Origin: Jaapia argillacea MUCL 33604
Taxonomy: Eukaryota > Basidiomycota > Agaricomycetes > Jaapiales > Jaapiaceae
Reading direction: 5' to 3'
DNA length: 64,000 nt
Assembly: GCA_000697665.1 (NCBI GenBank)
Contig: KL197725.1
Location: 694,132 to 758,131 of the forward strand
Shown here: one piece after another, positions 1 to 64,000 of the stretch
Numbering within the stretch: position 1 is the first letter of the stretch
How the letters are laid out: each line of letters opens with the position of its first letter
Made by a program: the position numbers and the translations under genes
The notes under the pieces: generated by a model
The model's database searches: none
What the model was told of the DNA's origin: nothing
What the model saw: only the letters and a program-made list of their open reading frames with translations

Positions 1-60
1 ACAGTCCTAGTCTACAATATATCCTAACCTCTTCCAGCTCTTCTCGGAGCATCATCACCA

Positions 61-793
61 TCAAGCCATGGCATATTTCTCCGTCCATTCCCGACTAACG
101 CGTTGAGCATCTTTCTCATTCTCCTTGTAATGTTTCGCAACATCGGTCGCGAGAGGGTCATCGGGATTTGGTGCGCTCAACAGGGCTTGGATGGAGAGTA
201 GGACGGTGCGGATTTGTAATGCAGGGGACCATTTGTCTGGAAAGATGAAGGTCGGTGAGAGAGTTTCATGTGACAAGTCAGGATGACGGACCTTTCAGGA
301 TATCAAGACATATTCTTCCGAGTTTGTCTGTGGGGGGATCAGAAAAGTCTCGAAAGAAGAAGTGATCTGCGCACCAATATTTGGGTGGTATATCTTTGTC
401 AGGAATCGTACTTTGGGAGGGCTCATGGGATATTCCTCAGGCAAGAAGAGCTCGAGATGAAAGACACCATCTAATGAAAGTCAAACTGGATGAATCTTGG
501 ACCAATGAAGCGACTTACTCGCGAAGGGACTGCCATCTGGTCCCTGGATAGTAACGTCAAAGTATCTCAGGTTATCTTCATGAGGAGCAGCAGTAATTCC
601 GGGAGCGGGATCAGCAACTAGACGCTCGGTTTCCTGCACATTCCAAGATGTCAAGAATGGTTCAGTTCACAGATGAGCAGAAGCCACACGAGCGCTCACC
701 TTGATGATGCGCTGCAATCCGATAATGAGAAGCTGGTCAACAAATGGGTCTGATCTTGGCGGCAGTTGTCGTACTTGCCTTGGGAAGAGACAT
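61..793 (-). CDS. UBC13: Ubiquitin-conjugating enzyme E2, Ubc13 type
   Basis: This E2 makes Lys63-linked ubiquitin chains with an Mms2/Uev partner in post-replication repair and signalling. Six exons can be read: 779-793, 700-711, 519-633, 375-470, 292-327 and 61-236. They total 450 nt, or 149 residues, close to the family's usual ~152. The protein starts MSLPKRIIKETERL, carries the HPNI segment and the catalytic Cys in GRICLDILK, and ends with the Ubc13-typical run [19 protein letters not shown] before a C-terminal YAMA. Exon 2 is a 12-nt microexon coding RIIK. The first intron starts with GC, not GT (GCAAGT, positions 778-773). The gene is divergent from the Elongin C gene, with about 140 bp between the two start codons, so they may share a promoter. 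Identification rests on family knowledge and is firm; exon edges are inferred by frame. Confidence 0.93.
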
Positions 794-932
794 GGTGCTG
801 CTCGTTGGTGTTGATGGTGGGATCGAGAAGAGGAGAAGGGTGGAACTGTAAGTCTATGTCAAGCTCAGTCGCTGTGCCCTTTCCTTGATAACTCCCCTTC
901 TGGTATATTCCCACGCTTAGCTTCCTATCACT

Positions 933-1559
933 ATGACTGGCGACGTTGAAATGACAGTACGGACTACATTTCAGCTCAATGAAACGGTCCATCCAATCAT
1001 TTGCTATCGAGTAATAGGACGACAGCACCCCCAAGGATGACTGGGTGTTGATCACCAGCGCTGACGGATTTTCCTTCATGGTGAAGCGGAAGGTGGCCAT
1101 GACCAGTGGCACGCTGAAGAACATGTTGAACACAGAGAGTAGGTGTCCATCAGTACTCTCCATGACTGAACCTAACCACCTCGCCTTGTCCCAGGTAACT
1201 TCAAAGAGGCCGTCTCGAACACCTGTGAAATGAGCGAAACGAGGTGAACTCGAAGCCAAGGCATGGCGTACATCGTCCCTGACCCACCTGTATTTCCCAG
1301 AGGTGCTGTTGTCGAGAAACTCTGCGAATACATGGCATATAAGGCACAGTATGAACAAGTTCCCCCCAAGGAGGATATTCCCGATTTCACCGAGCGCATC
1401 CCTCCCGAGGTGGCCTTGGAGCTGTGAGTGCTTTCCCCACCACTCGGCTGATGGTGTCTTATGTGTTGTGATTAGACTTGTAGCCGCAGATTACTATGAA
1501 GGTTCGTGGATGTATTTTATGTGTACTCCCGCCTGACCCCGGTGTCCTTCATAGTTTGA
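933..1559 (+). CDS. ELC1: Elongin C (Skp1/BTB fold)
   Basis: Elongin C is a small BTB/Skp1-fold adaptor that links SOCS/VHL-box-like substrate receptors or Elongin A to cullin-type ubiquitin ligases. Six exons read as 933-956, 1018-1138, 1195-1224, 1303-1423, 1476-1501 and 1555-1559 (327 nt, 108 residues; the family is 99-112). Recognisable stretches are LITSADGFSFMVKRKVAMTS, the helix VVEKLCEYMAYKAQY, and the C-terminal IPPEVALELLVAADYYE. The last exon holds only two bases of a codon plus the stop. The start is the ATG in a short Met-Thr-Gly-Asp exon; an extra upstream exon cannot be excluded. The gene is convergent with calcineurin A. Confidence 0.9.
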
Positions 1560-1747
1560 GCTTGGACGTCTATCCCCATAGTACATTGGTCTTCTTAATC
1601 ATATTTGAACGTCAATATGAGAGTCGAAATCATTGGAGATATGGGTATTGTGAAACAGAACGTGCATATAAGCTCCGTTCCCAGTTGTCCATCGCATGGT
1701 AACTTAATAGTCGTAAAGTCATAAATGGTATATATCCACCGTCTAAA

Positions 1748-4112
1748 TCAAGCAGTTTCGTGTCTCTTCAGTGCCCTAGGTCGCCCAGTGGGTTTCCGAC
1801 CACGAGCTATCCTCTCCGCAACTCTCTCAACAACTCCTCCATCGCCCTCATCCTCCTCCAACACACGTTTAATCAAAATCTCCATATTGTCCGTTCGCTG
1901 AGGCCTCATGCTTGGTACTGGAACCAGCGGGAAAGCAGTGGGTGAGAACTCGGGCAAACGTTCATTGACCATATCCACGCGACGACTGTTATAAAATGTC
2001 AGTTTTTGCGATTGCAATGGGATGAGTGGCAGCAACGTACGCGTCGTCGAAGGAACGGATGTTCTGTCTGATGCTATTTCCTTGTATAGTGAGTGAATTG
2101 GGACCCGCCAATGTTGCATGGCCAATCGTAGGACTTTCAGTCACTAGCTCCGACGCGTTCTCCGCCTCCTCTCTGTACGGAGGTATTGACACATCAGTTC
2201 GTGTAAATCGGGAAGTATGCGAAAGGTTGCTCAGACCTCAGAAGTTGGAAGACTCGCTGCATCTTTCCAACAGCCAATATCTTGTTCTTGATCTGCTGCC
2301 TCCTCGCTGCGATTTCGTTGGGCGTCAAGGCAAGATCCGCGATGGTGCGAGTGTCATCTTCGTCCGATGACTCTTCAAGTTCTTCTTCGCTACACACGGC
2401 CAAGACAGCCATAAGCATGTCGGCGACTAATCAGGAGTTAGAGACGAGACAAAGCTTGAGTAGAACAGAAAAAAGGACTGACTCTTTTCGCCGACAAACG
2501 GTAGACTCCAGGTGAAGGCGTCCATAAAGTTGGGCAACCAATACGGATGGGAACTCCAGTTGAATTGTCGGATGGTGATATTCTTGTTGTGATACTTAAG
2601 GACGGCCCCTCGATTGTGATACGCGTCGAGATAGTTGGGCGCTGAAAATATTGTGATAACAGAGGGGAACTTCTTCGTGGGTGTCTTCCGATGCATAGTG
2701 TAGCTTTGAGATGGTCAGTATATCGGAGGAAAGGCTCTGGAAGGGACGAGGTTATTTGCTTACCCTGCATCCTGAGCTTCATGTCCGCGGATAACGCCTA
2801 GTAGGCCATTCCTTTCCAGAAATGCACACACGGCATCATACCTGCCCATAAAAATAAGTGACGACATTCGAAAGCGATGAGGATCCGCGTACGTATAGAA
2901 CCAGGAGCAACCCCTCGTCAAATTGTGATAAAACATCTGTCCGGGAGCGCCCAATCCATTGTCTTGCTCGTGTTCCCGGCCGTAATTCGCCACAGGATCT
3001 GCCCATAACAAATCACATAGAAGGCCGTGAGAGCCAGGTTCTTGGAATCGATCGAGCTAGGAGCCATCGAGAGGGAAGCGCGAGGGATACCCGTGGAGGA
3101 TAAATGCTACATACGCGCCATATGTCTTCAAGAGTATTCAGTTCTGGCGAGATGCCTCCATGAACACAGAAAAATCGATGATCGACCAAAGCGGCCACGG
3201 GGAGAGCATTGAACGATTTGATACATGCATCATAAACTTGATGAGAATACTTGTGTAGACCTGATCAGAACTCATTAAGACCACCACATGCTCATGAGAC
3301 AATCGCTCACACTCTCGCTTGAAGGTAAAATATTCCGTCAAGTGTCTACACTCATGATTTCCTCGGAGGAGGAAGAATCGGTTCGGATACCAAAGCTTCA
3401 AGGCGTACAGATATAACAAACACTGGAACGGATTCATCAACGGATTCGGATAGGAAGATTGGAACACCGCTCACTTCGAGACCAAAATTGCCTCGATCAA
3501 CATAATCACCCAAGAACAGGTAGTTGCTATCTGATACATTTCCCCCGACTTCGAATAGTTTCATCAAGTCATACTAAAACCTCAATCACAGTCAATATCC
3601 GATAGCTCGTACAGAAGAGATGACCGCTCACATACTGGCCGTGGATATCTCCACATACTAGGCACCGTCGGTAAGCGATCTTGGAGTGGATGAGCAAAAC
3701 GCACTTGTTACAGGTCCTGAGACGTTCAATAGATTCGGTTCAGTTGACAGGACCTCCGTGGCTTTGTCAATCAGCGCCAATGCTTGGTCTTCCGTCAACC
3801 GACCCTCGTGAAAAAAATGTCTCTTCAGGAACTTGATATCAGGTTTCACCTGTCCAACATCATTGTACACCCATAGTTGCCCATCTGTTGGTGGAGAATA
3901 GGCTGGCTCCGGAACCTGCGAGAGACCTATCAGATCGGTGGGGTTCGGCGAACTACGGGGCAACTCACTTCCCTCGCATTGCGGAGTTGTGTGTGCTCCT
4001 CAGTGAATTCTGGGTGTCCTGGTATAGGTTTATAGTATTGAAGCCCAGGTCCTTGGATTGCGGTCTGGCGGGCAGCTTTCGCAGACAGATATTGGGATTC
4101 GGCAGGGCTCAT
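1748..4112 (-). CDS. CNA1: Calcineurin catalytic subunit A (PP2B)
   Basis: This Ca2+/calmodulin-activated Ser/Thr phosphatase acts on Crz1/NFAT-type factors and in stress and morphogenesis signalling. It is spread over many short exons on the minus strand. Metallophosphatase motifs are visible in order: GDYVDRG near 3505, [15 protein letters not shown] near 3355, [16 protein letters not shown] near 3165, [12 protein letters not shown] near 2770, and [17 protein letters not shown] near 2640. After the catalytic core come the calcineurin B-binding helix, an acidic stretch, a calmodulin-binding segment ([16 protein letters not shown], near 2250) and an autoinhibitory-like VNERLP near 1960. The start [16 protein letters not shown] at 4112 is the first Met in frame with the first conserved exon. 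No damage to catalytic residues was seen. Exact splice sites were not all worked out. Confidence 0.93.
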
Positions 4113-4611
4113 GAAGAATGGCGAGGCAAGTGGGAGAGAATGGGCGTCTCTGAATCGAATCCATCAACGACGCCGGCGCGCGTGACGACAAATGTTGACG
4201 CCAGTCACCAACAGACCACAGTCAGCAGACTTAGCAGATGTTGTACCAGTGCTACTCAGCAACCATGAGAACCAGTCCAAGTATATCGTCGACTGAAGCA
4301 CTTTCGAAGCTCTAACAACAATCTCGAAGGAAATACCAAAGCTCGATGTACTAGGAACTGACATACTTTCCGACCACCGTTCCAATGTGGGGACCTTGCA
4401 GGGCCGATGAATGCAGCATGCTATGCACGAAACACAGCCTTGTGGCACGAGGGAACTCTCTGAGTTACAGCGAGTGAATGTAATTACTTTTGACAATGTG
4501 TTATCCAGGAATAAGGTGTAGTGATGAGCGTCGTTGAGGGTGTAATCCCTTCATCATTTCGAGCCAAATGCAGGACGCTTTGGAGACTATCTCGGACTAT
4601 CTCACCGCATC
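4113..4611. other. Intergenic, calcineurin A promoter / ARG5,6 3' flank
   Basis: About 500 bp between the calcineurin start and the ARG5,6 stop. Short open frames on both strands show no family resemblance. It probably holds the calcineurin promoter and the ARG5,6 3' untranslated region. No clear TATA box or repeat was seen. Confidence 0.5.
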
Positions 4612-7626
<3,015 letters not shown>

Positions 7627-7641
7627 GGTAAACAGAAACAA

Positions 7642-8291
7642 GACCTATGGGGGACGAGGGCCTCGCTCCCAACGGTTTTTAAAGGGAATAGTTGCAGGGG
7701 AAGCAGTGACGAGCTCAGTTTTGCTCGGACACTGTACGCCAAAATGACTGTTCAGCCAATTGCGTCACGCGGTAAATTTGAGTCGTCACGCGGGTAGCAC
7801 GGGATCGGAACGCGTCCATTGCGCTATTGCAGGGACGGGCGGGGAGGTGCTTGTGCTGCGACTGTAATTCGACAATGTCTCGCCAATCCCACTCGTACAA
7901 AATCTCCGGAGATATTCATCTGTCGCGGAAATACTTACGGTCGTAAAAACACCATTCCTTGAGGCGATTCTGCTCAATCGATGGAGAAGGTGATCGCCAC
8001 AGGATTAGCATGGCCAAAAACATCCGGTAGCGAGTTTTGAACACCGGATATCGCAGCAATACAATACAATAAAACACGCCACCCTCATAGCTGAGAAGAA
8101 ATTCATTTCCGAACCGAGCACCACAGCTGCATTCGAGCATTATTATTATTAGATTTCGCGACTACGAGCATACATCAGCATCGTGAACGAGCGGCTAAAT
8201 ATGCGTGGTGGGTATAGAACACGGACGGGTCTATTTGGAAATGCACCATTAGCGCTTGCGAGCAGAAAAAGCTTACAGCCAGACTTACAAC
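7642..8291. other. Intergenic, ARG5,6 promoter
   Basis: About 650 bp between the ARG5,6 start and the stop of the next minus-strand gene. I see no convincing coding sequence or repeat. It contains several CGTCACGCGG-like CpG-rich words near 7765-7795. Confidence 0.45.
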
Positions 8292-9127
8292 TTATGCCAG
8301 AGGCAATGCAACGCCAAGGAGCTTGAGGATAGTGGCAACGTTAAGGTTAATGATGATGGGGATGACACCCTGAACAATGGGGAGGAGAGCAGCGACTAAG
8401 CCGCCAACAACACCTCCGACCACGGCAAGCACGACGGTGAGCAAATCACCAACAACAATTCTGTGATGCAAGATCAGAATGAAAACACAAAACACATTAC
8501 GAAGTGAGAGGACATACCCAACGGCAGCAAGGATGGGGATAAGTGCCTCAACCCTGCCGGCGACGATAACAAGGACGGCGCCCAAGGCAGAGAAAATCAA
8601 CTGGAAAATATCGACCGCTGATCAGAGCCCTGGATATTCAAAGACAACGAAATTCTTACAGTAACAAGTTGGCCAACTACCGAAGCGACTTGGCCGACAG
8701 TGACAAGAGCAGTGCCCTCGACCGAAGCCAAGATAATCTCAGCGGACTGTCCAACAAGTCCATGGAGCTCAGTGACAGCGCCACCGAGGATGTTCTTGAT
8801 CTCGTTGGCGATGGGGGCGATGATCTCAACGGTAGCGTTCTGGGCATTGACGGCCTCTGTAACACGACCGTCAGTACAATCACTAGAAAGCAAAGCAAGA
8901 GAAAGGAACTTGCGTAATTGAGCAGTCAAGGGAGTGACCGCGACAGTCACACTGGTAATAATCGCAACGACACCCCTGGGGACAGCATCGCGAGTGGCAC
9001 CAGCAACTGTGTTCTTAACGGTGTCAACGCTGACGGAAGGGATGGTGGGGGTGGTGACGGGTGCAGCGGATGTGAAGGCGCTGAATGCAAAAGCAGCGAC
9101 GAGGGAGATGAGGCCAAAAGAACGCAT
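8292..9127 (-). CDS. Predicted secreted, hydrophobic Ala/Val-rich protein of unknown function
   Basis: I do not recognise a named family, but the layout is typical of small secreted proteins of agaricomycetes. The start MRSFGLISLVAAFAFSAFTS is a clear signal peptide, with probable cleavage after Ala-Ala near residue 22. Four exons are inferred: 9127-8914, 8856 to about 8649, 8600 to about 8520, and about 8462-8292. The mature part is almost free of charge and Cys and alternates Val/Ile/Ala/Leu-rich amphipathic segments ending GVIPIIINLNVATILKLLGV. The first intron starts with GC (GCAAGT at 8913) and contains a good branch site, TACTGAC. It is 57 nt long and stop-free in frame, so retention would give a longer protein. 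A TATA box lies about 115 bp upstream. Confidence 0.7.
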
Positions 9128-9238
9128 TTTTGAAAAGATTGTGGGGGTTGTCGAAAGACAAGTGGTATGAGTGAGAATGAGTAGAAGAGAAGGAAAAGAC
9201 TAAGAGTCGATGGGGTTTTGGCCCTCATCCACGTAGGC

Positions 9239-9246
9239 TTTTATAC
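9239..9246 (-). promoter_or_regulatory. TATA box of the secreted-protein gene
   Basis: On the minus strand the sequence reads GGTATAAAAGCC, a perfect TATAAAAG, about 112-119 bp upstream of the start codon at 9127. Strong TATA boxes are usual for highly expressed or regulated secreted-protein genes. Confidence 0.55.
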
Positions 9247-10841
9247 CTGCGAGATGGCGAGAAGCTTTGTGCGCCGTGGAGAAGGGGATGCCGGAAACAT
9301 ACAGTCACGTCATTACTCAAGTTACGGGAGCAGCAACCATTAGAAGGGTTGCTTCTCAGCTCCAGCGAAGAAGGATTCTTTCTGAATTCTTCAGTAATTC
9401 TGCCTGCCCGCCGTGCAATTGACAAAACTATCACCGGTGCGCCTCCACTTGAACACGTCGTTTAACTTATCTTGGCCGAATGAAACAGACAAGCAGACAT
9501 GGCGCGGATTGGAAGTTGCCCACCAGAGTGAGGGAGGGGACAATGTGAACTCTCGGTATAGCCTAGCAGGACCGATGGATGATCGGCGCGGGGGAGTAAA
9601 TTGCGAAGCACCAAGAAGAATGGACTGTGGCGCAGTTGTTTGATACCATCGCAACCAGCTGGAAAACGTGGGGTAAAGCAGAATTTTTGGCGTGGAGAAG
9701 TTCCCAATGGTTCGCATGCAAGCGTCAGAGAAGCCGGGAACTTTGGGAGAAGGAGCGGGATGAGATCCACGAGGCCGTAAAATGGTTCCACGTTTGGGAA
9801 TTTTTGCCTGATAGCCGATTAGTCTTCTTCACCTTGATGGGAATGGCCCAAGACGATCAATGACGAGACTGTTGCGATGGGCAACAACTCCTAGGAAAAT
9901 GAAGGCGCAATGGGGCGCAAGGATCGTGCTGAAGGGCGACACAAAGTCCCTAATAGTCTTGGCCAACGGGTTGGTGGCGGTCATGACCAGTCTCAACTTT
10001 GGCCTTTCCACAACGTCAACACACCTCACATGGCATACGATGTAAGTTGGGGTGGTCACCATCATATTGAAGCAGAGAAGAAGGTAAAATCTTTGGCACA
10101 TCCGTGCATCAGCATCAACAAGGAGATGAAACAAAAAAATACAAAGGCCTCCTCGGAGGCGATGAGGGCAACAATTTCTGCTGAATTCGGTCCAGGGAGG
10201 CAAAAGGGTGTTGAAAGTAGTTACCATTTCTGGCGTAACGATTGTTGAAAGGACGAAGGAATGAAGGATGAACGGCCGACTCCGAGCACGCCGAGGAGCT
10301 CATCTGACAACACTTGGCCCCCCTCGCAGATAAATCATGGAATAACGCAGGTGTTCGTGAGGAGTTGACGGAGTGAGTAATGCGCGTCCAAGTCGCGCGG
10401 AGGGGAGCCACAGGGAGCCACGAGGACAACATGTCCAAACAACGTGGCGAGAACATTGCTGAGACGGACAGCATTTGGTGGAACGAAAGGCGCAGGACTG
10501 CACAGTCTGACCAGCATCTGATTCACTCACAAACCCTTCAAAATCGACGTCTCCCTCTCGCTTTCACCAGTTTTCTCGGCTCCCCGATATCCCTATATTT
10601 CTAGACGCCGGACCTGGTTCCCAAACGCAAGCTTCGCGTAACTTCTCCATTGTCGATCCGAATCACCCCGTGGGCAGTAAGTAGCCAGGCTGCAGCAAGG
10701 ATCATCAAGCAGGAACTCCGTGGACCTCGCTTTATACACACGCTTCAATGCCGTCGTCCTCGAATTTGATGCCGTCACTCGAAACCTTCGCCAAGGTAAG
10801 TAGGCCTTCCGCTCCATTCTTCCATCCGCCAACATTCCAGT
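9247..10841. other. Gene-poor intergenic stretch
   Basis: About 1.6 kb in which open frames of up to ~130 codons exist on both strands. None has a recognisable motif, consistent codon bias or plausible intron structure. The right end (from about 10600) probably contains the 5' leader of the hydrolase gene, including a possible leader intron of 10796-10840 (GTAAGT...CCAG). Confidence 0.45.
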
Positions 10842-12191
10842 ATGCCAAAGGGAGCCTTCGCTACTGCTGCCGGTATATCTACTATCGGTATGAAGACCAA
10901 TTACTTCTAGTTTCGAGGATATTGACGTCTTCCAGGCGTCGGACTGCTGTACTATGGACAGAACTTTCTCATCTATCCATCTGCATACCCACCGGGGTCT
11001 CGCACGGGTAAGCTGCCCATATGTGAAGATCGACGTTGTGTAACAGAGTTGTCTTGCAGAGGTCCCTTCTCCGACGGACTTTGGCCTCCAACACGAAGAT
11101 GTCAACCTCCAAGCGCCCGACGGTGTCAAGATCCATTGCTTCCTGTTAATGCAACGGAAGGAGTTGACGAACAGTCAAGCAACTCATGTGGACTACACTG
11201 ATGACGAGACTGATGCTGAAGTGAGTTATTTGGTCATTGATTTGGTTTCAACTCCCTGACAAAGCGTCAGTTTGCATCCACTCGGCCGACCATAGTCATG
11301 TTTCACGGGAATGGAGGAAACGTTGGCCACCGGATACCCTTAGCCAAAGTATTCTATGTCAAGATGCGTTGCAATGTCCTTATGGTGTCATATCGAGGGT
11401 GAGTAACAATATCTCGACCGTCTCGTGACCTCGAGTTGATTGGATTATTTCAGTTATGGATACTCGGAAGGATCACCGTCAGAGAAAGGTTGGTGAAAAC
11501 CTGTTTGGGACCGACATTTCTCTGATGTCGCCATCTAGGTTTACAGATGGACGCGCAAACCGCTTTAGATTTCTTAACCTCACATGAACACCTGTCCAAG
11601 TCTCCTATCGTGCGTTGTTATCATCACACCTGTCCCACACTCGTCTAAGATCCATTCAGGTTCTCTATGGTCAATCCATTGGAGGTGCCGTCTCCATTCA
11701 TCTCGCCAGCCAAAACCCCAACACTGTGGGTCCCCCTAACCTTCCTTAACCTCTCACATCTCAATATCCTTTCTCCAGATACGTGCCTTAATTCTAGAGA
11801 ACACATTCCTCTCCCTCCCCCGCCTAATCCCACACGCCTTACCCTTCCTCTCTCCCTTCACATTCCTCTGTCACCAAAAATGGGACTCAGCTTCTAAATT
11901 GCCACTCATCCCACAAACGACACCGATTCTGATGCTAAGTGGTGTGAGGGATGAGGTTGTACCCAGGGAACAGATGCAAGGGTTATGGAAGATTAGAACT
12001 GGGGACGGGAAAACGGGCAATGGGAAGTCGAGGTTTGTTGAGTTTGAGTTTGGAGCGCATAGTGAGTGGGCTGTTGCACTGTTTGAGGTGTTTTTGTGTG
12101 CTGATGGGATGATGGTTTAGATGATACGTGCATCCAACATGGATATTGGACGACTATTGCGGAGTTTATTGCGAGTCTGGGACAGTCATGA
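10842..12191 (+). CDS. BEM46/ABHD13-family alpha/beta hydrolase
   Basis: This is a membrane-anchored serine hydrolase of the BEM46 family, linked in fungi to cell polarity and the endomembrane system; the substrate is unknown. The start MPKGAFATAA at 10842 is the only ATG in frame, leading into a short membrane segment (GVGLLYYGQNFLIYPSAYP). Then come GSRTEVPSPTDFGL, the oxyanion region IVMFHGNGGNVGHRIPLAK, SYRGYGYSEGSPSE, and the nucleophile elbow GQSIGGA with Ser near 11680. The acid (DEVVP, near 11955) and the final catalytic His in GAHND complete the triad. Eight or so short introns interrupt it. The last exon, from about 12120, encodes CIQHGYWTTIAEFIASLGQS. About 270-290 residues is normal for the family. 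Confidence 0.88.
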
Positions 12192-12693
12192 TACCAGTCT
12201 AGGACACTTTAGAGCTTTTCGTGTATTTTCTACTTTTTCTTATGTTCTCGTTCTATGGGATCTTTTGCCAGAAGAATACGCGTCGCGAGCTATGTACAAA
12301 CGGGTTGATCAACAAATGGATGGCATCTTCGCCTCTCCATACACAGTACATTCTTTGGATTTAATTCTGGGAATAAGAGATGCTACAACAACTCTACTTC
12401 GCCTTGCTTGGGCCTTGCTCGGCCAGGATTTCGATAATCTTGAAGTCACCACCTACGAGTCACCTTTATTCAACGCCACACCGCTACCTCATTCAATCCA
12501 TACCGTAGATACATCCAGCGTTTGCAACCGTTAATCGCTAGGACCTTGGTCGCAAGTTGACAGAGTTCGGTTGCGACTCCTCGAGAATTGATTGTGGGTG
12601 AAATCAACCCTCCCCAACTTGTGACACCTTACCGACCGTGTCCTTCTCTAGGACTGCTCGTCTGGGGCGGAGTCGGATAGCGCGTTTACCATC
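12192..12693. other. Intergenic
   Basis: About 500 bp between the hydrolase stop and the F-box-like gene. A 137-codon plus-strand frame ends at 12534 but mostly runs through the hydrolase 3' exon and shows no motif. No further feature seen. Confidence 0.4.
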
Positions 12694-13875
12694 ATGACTC
12701 CAACATTGCCCGTGGAACTATATACCCACATCTTTTCCTTCATCTCCCTGCAGGAAGATTTGCGTCAGATCTGCATGGCTTGCCGCATTTTCTACGACGA
12801 AACCATCCCGATGCTCTATCACTCTGTCGATCTTACAGAGGTGGAACAGATCCTCTTGTTTGCCCGCACTGTCACCACAAATCAGGGTGTGGGCTTGCTC
12901 GTCAACGAGCTAACTATCACCGTCTCCCAGCCCTCCTCCCGACGACCTTGTGGACAGATCCTCTCCACCCTCGATAACCTTCGAATGTTGAAAATGAATG
13001 GCAGGGATTTCGACGACGATGACTCTGAATTGGTCTTTCACCACGGGATTCCCCGACTTGATGTCTTTTATGACTTATCCTTTCGCCTTGATTTCGTACA
13101 TTCCTTCCTCGATCGTCACCCCACTGTACGACACTGGACTCACCGTTCAGCATTTTACATCGAACAAACTCGCCTGAGGCTTCCGACTCAATTCTTACCC
13201 AATCTGACAAGTTTCGAGGCCGATGTCGAGATGCTTATGGCCTTCCAGGGCTCACGGCCTATGGAGAAACTATGTCTCCATTATTTCCAGGGGGATGAAA
13301 ATCTTGATAATTCTATCCTCGCAAACCTCCGACTTTTTTCCCAAACACTAGTCGCCCTCACCTTGGATCGAGAGTATTGCTCAGGCGACATCGGTTGTCC
13401 AGTTGTGATGCAATTCATCGCGGAAAACGTACCTACGCTTCGACGCCTTTCCATCCTTGATGCACCCACGCCCTGGGTAAGTCCGTTTTTCTGGCGTTTC
13501 AATAATGTTCACTGCGCTAAATCTTTCCCCCCTTTCAACCAGGTACTCGGACAACCATCTGATGTCCCTGAAGCTCTCAACCCTCTTCTCCGCTCTCTAT
13601 CCCTTTTCCAGAGGTTAGAGACCTTTGAATATAGCCCGGCGTGTTGGGACACCGAATCCTCTTGGTGGAGAATATGCGCTAGAGGCCCTTCCCTGGTTGC
13701 GGGGGAATTGTTTCGTTCAAACCCATCCCTCCGTGTTGTCACCTTTCCCGACTCGCCGCCCGCTAACGAAATTTCTTATGACATTAACGCAACATCTTAT
13801 TCCCGAGGCCCTCAGGGTGTTATCGAGGAGACCCCTGCTACATTGCGATTCGGCAGTGAATGCTGGTGGGATTGA
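12694..13875 (+). CDS. F-box-like / leucine-rich hypothetical protein
   Basis: The N-terminus MTPTLPVELYTHIFSFI followed by DLRQICMACRIFYDETIPML is a typical degenerate fungal F-box, the segment that binds Skp1 and brings a substrate to an SCF ubiquitin ligase. The rest is a series of irregular leucine-rich stretches (NLRMLKMNGRDF, LRLFSQTLVALTLDRE, LRRLSILDAPTP), as in the very large agaricomycete family of F-box/LRR-like proteins whose targets are unknown. The single probable intron is 13477-13542 (GTAAGT...CCAG, 66 nt). It keeps the frame, so both spliced (371-residue) and read-through (393-residue) forms are open. Function beyond the F-box is not inferable. Confidence 0.7.
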   Translation: MTPTLPVELYTHIFSFISLQEDLRQICMACRIFYDETIPMLYHSVDLTEVEQILLFARTVTTNQGVGLLVNELTITVSQPSSRRPCGQILSTLDNLRMLKMNGRDFDDDDSELVFHHGIPRLDVFYDLSFRLDFVHSFLDRHPTVRHWTHRSAFYIEQTRLRLPTQFLPNLTSFEADVEMLMAFQGSRPMEKLCLHYFQGDENLDNSILANLRLFSQTLVALTLDREYCSGDIGCPVVMQFIAENVPTLRRLSILDAPTPWVSPFFWRFNNVHCAKSFPPFNQVLGQPSDVPEALNPLLRSLSLFQRLETFEYSPACWDTESSWWRICARGPSLVAGELFRSNPSLRVVTFPDSPPANEISYDINATSYSRGPQGVIEETPATLRFGSECWWD

Positions 13876-15360
13876 TACGGTTGATTGTGGTGGTTGCGGT
13901 TCGGACTCATGGGGTCCGACTCGCGCACAGCGGCCTGGAGGAGGTTGCATGATTGATCGCGACAAAAATGTTTCTGAGTCCTGGTTCTTCGATTTTTCGA
14001 GGGCATTACGGAGAGGCGATCGGTCGGACGTCATGCACTGTTGTAGGGGACAGAGAAGGAGGTCGTATCTTCGTGGGAGATTAGCTACAGGGTTCAGAAA
14101 GAATGAGCGGCTTGCATTATATGTCAACCCCGTTGAGCAGACGTTTAATAGTGTTTGACTACGGGCTTACAACGATGCTTTGCTAAGTACAGGTTATCCA
14201 ATAGTGACCAGTCGACTGCGTTCTCATGCTCCAGATAGTTGAAGATAGAAGCTAGTACCGTAAACTTTCGGGGGCGGTGCTGTCCGAATCTATGGAGGTC
14301 GCGACGAGGAGCCCATGTAGGGATGCCCCGCCACGGCCGAACCTGTCCACAGTGGTTGAGAGTGGGTGCCGTATGTGACAATGTGCAACCTTGGTTGCAC
14401 CGAAAGGAACCCCCGAGCAACAAGGAGCCCTTGCTACAGCATAACGACCACCATAATGAAGTAGTGTCGGCGATGGGGTACTGTAAACGTATGCGAGATT
14501 CTCCAGGTATTTGAGGAGGGAAAGTGTGTGGAAAAGAGTATCAAAGGCTCCAGTTCAAGCCCGAGCAACGCTCACAAGGGCATTTGTCTGGATCGACAAC
14601 TGGAAGGGAATAGGAGATGCAGTATATAGCATGTTATATCCGACATATGGGTATCCCACAACGGATAATAAACGGATTATAATAATAATAAAAAAGGCTC
14701 CAGTTTGTCTGTTCCAGCCGTCTGAGTGAAGTCTTGTGTTTTGGATGGTGCGAGCATAGACGATCGTCGTGACACAGCTGGTTCCAGTCATGGGTGGCGC
14801 CAAGGGATGCAAAGACAGTGGTTTGAAATGTGGGACCTGTTTTGCAAGTTGTAACGCCATGGCATCTAGACCTCTGAGGTCAGAAGGGGACAGACCTCTG
14901 TCTCGCGAAAGAGTAACCGAAATCTCTCGAAAGAGGCTGGAAAGGGTCCTTCGGGATGAATATTGTCGTGGTCGTAGTTTCTGAGAATCTGCTCGACATA
15001 CCGGCGCTTGCCTCCACGCTACAGCGACTACGATGCGGCGGGCAGTCGGCTCTTGAAGAGGACGAATTCAGAATTCAAAGCTAGAAATCGACTAGCTCTG
15101 GACGAAAAACCCGCATTTATCTCCTGGTTCTGGTGGATTTCCATTGTCACGAGAGGAAATATATGGTTTCCCAAGAGCGAATCAACGTCGATCAACTCTT
15201 GACCGTCCGTTGGCACAACAAGGGAAGGTCGCATGTGGGGGTGGCGAAAGAGCTTGGCTGCAGCTGGGTTTACGGAAGATCCACGCTGCGCTGAAACGGC
15301 AGATTAACGTTGCAGGAAGGGCAATCATATTCCTACCTCGAGATTTGGGGACTCAGAGTT
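13876..15360. other. Gene-poor stretch before the kinase array
   Basis: About 1.5 kb with no coding region I can support. It contains one retrotransposon tail at 14556-14692. Open frames such as 14239-14514 (+) lack family motifs. Confidence 0.45.
14556..14692 (+). mobile_element. Short non-LTR retrotransposon copy (SINE or 5'-truncated LINE tail)
   Basis: A 137-bp insertion lies between two identical 13-nt direct repeats, AAAGGCTCCAGTT, at 14543-14555 and 14693-14705. These are the target-site duplication. The 3' end is an ATTATAATAATAATAAAA tail, the usual mark of target-primed reverse transcription. No RNA polymerase III A or B box was recognised, so a 5'-truncated LINE 3' end is more likely than a tRNA-derived SINE. 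The two repeat copies are identical, so the insertion is fairly recent. It carries no coding capacity. Confidence 0.75.
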
Positions 15361-15445
15361 TATAAAAGAGCAAGAAAGGGATTGGTGATTATTATGACTT
15401 TCACAAATCTCCGTCTGTTCACAAGAGGACTAATCGAGAAAGTCA
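15361..15445 (+). promoter_or_regulatory. TATA plus inverted-repeat module upstream of kinase copy 1
   Basis: TATAAAAG at 15361-15368 is followed about 24-30 bp later by inverted arms TGACTTTC (15395-15402) and GAAAGTCA (15438-15445). The same arrangement recurs upstream of the other three kinase copies. With a start site ~30 bp after the TATA, the arms would fall at the extreme 5' end of the transcript. Confidence 0.6.
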
Positions 15446-16010
15446 CAACGATCCTCAATGGGTTGCAAGATGGCTCTTCCATAAGCTCTGCAGACTACTC
15501 TAGGATTACACGCGGGCGGCCCGCGGTTCCAATCTGACGACGGGTCTTATTCAACTTCAAGACTGGTTCAGTTTCCAGAAGCAAGGCTCGAGAGTGGACA
15601 TCCTGTCGAATCAAAGAGCCAGGTCAGTCAGTCCCAGTTCCGCAGGAAGAGAATGACTGCGTGACTTACTGAACGTAAACATGGTTGGCAGTCAGTGGAG
15701 CACGATCCTATCCACGGGCCAGGGCTGACATCTCCATGATGGTTATTATCAGAGACCCAAAGTTCCATAGAACTCAAGTTGGTGGCCATCAGACCAGTCA
15801 CACCCCCGGCGCGAAAAGACGAGCCTTTATTGTACAGCATTTGCTCTGCAAATCCACTTCCAAATCCAAGGCAGGCGCTTAGTGCAACTTCATCACAGCT
15901 TACTCTCAGACCACCCCCCGACTACCAATAGTCGCTAGAACTGCGAGTGCAACGAAGAACAATCTCACTTGAGTTTCTACAGCCTGAGATTGCCCAGAGA
16001 TCCTGCAAAA

Positions 16011-18906
16011 ATGACAAGCCGTAGGAGCAATGGCGAAGAAGTCCGCGTGGGCGGTGAATTCGTGGAGAGTCCGACGAACGAGACGGGAGACGAGACTACC
16101 TCTGGTTCGTTCAGTCCGTGTTCAACTGTTCAGTGGTTTCATCGTTCGGGTTTCATTGTCGATTGCCTTTGTGTAACGAGCACCGTCCCGGCTGTGCCGC
16201 CGTTGGCCACAAGCTCCGCGATGGTCTTCATGTTGTCTCTTGCACCTATTCCAGACATCAGATGAAGGTTTCTAATACTTGTCTTCGATTCAGGCGAATC
16301 GCAGCTCCCAAATCCCAAAGTCACGAGGTAATCCATCCCTACTCGACGCTGTATTATTTCTTCCCCGCTGACGGTCCACTCGTAGCCTTTTGCATGCGTA
16401 TGGTTCTTTTCGAGGATGGCAAACGGAGCCAAGTTCTACACACCAGAACCAAGGCAGCGAAGGGCCGATCGTCGAATTTTTTAGATTATTTCATGATGTC
16501 ATCTCCAGCGACACCGATAGACAAGACATTCCGTCTCTGCTGGGGGAAGACGCTACGGTCTTCCTTGAATTTCTGTTTCAGGTGACTATCCACGTTGCAT
16601 CATCAGCGATATCTTCTTTTGAAAATGAGTTATCTCTTAGATCATGAAAGTATGGTCAATGTTCAAGATGTGGACCCAAACGGATGACTTGAGGACGCAA
16701 ATCCACCGTCTGGTGGTGAAGCTCTCTCGGAAGTCTTCCTTGGTCCCACAATCACTTGCCATCACTGGCGTTGAAATACTGCGAGAAAATCATGTATATG
16801 GCGGATTTGGTATCATCCATCTAGGCTCCTACCTTGGGCAGAAGGTAGCCGTGAAACAGTTACGGGTTGCAGTGAAAAATCAGCCCGTGCAGCAGCAAAA
16901 ACACCAACGGGTAAGATCTGAAGGTGCTCATCTTACCTCCACGTTCTAAATCTATCTCGCAGAGGTTCTGCCAGGAGGCCCTCATCTGGTGCTCGTTGGA
17001 ACACCCAAACATCCTACCCCTGCTTGGGGTCGACTTTGTGACATTTGGCTCATATCCAGCGATGATCTCTCCGTGGATGGAGAATGGAAATATTTTGGAT
17101 TATATTGACAGCCGTGATCTACAAGTTTCCCAGGTCGACAATATGGTGTGTTCCTTTTCCTTATCTTGTCGCGACCTTGCTTTATTGGATCATTCCTAGC
17201 TATTTGAGATTTCCAAAGGTCTGGAGTACCTTCACGATCGTTATATCGTTCACGGTGATCTTCGTGGGGTGAGCGCAGTCATCGCACTCGACTAATTCGT
17301 CACTGAACACGTCCGCCAGATGAATATCCTTGTCGATCCTCAAGGCCACGCTCTAGTTGCAGATTTTGGGTTATCAATTATCCCTGAGATCACCCTGAGT
17401 GCGTCCCCATCCAAAGCAGGCTGCACACGGTGGAACGCACCTGAATTGGTGGACTGGACGAGACGAGGCAGTCGTTCTTATGCCACAGATGTTTACTCTC
17501 TTGCCATGGTTGCTCTTGAGGTATGTGGGAGTTCGATCGAGAACCACCCATTTTGGCGGCTAAAAGAGTAGAATGCTATAGATCTATACAAGGGACGTCC
17601 CTTTCGCACACTTGGAAAACGATATGGCAGTTGCGCTGTCAATTTTGGCCAACAACAGGCCAAACCGTTCTGAGGTGGGAGGGGCAATGTCCGATGAGAT
17701 TTGGGCCCTGGTCCAGGATTGCTGGGCTCAAGGGCCTTCTGATCGGCCTACCATCACGCAGATTTGCGAAAGGTTATCTGCGCTCGACCATTCGCCAGAA
17801 CAACCCATATCCAGGTCCTTGACCCCCCGCCCTCCGACAGCCTTCCAGCCGACGGTCATTGTTGAACCCGACCGTCACATTGAACGTACCATTCTCAATG
17901 AAGACACATTGGATTCACCCACGGTTACTATCCTCACCTTTTCTGCTTCTGATCCACCTCCCGGAGATAGGCGAACACAGCATTCTGTATCAGAAGAAGA
18001 AGAAGAAACTCTTCTAAGCTTCCCATTCGACCCTCCTATGAATCAAGACCCAACACCCTCGTCGGAGCGAACTACTACCCCAGTTCCGACACCCAGTGTC
18101 TCTGAACCCCCCACAACATCTTCGCCCGCGGCCCCAGTATCCCCCACCCCTACCGCGGCCCCTCGCCCTCGACGCCAAAGCGACCCAGGCCTACATACAG
18201 GCAGTGGTTCCTCCGGTGGAGGCATCACGCCACCCATTACACCTGCTCGCAGCGAACCATCTTTACCTCCACCAGAATACTCGCCGCCGCCGAGTCCAAG
18301 CGACATTAGAATTGTTTTCCTGCCCTTGGTGAACCAAATAGCTGCCCAAAAGAGGATCGAGGTCAAATACGCCGATGTTTTCTCTGGCCCCCCTCATGCT
18401 CCTATCTGGTCTGTCAAGTGTAACAGTGAGAACACTCCAATTTTGTCGAGGGTCTGTATCTGACTCAATGAACTTTCCCAGTCGATGGCAGGGATGTGGG
18501 TGAGGGACGTGGGGTGACCAAGCAGGGGGCGAAGGAGACAGCTGCCAAGCAGGCCTATTATGCTCTGAACTGGAACCATTGTGCACTCCCCAATGGGCAA
18601 GGGTCGGGCCTCCTCCAAAACCAACCTTTTCTTCCGCGGTTTAATCAAATGGCCGCACAGCGCCGACATGAAGTTGAGTGGCTACCAACAAATTCTGGAC
18701 CTCCTCATGCTTTGAGATGGTTCATCACCTGTAGTGGTGAGAATATCCGTATGTTTGTTGTCTGAATCATCTCGGCTGATATCACGTTTTATGAAGTCGA
18801 CGGGCACCCTATGGGATATGGCCAGGGCCTTACCAAACAAGCTGCCAAGGAGGACGCCGCGGAGCAAGCCTTCTCCGCGATGGGATGGAGTACACGTGAA
18901 GACTAA
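16011..18906 (+). CDS. TKL-like protein kinase with two C-terminal dsRNA-binding domains, copy 1
   Basis: This is the most divergent member of the array. An acidic N-terminus (MTSRRSNGEEVRV...) leads to a helical region (FFRLFHDVISSDTDRQD) and the kinase domain, about 16770-17790. The domain has glycine loop GGFGIIHLG, VAVK lysine, catalytic loop HGDLRGMNIL, ADFGLS (DFG) and NAPEL (APE). A Ser/Thr/Pro-rich linker follows, then two dsRBDs: VFLPLVNQIAAQKRIEVKY...GPPHAPIW...GEGRGVTKQGAKETAAKQAY (about 18310-18575) and FLPRFNQMAAQRRHEVEW...GPPHALRWF...GYGQGLTKQAAKEDAAEQAF (about 18640-18895). GPPH-x3-W and the K-x2-AK-x2-AA helix are dsRBD hallmarks. Catalytic residues look intact. The intron inside dsRBD1 and the N-terminal exons are not resolved. 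A role as dsRNA sensor is inferred. Confidence 0.75.
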
Positions 18907-19849
18907 CTCACGTTTGCTCAGATGAACGTAACGCCACCGAAAATGGCCAACTCGTGTGGCATCTCGGATACGATGGATCACAGATGACTTGAGAAGTATT
19001 GACGTATGCTACCGCCATCAATGTACCACTAACATATGCAGATATTTCCTACTGTTGTACCGTGTGCTTGTATTGTCGTTCGATTGAATAGAGTGACATG
19101 TTTGAATGGACAGCCTTGATTTGAAAAGAAATGCAAAGTCTCAGTCATACCGCGATAACCTGGGTCAACATGTTACAACGACATTTCAAACTGTTGGGTA
19201 TGTGAACCAGAAATCCTTCGGTAAAGTGCTGCACCTCAGAACTGCGAGGAATGAGGAGGAGTTATGGTATGCCGCTTTGGTCCGACGAGGGGGCTAACGT
19301 GAAAATTCAGTCGTTTGCTGGAAGCCAGTCAGATTCGGCCATAATGAGCGAGAAACGAAAGTATTCACCATAACTACTGGCTATTACAATCAACCCTGGG
19401 ACTGTGGTTGACCAATGTATGATGAAATTGAACAGAGCTCAGGCAATTGAAGTTCGGCTACGCACCCCAATAAATTTCCTACGAAACATCATGCGTTTCT
19501 GAAGTCCACCCATGAATGAACGCACGCGCGGCTATCACGGATGATTTGGAAGATGTCGAGCGCCATTGCAACAATAACTATCCCGCAATCCACCAATAAT
19601 CTTGATGATAACGCCATAACCTCGCAGGGGTACCCTCCAGCATATAGGTTGGCCTCTCCAGGGTTTCGTGCTTCCTCAAAGGAGTGGAAGATCGTCCGTC
19701 GGCTCCGTAGATCACAAGTTGGGTAGATCTTCGCGTTCTGCATAGTAGGCTCCTGCGCTTCGATTACTGACTCGGCATGGTCTAATCATCGGTGGCAGCC
19801 GAACATGGAGAGAGATGAAGGCAAAGTAGGTGCAGTCTCCAGGTCCGCA
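18907..19849. other. Spacer between kinase copy 1 and repeat unit 2
   Basis: About 940 bp with no supportable gene. It has no counterpart in the other units, which marks the left border of the ~6-kb tandem duplication near 19850. Confidence 0.5.
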
Positions 19850-20030
19850 GGTCATAACGACCTTAACCAAAGTTCGAACCTTGAGCGACGACGGCTTCTG
19901 GTGCTCCGAGTGATCCTGTGAAGCTGTCGACGATTCAACGTCCGCAGCACACACAGAACCTCACTTTTATGATTTATTTCAGCGACTTTCAGCGATATGT
20001 AAACGGTTCCAGAGAACGTTTCTCAGAGGA

Positions 20031-20118
20031 TATAAAAGAGCGAGTAAGCGCTTGGTGATGTTTATGACTTTCACAAATATTCATCCACAGACAACAACGA
20101 TATTGAGAAAGTCATAAA
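20031..20118 (+). promoter_or_regulatory. TATA plus perfect 12-nt inverted repeat upstream of kinase copy 2
   Basis: TATAAAAG at 20031-20038 is followed by TTTATGACTTTC at 20061-20072 and its exact reverse complement GAAAGTCATAAA at 20107-20118, a 34-nt spacer. The arms are kept in unit 3 without change and in unit 4 with one mismatch. They may be a paired binding site or a hairpin at the 5' end of the mRNA. Confidence 0.6.
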
Positions 20119-20928
20119 AATCCTCAATGCCTGAGATGAAAGTAGGGCTCTTTCAAAAACTCAAAGTGTTCAATCTACTGGGATCGAATAGAAATGGGAG
20201 GAGGCTAAGAGAAAAGTGGCATCAAGGGAACGAGTCCATATGTAGTGCATTGACTGACCTGCCATGGAGCGGTACGAACACGGATGCATCGGTACAGCAG
20301 TAACCATGCACGAGGTGAGTGGCCATCCATCGCTTCAAGTTACTAGCTGCCCGAAGTCGCACTTGATAATCCTTGGTCCCAGATCCAACTTTAAAACAGG
20401 TTGCTTGCACCAAGTTGAAGAGGCCGCCCTTGGTTCGAGGCATGAAACCGTTGAAGATGGAAGAGCGAGGCAAGGCATCGCGTCAACGAAGTGGGGCAGA
20501 TCAGAGCGGGAATGAAGCTTTACTGTAGGACCAACTTTGGTCAGCGGCCGCCACAAGCCAAAAACCTCGCGTTCTTCTCTGTTCTTCTGCTCTGGATCTC
20601 AATTTCTGCTCATCACTATCTCATGGAGATGCTCCTCTATCCAAGAAGGTATCGGCATCCAGGATCCAGTTCAGGGCCATCTCCAAAATGGAGGTGCCTC
20701 CAACAAGGTATGTGAGCGCTGGGCGGCGTGGAAACAACCTTCATTCAAGGTCTAATCATAATCTCATCACATCTTTGGTTCTTTCCAGCGGGTAAACAGG
20801 AGACAGGAAGGATTTAACGTTCTGACACTTCGAATGCCTGGGCGCACACGTCCGCTCACTCTCCTCCATCCATTTATTGTCCAGAGGCTCAAGGTTTCTC
20901 GAAAGCGCGCATTGGAGTCAACGAGGAC

Positions 20929-23835
20929 ATGCCGCTCCGCCACAGACTTGACGACGAGCATGAAAATGGCAGTGGCACGGAGGCCCAGGGACCAAGTGGC
21001 GACACCAGTGATGGTACGTCCAATAAATTTGACTCCAGTTGCCTCCTCAAATCATCGTCGTTGCGTCAAGTCGATTCATCCACCGCGCGTGGCCTTGTAG
21101 AGAGGTGATTTTAGTCGTCTGTATGCTATCGCTACATCGCCACTCACCTCTGGAACGTGGACAGGTTGCTGACTGTCTATCGAACTTTGCGACGGTGGCA
21201 ACTATCGCGTGCCAGACCTTCCGACGAAGATAACGACGAGGCTCTCAAAGACTTCGTGGCGTTGTTCCAGGTGGTTGTTGGAAGCAGCCAATGTCGCCAC
21301 GCCGTGTTGGATTTGCAAGGAGAGGAGACAATCTCCATCCTTGATCTTCTCTTGCGGGAACGTCTTTTCTTGTAGGATTATGTCGAGCGCCCAGCTGAAT
21401 GATGTCACAGATAGTGGATGAATGGCTGTGGCTTCTGCCATTCTCAAACAGACAGTTTCTCGAAAAACATTCCCATCGACTTCTTGTCCGGCGTTCTCAG
21501 GGAGACCACAGTGATTTCCCCTCTTCTTTATTCATCGCTGGCCTCGAGTGCGACAATGACCCCGTCGGGGGTGGAGGATTTGCCAACGTACATCGAGGTC
21601 GCTATTCTGGGGAACCAGTGGCGGTCAAATGTGTCAGGCTGTTTGCACAATCACCGGGAACGATTCTCAAGACGAAACAGGTGCTTTGATGTCCCTCGCA
21701 TTTCGTCTGATTATCTGACATAGCTTTTATGAAGGCCATTTTGGCGGAAACAATGATCTGGCGTTCCTTGAAGCACCAATATATCTTACCACTAATCGGG
21801 GTCGACTCAACGCGCTTTGGTGGCACCGTGTGCATGGTATCGCCATGGATGGATTATGGAGATATCAACCACTTTGTGTCCGCTCTTGACCTCCCAGCAG
21901 AGCGTGTCAATATTCTGGTAAACCCCGATCACTTCCTGTCTTTCTTTCTTCCGTCTTCATACCGTTTTATAACAGCTGTTCGAAGTGGCGAAGGCTTTGG
22001 AGTACCTCCACTATCGAGACGTTGTCCACGGTGACCTCCGCGGTGTGAGTTTTTCGACTGTCTTAATGCGAGTGGCTCTGACCTCAACCCAGGGGAACAT
22101 TCTTATAGATGATGGATGTCATGTTCGCGTCGCCGATTTCGGAATGTCAACACACGTTGGTGTCACACAACCGTCTAACCTGGGAGGGACTCTTCGATGG
22201 ATGGCTCCAGAGTTGTTTTCGACCGGCCCCGTCAATAGTCGGACTGCTGCAGTGGACATATATGCATTCGCTATGGTGTGCTACGAGGTCAATCTCTTCA
22301 GTTTGTATGGTCCGCAAGCGTTGACCATAATCCAATATTGTGGAAATAGGTCTACCTCAGAAGTTATCCATTCCCAGACATTGTGGCGGAGCTCCAAGTT
22401 TTGGCGAGAGTGGCAAATGGGGAGCGACCTGCGCGTTCCTCGTTAGTGTCACGCGGAAGAAACATGTCGGATTACTTGTGGGGCCTTGTCAAGCGATGCT
22501 GGGCATCATCACCGACTTCTCGCCCTTCAGCGCCCTCAATTTGCGCGGAGTTGGCCTCATTTGGGCGGGAACGACCATCCGGAGAAACTTCAGGATCTGC
22601 GGAGGGAGTGATGGGTCAAGGAAGAGGGGAAAGCCCTCCACTGTCTGCCGCCGGAGGAGTGAGTTTGAGTGCCGAGTTCCGTCCAGAGTCAACTTCGTCA
22701 TTATCTGCGAGGAGTTTTGAGGCGAATCACGATGTAACTCGAACCGTCACTGCCTTCGATCGACACACCATCCCTTCTTCTGGTTCACTCAGTTCCGAAC
22801 CGCCCATTTCTTTGCACCGTCAATCGAGCCCGCGACCCGCACCCCAGACGGCGGACACAGATGGTCACGATTCGGGCAGTCTTTTCGGAGAGAGTCTCTC
22901 CCAATCCCCTTCTACCACACAAGAATCTACCCCCAACTCAAGCAGCTCTACCAACTCGCGAATGTCACAATCGACAGGAACCCATCCTCCATTCTCGGAA
23001 AGCCAGGCCTCAGATACCTATTCGTCAACTGCATCTCCTACTGCATCTTCACCTACGTCCCCGACCTCTCCATTAGCGGGGCCAAACTACCTATGGCATC
23101 TCAACGAGAAGTGTGTTCACTCGGGAGGGAAGATCACCATCGAGTGGGAGAACGACCACGAGGGTGAGGCCCACATGAGCGTACATCACGCGAAGTGTTT
23201 CGGTGCGCCCTACATCTTTCGAATTATACTCAAAACACAAACTCACGGCTCTCTCTGCCTAGTAAAAACCCACGACTCTCCACCAGAACTACTCGGCGAA
23301 GGGAAAGCAAGACGCATTCAAGCTGCTAAGGAGCTGGCGGCGCGTCAAGTTTATCAGTCAATTGATTGGTCTCGATTTCCTAGCACCTCGAGACGGTCAT
23401 CATCAGCTGCTGAATCAACCTCTTCTCAGTCCTCACTACCGTCTGCTTCTTCACCCCCTCCTATATCAGAAAGGACTTCTCGACGGCCACCTCCCTATTT
23501 GCCTGTGTTTAACGAAATCGCTTCGAAGACAAAGTGCATCGTTGATTACCTCACAGAACCAGCTGGAAGCACTACTCAGGATTGGGTCATCCGATGTGAA
23601 GGTATGAGTTTTCGGACCCTCCTCCATCTTCACTTATTCACCCGTCTGGGCAGTTAACAGAGCATTTCGCGGACGAGGGATAGGACGTACTAAACAGGAA
23701 GCAAAAGAACTGGCAGCGAAGGAAGCGTACTTCAGCATGGGGTGGCACCTTACGAATGAAGCATGTACGTTTGTTTTGCCCTCCTGTCGCAACTACCTCC
23801 TCACAAATGATTTAGCCAGGGCATCATCCACCTGA
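20929..23835 (+). CDS. TKL-like protein kinase with two C-terminal dsRNA-binding domains, copy 2
   Basis: From the chosen ATG a Gly/Asp/Glu-rich leader (MPLRHRLDDEHENG) is spliced toward a helical region (DFVALFQVVVGSSQCRHAVL) and the kinase domain (about 21550-22560): VGGGGFANVHRG, VAVKCVR, HGDLRG/GNILIDD, ADFGMS, RWMAPELF. A long Ser/Thr/Pro-rich linker follows, then dsRBD A (YLWHLNEKCVHSGGKITIEW...LLGEGKARRIQAAKELAARQVYQ, about 23088-23375) and dsRBD B (LPVFNEIASKTKCIVDY...RGRGIGRTKQEAKELAAKEAY, about 23500-23745). The last exon ends RASST and a stop at 23833. The junction between the helical exon and IVDEWLW has no good canonical donor in phase. Translation could start instead at MMSQIVDEWLW (21399). 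No lesion in kinase or dsRBDs was seen. Confidence 0.75.
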
Positions 23836-24059
23836 TTGAACACGGCTTGTCTCCGCACGTTTAGGATTACGAGAATAGCCACATGAACAACTTCAGAGGA
23901 ACGCAGGAGGATGTTCAGTATGTATGACTACTGTTACATTACACAAGACGATTTCATTACCCTGTACTCATCAAGGACTCATACATGTATTACATCTCAC
24001 CTCCAATGTATAAATCAACAAATGACCATTAGCCTCTTCATCTCCAAATCTAAATCGAC

Positions 24060-25720
24060 GTCAGCCAAGCTCATGACCTTCCGTGTCCTACTCCCTCTTC
24101 GTCTACCTCCCAGGCTGGGACCCGTACTCATGCTGCCAGAGTCCAGAGTCCAAAATTTCCACGTTCCACGACGATACCGTCCGTCTTGGCAACACTATTG
24201 TGACCCACCACATCTTCGCTCCTCGCAGGTAGAGGCACCTCGTGTTCCTGGTCGTCCCAGAATGGAGGTATGTCGACAGCAACAGCAAAACCACTCCAAA
24301 TAAACTGCCCTCAGCTCTGGAGACGCCAACCACTTCCCATTCCGCCGAGGCAGTCAGCGCAACTATTTCACGCAGAGTGCGTTCTCGCGAATCGAACATC
24401 GCACGCATCTACCCATCCAATGAAGAAAAGGGATGATCAATCACGACTGGAAAGATAATTAAAGCGGGAACACTCACCATCATGACCATCTAGTGCTCAT
24501 TGGCACTAACCTTGCCCAGATTCGGAAGCAGGGGGGGGGCTCCCTCGGACAGCATCACGGCGTCCTAACTATCATCTTCAGGTCGGTCTCCACCACCTTC
24601 AATCGCACCCTTATTTTCTGTTGGATCGGTTTCCGCGGTCTCGTCGACCATTTGCATCAATACTACCAATTTCCTCACAGGCCAAGAGCAAAATATGCAG
24701 CGACTAACTTCGTGTCAGGGATTGCTGATCATCTGAGCTGGAGCAGTATACTGTTCAAATGGGGTGTTCGCGAGCATCAGCCAAGCTCAAGGTTAGACAA
24801 AGAACGGTAGCCAATGTACAACAGAAAGAATTCATGAATAATGAAAACCACGTATTTACGGAAGGAACCGAAGACGAATGAAAGATCAAGATGAGCACTC
24901 ACCCCTTTGTAAAAGCGTCAGGCCAACCATGCGTAATAGCCCTCAACAAAAACAACAGGAAGTTCCCCAGTGGGAGTCGGGGGCTGGGGTGTGAAGAAGT
25001 CGTGTTCTAAACCAAACAAAGGTTGCGACCGTATCGACTGTTAGGATCGATGAGAGTGGCGATGGGAGAACAGGCGAACCTTGGAAAGTAACGACACCCT
25101 TTTCCAACCACTCTGGACATCACCCTTTCCATACCTGCATGTATTCAGTACACATAAAAAATATTAGCACCCCATCGTCACGTTTGTAGCCTCCTGGACA
25201 GATGAACAAGACTTGCAGTTCGACCCAGCCCTACAACTAATTCTCTACCTATGGACGATGAATCTCAACCCCGACGATGCGAACCTCGTCGCGAGAGACA
25301 CTTGTGGTACCGATAGTGTACAACCTGCTACATCTATGACGTGACTTGAAGGTGGGCCATGGGAGTGACGCCCAGTCGAAAGCTTTAGGGGTTGGGGACA
25401 ATGTGAATTTCACAAAGGCGGTGAAGGGATACGAAGGACTGACCATCCTCCACCCCTCATCACCTGCTCCCAACTACCACTTCCGACCATCGCGTGCTGA
25501 ACTTCTTCATCCACCTTATGCTCCCATCTTCCAACCACGCGAAGAACTCCGCGACCGTCCCATATGCAGTGTTGAATGGTGATCCGTTGGGACGTGTGAA
25601 TGGGGTTTTGATGCGATAGAATCAATTGTAGCTGATGCTATTGCAGGTGTCTTGGAAGCTGATGAACCGTAGGCCACAAGTTCAATTGGCGACGGCTTCC
25701 ATCGAGTGCCAGGATCCTGG
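24060..25720 (-). pseudogene. O-methyltransferase 3' fragment, copy a
   Basis: A decayed, 5'-truncated copy of the O-methyltransferase gene that is intact at 38174-41403. Recognisable pieces on the minus strand are ASKPHSHVPTD near 25590, KAFDWASLP near 25380 and RTLREIVALTASAEWEVVGVSRAEGSLFGVV near 24330-24400. The glycine-rich SAM-binding motif (VIDVGGGIG in the parent) is disrupted near 25340 and reading frames are broken repeatedly. Everything 5' of the middle of the gene is missing at the repeat junction. It was carried along with the kinase duplication and is not expected to encode an enzyme. Confidence 0.75.
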
Positions 25721-26023
25721 GATTTGGCGAGTTGGGTGCAGTTCTTCAATGGCGGCAGACCAACATAACAGATAAGGGGACGGCGCCTTACAGATCCCTG
25801 GATTGCAATGACCTTAATCAGAACCTTTCAACGACAAAGCTAGCGATCCCAGCTCGCTTCTGGTGCTCCGGGTGATCCTGTGAAGCCATCCACGATTCAA
25901 CGTCCGCGGCACTCGCGAAACCTCACTTTTGTGACTTATTTCAGTGGTCTTCAACGACACGCAAACGGTTCAAGAGAACAGTTCTTCAGAGGTTGTAAAA
26001 GAGCGAGTAGGCGATTGGTGATG

Positions 26024-26081
26024 TTTATGACTTTCACAAATTCTCATCCACAGAGCATAATGATATCGAGAAAGTCATAAA
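26024..26081 (+). promoter_or_regulatory. Inverted-repeat module upstream of kinase copy 3
   Basis: TTTATGACTTTC at 26024-26035 and GAAAGTCATAAA at 26070-26081 form a perfect 12-nt inverted repeat with a 34-nt spacer. The TATA position is degraded here (TTGTAAAAGAG near 25994 instead of ATATAAAAGAG in unit 2), which could weaken the promoter. Confidence 0.55.
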
Positions 26082-26877
26082 AATCCTCAAAGCATGGAAG
26101 TAGGCTCTTTCAAAAACTCAAAGCGTTCAATCTACCGGGATAGAAACGCTGGTGGGATGTGGTTAGGACGAAGGTGGTGTTAAGGGAATATATATCCACA
26201 CGTAGTGGATTGACTGACCTGCCATCGAGCAGCTGATACATTGCATGGCTCGCGATACGGAACCAGCAACCGTGCAGGATCATGAGGTGAGTGGCCACCC
26301 ATATTTCGGAGTCCCAGAATCGCGCCCTATAATATTTAGTTATAGATCCGACTTCAAAAAGGGTGCTTTTATCCAGCTGGAGAGGCCATCCTTGATTCGA
26401 GGTGTAAAAACGATGGAAGGTGGAAGTATATGACAAAAGATTATCCGCATTAATGAGGTTGATCGGTCGGAGCGGGAAAGAGGTCTGACCATGGTTCCAA
26501 CTTTGGTCAGCGACTGCCACAGGCCAAGGCCACACGACCGTCGTTCTTGTGCTCTGGCTCTCAATTTCCTGCTCATCTCATGGAGAAATTCCTCTATTCA
26601 AGGTACTGCATCGGATGGTATCCAGCCAGTTCAGGGGCCATCTCCAAAATGGAACTCGAATCAGGTATGTGGGCGCTCGGCGGCGTGGAAACAACGTTCA
26701 TTCAAGGTCTAATCATAACCTCATCACATCTTGCATTCTTTCCAGCCGGTAAACAGGGAGGACTCAACGTTCTGACACGTTGAATCCCTGGGTCCATACG
26801 TCCGCTCACTCTCCTCCCTCCATTTATCGACCCCTGACCCAAGTTCCTGGAGAGTGCAAATCGGAGTCGACCAGGAC

Positions 26878-29222
26878 ATGCCACTCCGCCACAGACTTGA
26901 CGACGAGCGTGAACACGGTAGCGGTGCGGAGGCCAAGGGACTAGGTGGCGACACCAGTGATGGTACGTTCGACAACTCAAACGTCAGTTGCTTCCTCGAA
27001 TAATCGTCTTTGGGTCAAGTCGATTCGTCGACCGCGCGTACGCTTGTTGAGAGGTGATTTCGTTCGTGTTTTACTCTGCCACCACCTCGCCACTCACCTC
27101 TGGAACGTGGATAGGTTGTTGACCGTCTATCGAACTTTACGGCGGTGGCAATTATCGCGTGCCAGACCTTCCGACGAAGACAACGACGAGGTTCTCAAAG
27201 ATTTCGTGGCGTTGTACCAGACAGTTATTGGAAGCCGCCCATGTCGCCATGCCGTATTGGATTTGCAAGGAGAAGATACAATCTCCATTCTTGATCTTCT
27301 CTTGCGGGAATGTCTTTTCTTGAGTGATTACGAGGAACACCCTACTGAATGATCTCACAGATAGTGGATGAATGGCTGTGGCTCATGCCTTTCTCCAATA
27401 GGCAATTTCTCGAGAAACACACCCATCGACTTCTTGTCCGGCGTTCTCAAGGAGACCATAGTGATTTCCCCCTGTCCTTGTTCATCGCTGGCCTCGAATG
27501 TGACAATAACCCAGTCGGGGCTGGAGGATTGGCCGACGTTCATCAAGGTCACTATGCGGGGGACCTGGTGGCGGTAAAATGTGTCAGGCTGTTTGTAAAT
27601 CCGCCGGATAGGCTTCTCAGGGCCAAACAGGTGCGATCATGTCCCTTGCATTCCGTCTGATTTCCTAACATATCCTTTATGAAGGCCGTTTTGGCTGAAA
27701 CAATGATTTGGCGTTCGTTGAAGCACGAATATATCCTGCCACTAATCGGGGTTGACAAATCCCGCTTTGGTGGCACCGTGTACATGGTATCGCCGTGGAT
27801 GAAGCATGGCGATATAAACAATTTCGTGTCTACCCACGACCCTACACCTGAGCGAGTCAATGTTCTGGTAAGTCCACATCACTAGCTCTCATCCTTTCTT
27901 CTGTCTTCATACCGTTTTATAACAGCTCTTCGAGGTGGCGAAGGCTTTGGAGTACCTCCACGATCGAGATGTCGTGCACGGTGACCTACGGGGTGTGAGT
28001 TTTCCTACTCTGTCTTGTTCCGAGTGACCCTGACCTCAACCCAGGGAAATATTCTAATAGATGATGATTGCCATGTTCGCGTCGCGGACTTCGGAATGTC
28101 AACATTTGCTGGTGTATCACAACCATCTAATTTGGGAGGAACTCTTCGATGGATGGCTCCAGAGTTGTTTTCAACTACTCCCACCATTAATCGCACTTCT
28201 GCGGTGGACGTATATGCGTTCGCTATGCTGTGCTACGAGGTCAATCTCTCCGATTTGTATGATCCGCAATCGTTGACCGTAATTCAACATTTGTGGAAAT
28301 AGGTCTATCTCAGAGGTCATCCCTTCCCAGCCCTTATTTTGGATCCCCAAATCTGGACGGGAGTAATCAATGGGGAGCGACCTGAGCGTTCCTTATTGAT
28401 CTCGTGCGGAAGAGACATGTCGGAGGACTTGTGGGGCCTTGTCATTCAATGCTGGGCCTCATCACCGAGTTCTCGCCCTTCAGCATCCTCAATCTGCGCA
28501 AAAATGCCCTCATTTGGGCGGGAACGACCATCCAGTGAAACTTCAGGATTTGCGCGGGGAGTAATGGGCCAAGGAAGAGGGGAAAGCCTTCCACTGTCCG
28601 CCGCTGGAGGAGTAAGTTCACCTGCCGAGTTTCGTCCACAGTCAACTTTGTCGTCATCTGTGAGGAACTTTGAATTGGACGAAGATGTAACTCGGACTAT
28701 CACTGCCTTCGATCGACGCAGCATCCCCTCTTCTGGTACACGTGATTCCGGAACCTCGCCTCCGCCCCTCTCTTTGCCTCATGAATCCAACCCACCCCCA
28801 GCATCCCACACGATGGACAGGGATGATCGTCATTCGCGAAGTCTTTTCGGAGAGTGTATCTCCCAATCCCCTCCTACCACGCGAGACTCCGCCCATAACT
28901 CAAGCAGTTCTGCCAGCACGCAAAGCTCACAATCGACAGGACCCCATCCTCAATTCCCCGAACACCAAGCCTCGGATACCGATTCTACAACTGCAACTCC
29001 CACTGCATCTTCACCTACGTCCCCGATCTCCCCATCAGGGGGCCAAAACTACCTATGGCACCTCAACGAGAAGTGCGTTCACTCAGGCGGGAAAATCTCC
29101 ATCGAGTGGGAGTACAACCATGAGGGTGAGCCCCATATGGGCGTGCATCACGCCATGTGTTTCGGTGCGCCCACCGTTTTCGAATTATACTCAAAACACA
29201 AACTCACAGCTCTGTCTGCCTA
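26878..29222 (+). CDS. TKL-like protein kinase copy 3, dsRNA-binding part lost
   Basis: The chosen start (MPLRHRLDDEREHG) matches copies 2 and 4. The kinase domain (about 27490-28510) looks complete: VGAGGLADVHQG, VAVKCVR, HGDLRG/GNILIDD, ADFGMST, RWMAPELF. The Ser/Pro-rich linker is also open. dsRBD A starts (YLWHLNEKCVHSGGKISIEW, from about 29050). A one-base difference near 29172 relative to copy 2 shifts the frame, so translation ends at 29222. The distal half of the domain survives out of frame up to about 29335. dsRBD B is absent, replaced by foreign sequence from about 29342. The product would be a kinase without a working dsRNA-binding module: either a pseudogene in progress or a sensor-less kinase. 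Confidence 0.65.
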
Positions 29223-29754
29223 GTAAAAACCCACAACTCTCCGCGGAAACTACTCGGCGAAGGGAAAGCAAGTCGCAAGCAAGCTGCTAGGGAGCTGGCA
29301 GCGCGCCAAGTGTATCAATTAATTGATTGGTCTCGATTTTCGATTCTACCTGTTTCTGGCTGAACCCCCGTGGGAAAATGTCAAGAACATCACACTTCGG
29401 GTCGTTACAGGGAATAACCACGTGAATCGGTAGCGGCGCCCGAGCGCCAGTGTCCCCGACTCCTTGTGTCTAATAGTTGGTGGAGCTTGCGACACCGAAT
29501 ATACCAGGTCGTCCAAAATCCCGTTGATGACTCAGCGACCCGGCTTGCGGTTGTTTGGCCGCGAGCCATGCGTGAGAAGTATATACTGAAACGAGTCAAC
29601 CGTGAGCTATGCGTGAGACTCTTCTGCCCGTTTCGAAAACTCTCAGTATCAGGCTCTGATTCGGAGAATATACACCTCATCTGAGTCATTCTTACTGAGG
29701 GTCTATTCCAGATTAGATACCTCATTCACAGACAGCCCTATTGACTTGGTTATG

Positions 29755-30835
29755 TTTTTATCAATTGGCCCTCTTCCTCTTTCCTCCCTCTCCTTCTCCC
29801 TTATTCCCTGCCATCTGCTCCCTTCCTCCCCACCATTGATTTGTTCCCTTATACTTTCCTCCACCCTCCATCTCCTCTATCCNNNNNNNNNNNNNNNNNN
29901 NNNNNNNNNNNNNNNNNNNNNNNNNNNNNNNNNNNNNNNNNNNNNNNNNNNNNNNNNNNNNNNNNNNNNNNNNNNNNNNNNNNNNNNNNNNNNNNNNNNN
30001 NNNNNNNNNNNNNNNNNNNNNNNNNNNNNNNNNNNNNNNNNNNNNNNNNNNNNNNNNNNNNNNNNNNNNNNNNNNNNNNNNNNNNNNNNNNNNNNNNNNN
30101 NNNNNNNNNNNNNNNNNNNNNNNNNNNNNNNNNNNNNNNNNNNNNNNNNNNNNNNNNNNNNNNNNNNNNNNNNNNNNNNNNNNNNNNNNNNNNNNNNNNN
30201 NNNNNNNNNNNNNNNNNNNNNNNNNNNNNNNNNNNNNNNNNNNNNNNNNNNNNNNNNNNNNNNNNNNNNNNNNNNNNNNNNNNNNNNNNNNNNNNNNNNN
30301 NNNNNNNNNNNNNNNNNNNNNNNNNNNNNNNNNNNNNNNNNNNNNNNNNNNNNNNNNNNNNNNNNNNNNNNNNNNNNNNNNNNNNNNNNNNNNNNNNNNN
30401 NNNNNNNNNNNNNNNNNNNNNNNNNNNNNNNNNNNNNNNNNNNNNNNNNNNNNNNNNNNNNNNNNNNNNNNNNNNNNNNNNNNNNNNNNNNNNNNNNNNN
30501 NNNNNNNNNNNNNNNNNNNNNNNNNNNNNNNNNNNNNNNNNNNNNNNNNNNNNNNNNNNNNNNNNNNNNNNNNNNNNNNNCTCTCCCTACCCCCTCCTCC
30601 TCCCTCCCTCCTCTCTACCTATACCTCCATGATCCTTCCCTTACTCTTCCTTTCCCTATCATACTTCAACTCCCACTCTCTCATCCTCACACTCTCCTTT
30701 CACTTACTCCCTTACCCCCTACTCTGCCCCATGGTCATTTACCTACCTCTTCCCCCCCTGTCTTCTTCCTGCTTTTCCACTCACCTCTTCTCTTCCCTTT
30801 CTTCTGATGGCTTCTCCCCCACATCAGATTTGTCT
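29755..30835 (+). repeat. Polypyrimidine (C/T-only) tract around the gap
   Basis: About 125 bp before and 250 bp after the gap are nearly pure C+T on the plus strand (CCTCTTCCTCTTTCCTCCC and similar), with occasional A and rare G. The long open frames over it are an artefact of low complexity. Such mirror-like homopyrimidine DNA can form triplexes and is a usual cause of assembly breaks. Confidence 0.8.
29883..30580. other. Assembly gap, 698 N
   Basis: Unknown bases inside the polypyrimidine tract. The true length may differ from 698. Confidence 0.99.
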
Positions 30836-31407
30836 CATGTACTGTAATGCTTGTAATGCATTTACCCTCTCTGATTATCACTGTTTCCAGCATTTGAAAG
30901 AAATCCACAGTTTATATCCAGGTAGGTCATCAAAGCTAGAATTCCAAGCTCCACGACAGATGAGGGTTTACCCTCATAAAATACATAGTTTTTCCATGAC
31001 CACGCCTTCTCGCAATGCATGATCACCCCCAACACGAATGTTTTTAGTTACGCAACACCAGCTGAATACCATTAGATACAAATCAACAGGCTTGGGATAG
31101 GTATACAACGAGTCTGGGATTTACGCGTGGTTTTGGCCATGAGGTACAATGTGCACGAAAGGGCGACATCAGATGTTTGGGATCTCTTCGACCTCCCCAC
31201 ATAGCCCTTCCCCCATCTACCATATAACGACACCCGGTCGGAAAGAGGACATGCTGTTCGAACACTTTCGCGACCGTAGAGGACTGTTTGAGCATGAGCG
31301 GATTTGGCATAGTGACTTGAACGATGAACAGGATGAATGCTGAACGGATGAACGATGATATGGGCAAACTCGGGGCATCCGATGGTTTCATAGGATTGTC
31401 CAAGTGA

Positions 31408-32055
31408 TCACAGAGCGCAACAAAAGTGCCCGACAACACCTGAGGCATGGGACTCCACAAGAAAATACCCATCAACAAAACGGCAAACAACCGAGCCCAG
31501 CACCTGGAAACGTCTACACTTCACACAATCATGAGGACGGACAGTCAAATATTGACCCAACCAAAGCTCCACGGATGCAGAAGTGTCCCAAATGAACGGA
31601 AAGAACGAAGGGAAATACAATGGATCATAGAACAAGGGATACTCATCGATGTCATGCCACTCGTCTTGGACAGGAACCGAAAGCTCTGAATCCAAAACCC
31701 GGGCAACAGAACAGGGCTGCTTGGGTGCGAGAGATATGGACATTGAACTGGTTGAACGTTGAACAGATGAACTTGTGGACACGAATATCTGAGGCGTTGT
31801 GGATAATCTGTATGCGTAGAGGAATGCCACAAAGATGTCGATGCATGAACCAATGCATCCGCGAGCCCAGACACAGCTGAGAGTGATCCAAATGACGTAG
31901 GATCTAGACCACTTTCCCACGACTTTTCGTCTGGTACAGAGTGGCTGTCGTTTGCGGGGTACAGAGGCCCTTTCCTCACTTTGTGAGGAGTCGGGGACGA
32001 CATCACTGGCAGAGAAATGGAGGACGTTCAGCCTGTACAGCGTACATGACAACAT
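31408..32055 (-). other. Unrecognised 215-codon open frame in the insert
   Basis: A continuous minus-strand frame, MLSCTLYRLNVLHFSAS..., crosses the right edge of the insert. Its middle has a hydrophobic segment (SYVIWITLSCVWARGCIGSC) and an acidic, aromatic stretch (DEWHDIDEYPLFYDPLYF). I recognise no family. A second minus-strand frame at 31083-31490 overlaps it. The frame starts in the conserved unit sequence, so it may be fortuitous. Confidence 0.25.
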
Positions 32056-32219
32056 CAGACGATTTCATTACCCTGTACTCATCAAGGACTGATACATGAT
32101 GTATTATATATCTCATCGCCAACGTATAAATCAAGAAACAGTCATTCCCAGTTACTCGGGCACCTCCCTCGTCGCTACCCTAGACCAACCAAATGTCGAC
32201 CGTCTTGATCAGCGCCAAG

Positions 32220-33940
32220 CCTCTTCATCTCCAAATCTAATCGACATCAGCCAAGCTCATGACCTTCCGTGCCCCACTCCCTCTTCGTCTTGCCAATCCT
32301 TGTTCGCCTCAGGCCTCAGGTCGGACACCCCTGCAAACTCGACCAAAATCGGCAGTTCAAAGCTTCGACCCAAAAGTAACTCCCATGCTGGGGCCGGTAC
32401 TCATGCTGCCAGAGTCCAAGGGTTCCACAACGATACCGTCCGCCTTGCCAAAACTATTGTGACCCAACAACATCTTCACTCCTCGCAGTTAGAGGCACCT
32501 CGTGTTCCCGGTCGTCCCGGAATGGCGTATGTCGACAGGAACAGCAAAAACCACTCCAAATAAACTGCCTCGGCTCTGGAGACGTCAACGACTTCCCATT
32601 CCGCTGAGGCGATCAGCGCAACCATCGCACACATCTGCTCATCGAATGAAGTCAAAGTATGATCAATCGTGACTTGAAAGGGAATCAAAGTGGGAACGCT
32701 TACCGTCACGACCATCCAATGCCCATTGGCGCCAGCGTTGCCCAGATTCGGAAGCAGTAGGGGCCCCCTCGGGCAGCAACGTGGCGTCCTGACTGTCATC
32801 GTCAGATCGGTCTTCACCACTTCAAAAACCACCTTCAACCACACACTTGTTTCTGTCGGATCGGTTTCCGCGGTCCCGTCGACCATTTGCATCAATACCA
32901 CCAATTTCGTCACGGGCCAAGGGCAAATATACGGTGACTAACTTCGTGTCAGGGATTCCTGATCGTCTGAGCTGGAGTAGTATACTGTTCAAATGGGGTG
33001 TTCACGAGCATCAGCCAAGGTCAAGGTTAAACAAAGAACGGTAGTCGATGAAAAACAGAACGAATTCATGAATAATGAAAACCACGTATTTGCGGAAGGA
33101 ATCGAAGATGAATGAAAGGCCAAGATGAGCACTCACCCCTTTGTTAAGGCGTTAGGCCAATCATGCGTAATAACCCTCAACAAAAACACAGCAGGAAGCC
33201 CCCCAGTCGGAGTCGGGCGTTGGGGTGTGAAGAAGTTGTGTTCTAAACCAAACAAGGGTGGCGACCATATCGACCTATTAGGATCAATGAAACGGGCGAT
33301 GGGAGAACAAGCGAACCTTGAAAAGTAACGACACCCTTTTCCAACAACTCTGGACATCACTCTTTCCATACCTGCATGGATTCAGTGCATATAAAAAATA
33401 TTAGCACCCCATCATCACGTTCATAGCCTCCTGGACAGATGAACAAGACTTGCGATTTGACCCATATCTACAACTACCTCTCTATCCTGGACGATGAATC
33501 TCAAGTCCGACGATGCGAACCTCGTCGCGAGAGACACTAGCGGTACCGATACAACCTCCTACATCTATGACGTGACTTGAAAGTGGGAGTGACGCCCAGT
33601 CGAAAGCTTTAGGCGGTGGGGACAATGTGAATTTTACAAAGGCGGTGAAGAGATACGAAAGACTGACCATCCATCGCCCCTCCTCACCTACTGCCAACTA
33701 CCACTTCCGACCATCGCGCGCCGAACTCTTCATCCACCCTATTTTCCCATCTTCTTCCAACCACGCAAAGAACTCCGTGACCGTCCCAAATGCAGTGTTG
33801 AATGGTGATCTGTTGGGACGTGTGAATGAGGTTTCGATGCGGTAGAATCAGTTGTAGCTGATGCTATTGCAGGTGCCTTGGAAGTTGATGAACAGTAGGC
33901 CACAGGTTCAGTCGACGACGGCTTCCATCGAGTGCCAGGA
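32220..33940 (-). pseudogene. O-methyltransferase 3' fragment, copy b
   Basis: Second decayed copy of the O-methyltransferase 3' two thirds. Visible pieces are SKPHSHVPTDHH near 33820, PKAFDWASLPLSSHVIDVGG near 33560-33610, FFTPQRPTPTGGLPAVFLLRVITHDWPNA near 33140-33240, LLLPNLGNAGANGHWM near 32720-32770 and SAEWEVVDVSRAE near 32590. The SAM motif is better kept than in copy a, but frames are broken and all 5' exons are missing. It lies convergent to kinase copy 3, as in the other units. Confidence 0.75.
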
Positions 33941-34249
33941 TCCTGGGATTTGGCGAGCCGGGCGCGGTTCTTCAATGGCGGCAGACGAACATAACAGACA
34001 AAGGGGCGGTGCCCTACAGATCCCTGGGTCGCAATGACCTTAACCAGAACCTTTGAGCGACAAAGTTAGCGATCTCAGCTCGCTTCTGGTGCTCCGGGTG
34101 ATCCTGTGAAGCCGTCCACGATTCAACGTCCGCGGCACTCGCGAAACCTCACTTTTATCAAGTACTTATTTCAGTGGTCTTCAACGATATGCAAACGGTT
34201 CAAGAGAACAGTTCTTCAGAGGTAGTAAAAGAGCAGGCGATTGGTGATG

Positions 34250-34307
34250 TTTATGACTTCCACAAATTCTCATCCACAGAGCATAACGACATCGAGAAAG
34301 TCATAAA
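34250..34307 (+). promoter_or_regulatory. Inverted-repeat module upstream of kinase copy 4
   Basis: TTTATGACTTCC at 34250-34261 and GAAAGTCATAAA at 34296-34307 form an 11-of-12 inverted repeat with a 34-nt spacer. The TATA position reads GTAGTAAAAGAG, weaker than in copies 1 and 2. Confidence 0.55.
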
Positions 34308-35102
34308 AATCCTCAAAACATGAAGGTGGGCTCTTTCAAAAACTCAAAGTGTTCAATCTACCGGGATAGAAACGCTAGTGGGATGTGGTTAGGGCAAAGG
34401 TGGTGTCAAGGGAATATATGTCCACACGTAGTGGATTGACTGACCTGCCATGGAGCAGCTGATACATTACATGGTTCGCGATACGGAAGCAGTAACCATG
34501 CAGGATCTTGAGGTGAGTGGTCACGTATACTTCGCTCACTTTGGAATCCCAGAATCGCGCGGGATAATATTTAGTTGTAGATCCGACTTCAAAAAGGGTG
34601 CTTTCACCCAGCTGGAGGGGCCATCCTTAATTCGAGGTATAAAAACGATGGAAGGTGGAAGTATGACAAAAGTTTATCCGCATCAACGAGGTTGATCGGT
34701 CGGAGCGGGAAAGAGGTCTGACCAGGATTCCAACTTTGGTCACCGGCTGCCACAAGCCAAACGTCGTCCTTGTGCCCTAGCTCTCAATTTCCTGCTCATC
34801 TCATGGAGAAATTCCTCTATTCAAGGTACTGTATCGAATGGCATCCAGTCAGTTCAGGGGCCATCTCCAAAATGGTACCTCGAACCAGGTGTGTGGGCGC
34901 TCGGCGGCGTGGAAACAACGTTCATTCAAGGTCTAATCATAATCTCATCACATCTTGCATTCTTTCCAGCCGGTAAACAGGGAGGACTCAACGTTCTGAC
35001 ACGTTGAAACCCTGGGTCCACACGTCCGCTCACTCTCCTTCCTCCATTTGTCGACACCTGGCCCAAGGTTCCTGGAGAGTGCAAATTGGAGTCGACCAGG
35101 AC

Positions 35103-38010
35103 ATGCCACTCCGCCACAGACTTGACGACGAGCGTGAAAACGGTAGCGGCGCGGAGGCCCAGGGACTAGGTGGCGACACCAGTGATGGTACGTTCGACAA
35201 CTCAAACGCCAGTTGCTTCCTCGAATAATCGTCTTTGGGTCAAGTCGATTCGTCCACCGCGCGTACGCTTGTTGAGAGGTAATTTCGTTCGTGTTTTACT
35301 CTGCCACCACCTCGCCACTCACCTCTGGAACGTGGACAGGTTGTTGACCGTCTATCGAACTTTACGGCGGTGGCAATTATCGCGTGCCAGACCTTCCGAC
35401 GAAGACAACGACGAGGTTCTCAAAGATTTCGTTGCGTTGTACCAGACAGTTATTGGAAGCCGCCCATGTCGCCATGCCGTATTGGATTTGCAAGGAGATG
35501 ATACAATCTGCATTCTTGATCTCCTCTTGCGGGAACGTCTATTCTTTCGGGATTGTGTCGAGCGCCCAGCTGAATGATGTCACAGATCGTGGATGAATGG
35601 CTATGGCTTCTGCCGTTCTCGAACAGACAGTTTCTCGAAAAGCATACCCATCGACTTCTTGTCCGGCGTTCTCAAGGAGACCATAGTGACTTTCCCCCGT
35701 CCTTATTCATCGCTGGCCTCGAGTGCGACAATGACCCCGTCGGGGGTGGAGGATTTGCCAACGTACATCGAGGTCGCTATTCTGGGGAACCGGTGGCGGT
35801 CAAATGTGTCAGGCTGTTTGCACAATCGCCGGGAACGATTCTCAAGACGAAACAGGTGCTTTCACTTCCCTAGTATTTCGTCTGATTATCTGACATACCT
35901 TTCACGAAGGCCATTTTGGCTGAAACAATGATCTGGCGTTCATTGAAGCACGGATATATCTTACCACTAATCGGGGTCGACTCAACGCGCTTTGGTGGCA
36001 TCGTGTGCATGGTATCGCCATGGATGGATTATGGAGATATAAATCACTTTGTGTCCGCCCTTGACCTCCCAGCAGAGCGTGTCAATATTCTGGTAAACCC
36101 CGATCACTTCCTATGATTCATTCTTCCGTCTTCATACCATTTCATAACAGCTGTTCGAAGTGGCGAAGGCTTTGGAGTACCTCCACGATCGAGACGTGGT
36201 GCACGGTGACCTCCGCGGTGTGAGCCATCCGACTTTCTTAAAGCGAGTGACTCTGACCTTAACCCAGGGGAACATTCTTATAGATGATGGATGTCATGTT
36301 CGCGTCGCCGATTTCGGAATGTCAACATTTGTTGGTGTTACACAACCGTCTAATCTGGGAGGAACTCTTCGATGGATGGCCCCAGAGCTGTTTTCAACTG
36401 ACCCCGTCAATGGTCGCACTGCTGCAGTGGATATATATGCATTCGCTATGGTGTGCTACGAGGTCAATCTCTTCGATTTGTATGGTCTGCAATCGTTGAC
36501 TAAAATCTAATTGTGGAAATAGGTGTACCTCAGAAGCTATCCATTCCCAGACATTGTTGCGGAGCTCCAACTTTTGGCGAAAGTAGCAAAGGGGGAGCGA
36601 CCTGAGCGTTCCTCGTTGATCTTATGCGGAAGAAACATGTCAGATGACTTGTGGGGCCTCGTCGAGCGATGCTGGGCAGGATCACCGACTTCTCGCCCTT
36701 CGGCATCCTCAATCTGCGGGGAATTGGCCTCATTTGGGCGGGAACGACCATCCGGCGAATCTTCAGAATCTGCGGAGGGAGTGATGGGTCAAGGAAGAGG
36801 GGGAAGCCCTCCACTGTCTGCCGCCGGAAGAGGGAGTTCGAGTGCCGAGTTCCGTCCAGAGTCAACTTCGTCATTATCTGCGAGGAGTTTCGAAGCGAAT
36901 GACGATGTAACTCGAACCGTCACTGCCTTCGATCGACGAGGCATCCCTTCTTCTGGTCCACTAAGTTCCGAAATACCAGCTGCACCTCCTTCTTTGCGCC
37001 GTCAATCGAGCCCGCGACCTGCATCCCAAACGGCGGACACAGATGACCACGATTCAGGCAATCTTTTCGGAGAGAGTCTCTCCCAATCCCCTTCTACCAC
37101 ACAAGAGTCTACCCCCGACTCAAGCAGTTCTACCAACTCGCGAAGGTCACAAACGACAGGGAACCATCCTCCACTCCCGGAAAGCCAGGCCTCAGATTCC
37201 TATTCCACAACCACAACTCCTACCGCATCCCCACCTACGTCCCCAACCTCCCCAGTGGGGCCAAATTACCTATGGCATCTCAACGAGAAGTGTGTTCACT
37301 CGGGAGGGAAAATATCCATTGAGTGGGAGGACGACCATCAGGGTGAACCCCATATGGGCGAGTTTCACTCCAAGTGTTTCGGTACGCCCACCGCTCTCGA
37401 TGTATACTCAAAAGAAACTCACGGCTATCTCTCCCTAGTACAAGTCCACAACTCCCCGCCAGAACTACTCGGCGAAGGGAGAGCACCGCGCAAGAAAGCT
37501 GCTAGGGAGCTGGCGGCGCGCCAAGTTTATCAGTCAATCGATTGGTCCCGATTTCCCAGCATCTCGAGACGGTCATCATCAGCTGCAGAATCAACCTCTT
37601 CCCAATCATCACTACCGTCTGCGTCTTCTCCCCCTCCTATTTCGGAAAGGATTTCTCGACGGCCACCTCCCTATCTGCCTGTGTTTAACGAAATCGCTTC
37701 GAAGACAAAATGCATCGTTGATTACCCCACAGATCAAATTGGAAGCCCTACTCAGGATTGGGTCATCCGATGTGAAGGTACGAGTTTTCGACTCTCCATT
37801 TTCACTTTCTCACTTGTCTGGATAGTCAACACAGCGTCTCGCGGACGAGGAACAGGACGTACCAAACAGCAAGCAAAAGAGCGAGCGGCAAAGGAAGCCT
37901 ACTACAATATGGGGTGGCACCTGGCGAATGAAGCAGGTGCGTGCTTGTCTTGCCCTCCTATTGGAATTATCTCATCACAAAGTGATTCAGCCAGGGCATC
38001 ACCCACCTGA
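35103..38010 (+). CDS. TKL-like protein kinase with two C-terminal dsRNA-binding domains, copy 4
   Basis: This is the best-preserved copy. Start MPLRHRLDDERENG is followed by an intron and the helical exon (KDFVALYQTVIGSRPCRHAVL). The kinase domain is about 35740-36730: VGGGGFANVHRG, VAVKCVR, HGDLRG/GNILIDD, ADFGMST, RWMAPELF, then a CW-x-SPTSRPSASSIC tail. A ~170-residue Ser/Thr/Pro-rich linker with SQSP-type sites precedes dsRBD A (YLWHLNEKCVHSGGKISIEW, GEPHMGEFH, LGEGRAPRKKAARELAARQV; about 37262-37545). dsRBD B follows (LPVFNEIASKTKCIVDY, GRGTGRTKQQAKERAAKEAY; about 37666-37916). An intron at 37777-37828 (GTACGA...GATAG) splits dsRBD B at the same place as in copies 1 and 2. The stop is at 38008. 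MMSQIVDEWLW at 35574 is an alternative start. All catalytic residues are present. Confidence 0.78.
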
Positions 38011-38173
38011 TTGAACACGGACTTCCTGTCTCCGCAAGTTTAGAGTTCACATGGACGACCTCAGAGGAACGCAGGACGTTCAGTCTGTACATGACAACAC
38101 AAGACTATTTCATTACCCTGTATTCATTAAGGACTCATACATGATGTATTATATCTCATCGACAATATATAAA

Positions 38174-41100
38174 TCAAGAAATGGTCATTACCAGTCGCTC
38201 GCGCACCTCCTTCCTCGCTACCGCTAGGCAACCGCCATCTCGATCAGCGCCAAACCTCTTCATCTCCAAATCTAAATCAACGTCAGCCAAGCTCATGACC
38301 TTCCGTGCCCTACTCCCTCTCCTTCTCCCAATCCTTGTTCGCCTCGGATCCGACACTCCTGCAAACTCGACCAATATCGGCAGTTCAAAGCCTACTTTCG
38401 ACCCAAAAGTACCTCCAATGCCGGGGTGGGTACTCATGCTGCTGCAGCCCAACGGTTCCACAACGATACCGTCCGTCTTGCCAACGCTATTGTGACCCTC
38501 TACATATTCGCTCCTCGTAGGCGGAGGCAGCTCGTGCTCCTGGTCGTCCCGGAATGTAGGTATGTCGGCAGGGACGGCAACAACCACTCCGAACAAACTG
38601 CCCTCAGCCCTGGAGACGTCAACCACTTTCCATCCTGCTGAGGCAGCTAGCGCAACCATTTCACGCAGAGTACGTTCTTGTGAATTGAACATCGCACGCA
38701 TCTAGCCAACGAATGGCGCACAATAGGGATCATTCACAACTCGAATGAGAATCTATGTGGTATCACTCACCGTCATATCCATCCAATACCCGTTGGCGCT
38801 AGCCTTCCCTAGATTCGGAAGCAGTGGGGGTCTCCACTTGCAACTCATCTGGGTCTCCGCCAATAACGCATCATCCTGACTACCACCTTCAAATCGGCCT
38901 CCATAAGCTCCATAATCGCCTTCAAGTGTACACTGGTCTTCGTCGGAACCGTTTCCACCACCTCGGAAACGATGTACATCAACATCACCAGCTTCTTCAC
39001 AAGCCAACGGCAAAACGTGTTCTGCGATGACCAACTTCGTGGCAGGGGCCGCCGCTCGTCGGAGCTGGAGTAGTATACTGGTTCATACCAGACGTTCAAA
39101 AACACCAAGTCAGTAAGCGTTGATGAGGGAAATGAAGGATTCCGTAATTCAAAACAGAGCGAATCGACGAATAATGAGACGCTCCTACTTCGTCGTCCAA
39201 GACACCGAAGGCGAATGAAAGATCAAGATGACCACTCACCGCCTTGCAAAAGCGTCAGGCCAATCATGAGTGACAACCCTCAATAAAAACACAGCAGGAG
39301 GTTCTCCAGTCGGAGTCGGAGGTTGGGGTGTGAAGAAGTCGTGTTCTAAAATCCGACCATGTTAATTTGTCAGGATCAAGGAGGAGGGGGGATGGGAGAA
39401 CAGACGAACCCTGGAAAGCCACGATACCCTTTTCCAATAACTTTGGACATCGCTCTGTCCATGCCTGCAAGATTTTCGAAGTAAAAAATTAACATCTCAC
39501 CGGCAACTGAACAGATGAATTCTGATAGGACTTACAGTTCGACCCATCTCTACAACTCCCTCCCTATCCTGGACTATAAATCTCAATCCCGACGAAGCGA
39601 ACCTCGTAGCGAGAGATACACTAGTGGTACCGATCCCACCTCCGACATCTATTACGAGACTTGAAGGCGGGAGCGACGTCCAATCGAAAGCTTTCGAAAG
39701 GATACAGTGTAAATTTCAAGAGGATGGTGAATGGATACGAGAGACTGACCATCCTCAGTACCTCCACCTCTTCTCACTTTCTCCCAACTGCCACTTCCAA
39801 CCATCGCATGCCCGAACCTCTTCATCCGCCCCACGTTCCCCTCTTCTTCTAACCACGCAAAGAACTCCTTTTTTGTCCCAAAGGCGGTGTTAAATGGTGA
39901 GTCCGTAGGGATGTGTGAATGGGGTTTCGATGCGATGGCTCCGGTCGCAGCTGTTGTGGTTGCAGGTGCCGTGGAAGATGACGATACTGGGCCCTGAGGA
40001 TGGATGGAATTGATGGAGATTGGGAGAAAGGTATCGGTGAGGTGTGCTGAAGCTTTGAAGAGTTCATCCGTGCTGTACACGAGCGGGGAATGATTCAGTG
40101 AGAAAATATGCACCATTAGGAAATCGAACAAAGATGGTGGATAACGTGGAGGTTGGGCGCAGTGAGACGTCGAATGCGTGCACACTAATGGAAGTAAAAA
40201 ATGAAGGCATTGCATGCGAATGACTGGCGAAGAGATGGTATGGTGGGTATATGCGGAAACATAGTCAGGTGAAATTGACGTATGCACAACAAAAGGCCGA
40301 TGGACCCCTGCTTGGGAATGCACAGGCATGAACATTGAAAGTCGGGAACTAATATGCCAGTGCAAAGAGAACGGAAAACTTGCTATGGCAAGATGGTAGA
40401 TAGGACATACCACATAGCGACGAATGCAGAAACTCCATTCGTTCCTTCGTACTTCTTGTCAGGGCTAATTGTTCCAGATAAAACCTGTTCAGCTGATTAT
40501 CACATCTCAACGCCAGGAACAACAACTCACCATTCCAATATCTCACTGACGCTTTTCCCCGAGTCCATAAAACCCGATATTCGATTGATAGCAAAGACGT
40601 CCGGACGCAACTCGTGGACGATGTGATGTGTCGCAAGAAGGCGAAGAATGTGAGCTGGGAAGTGAGGTTGAGTGACAGGGGATTTGAGAGTTTTACACGA
40701 GTGAGAAGAGACACATACATAGTTTGACGCTATCGCAACCATTGATCCTTGCAATATCGTCAACATGCAACCCTCCACTGCCAGCTTCGCGGAGAATCTC
40801 GACTGTATGCGATGCTTCCAGAAAACGCAGACATGACGGGAGGTGATACTAAATGCCAGAGCAACGTACGGAGGTCATTGGACGGATTGAAGAAGCAATA
40901 CGGGAGAACCAGCTTACCCCCATGCTAGCATCGCAAAGGGTCAGGAATGGTGCCTGAACGATCGCACTTAACTGTCCTGCAGCACCTACGATCCTAGCGA
41001 TAGCATCTACAACCACAGGATGCGAGCTGAGAGATTCTGCTTGACTGGAGGGGTCGTAAGGTGCATCTAGCGAGGGGAAGTCCATAACTTCGTGGTTGCT

Positions 41101-41403
41101 TGAACCATCGCGTGAATGAAAAGAGGTGGAGGTGGAGGCAGGGGTTGACGGCCTCGAGTCCGGGTACAAGTGCCGAGGAGCATCAGTGGGCGTGAAAGGC
41201 AGTGACGGAGACGAAGGTCTCGAAGAAGACGAATGGTACGAAGAGGTAGACGCGTCTGACGGCGTCGGGGAGGTCGGGCGGGAGTGGCCTCGAGTTGAGT
41301 GAGTAGTCGTATGAGTCGGAGAAGGAGGTGAGTATATGCGTTGGATATCCTCGATGGCGTCTCCAATAATCGCATGGAGAGCAAGGAGAGAGGAGATAGT
41401 CAT
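38174..41403 (-). CDS. COMT-type SAM-dependent O-methyltransferase
   Basis: This looks like a complete class II (plant COMT-like) O-methyltransferase of a kind common in agaricomycetes; the substrate is unknown. Exon 1 (41403-40918) gives MTISSLLALHAIIGDAIEDI, a Ser/Pro-rich insert and LSAIVQAPFLTLCDASMG. Exon 2 begins YHLPSCLRFLEASHTVEIL. Winged-helix dimerisation residues follow (HILRLLATHHIVHELRPDVFA), then YEGTNGVSAFVAM and CTDELFKASAHL. The SAM motif VIDVGGGIGTTSVS is near 39640, and FFTPQPPTPTGEPPAVFLL and the VVTHDWPDA block near 39260-39340 include the catalytic-type His-Asp. LPNLGKASANGYWMDMT is near 38780-38820, and RTLREMVALAASAGWKVVDV is near 38640. A ~110-residue tail follows to 38174. 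It is convergent with kinase copy 4 and on the same strand as the P450. Confidence 0.8.
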
Positions 41404-42084
41404 GGCGTACTCTCAACTTCACTCCCAAACTCTGGTCCTGGTTCGAATGAACAGGTAACGCAGGGGAGAAAGAGAAAGAATTCCTAGAGGTTGACGACTT
41501 CATATCGTGATACTCCTGGACGTGGAATGAACTCTGTGTCAACTGGGGTATCCGCATCATTCGGTAACTGTAAAAGCCCAATAAGCAACACAGGAGTTGC
41601 GATGTTCTATGATCCGTGCAACGAAATGCATGGGGTGATCTACATTGCAAGACGTCCAAGAACTTTCGGACTCACCAAAAGGTCAACTGGATTTCCTCCC
41701 CGAATCAAATGATGTATCGGGTCCGCTGGTTTCGCATTGTCTCGCTCTGCAAAGATTGGACGCATATGTGCTATGCAATGCAGGAGCAGGTAGGTCAACT
41801 TGGGTAGAGGATTAAAGTGGGCACTACTAGTAAGAGGGCCGGGTGTCAACCAGTACGAAAAATCCGATCCACACAGGGTGGCAGAATCCTGCGTCAAACC
41901 TCCTGCCGCAGGTGCTCAATTAGCTTTCATAGTACGATGATTTTAGCCCCCCGTTTAGAAGCATGTGTGTCCGAGAGGGTAAGCCATGGGAGACGCTTCC
42001 AAAACAGTGAGATCCACAGAAACGTAATAAAATATTCCAGTATAATATACATCTAGGACAATCCAAGATATGAACATCCAAAGC
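41404..42084. other. Intergenic, O-methyltransferase promoter
   Basis: About 680 bp between the O-methyltransferase start and the P450 stop. Open frames here are short and lack motifs. No repeat seen. Confidence 0.45.
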
Positions 42085-44351
42085 TCACAACTCGCCCCCA
42101 ATGACCTTAAGTGCCTGCTCAGACCTAGGCCTAATATCGCACTTGAAAACCGAAGGAGTCCTATCCAACAAAGTGTATCAGACCTTGATCAAAGGGTTAA
42201 AAGAAACACGAAAACCCATACCTGAAAACACTGTTATCAAAGGTGACATCAGGCTCAATGACGTTTCCATGCTCATCGACGGCTTTCTTGAAGTCGAGGG
42301 TGGCGAGCATAGCGGCCATCAACAACCATCCAGATGACTCGATTAAGTGCTTTCCGGGGCATTGACTAACAAGACACGTAAAGGGATGTTCAACACTCCA
42401 CCTAATCCACATATGAATGAAGACTTACCGACGACCAAAGCCGAAAACATAATGACGGGGATCACGCTTCTTCTCTGTCACCTCATCGACGGGGACTTGG
42501 TATCGCTCAGGGTTAAATTGTTCAGGGTTAGGATAGAGTTTCTCATCGCGGAGCATAGCCCTGGATCATTTGTAAGTATCACAAGCCTCTGCACGGGTGT
42601 CTGGCAGACATACCAAATGTTGGCAAAAATCTAACAAATAGGAGCAGAAAAATCAGTGGCGGGCAGAGATATTGAAGGGGAAAGACGTACAAGCGATCCT
42701 TTACCCAAGAACATGTCCTTGTAAACATCGTCCTCCATCAACCTATGTGGAAGGCCTTGAAGGGGCGTCAAAAACCAAACGATGCTCCCATCCAACGACG
42801 TAACGTACCAAGAGGCACAGGCACAGCCCAACGAAGCGTCTCGGTCCAAACGCACTCAACATAAGGCAAGTTAGCCCTGTCCTTAAAGTTTGGAAGCCTG
42901 CCATTCCCGACAATCGCGTCGATTTCCTTTTGGGCCTTGGCGACAACGTCGGGGTTGTTAACCATTGCGTGGATGAAATGGGACATCACAGTAATGGTCT
43001 GCGACGAAGGGGTTTAGTAACGAGAACGAAGACCGGGAATCGAACTCACAGTATCCAAACTCGCTAGGAGGCGAGGCAAGGTAAGTCGGCGCAAATGCGG
43101 ATTCGACGGCGAACAACTCACCAGCATACATAGAGTTGGCAGTCCACTTAACATCGAACTCCAACTGGTGATCTGTAGTTTTGCTGTCCTCAAGAAGTAC
43201 CGAGCAGAAGCAAGATGGTGCGGCGCCGGTTTTCTACAAAGGAATGAGTGGAAAAGCGAAGAAAGCAATGAAAGACTCACCATTTTTTCCTTGATTGCTT
43301 GGAAGGGTTCATCAACCCAGTCTTCCATCTTCTTTTTCCAAACGACGGCCTTGGCTTTGAAACCAGCTCCGGGGAACCAATTTGGGAGGTATTGGACTAA
43401 GGAGATGAAGCAGTCGTGAGAGGTGGGAACACAGAGTAACTTAACCGAACCTACGGGAGGGGAAAACGTCGACGGGCCAGATACCACCACCCGAGGCAAT
43501 TTCGTTCGCCAGGATGCCGACACAGTCCTCTGCCATACGGAAGTGGGGGTCGTTATCGGAGGTCACCTGATGGCCGTAGACAACGCCGAGTGTGAGTGTC
43601 CCGGCATACCTATCAATGAGAACCATTATCAGCAAACGTTTTGTGAGATGGATGAAACCATGACGGACCTCCTAATGTGATCGACGTAGTTGGCGGGCTT
43701 CGCGATTAAACGGCGCAAGAAAGGGTGGCTCTCTATCTCGAGGAGTGGTTCATATTGCTTGATAGCTCCAGTGCCGAGAGCCTTCTGCATCAACCTACGA
43801 TACCGGCGCATCTGATCTCCGTATCCATTGAAGGCAACCTGCACACGGGAGCCGAGTGAGAACAAGCCGGATGGTAGAGTGGATCAACTGACCATGTTTT
43901 CGCATCCACAGCTGGGAAGCCAACGTGTAAGCCGAACAGGAATGGAGCGAGAAAGGCGAGGCAACTCACAGTTCTCCACACATGACCAACTTAGGTTTGT
44001 CCGAGTAGATAGCTCCCCTCTTCTCCATCAAGTCGAAAGCGACGTCCGCGGAGTTAAGGAACACCAAGCTCACTCCGAAAACGTTGAGGTGAACGATCTC
44101 TCCTAGAGGATCAAAAGCAGGATTCAAGGAGGTGGCATCACATAGATGGACATCCACGAACCGTATCGTTTCGCCCACTCGGTGGCTCCAAGCCAAAGTT
44201 GTTTGAGAGGAATATCCAAGACATTGCCAACGAGGGGGAGAGGTTTCGGTCCTGGGGGATAAGGAAGACTCTGCTTTTTCCGGGTTGACCGGGAAAGGTA
44301 GGCGGCCACAACAAGCCCTCCGATGAGAGCATAAACAACACCAGCACCCAT
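42085..44351 (-). CDS. Cytochrome P450 monooxygenase
   Basis: This is a microsomal heme-thiolate monooxygenase. The start MGAGVVYALIGGLVVAAYLS is a membrane anchor, followed by the Pro-rich hinge LPYPPGPKPLPLVGN. The I-helix segment MYAGASLDTTITVMSHF is formed over splices near 43120-42985. The K-helix ETLRW is near 42840 (E-x2-R). FNPERY is near 42515, and the heme loop FGFGRR/RQCPGKHL, with the Cys ligand near 42360, is split by an intron. The C-terminus is TPSVFKCDIRPRSEQALKV with the stop at 42085. The gene has at least ten short introns. All canonical motifs are present. Clan and substrate cannot be told. It lies next to an O-methyltransferase on the same strand, so they may act in one pathway. 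Confidence 0.9.
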
Positions 44352-44964
44352 AGCTACAAGAAGAGGGAATGAAAAGAGAGTATCAGGTCAGACTGTCGGG
44401 TGCGGCGTAATATAGCTCTTGCAAAGCTCAGGAGGAACGGGGCTAGGTGGAAAGAGGGAAAACTTGAGCATATTGGCGAGTGCTAGACCTTTTTAAAAGG
44501 TAACGGAGAACAACGAGAAGGCGGAAACAGTCTACCAAGAAGCTTGCTGTCGTGAGGGAGTTGCTATGTTTGGCGTCGCAGGACCCACAGTTTGGTAAGT
44601 CAACACGGTCCGCGAAGAAGTTACTGTTCTGGACTTGTAGCGAGGCACGAGGCAATCATTTCCTCTGATGGGTTTCTTCCCCATTCGAACACAAGAAATG
44701 CAACTCTAAACAGACCACGGCTGCCATGGACCAGCAAGAGCAAGCTGGGACGGTGATGGCAATGCGAAGGAAATTTGCAGGGGAGTTCTACATCGTTTAC
44801 TCTCTTCCACAGCATTCACAGCCCAAGCATGAGCTCACCATCGTTCATGTGCTGATGCGATCTCTCATCACGTATCATTCATCATCATGACATGGAAATT
44901 ATGGCCGTAAACTCATTCAGCTCGTACATCCAGAACAAAGCGAAAATCCCGAAGTTCGGGACGT
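44352..44964. other. Intergenic, P450 promoter
   Basis: About 610 bp between the P450 start and the urea-transporter stop. No gene or repeat supported. Confidence 0.45.
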
Positions 44965-47921
44965 TTAAGTGGAGCCTGTAGTGGCGACGTATTTGCCACT
45001 TCCAGGGTTGAAGATGTCCTGCAGGGTCAGAAAGTTAGTTTTCGATGAAATCGGTGTAACACGCTGCGTCGGACCTTGACCATGCCCCTGCCAATCTGAA
45101 TGATGGCCACCCTACTCTCATAGAGAGGGTACAACACAACCGTGAACGTCGACAAGAAAGTCCACAAAATTCCAACGATAACCCAAACGCTCAAGCTACC
45201 AACTCCATAGATGGTTTGAGCGAAGAATAACGGGAGTGGGATAATGATCAACATAATCAGGGCCTGGGAAGTCCGGTCAATGTTCTGATCGCAAAATGCC
45301 GAGAAGCGATCGAACCCACCAAAATGACCGAGGACCAGGCGGCAAAATTAAAAGCTTTCTTCAAAGCTGCAGGATCCAGGTCTGTGTCTTCCGTCGTTGG
45401 GGAGACCGATTGTACATCGGATGCGACACCCTTCTTCTCCTCGTCCAGATCATGCTCCTCAGGAGTCGGCGTACTCTCATGGGGGAGTGCGTTGATCGCA
45501 CGAGTAGATTCAAAATCGTAGTCGTCAGGCCACTAGGTTGTATTTCGGCGATTAATCCCACAGAACGTAGCTGGGAAGCGAGCGATCTTACCACAACGGA
45601 GGAGATGTACGCAACCAAACCTCCCACCCCAATCGAAGCCAGATTTCCGGCAAGCATCTCATAATCACCTGTGACAAATTCGGATTGGAAATCTTTGGGT
45701 CACCAGAGATGCATAACTCACCACCAGTGGTCTGGTCAGCAAGACAGAGTAAGTTTCCCGACTGACCGGAATATAAGGTGTCTACTCACGTCTACGTTGA
45801 TCATAGCACCATTCAGAGTGGAGGTAGTGACAAGCCATGCAATGATTCCGGCAGCGAACCCTACGATTGAACCCAGAATACAACCCCACTTGTTCGCCTT
45901 CCTCCATGAGATACAGAGGGCCTTTGAGAAATATGTCAGACTCGAGAGCGAAGTAGTCAATGTAGTCAACTCACGATGGGAACAACCGCGCTCCCTAGAA
46001 TGACTCCCATGAAGGTCTACATGCGAATTAGGTCGAAGATCGACGAAAGGATGGTTTTCTTACGTAGAGCCAGCCCATTGAGACACCGATATAAAAGAAG
46101 ATGGTCCCAGCAAGACCCATCACAAGAGCGAAGAGGGCAACCTAATCAATCATTAGTACATCCGAGCCACAGAGAGAACAGAGGAAGCTTACCATCAAAT
46201 GGCTCACTCTTAAGATCTGTGCCTCGGTAGCCTTCGGGTTGATGTATTTCTGATACGGGCATGAGCGTGAGTACCACTTCTCCAACCATTCGACAAAGGC
46301 GAGTAACTCGTACCTTGTAAATATCATAAGTCAAGATGGACGAGACAGCGATCAACTCGGCAGAAGTGGCAGAAGTAACGGCCAAAAAGAGCAGGACCAG
46401 GAGAATCGCCGCACCGCTTTTGTGGAGAAGTGCAGCGGCTGCGGCAGCAGCCGGCAGTCCAGCGGAAACATCTGCCGGACTCAGAACAGCCATGTCGGGG
46501 TCTCCACGAAGGGCAACTGCAGCAAGACCAAGCGTTGTAGCTAGAGTAAAGGGAATGGCGAACCTAAATCCACGAGTATTAGGGACAACCACTGACGGAG
46601 TTAGAAATATCGACTGACCAGGCCAATCCACCCAACAAATACGCCTTAACACAAGTAGCGGGTTTGCTGGCAATAGCCCTCTGCCAATAAGCCTGGTCTT
46701 GGAATACAGTGGCAAAGTTCCCGATGACGTTGATGACACCGAAGATCAAGCCATTCTTGGAACGCATGGTCAAGTAAGAACCGTGAGCGTTACCAGGTAC
46801 TGGGTTGGCAGCTGCAGCGGCGGTGAGGAGGTCGTGCATCTTAGAGATGGAGCCAATTTTGGGTGAGGAAGCGTATACGGTGAAGACAAAGGTCAAAATG
46901 ATTGCGAACAGAACAGTCGTGTGGGTGCTATCGATGCAGATTAGATGTTATCCAAGGAACAGGGCGAAAGGGCACTTGCTAATCGCAGAGGAGGGTAGAG
47001 CGCATGCCTCCAACCATGACGTAAATGGACACTCCGAGCGGGATGAGGAAACAAGCCTAGGATTGTAATGAGCACTGATAGAAACGAACCGGAAAAATAA
47101 GATCTCACAGCGATTGTGTTCATTCCGCTCAAGTCAGTCACAGTGGCTGAGCCACCGAGAATGAGCATAGAGGAAACGATGATGTTTGTGGCAAGCCTGT
47201 GCTGGGATGAGAACTCTGACTACTGTCAAAAAACATGCAGCATACCCGAAAAACATGAAGACCAAGTGGGCCGTGGTGCCCCATCGAACACCGACGATCT
47301 CGAGCCAGGTATGAGCACGAGGGGCGTTGAGTTTTAATTTTGCCGCGAGCTTCAAAGACTTTCCAGCAACTTCATCAAGGTCAGATAATGATGGGTACTA
47401 ACCTGGGCAAAGAGTAGGACCTGCACAGTGGCGCCAGCCCCGTACCACCATGGGCCAGAGATGCCGTACTTGTACGCTACGGCACTGGACTGGAGCTAAA
47501 TAATGACATAGCAAGGAGTATCAGGAAGAAGTTCAAACAGAGGGTATAACCGATTTTAGTCGTACCAAGGTCGCCGCCCACGTCCATGCAGACACGATAC
47601 CAGAAGCAATCAAACCAGGTTTGACACTTCGTGATGCGCTGCTGAACTCTTCGGAGTTCTTCGGAGAAAAGCCAGTATACCGGGCTTGAATAGCGGTCAA
47701 TCCCACCATGAAGGCACTGAAAAATAGACCAATTCCTGAGGGAAATCATGAACTATTTCAGGCCTGTGAAGAGATCAAGATACAGGGAAGATCACGTACC
47801 GACGACTGGGAAAACGGGTCAGTCCCATATTTATGTCAACCCAACCCACGAAACGCGGAAGAGAGTACTCACCAACTCCATAACCCGCGCCTTGGGGCAA
47901 GATGGGTTGCGACGCAGACAT
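44965..47921 (-). CDS. DUR3: Urea active transporter, sodium:solute symporter family (DUR3-like)
   Basis: A plasma-membrane urea/H+ symporter with about 14-15 membrane helices, spread over more than ten exons. The first exon reads [16 protein letters not shown] (ATG at 47921). Family landmarks are [37 protein letters not shown] near 47690-47570 (the SSS substrate/ion-site helix), [31 protein letters not shown] near 46700, and [21 protein letters not shown] near 46330-46380, matching the SSS signature. [17 protein letters not shown] is near 46200. The last exon, [23 protein letters not shown], ends at 44965. No lesion was noticed. Two GATA-factor sites upstream fit nitrogen control. Confidence 0.9.
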
Positions 47922-49457
47922 GGTTTCAGTCAAGTACTTGTGGCACTAAACTCTGAGGAGACTCGGTAGGAGCTCTCTGAACCCCTTCGTATTTTTGGTG
48001 CTTCCTTTTGAGAAGAGCCACAACATGATCGAATGTTCCTTATCTCCCTCTAACAGGGAAAACATGCTGCAGCGAGTCTTCTATCTATAGCGGCTTGGCA
48101 GAGTTCGAGAGATAAGGACCATGCCAGTGACAACATGACCTGCAGGCTATCACAATGAATCTGATATGAGTTAGTCTGCCGTACGTCAGATCGGGGTGAG
48201 ATTTGCGGGGTCGAGGAATCGAGGGAATACCAGTGGAGTCGGAGGGTACGGTAAGTTGGGCCGTTGGGGGCGCAGAGGACGAAGAGAAGCCCCTTCGAGC
48301 GGGTCTTTGCAAGACTACTTGAAGACTACACAGGTCTGAACACTCCCGTTTGCCTGGTCGCCTCAATACTGAAATGTTGAGGGGTTGGGTCGACTCGGTG
48401 GGTGGAGAGGTTGAGCGGTCGTCGGAAAATGCCGTATGTACCACGCGGTCAATTCCAGGGCGCAATAGCACCTGAAATCCTTCAGAACAGTCACTACTGT
48501 CGAAACCAAAGTTACGACCCGGCTCTCGTACGGAATCTCTCTGGATCCTGGTTCTAGTACTCACTTGGGCGTATAGACGTCCAATATCCTTCGACTTCGG
48601 CCCCGTTGAATCCGAGGACACGGACTTGGAAACTTTCATCAGGGACACTTCCTAAGGTTTTGGAAGTCAGCGCTACAAGATTGGGCTTCTCTGAGCGATT
48701 TCGAAGATATGGACAGGCACTATCTGCGTTTCAACTCTTCCTCTGGCACGCCGATTCCCAATTCATTGGCGTGTGCAGGTGTTGCGATTTGATGCCGTCG
48801 AGTTAGCTGTAGGTAAGTTCTGTCTTCCAAACTATGGAGGGAGAGAATGTCAGGTCTCCCGGTACGTTGATCCTTCTCGTTCAGGTGAGACTCAATCTCA
48901 TTCGAAGGAAGCAGCTATCGCAGATCGTCCCTCGCTCCGGAAGGTGTCGAACCCCAGAGAATTCGGTTCCTGTCCCGACAGGGACCCTTTGCAGGATCAT
49001 CGGGTTTCCTTCCGAAAGCTTGTTTCGCTGATAGATGGATGGATTCAAATTCTGAAGTCCCCGACTACCGAATGCTCCCAGGCGCGATAAGGTGGCTCAT
49101 CTATGGTTGGCCGTTCTGTTGCCTTGTCTGCTGAACGCAAATATCGACATGAGTGCAAATGACGGTCCAACTGATCCTTCGTGGGACTTTTGACATACAG
49201 GCATCGCATCGCTGCTTGCTGCAACTGATCCTGCTGAAAGTGCGGGATGGGAACAGAGGGAGACCAGTATGGCGCGAGTTCCTTTCGGCCCCTGCAGAAC
49301 GGACTAATTTGAAGAGCCAATATGTGGGGATAAGAACTAATTCATCGAATGCTGTCGACATTGACACGAGATAATGCAAGCCCCGATCTCTGATAAGAGA
49401 CAGAATAGCGATGTAACTTTGGCTCTTGTCCCAAACGTTGTCGATCAGTACTCCTAC
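47922..49457. other. Intergenic with one unassigned open frame
   Basis: About 1.5 kb. Its left part is the DUR3 promoter. A 187-codon minus-strand frame at 48085-48648 (MSLMKVSKSVSSDSTGPKS...) has no recognisable motif and could be a small unknown gene or chance. Nothing else is supported. Confidence 0.35.
48039..48116. promoter_or_regulatory. Paired GATA-factor sites upstream of DUR3
   Basis: CTTATC at 48039-48044 (AGATAAG on the minus strand) and AGATAAG at 48110-48116 lie about 120 and 195 bp upstream of the DUR3 start. HGATAR sites bind AreA/Gln3-type GATA factors, which switch on fungal urea uptake when better nitrogen sources are scarce. Confidence 0.45.
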
Positions 49458-50207
49458 ATGGCAAACCACTCACCAGAGACTCTCGTTGCCACCTTCTTGG
49501 ACGCTATCGAGACATCTATCATACCTCTGACAGCTCAACGAGTATCGAGTGGTTCAAAGGTGTTCGGAGCAGCGGTTTTCAAAACCGACGATCTATCACT
49601 AGTGCTCGCTGAAACGAACAATGAAGCTGAATGTCCCTTGTGGCATGGAGAGGTCCATACGATCAAGAAGTTCTACGAGATGCCGAACGAGGGGAGACCA
49701 AAACCAAAGGACTGTATATTCTTCACGACCCACGAACCTTGTGTAGGTGATTCCGACTATCCAATGACTTGATCGGAACTGAGATCAAGACGAAATCAGT
49801 CCCTGTGTCTTAGGTACTGAGATCATCCTTCCATCCCTCGGCCGGTATTAACTAGATTGTACCCCAGTGCGATAACGTGGGCCGGGTTTCCCAACTTTTA
49901 CTACCTCTACACCTATGATGACACCCGAGACGCCTTCGGTATCCCTTACGACATCGAGATTCTTGAGGAGGTGTATCGAGTACCCACGCCGAATGATACG
50001 CCAGAGTCTCTCGCCCAGCGACCATTATATAACAAGACGAACAAATTCTTCAAATCGGCCAGTCTAGCAGAACTTGGCGAGAGTGTGGGGAGTACAGAGG
50101 AGAGGGAACGAATCAAAGCGAGGTTGAAGGAGATCAAGAAGAAATACGATGATTTGTCGACAACTTACCAGGCGGGGAAGGGCAGCGCTGATATCCCCCT
50201 GGCTTGA
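49458..50207 (+). CDS. Cytidine/deoxycytidylate-deaminase-fold protein
   Basis: This zinc-dependent deaminase fold shows the full ligand set. WHGEVHTI supplies His and the catalytic Glu. HEPC at the end of exon 1 joins SLC from a 14-nt microexon (49800-49813), giving the PC-x2-C motif. Exon 3 (from 49856) continues YPSAITWAGFPNFYYLY. Without the microexon the second Cys would be lost, so this splice is well supported by function. The start used is MANHSPETLVATFLDAIE. An in-frame Met 28 codons upstream (49374) is possible but adds low-complexity sequence. The C-terminus is a charged coiled-coil-like stretch (EERERIKARLKEIKKKYDDL). The substrate (a nucleoside, base or other) cannot be told. Confidence 0.8.
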
Positions 50208-50491
50208 TAGGTACGAGTATCTACGAGCGAATGGTACAAGCCTTGTACTGGCACTGAACATTGTCAATCGTCAATCCGAAACGATATACGCAGCTGCCTT
50301 CTGCAGTGAAACTTGACGAAGGCGAGGTCCGTAAAATGGGTAGCGTGCCCTCGTCCCACCCAATCTCCATCCAATATAGTCTACATTGGCCGGTTGTAAA
50401 CGACAACGGGTTGAACGACGGAGAGGTCAACTCCTGTGGAACCAATTCTCCTAATTATTTGTCACGTAAGCATCACCTCGCAGCTAAGGAC

Positions 50492-51896
50492 TCACGAGTC
50501 ACTCCGAGAATCATTGATGGCACTCTCTTCCGGCCCCTGCCTAAGTGCGACACCTAGCAGTAACAAGAGGGTACATGCTGAAACAAGAATCATCTGCACA
50601 AAAAATCCAATAGCATCTACAAACCATTTGAACGTTAGCGTACATATCAACGTTCTTCGAAAAGGGGATGTCTTGCCCAGCAATATTCCTAAACACCAAA
50701 CATTGAATAACTGCCATCAACTTCCAGAGTGAAACTGGCGGCGTACCAAAGTCAGGTGAGCCCACGAACAACGTTCGAAGAGCGGGTATGGTGACTACCA
50801 CCGTGACGGGAAGGATAACGATGGATTCATGGAGCCGATGTGTCTTCGAGAAAAAAGCAATCACAGTGATATACACAACCATGGCCGCCAAGGCCCAGTT
50901 TATGCAGAAAATGGCCAGAGCGAAAACTTTTGCGAGCGGCTCGCGTGACATAGATAGAAAAAACGACCTTGACGGGAATGTGGAGCCATTGAGAGAACTG
51001 GTACAGAGACCATAGTCCACAACCTGGTGCGCGGACAAGCCTTGAGCAGTCTCTACGGGATAGAACAATAGAAAGGGAGGAGGCTGGCCAGTTTGGTGAT
51101 CGAGGATGATCATGGTAGCAGTCATTACGTAGGCGTCGAACGGGTATACATAGTCTGCGGTGCGATGGAGTAGCCTTGGGCCGAACTTGAAATGTAGAGT
51201 ATAACCCTGAATGTCCATGAGATGGGTGGTCTGGAACTCATTCAGGGCTTGGATGCTAAAAAGGGGAATGGGATTAGTATGCTACAAAGGGAAGAATTTA
51301 GGACGGAGGGGGCACTGACTAAATCGGTTTGCCATGAGAGTCCCTTGGGGTCAACGCGGGGTCGTATGAGAAGAATGGTTGGCTGGCGCTAAAAGCTCAT
51401 ATCATTCAATGTCGTTCTATGAGTACGACGTGGTTCCAGATGGGGAGCACATCTAAGTTGACTCACCCGTCAACGAAGAAATCCAGCGCAGTGGGTGATG
51501 GGGTACACGGAGTATCCCCATAGTACGAGGAAGAGTTGGTCAGTTGATACAACCCGCAACCTGCGATGAGCCAGGATATCGTAATGGTCTTCTGCTCCAA
51601 ATCGATGGAGTATATGTGGCCGACCAAGGCGATCTGACCGAGCACAATCAGTCAATGAAGCTCATATACTTCGGTCTCTTTGAAGAACCTACCCCACTGG
51701 CATACCCTACACTTTGCAACATGTATTCTGCTGTCCTCAAAGCACCACCACTGACCGAGAGTAAGAGGACCAGGAGAGAAGCGACAAGGAGAACTAAAAG
51801 GGAGAATATGGAGAGAACTACGTGTCTCCGTGCCTTCGAAACCAATGAGAACGAAGAGCATTTGAGAGCACGTCCCGTCCGCGATAATAGTTTCAT
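50492..51896 (-). CDS. DUF4436-type multi-pass membrane protein
   Basis: The layout fits the DUF4436 family of fungal/bacterial membrane proteins of unknown function. An N-terminal basic segment and one helix (VVLSIFSLLVLLVASLLVLLLS, near 51800) precede a large probably extracellular part (IALVGHIYSIDLEQKTITIS, YGDTPCTPSPTALDFFVDG, FKFGPRLLHRTADYVYPFDAYV). Three closely spaced helices follow (FALAIFCINWALAAMVVYIT, VVVTIPALRTLFVGSPDFG, FFVQMILVSACTLLLLLGV). The start MKLLSRTGRALKCSS is at 51896. The final intron (GTACGCC...TTTAG, about 50754-50687) joins SPDFG to ILLGKTSPFRR, ending at 50492. Without that splice the frame runs to 50541 with no membrane helix. Confidence 0.75.
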
Positions 51897-52395
51897 TGTA
51901 GCAGATTTAAACGCCCAGCACAATCAGCTGGACAGCTTCATCGTCCTGGCGGAGGTGATGTCACATAAGGAAATGCCTGCCCTCTAAAGTGTTGAAAACC
52001 TGCCAGTGGAAACCTTCGCCAAGCTCATCACAGGATCACGTCTTGATATCCCACGATAACAATTCTGGAACGAAACAACTTGAAGCTTTGGAGGATATAT
52101 CGTTGTATGGGTGGTGTAGTCGACAGTCAGGCAACGACAACGTCCAAAATGTCCTCTAATTCGGCAGGAGGTCACCAGAATATTAATGATGGAGGGGTAC
52201 CGTGTGACTCCGTGACTTTCTTTGTCACCTCCATCCTTTTCCCCAAATACCTCCGCTGCGGAGAGAGGACGCAGAGATGGTGATAGGTCATGAACCCTTC
52301 TATCTGGAGTATCTATTTCTAGCGTGTACAAGTACACAAAGGACATAAGGTTCCCCCTTCCTGCTCCATGCGCTCATAAATCATAAATTCAAACC
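51897..52395. other. Divergent promoter region, DUF4436 gene / aldo-keto reductase
   Basis: About 500 bp between divergent start codons. No supportable coding sequence. Confidence 0.4.
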
Positions 52396-53796
52396 ATGCG
52401 CCTGTCGCTTACCTCCCTCTTGCTCTTTCCCACTACTTTCCTCTTTGTTTCTTTAACCTCCTTCACTGCTGCTGCCATGGCCTGGGATCTCGTTGAGCTA
52501 AATGACGGTTAGTTTCCCTCATTTTATTGGTGTTGAAATGTGAGAGCTGATTAAGAGGCGTGGATCCCAAGGCTACAAAATGCCCACCATTGCCTTTGGC
52601 ACTTGGAAGATGGGTAACGGACAAGGGCCCATTGACCAAGTCGACCAGGCTATTTCAACCGGTTTCAGTCATGTAGGTGAGTATCTGCGCACGAGGCGAG
52701 ATAGTGTCGTAAGAGCGGTTATTGACGGCGCTTTCACAGATACCGCCCAAGCTTACAGGAATGAAGCTGAAGCTGGCTCTGCCATTCGGGACAGCGGGCT
52801 CTCTCGTTCAGAGATCTTCCTCACGACCAAGTATTCTGGAATGGCTGATATTGATGACTCCATCCAAGCGAGCTTGAAAAACGTTGGTCCCTGACCTGCC
52901 AGCATCATGTTGCTTTCCTCACCATATGAGCGTAGTTGGGTGTATCTTATGTCGACCTCTACCTCGTCCACTCCCCTCGTTTGGCCGTCCCAGATATCCC
53001 TACCATCTGGAGCAAAATGGAGGCCATCAAATCTGCCGGTTATGCCAAGAGCATTGGTATCAGCAACTTCAACGTTCCTCAAATGGAGACCCTGGTCGCA
53101 TCTGCGAAGTTCGTTCCTACTGTCAACCAAGTGAGTCTAAATTTCATCACTCTCCGACTTTGCGATAAGCTTATCTTTGCTCGTTCACAGATCTTGCTCC
53201 ACCCCTACGTCTACGCTGAGCAAGCTCCAATTTTAGAGTATGGTGCGAAGCACGGTATCGTCATTGAGGCTTACAGTTCGCTCATGTGGGTTCTGCCATT
53301 CATATTTTACTTCGTTTTGTTAACCCTTTCGTTGCTTAGTCCTTTGACGTCGCAAACTGGCGGCCCTGTGGATATCCCCGTCAATGCCATCGCCGCCAGG
53401 CTCGGCAAAGCACCTGAACAGATCTTGCTTGCGTGGGTCAAAGCCAAGGGCGCTGTTCCCGTCACGTTAGTAATCCCTCGACTATTGCATCTGGAATATC
53501 CTTTGATTCTGATTACTGACTGCGTTTCTTCAGGACCAGCTCCAAGAAGGATCGTTTGGAACGTTACCTCGATTCTGGCGATATCGGTACGTGATATTAG
53601 TTCTCTACATTCAACGGGATTCTCATCTACCTGTTTTGTCACAGTACTCACAGATGCTGATATCGCTGCGATCGATGCTGCTGGTGCGATCGGTGCTCGT
53701 CGGTTCACTGCTAAGAAGGTGTTGAGGACTGTCGCTGTCGTTGGCTTGGTTGGTGCTGCCGCCTTGAAGATTTGGGGGTGGTTGGGGAAGTTGTAA
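52396..53796 (+). CDS. Aldo/keto reductase with signal sequence and C-terminal hydrophobic anchor
   Basis: This NAD(P)H-dependent oxidoreductase has an AKR barrel. The catalytic tetrad is visible: Asp and Tyr in DTAQAYRNE (about 52740), Lys in TTKYSG and His in LVHSP. IGISNFNV, NQ/ILLHPYV and the cofactor-binding TSSKKDRLERYLDSGDI (formed by splicing near 53525-53580) follow. Unusually, the long form opens with a signal-peptide-like MRLSLTSLLLFPTTFLFVSL, and the protein ends with VLRTVAVVGLVGAAALKIWGWLGKL, a hydrophobic tail that could anchor it in a membrane. An internal Met (MAWDLVELNDG) would give the usual cytosolic start. At least seven introns. The substrate is unknown. Confidence 0.87.
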
Positions 53797-54017
53797 AGGA
53801 GAGGAAGATCTAGGATTTCTATCTAGTGTCGAGAGGAACTTGTACTAGTTGTAGTATGTATAACCGCTTTGATGCTCAGATGTTTGGGGGTGGCATCAAC
53901 TTTGAGTTCAAGTTCAATTTGAATTTCAACTGTCCTTGACGCGCTTGTGGCACCTGCAACTCTTACACTCCTTGCACTTGCACCAATTCTCAACAACTTC
54001 GCGCAGTTGTCTCGCCG

Positions 54018-55991
54018 ATGGATCTCGACGAGCAGAACCAACACAACACAATCGCAGACCTTTCCTCCAGCTACCCAGCTCACTCAACTCTGATCTCCCA
54101 CCTCCAAACATTCCTGACGACCTACCCTCCTCCATTCATCTATATAACTGACACCTTTACTCCACGAACCACCTCAACAGTCCTCAAGTCCCTCTTGTCG
54201 TCACTCCACTCGCAATCTCTCCAGCCACACGGTCCTACGACCCCCCTCCCGCGTATAGCGCACGCTTGGGTGAACGCAGTCGCGACGTTCAATTCACGAA
54301 TATTTTTTGACACTGTTCTGAATGACTTGGTGGGTTGGGAGCCGAAGTGGGAGGATGGATGTGAAAATTGGGCTCCGGAAGGTTCTGGTGGGGGTGCCGG
54401 GGGCATGAGGTATAATGAGAACCTTGATACGTTTTTGCACGGTTTGAGGGCTGTTTACTCCCATCTCGAGGTGCAAGAAAAGGTTGAGGAACCTTCTGCT
54501 TTCAAGGCCAAGGGGAGAGGGAGGGGTAGGGGTAGAGGAACTGGGAAGGGTAAGGGAAAGGAGAAAGTCGAGGAGACGAAGGGAGGGAAGAGGGATGTTA
54601 GGATGGTTGTGGTTGTTGAGAAGGCTGAGAGGTTGAGAGAGGCTTTACCCGATCTTGTGGTACCGTTGACGAGGCTAGCTGAACTGGTGAGTGGGATTGG
54701 AGTGTTACTTCCGGTTCTTGGCCCCCATGGTGGCGGCAGCGTCTACCGTCACTTTGGTGGAAGGAATTGCGCTCCATCCCACTATGAGTATTTATGTCGC
54801 CCTTCTAACATACCTATTTTACTATCAAGTAGTCACGGACACCTATCACAGTGATTTTGCTATCCTCTGTTCGCTGGGAGGACATCAAACCTCCGCTAGG
54901 CGCATCTTCCGAGCCTTACTATTTTGACGTCCCTCCTCCCAACCGCGACAGTACGTCTCACGTCCTCCCTTCCCCATTCTCCCTATTCAACCCTATCATT
55001 TTCAGGTACGATACGTGTGCTGACAGCCCACAATCCAAACCCCCTCTACTCTCACTTCATCTCAACGCTTTACAGCGTTTGCTCGCCATTTACCACCGAC
55101 CCCGACGAACTACAATATATCGCAGCTTCGAGGTGGCCTGCATTTGTCCAAGCTATCTTGTCTGAATTCGTCGATGACGACGGGGGACAACCACTCAATA
55201 TCGATGATATTCAGGTCCCTGAAGAGACGAGAATTCGGTGGTTGAGACAGTTCACTCCCACTTTCACCTCGGCTTTAGACGTGCTATATCCTCGGATAAA
55301 GAGTGCTACAGATTTGGCTCGCCCTTCTCCTGACGACCACTCTGTTGATGAAGGTGAAGACAAGAAGAGCATCAGTCAATTACCGAGAATGCAAAAGTTT
55401 ATTTTGGTTGCTGCCTTCCTTGCATCGACGAACCCTGCCAAGAGTGACATGAGGATGTTTGCGAGGGGGAAGGATGAGAGAAAGAGGAGGAGACGGAAAA
55501 GCGTTAATGCTACTCCGAAGAAAGGTGGTGGGGCTGTGAAGGTTGGTGACTTTCTTTATGAGGATATATGCTCGTCGGGGTTGATCAAGAAGTTTTCTTT
55601 AGATCCCGCAGCGTCTCCTAGGCCCCATCCCTTTCCCACTCGACCGACTTGTCGCCATCTTGGGATGTCTGCTATTAGAGAACGACCCTCCTCCCCCAGA
55701 ACGCGCTGCTGATTTCGAGCACGAGAGTGAATATACGGAGGTTGAGGTGAACCGAGTAGCCGTGATGTCGTCCGTGAGTCTTTGGATTCCTCATCACACT
55801 TTCTTCGTCATTTCTCAGGTTGTTTTGGCCAGATCACCTCCTTAACAGCGTCGCATCTTCTCCAACGCACATCACCTCCGGATAGATTGGATGGCCCTCC
55901 GATGTATAGGTGTGGGGTTGGCTATGAGATTGCGCTTGAGCTTTCGAGGGACGTCGGTATTATATTGGGTGATTTGTTGTGGGAGGCATGA
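54018..55991 (+). CDS. ORC5: Origin recognition complex subunit 5
   Basis: ORC5 is an AAA+-like subunit of the six-protein complex that marks replication origins and loads MCM helicases. The N-terminal part (HLQTFLTTYPPPFIYITDTF) occupies the ATPase position but no Walker A GKT is visible. There is an inserted Gly/Lys/Arg run (KGRGRGRGRGTGKGKGKEK, about 54500-54560), then RMVVVVEKAERLREALPDLV. The C-terminal winged-helix region is diagnostic: LPRMQKFILVAAFLASTNPAKSD near 55380-55450, GPIPFPLDRLVAILGCLL near 55620-55670, SLTASHLLQR and YRCGVGYEIALELSRDVG near the end. Several short introns, two of them between 54690 and 55010. The start is the first Met in frame. Confidence 0.85.
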
Positions 55992-56184
55992 AGATTTATC
56001 ATGTGGAAGGCTGGTGTTCAGTAGCGGTTGTTTGTTGTTGTCCAAAGGCTTTGGAAATTTACAAGTCCAAACATACACCGTCCGAAAAAGGAAAGAGAAT
56101 TTTGGACTTGATCGCTGAAAGTTGCCCAAGGACTCCAGCAATTCCTGTTCACTGAGTTTGGGTCTCCTCGTCAATACTGAGAAT

Positions 56185-59100
56185 ATGTCAACCCTTGGGA
56201 AACGGAAAGATAGAGAGGAGGACGCAGATAAAACTTTTGCTCATGGGTGTGTAACCCTCTCTCAAAGTTTCGATTATTCCTCCCTAACAAGTTTCTGTTC
56301 TATTCATCTAGGTCGACTTTATTTGTCTCCAATCTTCCGTACACAGCGACTTCAGTCGACCTCCAGACCCTATTCTCCGATATAGCTCCTGTCCGATCAG
56401 CTTTTGTCGTGACAGAGAAAGGGTCAGGAGTCTCCAAGGGTGTTGGATATGTCTCCTTCGCAATCAAAGAAGATGCGCAGGCTGCGTTTACGAATATATC
56501 AAGTGAAGGGTTACAGCTGGACCGTAGAAGCTTGAGAGTTCAGTGGGCGGACAGCAAGGTTCGTTCTATTTCTTTTGAATCATGAACGGACTTCTGGCTG
56601 AGGGCTCGCCGCAGCCAAAGGTTGGGAACGAGGAGACAGAGAAGAAAGAACCCAAACCGAAAGCAACACCCTCTCACAGACCTATCACCCATAAACCATC
56701 CGCTGCAGACCCTCTTGCTATCCGCACTGTTGTCATTTCCGGCCTCCCTCCATCAATCGACTCGAAAACCCTCTGGAAGAAAATCCGAAAATACGAAGGG
56801 GCCGAGTCAATACTATGGCCATTGAAAGGAGACGATGAAGAAGAAGATCCCAGTTCTGGTTCATATGATCCGTTTCTCCCTCGTAGAAATGATCCTTACG
56901 TTTTCGTCCACTCTCCGTAGCTCACGCACTCTTCAAAAACGCCGCTTCTGCCCAAGAAGCAGTAACCAAACTTCATGCACATGTCTTCAAAGGCTCGCTT
57001 CTCTCCGTGACGCTCAAGAAACGACTCGAAGGTCTCGCGAAACTGTCCTCTCAGAAACCCACCAAGCCTAGTACTGCCGCACGGACTGACGTTGTCAAGA
57101 AACCAGCCCCAAGCCGCGCGAGTCGTCTTATTGTTCGTAACTTACCATTCAACATCACCGAACAAGACCTCCGTGCGGTGTTCCTCCCACACGGACCCAT
57201 CCACTCCATCGACATCCCTCTCAAGCCCGATGAGAACCCCGATGATATGGAAGATGGGGAGCAGGAAGTGAAAAAGGAGGCGAAGAATAAGGGTTTCGCT
57301 TTCGTCTGGATGTTGAGTAAGAAAGATGCAGAGAAGGCCGTGGAGGGATGTAATGGGATAAAACTGCGCCCTGGGATGGCACAGAGCTTGGTTTTGGATA
57401 AACAAAAGAAGAAGAAAGTGAGGAGGGAGGAGGAGAAGGCGAGGAAAAGGATTGAAAGTGGGGGCGTTGACGGTGCTGAGGATTTGGACCACGCGAAAGA
57501 TGGCCCAGAGGAGCGAGGGGAGGTCGAAAAGCCTCTGAAAGGAGTTGAGAGAGTCATCGCGGTAGATTGGGCGCTGAGTAAGAACAAGTGGGAGGAGGAA
57601 AAGGCAAAAGTTGCCCAAGTGGAGGATGTTGAAGAAGGGGAATCATTGGGTTCGGAAAGCGAGGGTGAAGATTCCAGTGGCGATGGGAGTGATGATGATC
57701 ATATAGGTGTCCACGACGACAACTCGTCCGAAGAAGGCAGTGCATCGGAGGATGAAGGTGGTTCGGGGGAGGACGACGACATGGACGTCGATGCCGATGA
57801 ACAGGAACCTGTGAAACCCCAACTACCACCCCCGGAAGCTGGCACCACACTCTTCGTACGCAACGTTCCATACGAGGCCACAGATGATGAACTGCGAACC
57901 CTGTCAGCACTCTTTCCTCTTCTCGCTGACGTCTTGTAACCACATATTTCACTGATACACCCTCCCTCTACCCCTCGTTTCAGGTTCCGGACGTTCGGAC
58001 CCCTCCGATATGCACGCGTAACTATGGATCACAGCACAGGTAGATCCCGTGGAACTGGGTTTGCATGTTTCTGGAATAAGGAAGATGCAGACAAAGCTAT
58101 CCAACAGAGTGATATTTTGCGTATGGAAACGATGGGGAACGAAGGAGTACGTTCAACTCTACCACTTTCCTCCCAAGAATTTCCCAAAGCTGGCGTTCCT
58201 GACGGTAGTGTTGATTAGCCCCAGAAGAATCCGTTCAAATTCTCCTCCATCCTTACTCCAGATCCTTCTGCGGCCATCGCTCAGAGCCTAGTGCTACACG
58301 GCCGTACACTTGACGTTTCCCGTGCCGTAACGAGGGATGAGGCTGGTAAACTGAAAGAGGCCGCGGAGAAACGGAGGGAAAAGGCGGACAAGAGGAACAT
58401 GTATTTGCTAAGGGAAGGAAGTGAGTACTTTTGCGATCTCTTCTCGCGATTAGCCATCACTAATTTCACTATCTCGTCCATCTGAAACACAGTTATTTTG
58501 CCCAGCACACCCGCTGCTGCCTCACTTTCTACCAAGGAAGTCGAAAAACGCACCTCCTCGTTCAACGCCAGGCGAAAGTTGTTGCAATCAAATCCTTCTT
58601 TGTTCGTCTCCAGGACCCGTCTCAGCGTTCGGCAGATTCCTCTATTCGTGACTGAACGGTCACTCAGGCGATTGGCCGCACACGCCGTCCGTCAATTCGA
58701 GAAGGAAGTGAAGGAGGGCGTTAGAAGTGGTCTTACGGAGGACGAGCTGACAGAGCCTACGCACGAGGAGGAGGAAGGGAACAAGGATGTAAAAGGGAAA
58801 TCGAAGGAGAAGGAGAAGCCCAAGCCACCGATGAAAGATAGCAAGAAGAACTCCCTTGTTAAACAGGCAAAGGTTGTCCGCCAGCAAGAACGAGTGGATC
58901 CCATCACTGGTAAAGGCCGAAGTAAAGGTTACGGCTTCTTGGAACTGGAGACTCATCCTGACGCATTACGCGTCTTGAGATGGGCGAACAATAATCCCGA
59001 CGTTACGCCTCTTTTCGAGGAGTGGTGGAAATCGGAGTTGGAAAACCTGATCAAAGTCGAGAAGGCCAAGAAGGAGACTGGTGACGTCGCACAGCTTCAG

Positions 59101-59483
59101 AGGTTGGAGAATGAGTTAGAGAAGGGAGTGGCAGGGAAGGGTAAGGGAACTTTGATCATTGAGTTCTCCATCGAGAACATTCAGGTGGTTCAGCGTCGTG
59201 CAACTCGCCAACAGGACGCGAAAGATCCGGTTAGTTCTCTTAAACTTCGGCGTTCGGAGGCAAGCCTGACACTTTACAGACCTCAGATCGACGTCCGACC
59301 AAGAAACTCACTCTACCGAAGAAAGATAAGCCAGAAGAGCGTTCTCCAAAGAAGCGTCGGACATCTGAAGTTGATTCAAAGCCTCAATCCGGTACTAAAG
59401 AGTCTCCTGCTTCACATCCAGCTGGCTCGATTATCGGTCGGAAACGGAAGCAAAAGAGAATTGCGAAGAAAGGTGGCTCATAA
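56185..59483 (+). CDS. NOP4: Nucleolar multi-RRM protein Nop4/RBM28
   Basis: An RNA-binding protein of nucleolar pre-60S particles. From MSTLGKRKDREEDADK it reads RRM1 (STLFVSNLPYTATSVDLQTLF and GVGYVSFAIKEDA, 56312-56560) and RRM2 (RTVVISGLPPSIDSKTLWKK, 56726 onward). RRM3 follows (LIVRNLPFNITEQDLRAVF and KGFAFVWMLSKKDA, 57125-57400), with an acidic Asp/Glu/Ser stretch 57630-57800, and RRM4 (TTLFVRNVPYEATDDELRTL, 57843 onward). RRM4 continues after an intron with STGRSRGTGFACFWNKEDA. A Lys/Glu-rich region and another RRM-like part (RLSVRQIPLFVTERSLRRL; GRSKGYGFLELETH, 58615-58950) follow. The last intron (59230-59280) leads to a basic tail, RKRKQKRIAKKGGS, stop 59481. Architecture and length fit the family. 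Confidence 0.88.
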
Positions 59484-60521
59484 GGGTAGGAGATGGATGA
59501 CGTTGATTCTGCTCTCGTGATTGTTGGTTATTTTGACGAGTCGCATCGCCCTTCTGAAATGACCTTCTTGCTTTGCTTCTCGTGTACACGCCGCCCTCTC
59601 CTTTACCATGCTCCAAGTCTCCTCACTCGACACTTGCTTCCCACCAACCTCCCCTATGTTGCCCGATGAGCCCCGAGACAACTTTGCCGCATTAGGACCA
59701 TCCACCCACGAAGAAACTATACTTTGAGCAACGGACGTCGCGTTGATCACTAGGCACTAGTGACTCCCGAGTTCCTTGTTTGCGAATCTCAGTGGCCCCT
59801 CGTAGTCTCACCTTCGTCAACTAGAAAGGATGTCTTGGGAGACGCTCACAACCTTATCCGCTTCGCAGAGCTTTGATGGATCTCGAGATCAGCAGAGGAC
59901 GTAACCCATCTCCTACGCCGGCAGCAAGATCGGTCTGAGCCATGAACCCGTCACATAATAGAACAGTCCTTTGGTTGAGGAATGCCACCGACGGGTTCTG
60001 AGTTATGAAACGATCGGCCGCGTAATTGGAGGTATGCATGAACCTGCACGAAGATCCTGAGATCGAAGATATCGGCATTGACAACGTCTCCTACGATACA
60101 CATCGTAGCGCCGCACATTACCCTCCCCCAAACACCGGCGCAACCCATAGGCTGATATCCCAATCAGAGAAGGAAAGGACCCTGCACAACCAGGCTGGCC
60201 AGTTGGACTCCGGTATCGCATATCGCGGCTTGTACACATTCTGCTTGAAGAGCAGCAAGGAAAGCAAGAAACACAAGACTCACAAGGTAAAATTACAACT
60301 GGAGGGCGAAGTTCGCAGTTCCAATCAAACAGATGTACAACCGTCAACGACTTCGCATAGTTTGGGAGTGAGAGAGACAGGACTTGTTGTGACATCGCAT
60401 ATATCGACAGATAGACTACATGCATCGGCGTCTGGTAGTTCCCGAGCCTCGGAAACACAGCTCTCACTCGGCAGACTTTCTGGTTAGTGTGGAGAGGGTT
60501 CGATCAGTCCCAAGGCGAAAT
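59484..60521. other. Region without a supportable gene
   Basis: About 1 kb. Open frames of ~150 codons lie on both strands over 60003-60487 and a 90-codon minus-strand frame over 59478-59750. None shows a motif. Part of this may be 3' sequence of the coiled-coil gene to the right. Confidence 0.35.
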
Positions 60522-61918
60522 CTACAACATAGCGGCATCGGTAATCTTTGATACCTCCAGGAACGCCTGCATCAAAGCGGGTACCACAAAAGGATGGTGA
60601 CACTCTCGCTCGACATCACGAAGCCTCACTTCGGCTGTTAGTCTCTTGCCACGTTCTTGCTCTGCTTCTGCTTCTGCAGCCTTTCTGAGCCCGATTTCAT
60701 GTCCTATTGTTGGGGCGTATTCCATGATCAATCAGCAGCTAGGTCAGGACATCTGATACTGTGTCAAGAGTTGACTTACTGAGCATGTCACTAACGTCGG
60801 GTTGAGGGGCCTCGCTCTTCGTTTCAAGAATGATTGGTGCATTCAACTTCCTGAGTTCTTCAAGCACAGCGCTTTCACGTGTTTTGGCTACCGCGATCTC
60901 TTTCCTCAGATCAGTAAGTTCGCGATTGAGCCGGCTGATGGAGGCTGAATGGTCGCCCAGAGATAAGTCGGCAGAATGGAGAGATGCAGCAGGATGTGAC
61001 GCTGGGTCGCGAAGCGGTACTGATAGTGCATTTGTGCCAGTGAGATGGGATAGGTCCGGTTTGGGTTGCTGAGAAGACTTTGAATACACATGATCGTGAG
61101 ACCATCAGAGTTATTACAGGGTCAGATACCTCAGCGTCTGAGAGTCCTTGGACAGCTTGAGCCAGGTTTCGCAATGCCGACAGCGACATGTCCAGGCCTG
61201 GAATATTCGCGTTCTGTTGGTGGGGCTGACTACTCGAGTCATGGGCTTGGGGTGCTGCCATGTCTTGGGCCATATGCGATCCATGAGAGCTGGCGGTGGT
61301 GGGAATAGGTACAGGGATAGGGATAGCGGAAGAGAGAGAAGGTGAATTCGAAGGTAACACAAAAGTCGGCGTGACAGGACTCCTCGGGGCAGCAGGAATC
61401 TGGGCTTCTGGGTGGGAGGAACGAGGCGGAGGATAGGGCCTGTTGAGATAGTTTACATAAATCGGAATCGTGAATAATAAAGATGATCACCTTTTCGTCA
61501 CATCGATGCTCGAACTGCACAGATATCCGAGGGAAATTACGACCTCAGGCAGATGCTCATGAAAACTTCCTGCTGGCGACGTACATGGAACACTGCTCTT
61601 TCATCAAGGTCGTCGCACTTGCGACCAATTTAGGTACATTCCGACAGATGGGCTAATCAAGAAACGACCTCGATTAGTATGCTATTCGGCGACTGATCAG
61701 TTGCGACTCACATTGGTTCGGTTTGTCACCCAGAAGAACACAACAGAGTTGGGCGGAAGCCTCTTTATGTTTTCCGCTTTCGGATGAGGAATTCCAAGGA
61801 CCAAGAGGTCTGCCCTCAGTCCGGATGTAACCTGACTGTGAGTGGTTTCGGGCGAAAACAAATCTTCCGCTTTTCTACCGCAGTAGACCACCGTTACTTC
61901 GAGAGTTACGTCTGCCAT
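60522..61918 (-). CDS. Unrecognised protein with Pro/Ser-rich middle and coiled coil
   Basis: I do not recognise this gene. From MADVTLEVTVVYCGRKAEDLF (start 61918), exons appear to continue as NVPKLVASATTLMKEQC (about 61640), SFHEHLPEVVISLGYLCSSSIDVTK (about 61570-61490) and a Pro/Ser/Gln-rich stretch (61440-61140) ending DMSLSALRNLAQAVQGLSDAE. A coiled coil follows (SASISRLNRELTDLRKEIAV, ESAVLEELRKLNAP; 60970-60830). A last segment, GLRKAAEAEAEQERGKRLTAEVRLRDVERE (60690-60610), is also heptad-like, but an in-frame stop just upstream separates it, so the final splice, or membership in the same gene, is uncertain. Introns are inferred from GT/AG pairs only. Divergent from profilin. Confidence 0.5.
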
Positions 61919-62223
61919 GGGTTTCAGGGGAGAAGACGAAAGAGGGGGATATCAATGCGGCCGTGGGCGGAGAAATTGGTGGATTTCAAGTGGATTCAAC
62001 AGGTATATAATAATCGAGGAGTCCCAGTCAAGAATACCTCCCAGACACGAGCCATGTATTTAGGGCAGGCAGTAATGGACTTGGAGCGCGTTTGAAGGTG
62101 TTTATCTGATGGCGATCTCCGGACTGCACTCCATTTAGGTCGAGTACTCGCCCATTCCTTGTCTAACCTCCACAACCTCCAGCAGCAGAAAGCACTTTCC
62201 ATCTCAAACAACCGTAGAGAAAC
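61919..62223. promoter_or_regulatory. Shared promoter region of the coiled-coil gene and profilin
   Basis: About 305 bp between divergent start codons. A CT-rich stretch ending CACAACCTCCAGCAGC precedes the profilin start, common in strongly expressed fungal housekeeping genes. No TATA box stands out. Confidence 0.4.
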
Positions 62224-62827
62224 ATGTCCTGGCAAGGTACGACTCTCCGTTTGGCTGTCTCACCTATCCTCTCAACCCGCTCCGCGCAGCATACGTCGAC
62301 ACCAACCTCGTTGGAAGTGGCAAGGTGTCCAAGGCTGTGATCCTTGGTCAGAAGGGCGGCGTATGGGCGACTTCCTCGGGATTCAATGTACGTTCCACCC
62401 CTGAGGGCATTATGCGACTGCTGAACCTATGGATCATTCTCGTCAATGTGGGATCTTCGATCTCCATGCGCACAGTTGTCCGCATCCGAACAACAGAAAA
62501 TCGTTGGCGCTTTTGCTAACCCTGATAACGCACGAGCCTCCGGGGTCACTGCTTCAGGCGTAAAGTATCTCGTTCTGCAGGTGACTGATAGGAGCATCTA
62601 CGGAAAGAAAGCTGTGCGTGTCTTCTTATCGGAGTGTTTCGTGAAGTTGATTCAAAGTAATCCCCGATATACCTGGAAACACTTCCGCCCGCTAGGCCGA
62701 TGGTATCGTGATTGTAAAGACAGTGCAGGCAGTATTGGTCGCTGTGTACAATGCACCCATTCAGGGCCAGGAGTGCATAAGCGTCGTCGAGTCCCTTGCC
62801 GACTATCTCATCAGTGTTGGCTACTGA
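62224..62827 (+). CDS. PFY1: Profilin
   Basis: Profilin is a small actin-monomer- and polyproline-binding protein that feeds formins at growing tips. Four exons, 62224-62236, 62290-62387, 62476-62613 and 62696-62827, total 381 nt and give 126 residues, the standard fungal size. The N-terminus MSWQAYVDTNLVGSGKVSKA is the profilin signature. ILGQKGGVWATSSGFN, YLVLQVTDRSIYGKK and the C-terminal CISVVESLADYLISVGY follow. All splice junctions are GT-AG and in phase. No anomalies. Confidence 0.96.
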
Positions 62828-63502
62828 TTCGGCACATGCCCGGAGAGGGGTTATTGGAGAATGGGAAGATGGGATTGAATGATTGTATCTGTACATCAAG
62901 AGGAACACGAACTTCAGTGTGTATTCACCACTCACGATTGAGATGTTATCCACCTTTGCCGTCCATGTAACTTCGAAATTTATCGCATATTCTAGAGCAA
63001 CGATTGTTCGATGTTAATGTCTCGCAGACGCTCATACTCCCTTGAGCTTTCTGGGAACCGCCACGTCTAGATAGTTTGCATCAAAATGGAGTATGCCCTC
63101 CATTTGACATCGATCAAAGCTACCACGACGTGATGCCATAGGAAGTAAGGCTGTGCATTGCTGGTAAAGGGATCTTTGTGGCTTGATCGTGAAGTGGCGA
63201 GTGGAGGGGAATGGATACGCTTGTCGCCCCGATTTCAATTTTTGCGGTTCTTTTCGTCACGCGTGACTCCCACAGCCTAGCTTGCGAATTGACTGGAACT
63301 GAACGATCGAGCAGAAAGACTCTGCCAAGTGCGATGTTCGAAACTTGGGATAGATATGGCAGCGTTGTTCGATGGAAGCAAGGAAGTAGGTACAACATAG
63401 ATGCGAGTACATAACAGAAGATGTGTTCATGCAATGTCTATAAGTGTTCAATATAATGCGACGAGGAAGAAGTCCAAAGAGCCAAGTCAATAATAATCAC
63501 GA
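62828..63502. other. Intergenic
   Basis: About 675 bp between convergent genes. Minus-strand frames of up to 104 codons show no motif. Probably 3' untranslated regions of both neighbours. Confidence 0.45.
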
Positions 63503-64000
63503 TCAGCGTGAGGATGGTTTAGGTTCATAAGGGTCAGAATAGCCGTATCCCTTCTGTTCAGGGAGGATCACATCATACTCTTCAGCAGGTCGATCACTGT
63601 GACGGGTGTTGGGGACAGGCTTATAACCAACGTTCTTACCCTTCCTCAGAACTAGAAGGCACAGGGCCGCCACTGAAACGATAACGCCTGCGAGTAGACC
63701 AATGACGATGTAGCTGTTCCTGAGGAGCTCGGAACTTGTAGACGAGGCGTCCGAGGACCCTGTGGGAACGGCAGCATCGTTTGTTAAGCCATCTTTGGAG
63801 CCTAGGAAGGTAGAGGAAGAGAGCGATCAGAAATGAACACCGTGGTAGATAGCAGAGACAACAGTACAGACCTGATTTTGCACCCGTTGTGTTCAGGGAT
63901 ACGCCGTACGCAGCAAGACGGGCCGCGTTCACGGTGTCAAATTGCGCCCAGGCTTTGCTTGCATCAGTAGCCTGAGTACAGCCCATCAGATTCGCTCAAA
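63503..64000 (-). CDS. C-terminal part of a membrane-anchored surface protein (runs off the window)
   Basis: Only the 3' end is present. The upstream exon reads CTQATDASKAWAQFDTVNAARLAAYGVSLNTTGAKS (63986-63873). An intron with GT...TAG ends (about 63872-63805) leads to a Ser/Thr-rich stalk (PTGSSDASSTSSELL). One membrane helix follows (SYIVIGLLAGVIVSVAALCLLVL, about 63720-63650), then a ~50-residue cytosolic tail ending YSDPYEPKPSSR, stop 63503. The stalk-plus-helix end resembles agaricomycete membrane-tethered aspartic peptidases, but no catalytic motif is in view, so the family is a guess. Confidence 0.6.

What the first reader, a model, noticed from the sequence alone, without database searches (positions are those of the whole stretch)
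16011..38010. Tandem family of kinases carrying C-terminal double-stranded RNA-binding domains: a PKR-like part list in a fungus
Seen: four neighbouring genes with complete kinase motifs (G-loop, VAVK, HGDLRG, DFG, APE). In copies 1, 2 and 4 these are followed by two C-terminal modules with dsRBD hallmarks: an FNEIA-type helix 1, GPPH-x3-W or GEPH-x3-F, and a final G-x-G-x-TK-x2-AK-x2-AA helix. Known: vertebrate PKR joins two N-terminal dsRBDs to an eIF2-alpha kinase and triggers antiviral shut-off. Here the order is reversed and the kinase resembles agaricomycete TKL-like expansions, so the pairing would be convergent. Inference: dsRNA (mycovirus or transposon derived) could dimerise the kinase through the tail and start a defence response. 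I know of no described fungal system of this kind.
Basis: partly seen in the sequence, partly recalled or inferred. Interest (0 to 1): 0.93.

Follow-up and report, generated by a model that had tools for sequence, protein, structure and literature searches.

The report
Fungal kinases with dsRNA-binding tails
A fungus carries a tandem array of protein kinases fused to tails of the kind that grip double-stranded RNA, the same two parts that build the vertebrate antiviral kinase PKR but in reverse order and with a different kinase, which makes them candidate dsRNA sensors.

Summary
Four tandem genes (16.4-38.0 kb) encode kinases with complete motifs; spliced copies 1, 2 and 4 carry two C-terminal dsRBDs, copy 3 one. 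One unbroken exon holds the end of the kinase, the linker and half of dsRBD 1, so the fusion does not rest on splice prediction. A second locus (C23) repeats the order in two more genes. Kinase and tail are under purifying selection (dN/dS 0.21-0.38). PKR's dsRBDs are the top PDB match. The kinase is not PKR's: it has FslK/TKL traits, and none of the 60 PDB kinases listed (of 339) is an eIF2-alpha kinase. So the pairing looks convergent. dsRBD 1 is below the Pfam cut-off in copies 2-4; dsRBD 2 keeps the KxxAK helix in 5 of 5. AlphaFold was inconclusive. dsRNA binding, activation and antiviral role are inferred. The dsRBD pair also stands alone (C6). Listings of six literature searches showed no fungal kinase-dsRBD protein; other fungal genomes could not be searched. 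New variant of a known kind: a dsRNA-binding kinase built on an unrelated kinase stock.

The parts
16372..18906 (+). Copy 1: kinase-dsRBD-dsRBD gene; exons 16372-16581, 16641-16910, 16963-17145, 17200-17268, 17320-17520, 17582-18425, 18482-18736, 18797-18906 (stop).
   Evidence: spliced frame open; Pfam
18311..18573 (+). Copy 1 dsRBD 1 (split by the intron 18426-18481)
   Evidence: 35.0 bits to PF00035; PKR dsRBDs in PDB
18625..18888 (+). Copy 1 dsRBD 2 (split by the intron 18737-18796)
   Evidence: 29.8 bits to PF00035
21402..23836 (+). Copy 2: kinase, weak dsRBD 1, dsRBD 2; exons 21402-21680, 21735-21917, 21976-22044, 22093-22287, 22350-23202, 23263-23601, 23654-23764, 23816-23836
27349..29363 (+). 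Copy 3: kinase with one tail module, ending just after homology to the other copies stops; exons 27349-27630, 27685-27867, 27926-27994, 28045-28239, 28303-29164, 29224-29363
35574..38010 (+). Copy 4: kinase, weak dsRBD 1, dsRBD 2; exons 35574-35855, 35910-36092, 36151-36219, 36268-36462, 36523-37381, 37439-37777, 37826-37936, 37991-38010
36523..37381 (+). Single uninterrupted exon of copy 4 holding the end of the kinase C-lobe, the S/P/T-rich linker and the first half of dsRBD 1; equivalent exons are 17582-18425, 22350-23202 and 28303-29164
   Evidence: kinase and tail share a reading frame whatever the splicing
19894..38190 (+). Tandem segmental duplication: 19894-23378 with 25856-29339 80% alike, 19894-24031 with 34082-38190 84%, 24104-29339 with 32377-37554 85%
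   Evidence: self-BLAST

Best explanation
These genes encode dsRNA-regulated protein kinases. Shown: a kinase with complete catalytic motifs and FslK/TKL traits is joined in one reading frame, through an S/P/T-rich linker, to C-terminal dsRBDs, and both ends are conserved by selection. Inferred: the second dsRBD (both in copy 1) grips dsRNA from mycoviruses, retroelements or sense-antisense transcripts; two or more molecules on one duplex bring their kinase domains together, they phosphorylate each other and then other proteins that start a stress or defence response. The weaker first dsRBD of copies 2-4 and C23 may help dimerise more than bind RNA. The target is more likely a stress or cell-death pathway than eIF2-alpha. 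This would work like PKR's sensor half but is not a PKR: kinase and sensor were joined independently.
For: Kinase matches of 1.2e-36 or better in 4 of 4 window genes and 3.6e-45 and 4e-47 in the two C23 genes. dsrm above the cut-off in 3 of 4 window proteins, both C23 proteins, the C6 protein scanned and the C2 tail. PDB searches with three single tails and with a 15-domain profile (PKR 4.7e-24, next TARBP2 2.6e-14) all put PKR's dsRBDs first. The helix-2 motif KxxAK, which contacts RNA in known dsRBDs (recalled), is kept in dsRBD 2 of 5 of 5 genes that have one (alignment). Purifying selection on kinase (dN/dS 0.21-0.38) and tail (0.21-0.35), the linker laxer at 0.50-0.56 in the three pairs where it could be measured. 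Same domain order at two loci. In one fungus dsRNA sets off a sequence-independent stress response (Hog1 nuclear accumulation, ROS), with no sensor named in the passages I saw (PMC11762700).
Against: No binding, activity or expression data. dsRBD 1 is below the Pfam cut-off in copies 2-4, and only copy 1 keeps both helix-2 lysines there: copy 2 has Ile at the first, copies 3 and 4 Arg, C23A Glu and C23B Ser at the second. The copy-4 tail matches PKR through dsRBD 2 only. dsRBDs can serve cellular RNA or protein contacts alone. RdRP, Piwi and paired RNase III domains are present, so a separate dsRNA sensor is not needed to explain defence. Copies 2-4 seem to have lost the splice donor of the exon before the kinase, and copy 3 lacks dsRBD 2. 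The neighbouring ORFs that I read by eye do not suggest defence; the 10-kb flanks were not annotated. AlphaFold gave pLDDT 51, which tests nothing.
Confidence: 0.55

Rival explanations
1. RNA-tethered kinase: the dsRBDs place a constitutively active or otherwise regulated kinase on structured cellular RNA, or on RNAi proteins, where it phosphorylates RNA-binding or silencing proteins. dsRNA is an address, not an on-switch.
For: The same type of dsRBD pair occurs as a stand-alone protein at C6 and after a very weak RNase III-like stretch at C2, so it is a general adaptor in this genome; RdRP, Piwi and paired RNase III domains are present; TARBP2, Loquacious and R2D2, which act with Dicer (recalled), are among the PDB matches.
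Against: PKR, not the Dicer partners, is the closest solved relative; no RdRP, Piwi or RNase III match lies on contig C17 or C23.
Confidence: 0.25
2. The tails are mainly protein-protein or dimerisation modules that no longer bind RNA, as some dsRBDs in Staufen, TRBP and PACT do (recalled). The kinase then answers to a partner protein, possibly the C6 double-dsRBD proteins.
For: dsRBD 1 falls below the cut-off in copies 2-4, and the GPxH loop is lost in dsRBD 2 of copies 2 and 4.
Against: Both dsRBDs of copy 1, and dsRBD 2 of all five genes that have it, keep KxxAK.
Confidence: 0.15
3. Decaying duplicates or gene-model artefact: neighbouring kinase and dsRBD genes read together, or pseudogenes.
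For: Copy 3 lacks dsRBD 2 and is followed by a run of Ns, copies 2-4 have an out-of-frame N-terminal exon, introns were placed by hand, and the end of the C23A model was not reached.
Against: The end of the kinase and dsRBD 1 share one exon in 6 of 6 genes; no internal stops in the models; dN/dS 0.21-0.38 in kinase and tail; two loci.
Confidence: 0.03

Closest known systems
PKR (EIF2AK2), vertebrate dsRNA-activated eIF2-alpha kinase
   Same: Two dsRBDs plus one kinase in one protein; its dsRBDs are the best PDB match of these tails.
   Different: Order reversed (dsRBDs C-terminal); kinase with TKL/FslK traits, none of the 60 listed PDB matches being an eIF2-alpha kinase; EIF2AK2 is reported from bony fish upward (PMC5851622, passages).
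FslK kinases of Agaricomycetes (PMC3937382, passages and section 7)
   Same: No AARN motif, no first Pro in the APE motif, Pro at the fourth place of GXR(L/M), in 6 of 6; the genome has a large stock of related kinases (163 exon matches to PF07714, a lower bound that includes other kinase groups), and many share exon boundaries with these genes.
   Different: FslK proteins mostly have no extra domain (16 of 241 have; the table naming them was not open to me); these carry dsRBDs.
Tandem-dsRBD adaptor proteins (TARBP2, Staufen, Loquacious; PACT recalled)
   Same: Tandem dsRBDs of the same fold family.
   Different: No kinase domain.
PKZ of fish
   Same: Nucleic-acid-binding domain joined to a kinase (PMC2291453, passages).
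   Different: Z-alpha domains instead of dsRBDs; an eIF2-alpha kinase.

Membership tests
dsRBD (PF00035) | Match above the curated cut-off | tested here: met
   Both modules of copy 1 and dsRBD 2 of copies 2 and 4 (29.8-35.0 bits against 23); C23A, C23B, C6a and C2-tail proteins as wholes. Not met by dsRBD 1 of copies 2-4 (19.1-22.5 bits).
dsRBD (PF00035) | alpha-beta-beta-beta-alpha fold | tested here: inconclusive
   AlphaFold pLDDT 51 on intron read-through sequence; homology to solved dsRBDs implies it.
dsRBD (PF00035) | Binds dsRNA | not testable with these tools
   KxxAK retained in dsRBD 2 of 5 of 5 genes that have it, but no assay.
PKR / eIF2-alpha kinase | Kinase domain of the eIF2-alpha kinase group | tested here: not met
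   The 60 PDB sequences listed of 339 matched are EGFR (one, the top hit), RIPK1, RIPK2, B-Raf (with fusions) and CTR1; none is an eIF2-alpha kinase. The other 279 were not shown, and no tree with eIF2-alpha kinases was made.
PKR / eIF2-alpha kinase | dsRBDs N-terminal to the kinase | tested here: not met
   C-terminal in 6 of 6 gene models.
PKR / eIF2-alpha kinase | Phosphorylates eIF2-alpha Ser51 | not testable with these tools
   An eIF2-alpha gene is present (C26, 1.1e-22).
PKR / eIF2-alpha kinase | Activation by dsRNA-driven dimerisation | not testable with these tools
   Needs protein.
FslK (fungi-specific TK-related kinases) | Pro at fourth place of the GXR(L/M) motif, no AARN, no first Pro in the APE motif (PMC3937382) | tested here: met
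   GERP, NNRP, PPRP or PDRP in 6 of 6; RGMN, RGGN or RAVN in 6 of 6; C, T or N at the Pro place in 6 of 6 (read from the models).
FslK (fungi-specific TK-related kinases) | Falls inside the published FslK clade in a tree | not tested
   No FslK reference sequences were held; only a within-genome tree was made.

The most novel reading that the evidence does not exclude
Some mushroom-forming fungi own an innate dsRNA-sensing kinase system, independent of RNAi, built by joining their own expanded TK-related kinases to a PKR-like dsRBD pair. Two loci of sensor kinases act with stand-alone dsRBD-pair proteins (regulators or decoys), perhaps also with the C2 dsRBD protein, and set off a stress or death response to mycovirus or transposon dsRNA: PKR reinvented in fungi.
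Probability: 0.33. Interest if true: 0.93.

Novelty: new variant of a known kind. Interest (0 to 1): 0.74.

Why it matters
A dsRNA-gated kinase outside animals would show that the PKR solution evolved twice from different kinase stocks. [quoted passage not shown] These genes give that open question a named, testable candidate in fungi, where RNA viruses are common (recalled). They would also give a possible input signal to one branch of the large and functionally obscure agaricomycete kinase expansion.

Tried and rejected
1. AlphaFold on the copy-4 tail (two jobs, and 41/48): pLDDT 50.6 and 50.8. I drew nothing from them and ran no fold search.

2. Single origin of the kinase-dsRBD fusion: in a 37-row kinase tree of this genome the six fusion kinases fall in three groups (copy 1; copies 2-4; C23A and B) at a poorly resolved fork, but one clade is not rejected (AU p 0.149). 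Of 39 other kinase loci 30 entered the tree (31 rows); 8 were left out for under 150 residues and L053 as the same place as L016. The dsRBD tree (15 rows, 68 columns) is largely unresolved. Left open.

3. Relatives elsewhere: the bacterial/archaeal collection gave none (30 pattern matches, none confirmed). No collection of fungal genomes could be searched, so how widespread this is remains unknown.

4. RNase III at C2: the frame before the C2 dsRBD pair matches Ribonucleas_3_3 at only 17.8 bits (cut-off 35), and the genome search with PF00636 did not list this place. I call it RNase III-like at most.

5. O-methyltransferase guess for the stretch repeated between kinase copies: Pfam found nothing in the three ORFs scanned. 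Dropped.

6. PKR homology of the whole protein: rejected, the kinase being of another stock.

7. N-terminal exon of copies 2-4 (LDLQGE frame): no canonical in-frame splice found by hand. Compared by eye with C23 (cga|gtgcgtct), the donor position reads GA in these copies; the likeliest reading is translation from the ATG at or near 21402, 27349 or 35574.

Full report
What was checked. The window lies at C17:694132-758131 of a 43.7 Mb, 95-contig genome. I take it to be an agaricomycete fungus: some ORFs of the window read like ARG5,6, an ORC5-like and a Nop4/RBM28-like protein (by eye, not by a search), and the kinases have the FslK traits reported mainly from Agaricomycetes (PMC3937382; passages and section 7). 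The species is not known to me.

Gene models. With hand-placed GT-AG introns of 48-63 nt, four genes on the + strand read through without internal stops. Each has VAVK, HGDLRG, DFG and APE. The last kinase intron is followed by one long exon that holds the end of the kinase C-lobe, a serine/proline/threonine-rich linker and the first half of dsRBD 1: 17582-18425, 22350-23202, 28303-29164 and 36523-37381 in copies 1-4. The fusion is therefore visible in raw reading frames. Unspliced, the copy-4 frame 36523-38010 already matches PF00035 at 1.5e-6.

Tails. Spliced proteins match PF00035 at 1.4e-14, 4.4e-10, 0.0092 and 1.1e-10 for copies 1-4. Module by module (cut-off 23 bits): copy 1 35.0 and 29.8; copy 2 19.1 and 32.8; copy 3 22.5; copy 4 22.2 and 31.7. 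Against the Protein Data Bank the copy-1 tail finds PKR first (6.7e-15, both PKR dsRBDs); the copy-4 tail finds two sequences at E up to 1, both PKR (5.6e-7 and 1.2e-5), through dsRBD 2 only; the C23A tail finds PKR first (1.8e-9); and a profile of 15 dsRBDs of this genome finds PKR at 4.7e-24 ahead of TARBP2 at 2.6e-14. Solved structures are few, so this says PKR-like dsRBDs, not descent from PKR.

More of the same in the genome. A protein search with the copy-4 exon led to contig C23, where two genes repeat the order kinase, dsRBD, dsRBD (Pfam kinase 4e-47 and 3.6e-45, dsrm 2.1e-20 and 1.5e-14). Their starts, and the end of C23A, are not settled; C23A needs one GC-AG intron. A third tail lies beside a run of Ns of about 7.5 kb. 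The same type of dsRBD pair stands alone in three tandem genes on C6 (dsrm 7.7e-17 for the one scanned), and on C2 it follows a very weak RNase III-like stretch (17.8 bits against a cut-off of 35; not listed by the PF00636 search; dsrm of the pair 5.7e-18). A search with the C2 pair finds C2, C6, C17 and C23, plus two hits on C11 at 0.002-0.003 that I take as noise; the four PF00035 places are other, more distant dsRBDs. All 15 dsRBDs that I spliced have an intron at the same codon, between the second and third strand (splice sites hand-placed). Of 39 other kinase loci held (38 distinct, about 3.2 kb each), none shows a dsRBD; for the nine found through their C-lobe the next 1.5 kb was covered, for the other 30 coverage was partial.

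Selection. Nei-Gojobori dN/dS (own script) for copies 2/4, 2/3, 3/4 and C23A/B: kinase 0.21, 0.32, 0.38, 0.23; tail 0.27, 0.21, 0.28, 0.35; linker 0.52, 0.56, 0.50 and not measurable. Both ends of the protein are kept; the linker is laxer. dS of C23A/B is 1.2-1.4, so that pair is rough.

Which kinase. With the copy-4 kinase as query the 60 PDB sequences listed (of 339) are one EGFR chain on top, then RIPK1, B-Raf, RIPK2 and CTR1; no eIF2-alpha kinase is among them. The genome has at least 163 exon matches to PF07714, which include other kinase groups, and many of the loci closest to these kinases share their exon boundaries. The FslK traits of PMC3937382 are met in 6 of 6. Whether kinase and dsRBDs were joined once or more is open.

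How it most likely works. Shown: architecture, conservation, and retention in dsRBD 2 (5 of 5) of the KxxAK helix that in known dsRBDs contacts RNA (that role recalled). Inferred: binding of dsRNA by the tail, bridging of two kinases, mutual phosphorylation, an outward stress or defence signal. Reasons to doubt an RNA role for dsRBD 1 in five of the six genes: it is below the cut-off in copies 2-4, and only copy 1 keeps both lysines there. eIF2-alpha is present in the genome but nothing points to it as substrate. RdRP and Piwi genes and two pairs of RNase III domains, Dicer-like by arrangement, are present, so the kinases would add to RNAi, not replace it.

Against what is known. PKR is described as vertebrate-specific and GCN2 as the only such kinase relevant in fungi (PMC12394161, passages); EIF2AK2 is dated to bony fish (PMC5851622, passages). 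A survey of fungal kinase-associated domains has none of the terms dsrm, double-stranded or RNA binding in its main text (PMC2838846). FslK members mostly lack extra domains, 16 of 241 having some (PMC3937382, section 7; the table naming them was not open to me, so a dsRBD could be among them). A review of fungal immunity has no occurrence of PKR or RNA sensing and one of dsRNA, about TIR domains (PMC10197012). The listings of searches (12 to 20 papers each, of 16 to 580 that met the terms) showed no paper on a fungal kinase with dsRBDs, judged by title and start of abstract. They cover open PubMed Central papers only; protein databases, which may well list such architectures without comment, could not be searched.

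Caveats. No fungal genome other than this one was available; N-termini are unsettled; copy 3 lacks dsRBD 2; structure prediction failed for a technical reason; every functional step is inference.

Noticed in passing
G000:C6 about 482.0-482.8, 487.3-488.2, 493.8-494.6 kb (L025, L026): Three tandem stand-alone genes, each with a proline-rich start and two dsRBDs of the same type, no kinase; possible regulators or decoys of the kinases. Only the first was spliced and scanned.
   Followed up: partly
L028:4542-6177 (G000:C2:1007541-1009176): A very weak RNase III-like stretch (below the Pfam cut-off) followed by the same type of dsRBD pair; the signature reads DRLAELGERVL where active enzymes have a conserved LGD (recalled), so it may not be catalytic.
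   Followed up: partly
L029:7720-8583 (G000:C23 about 210.7-211.6 kb): A third C23 dsRBD pair beside a run of Ns of about 7.5 kb; its kinase, if any, lies in the unread stretch.
   Followed up: no
window 21300-21420, 27260-27370, 35490-35590: In copies 2-4 the exon before the kinase (LDLQG...ILDLLLRE) is out of frame with the kinase exon; compared with C23 the splice donor seems lost in their common ancestor.
   Followed up: partly
window 24104-25665, 32010-33891, 38062-39984: A stretch of 1.5-2 kb between kinase copies is itself present three times (73-85% alike); no Pfam match in the three ORFs scanned.
   Followed up: partly
window 29340-30570: Copy 3 ends where homology to the other copies stops; CT-rich sequence and a run of Ns from about 29884 follow.
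   Followed up: no
G000:C1:895114, C2:1850592, C2:548468, C4:1166514: The four PF00035 matches of the exon-wise genome search; C4 reads like a mitochondrial ribosomal RNase III-like protein (by eye), the others were not identified.
   Followed up: no
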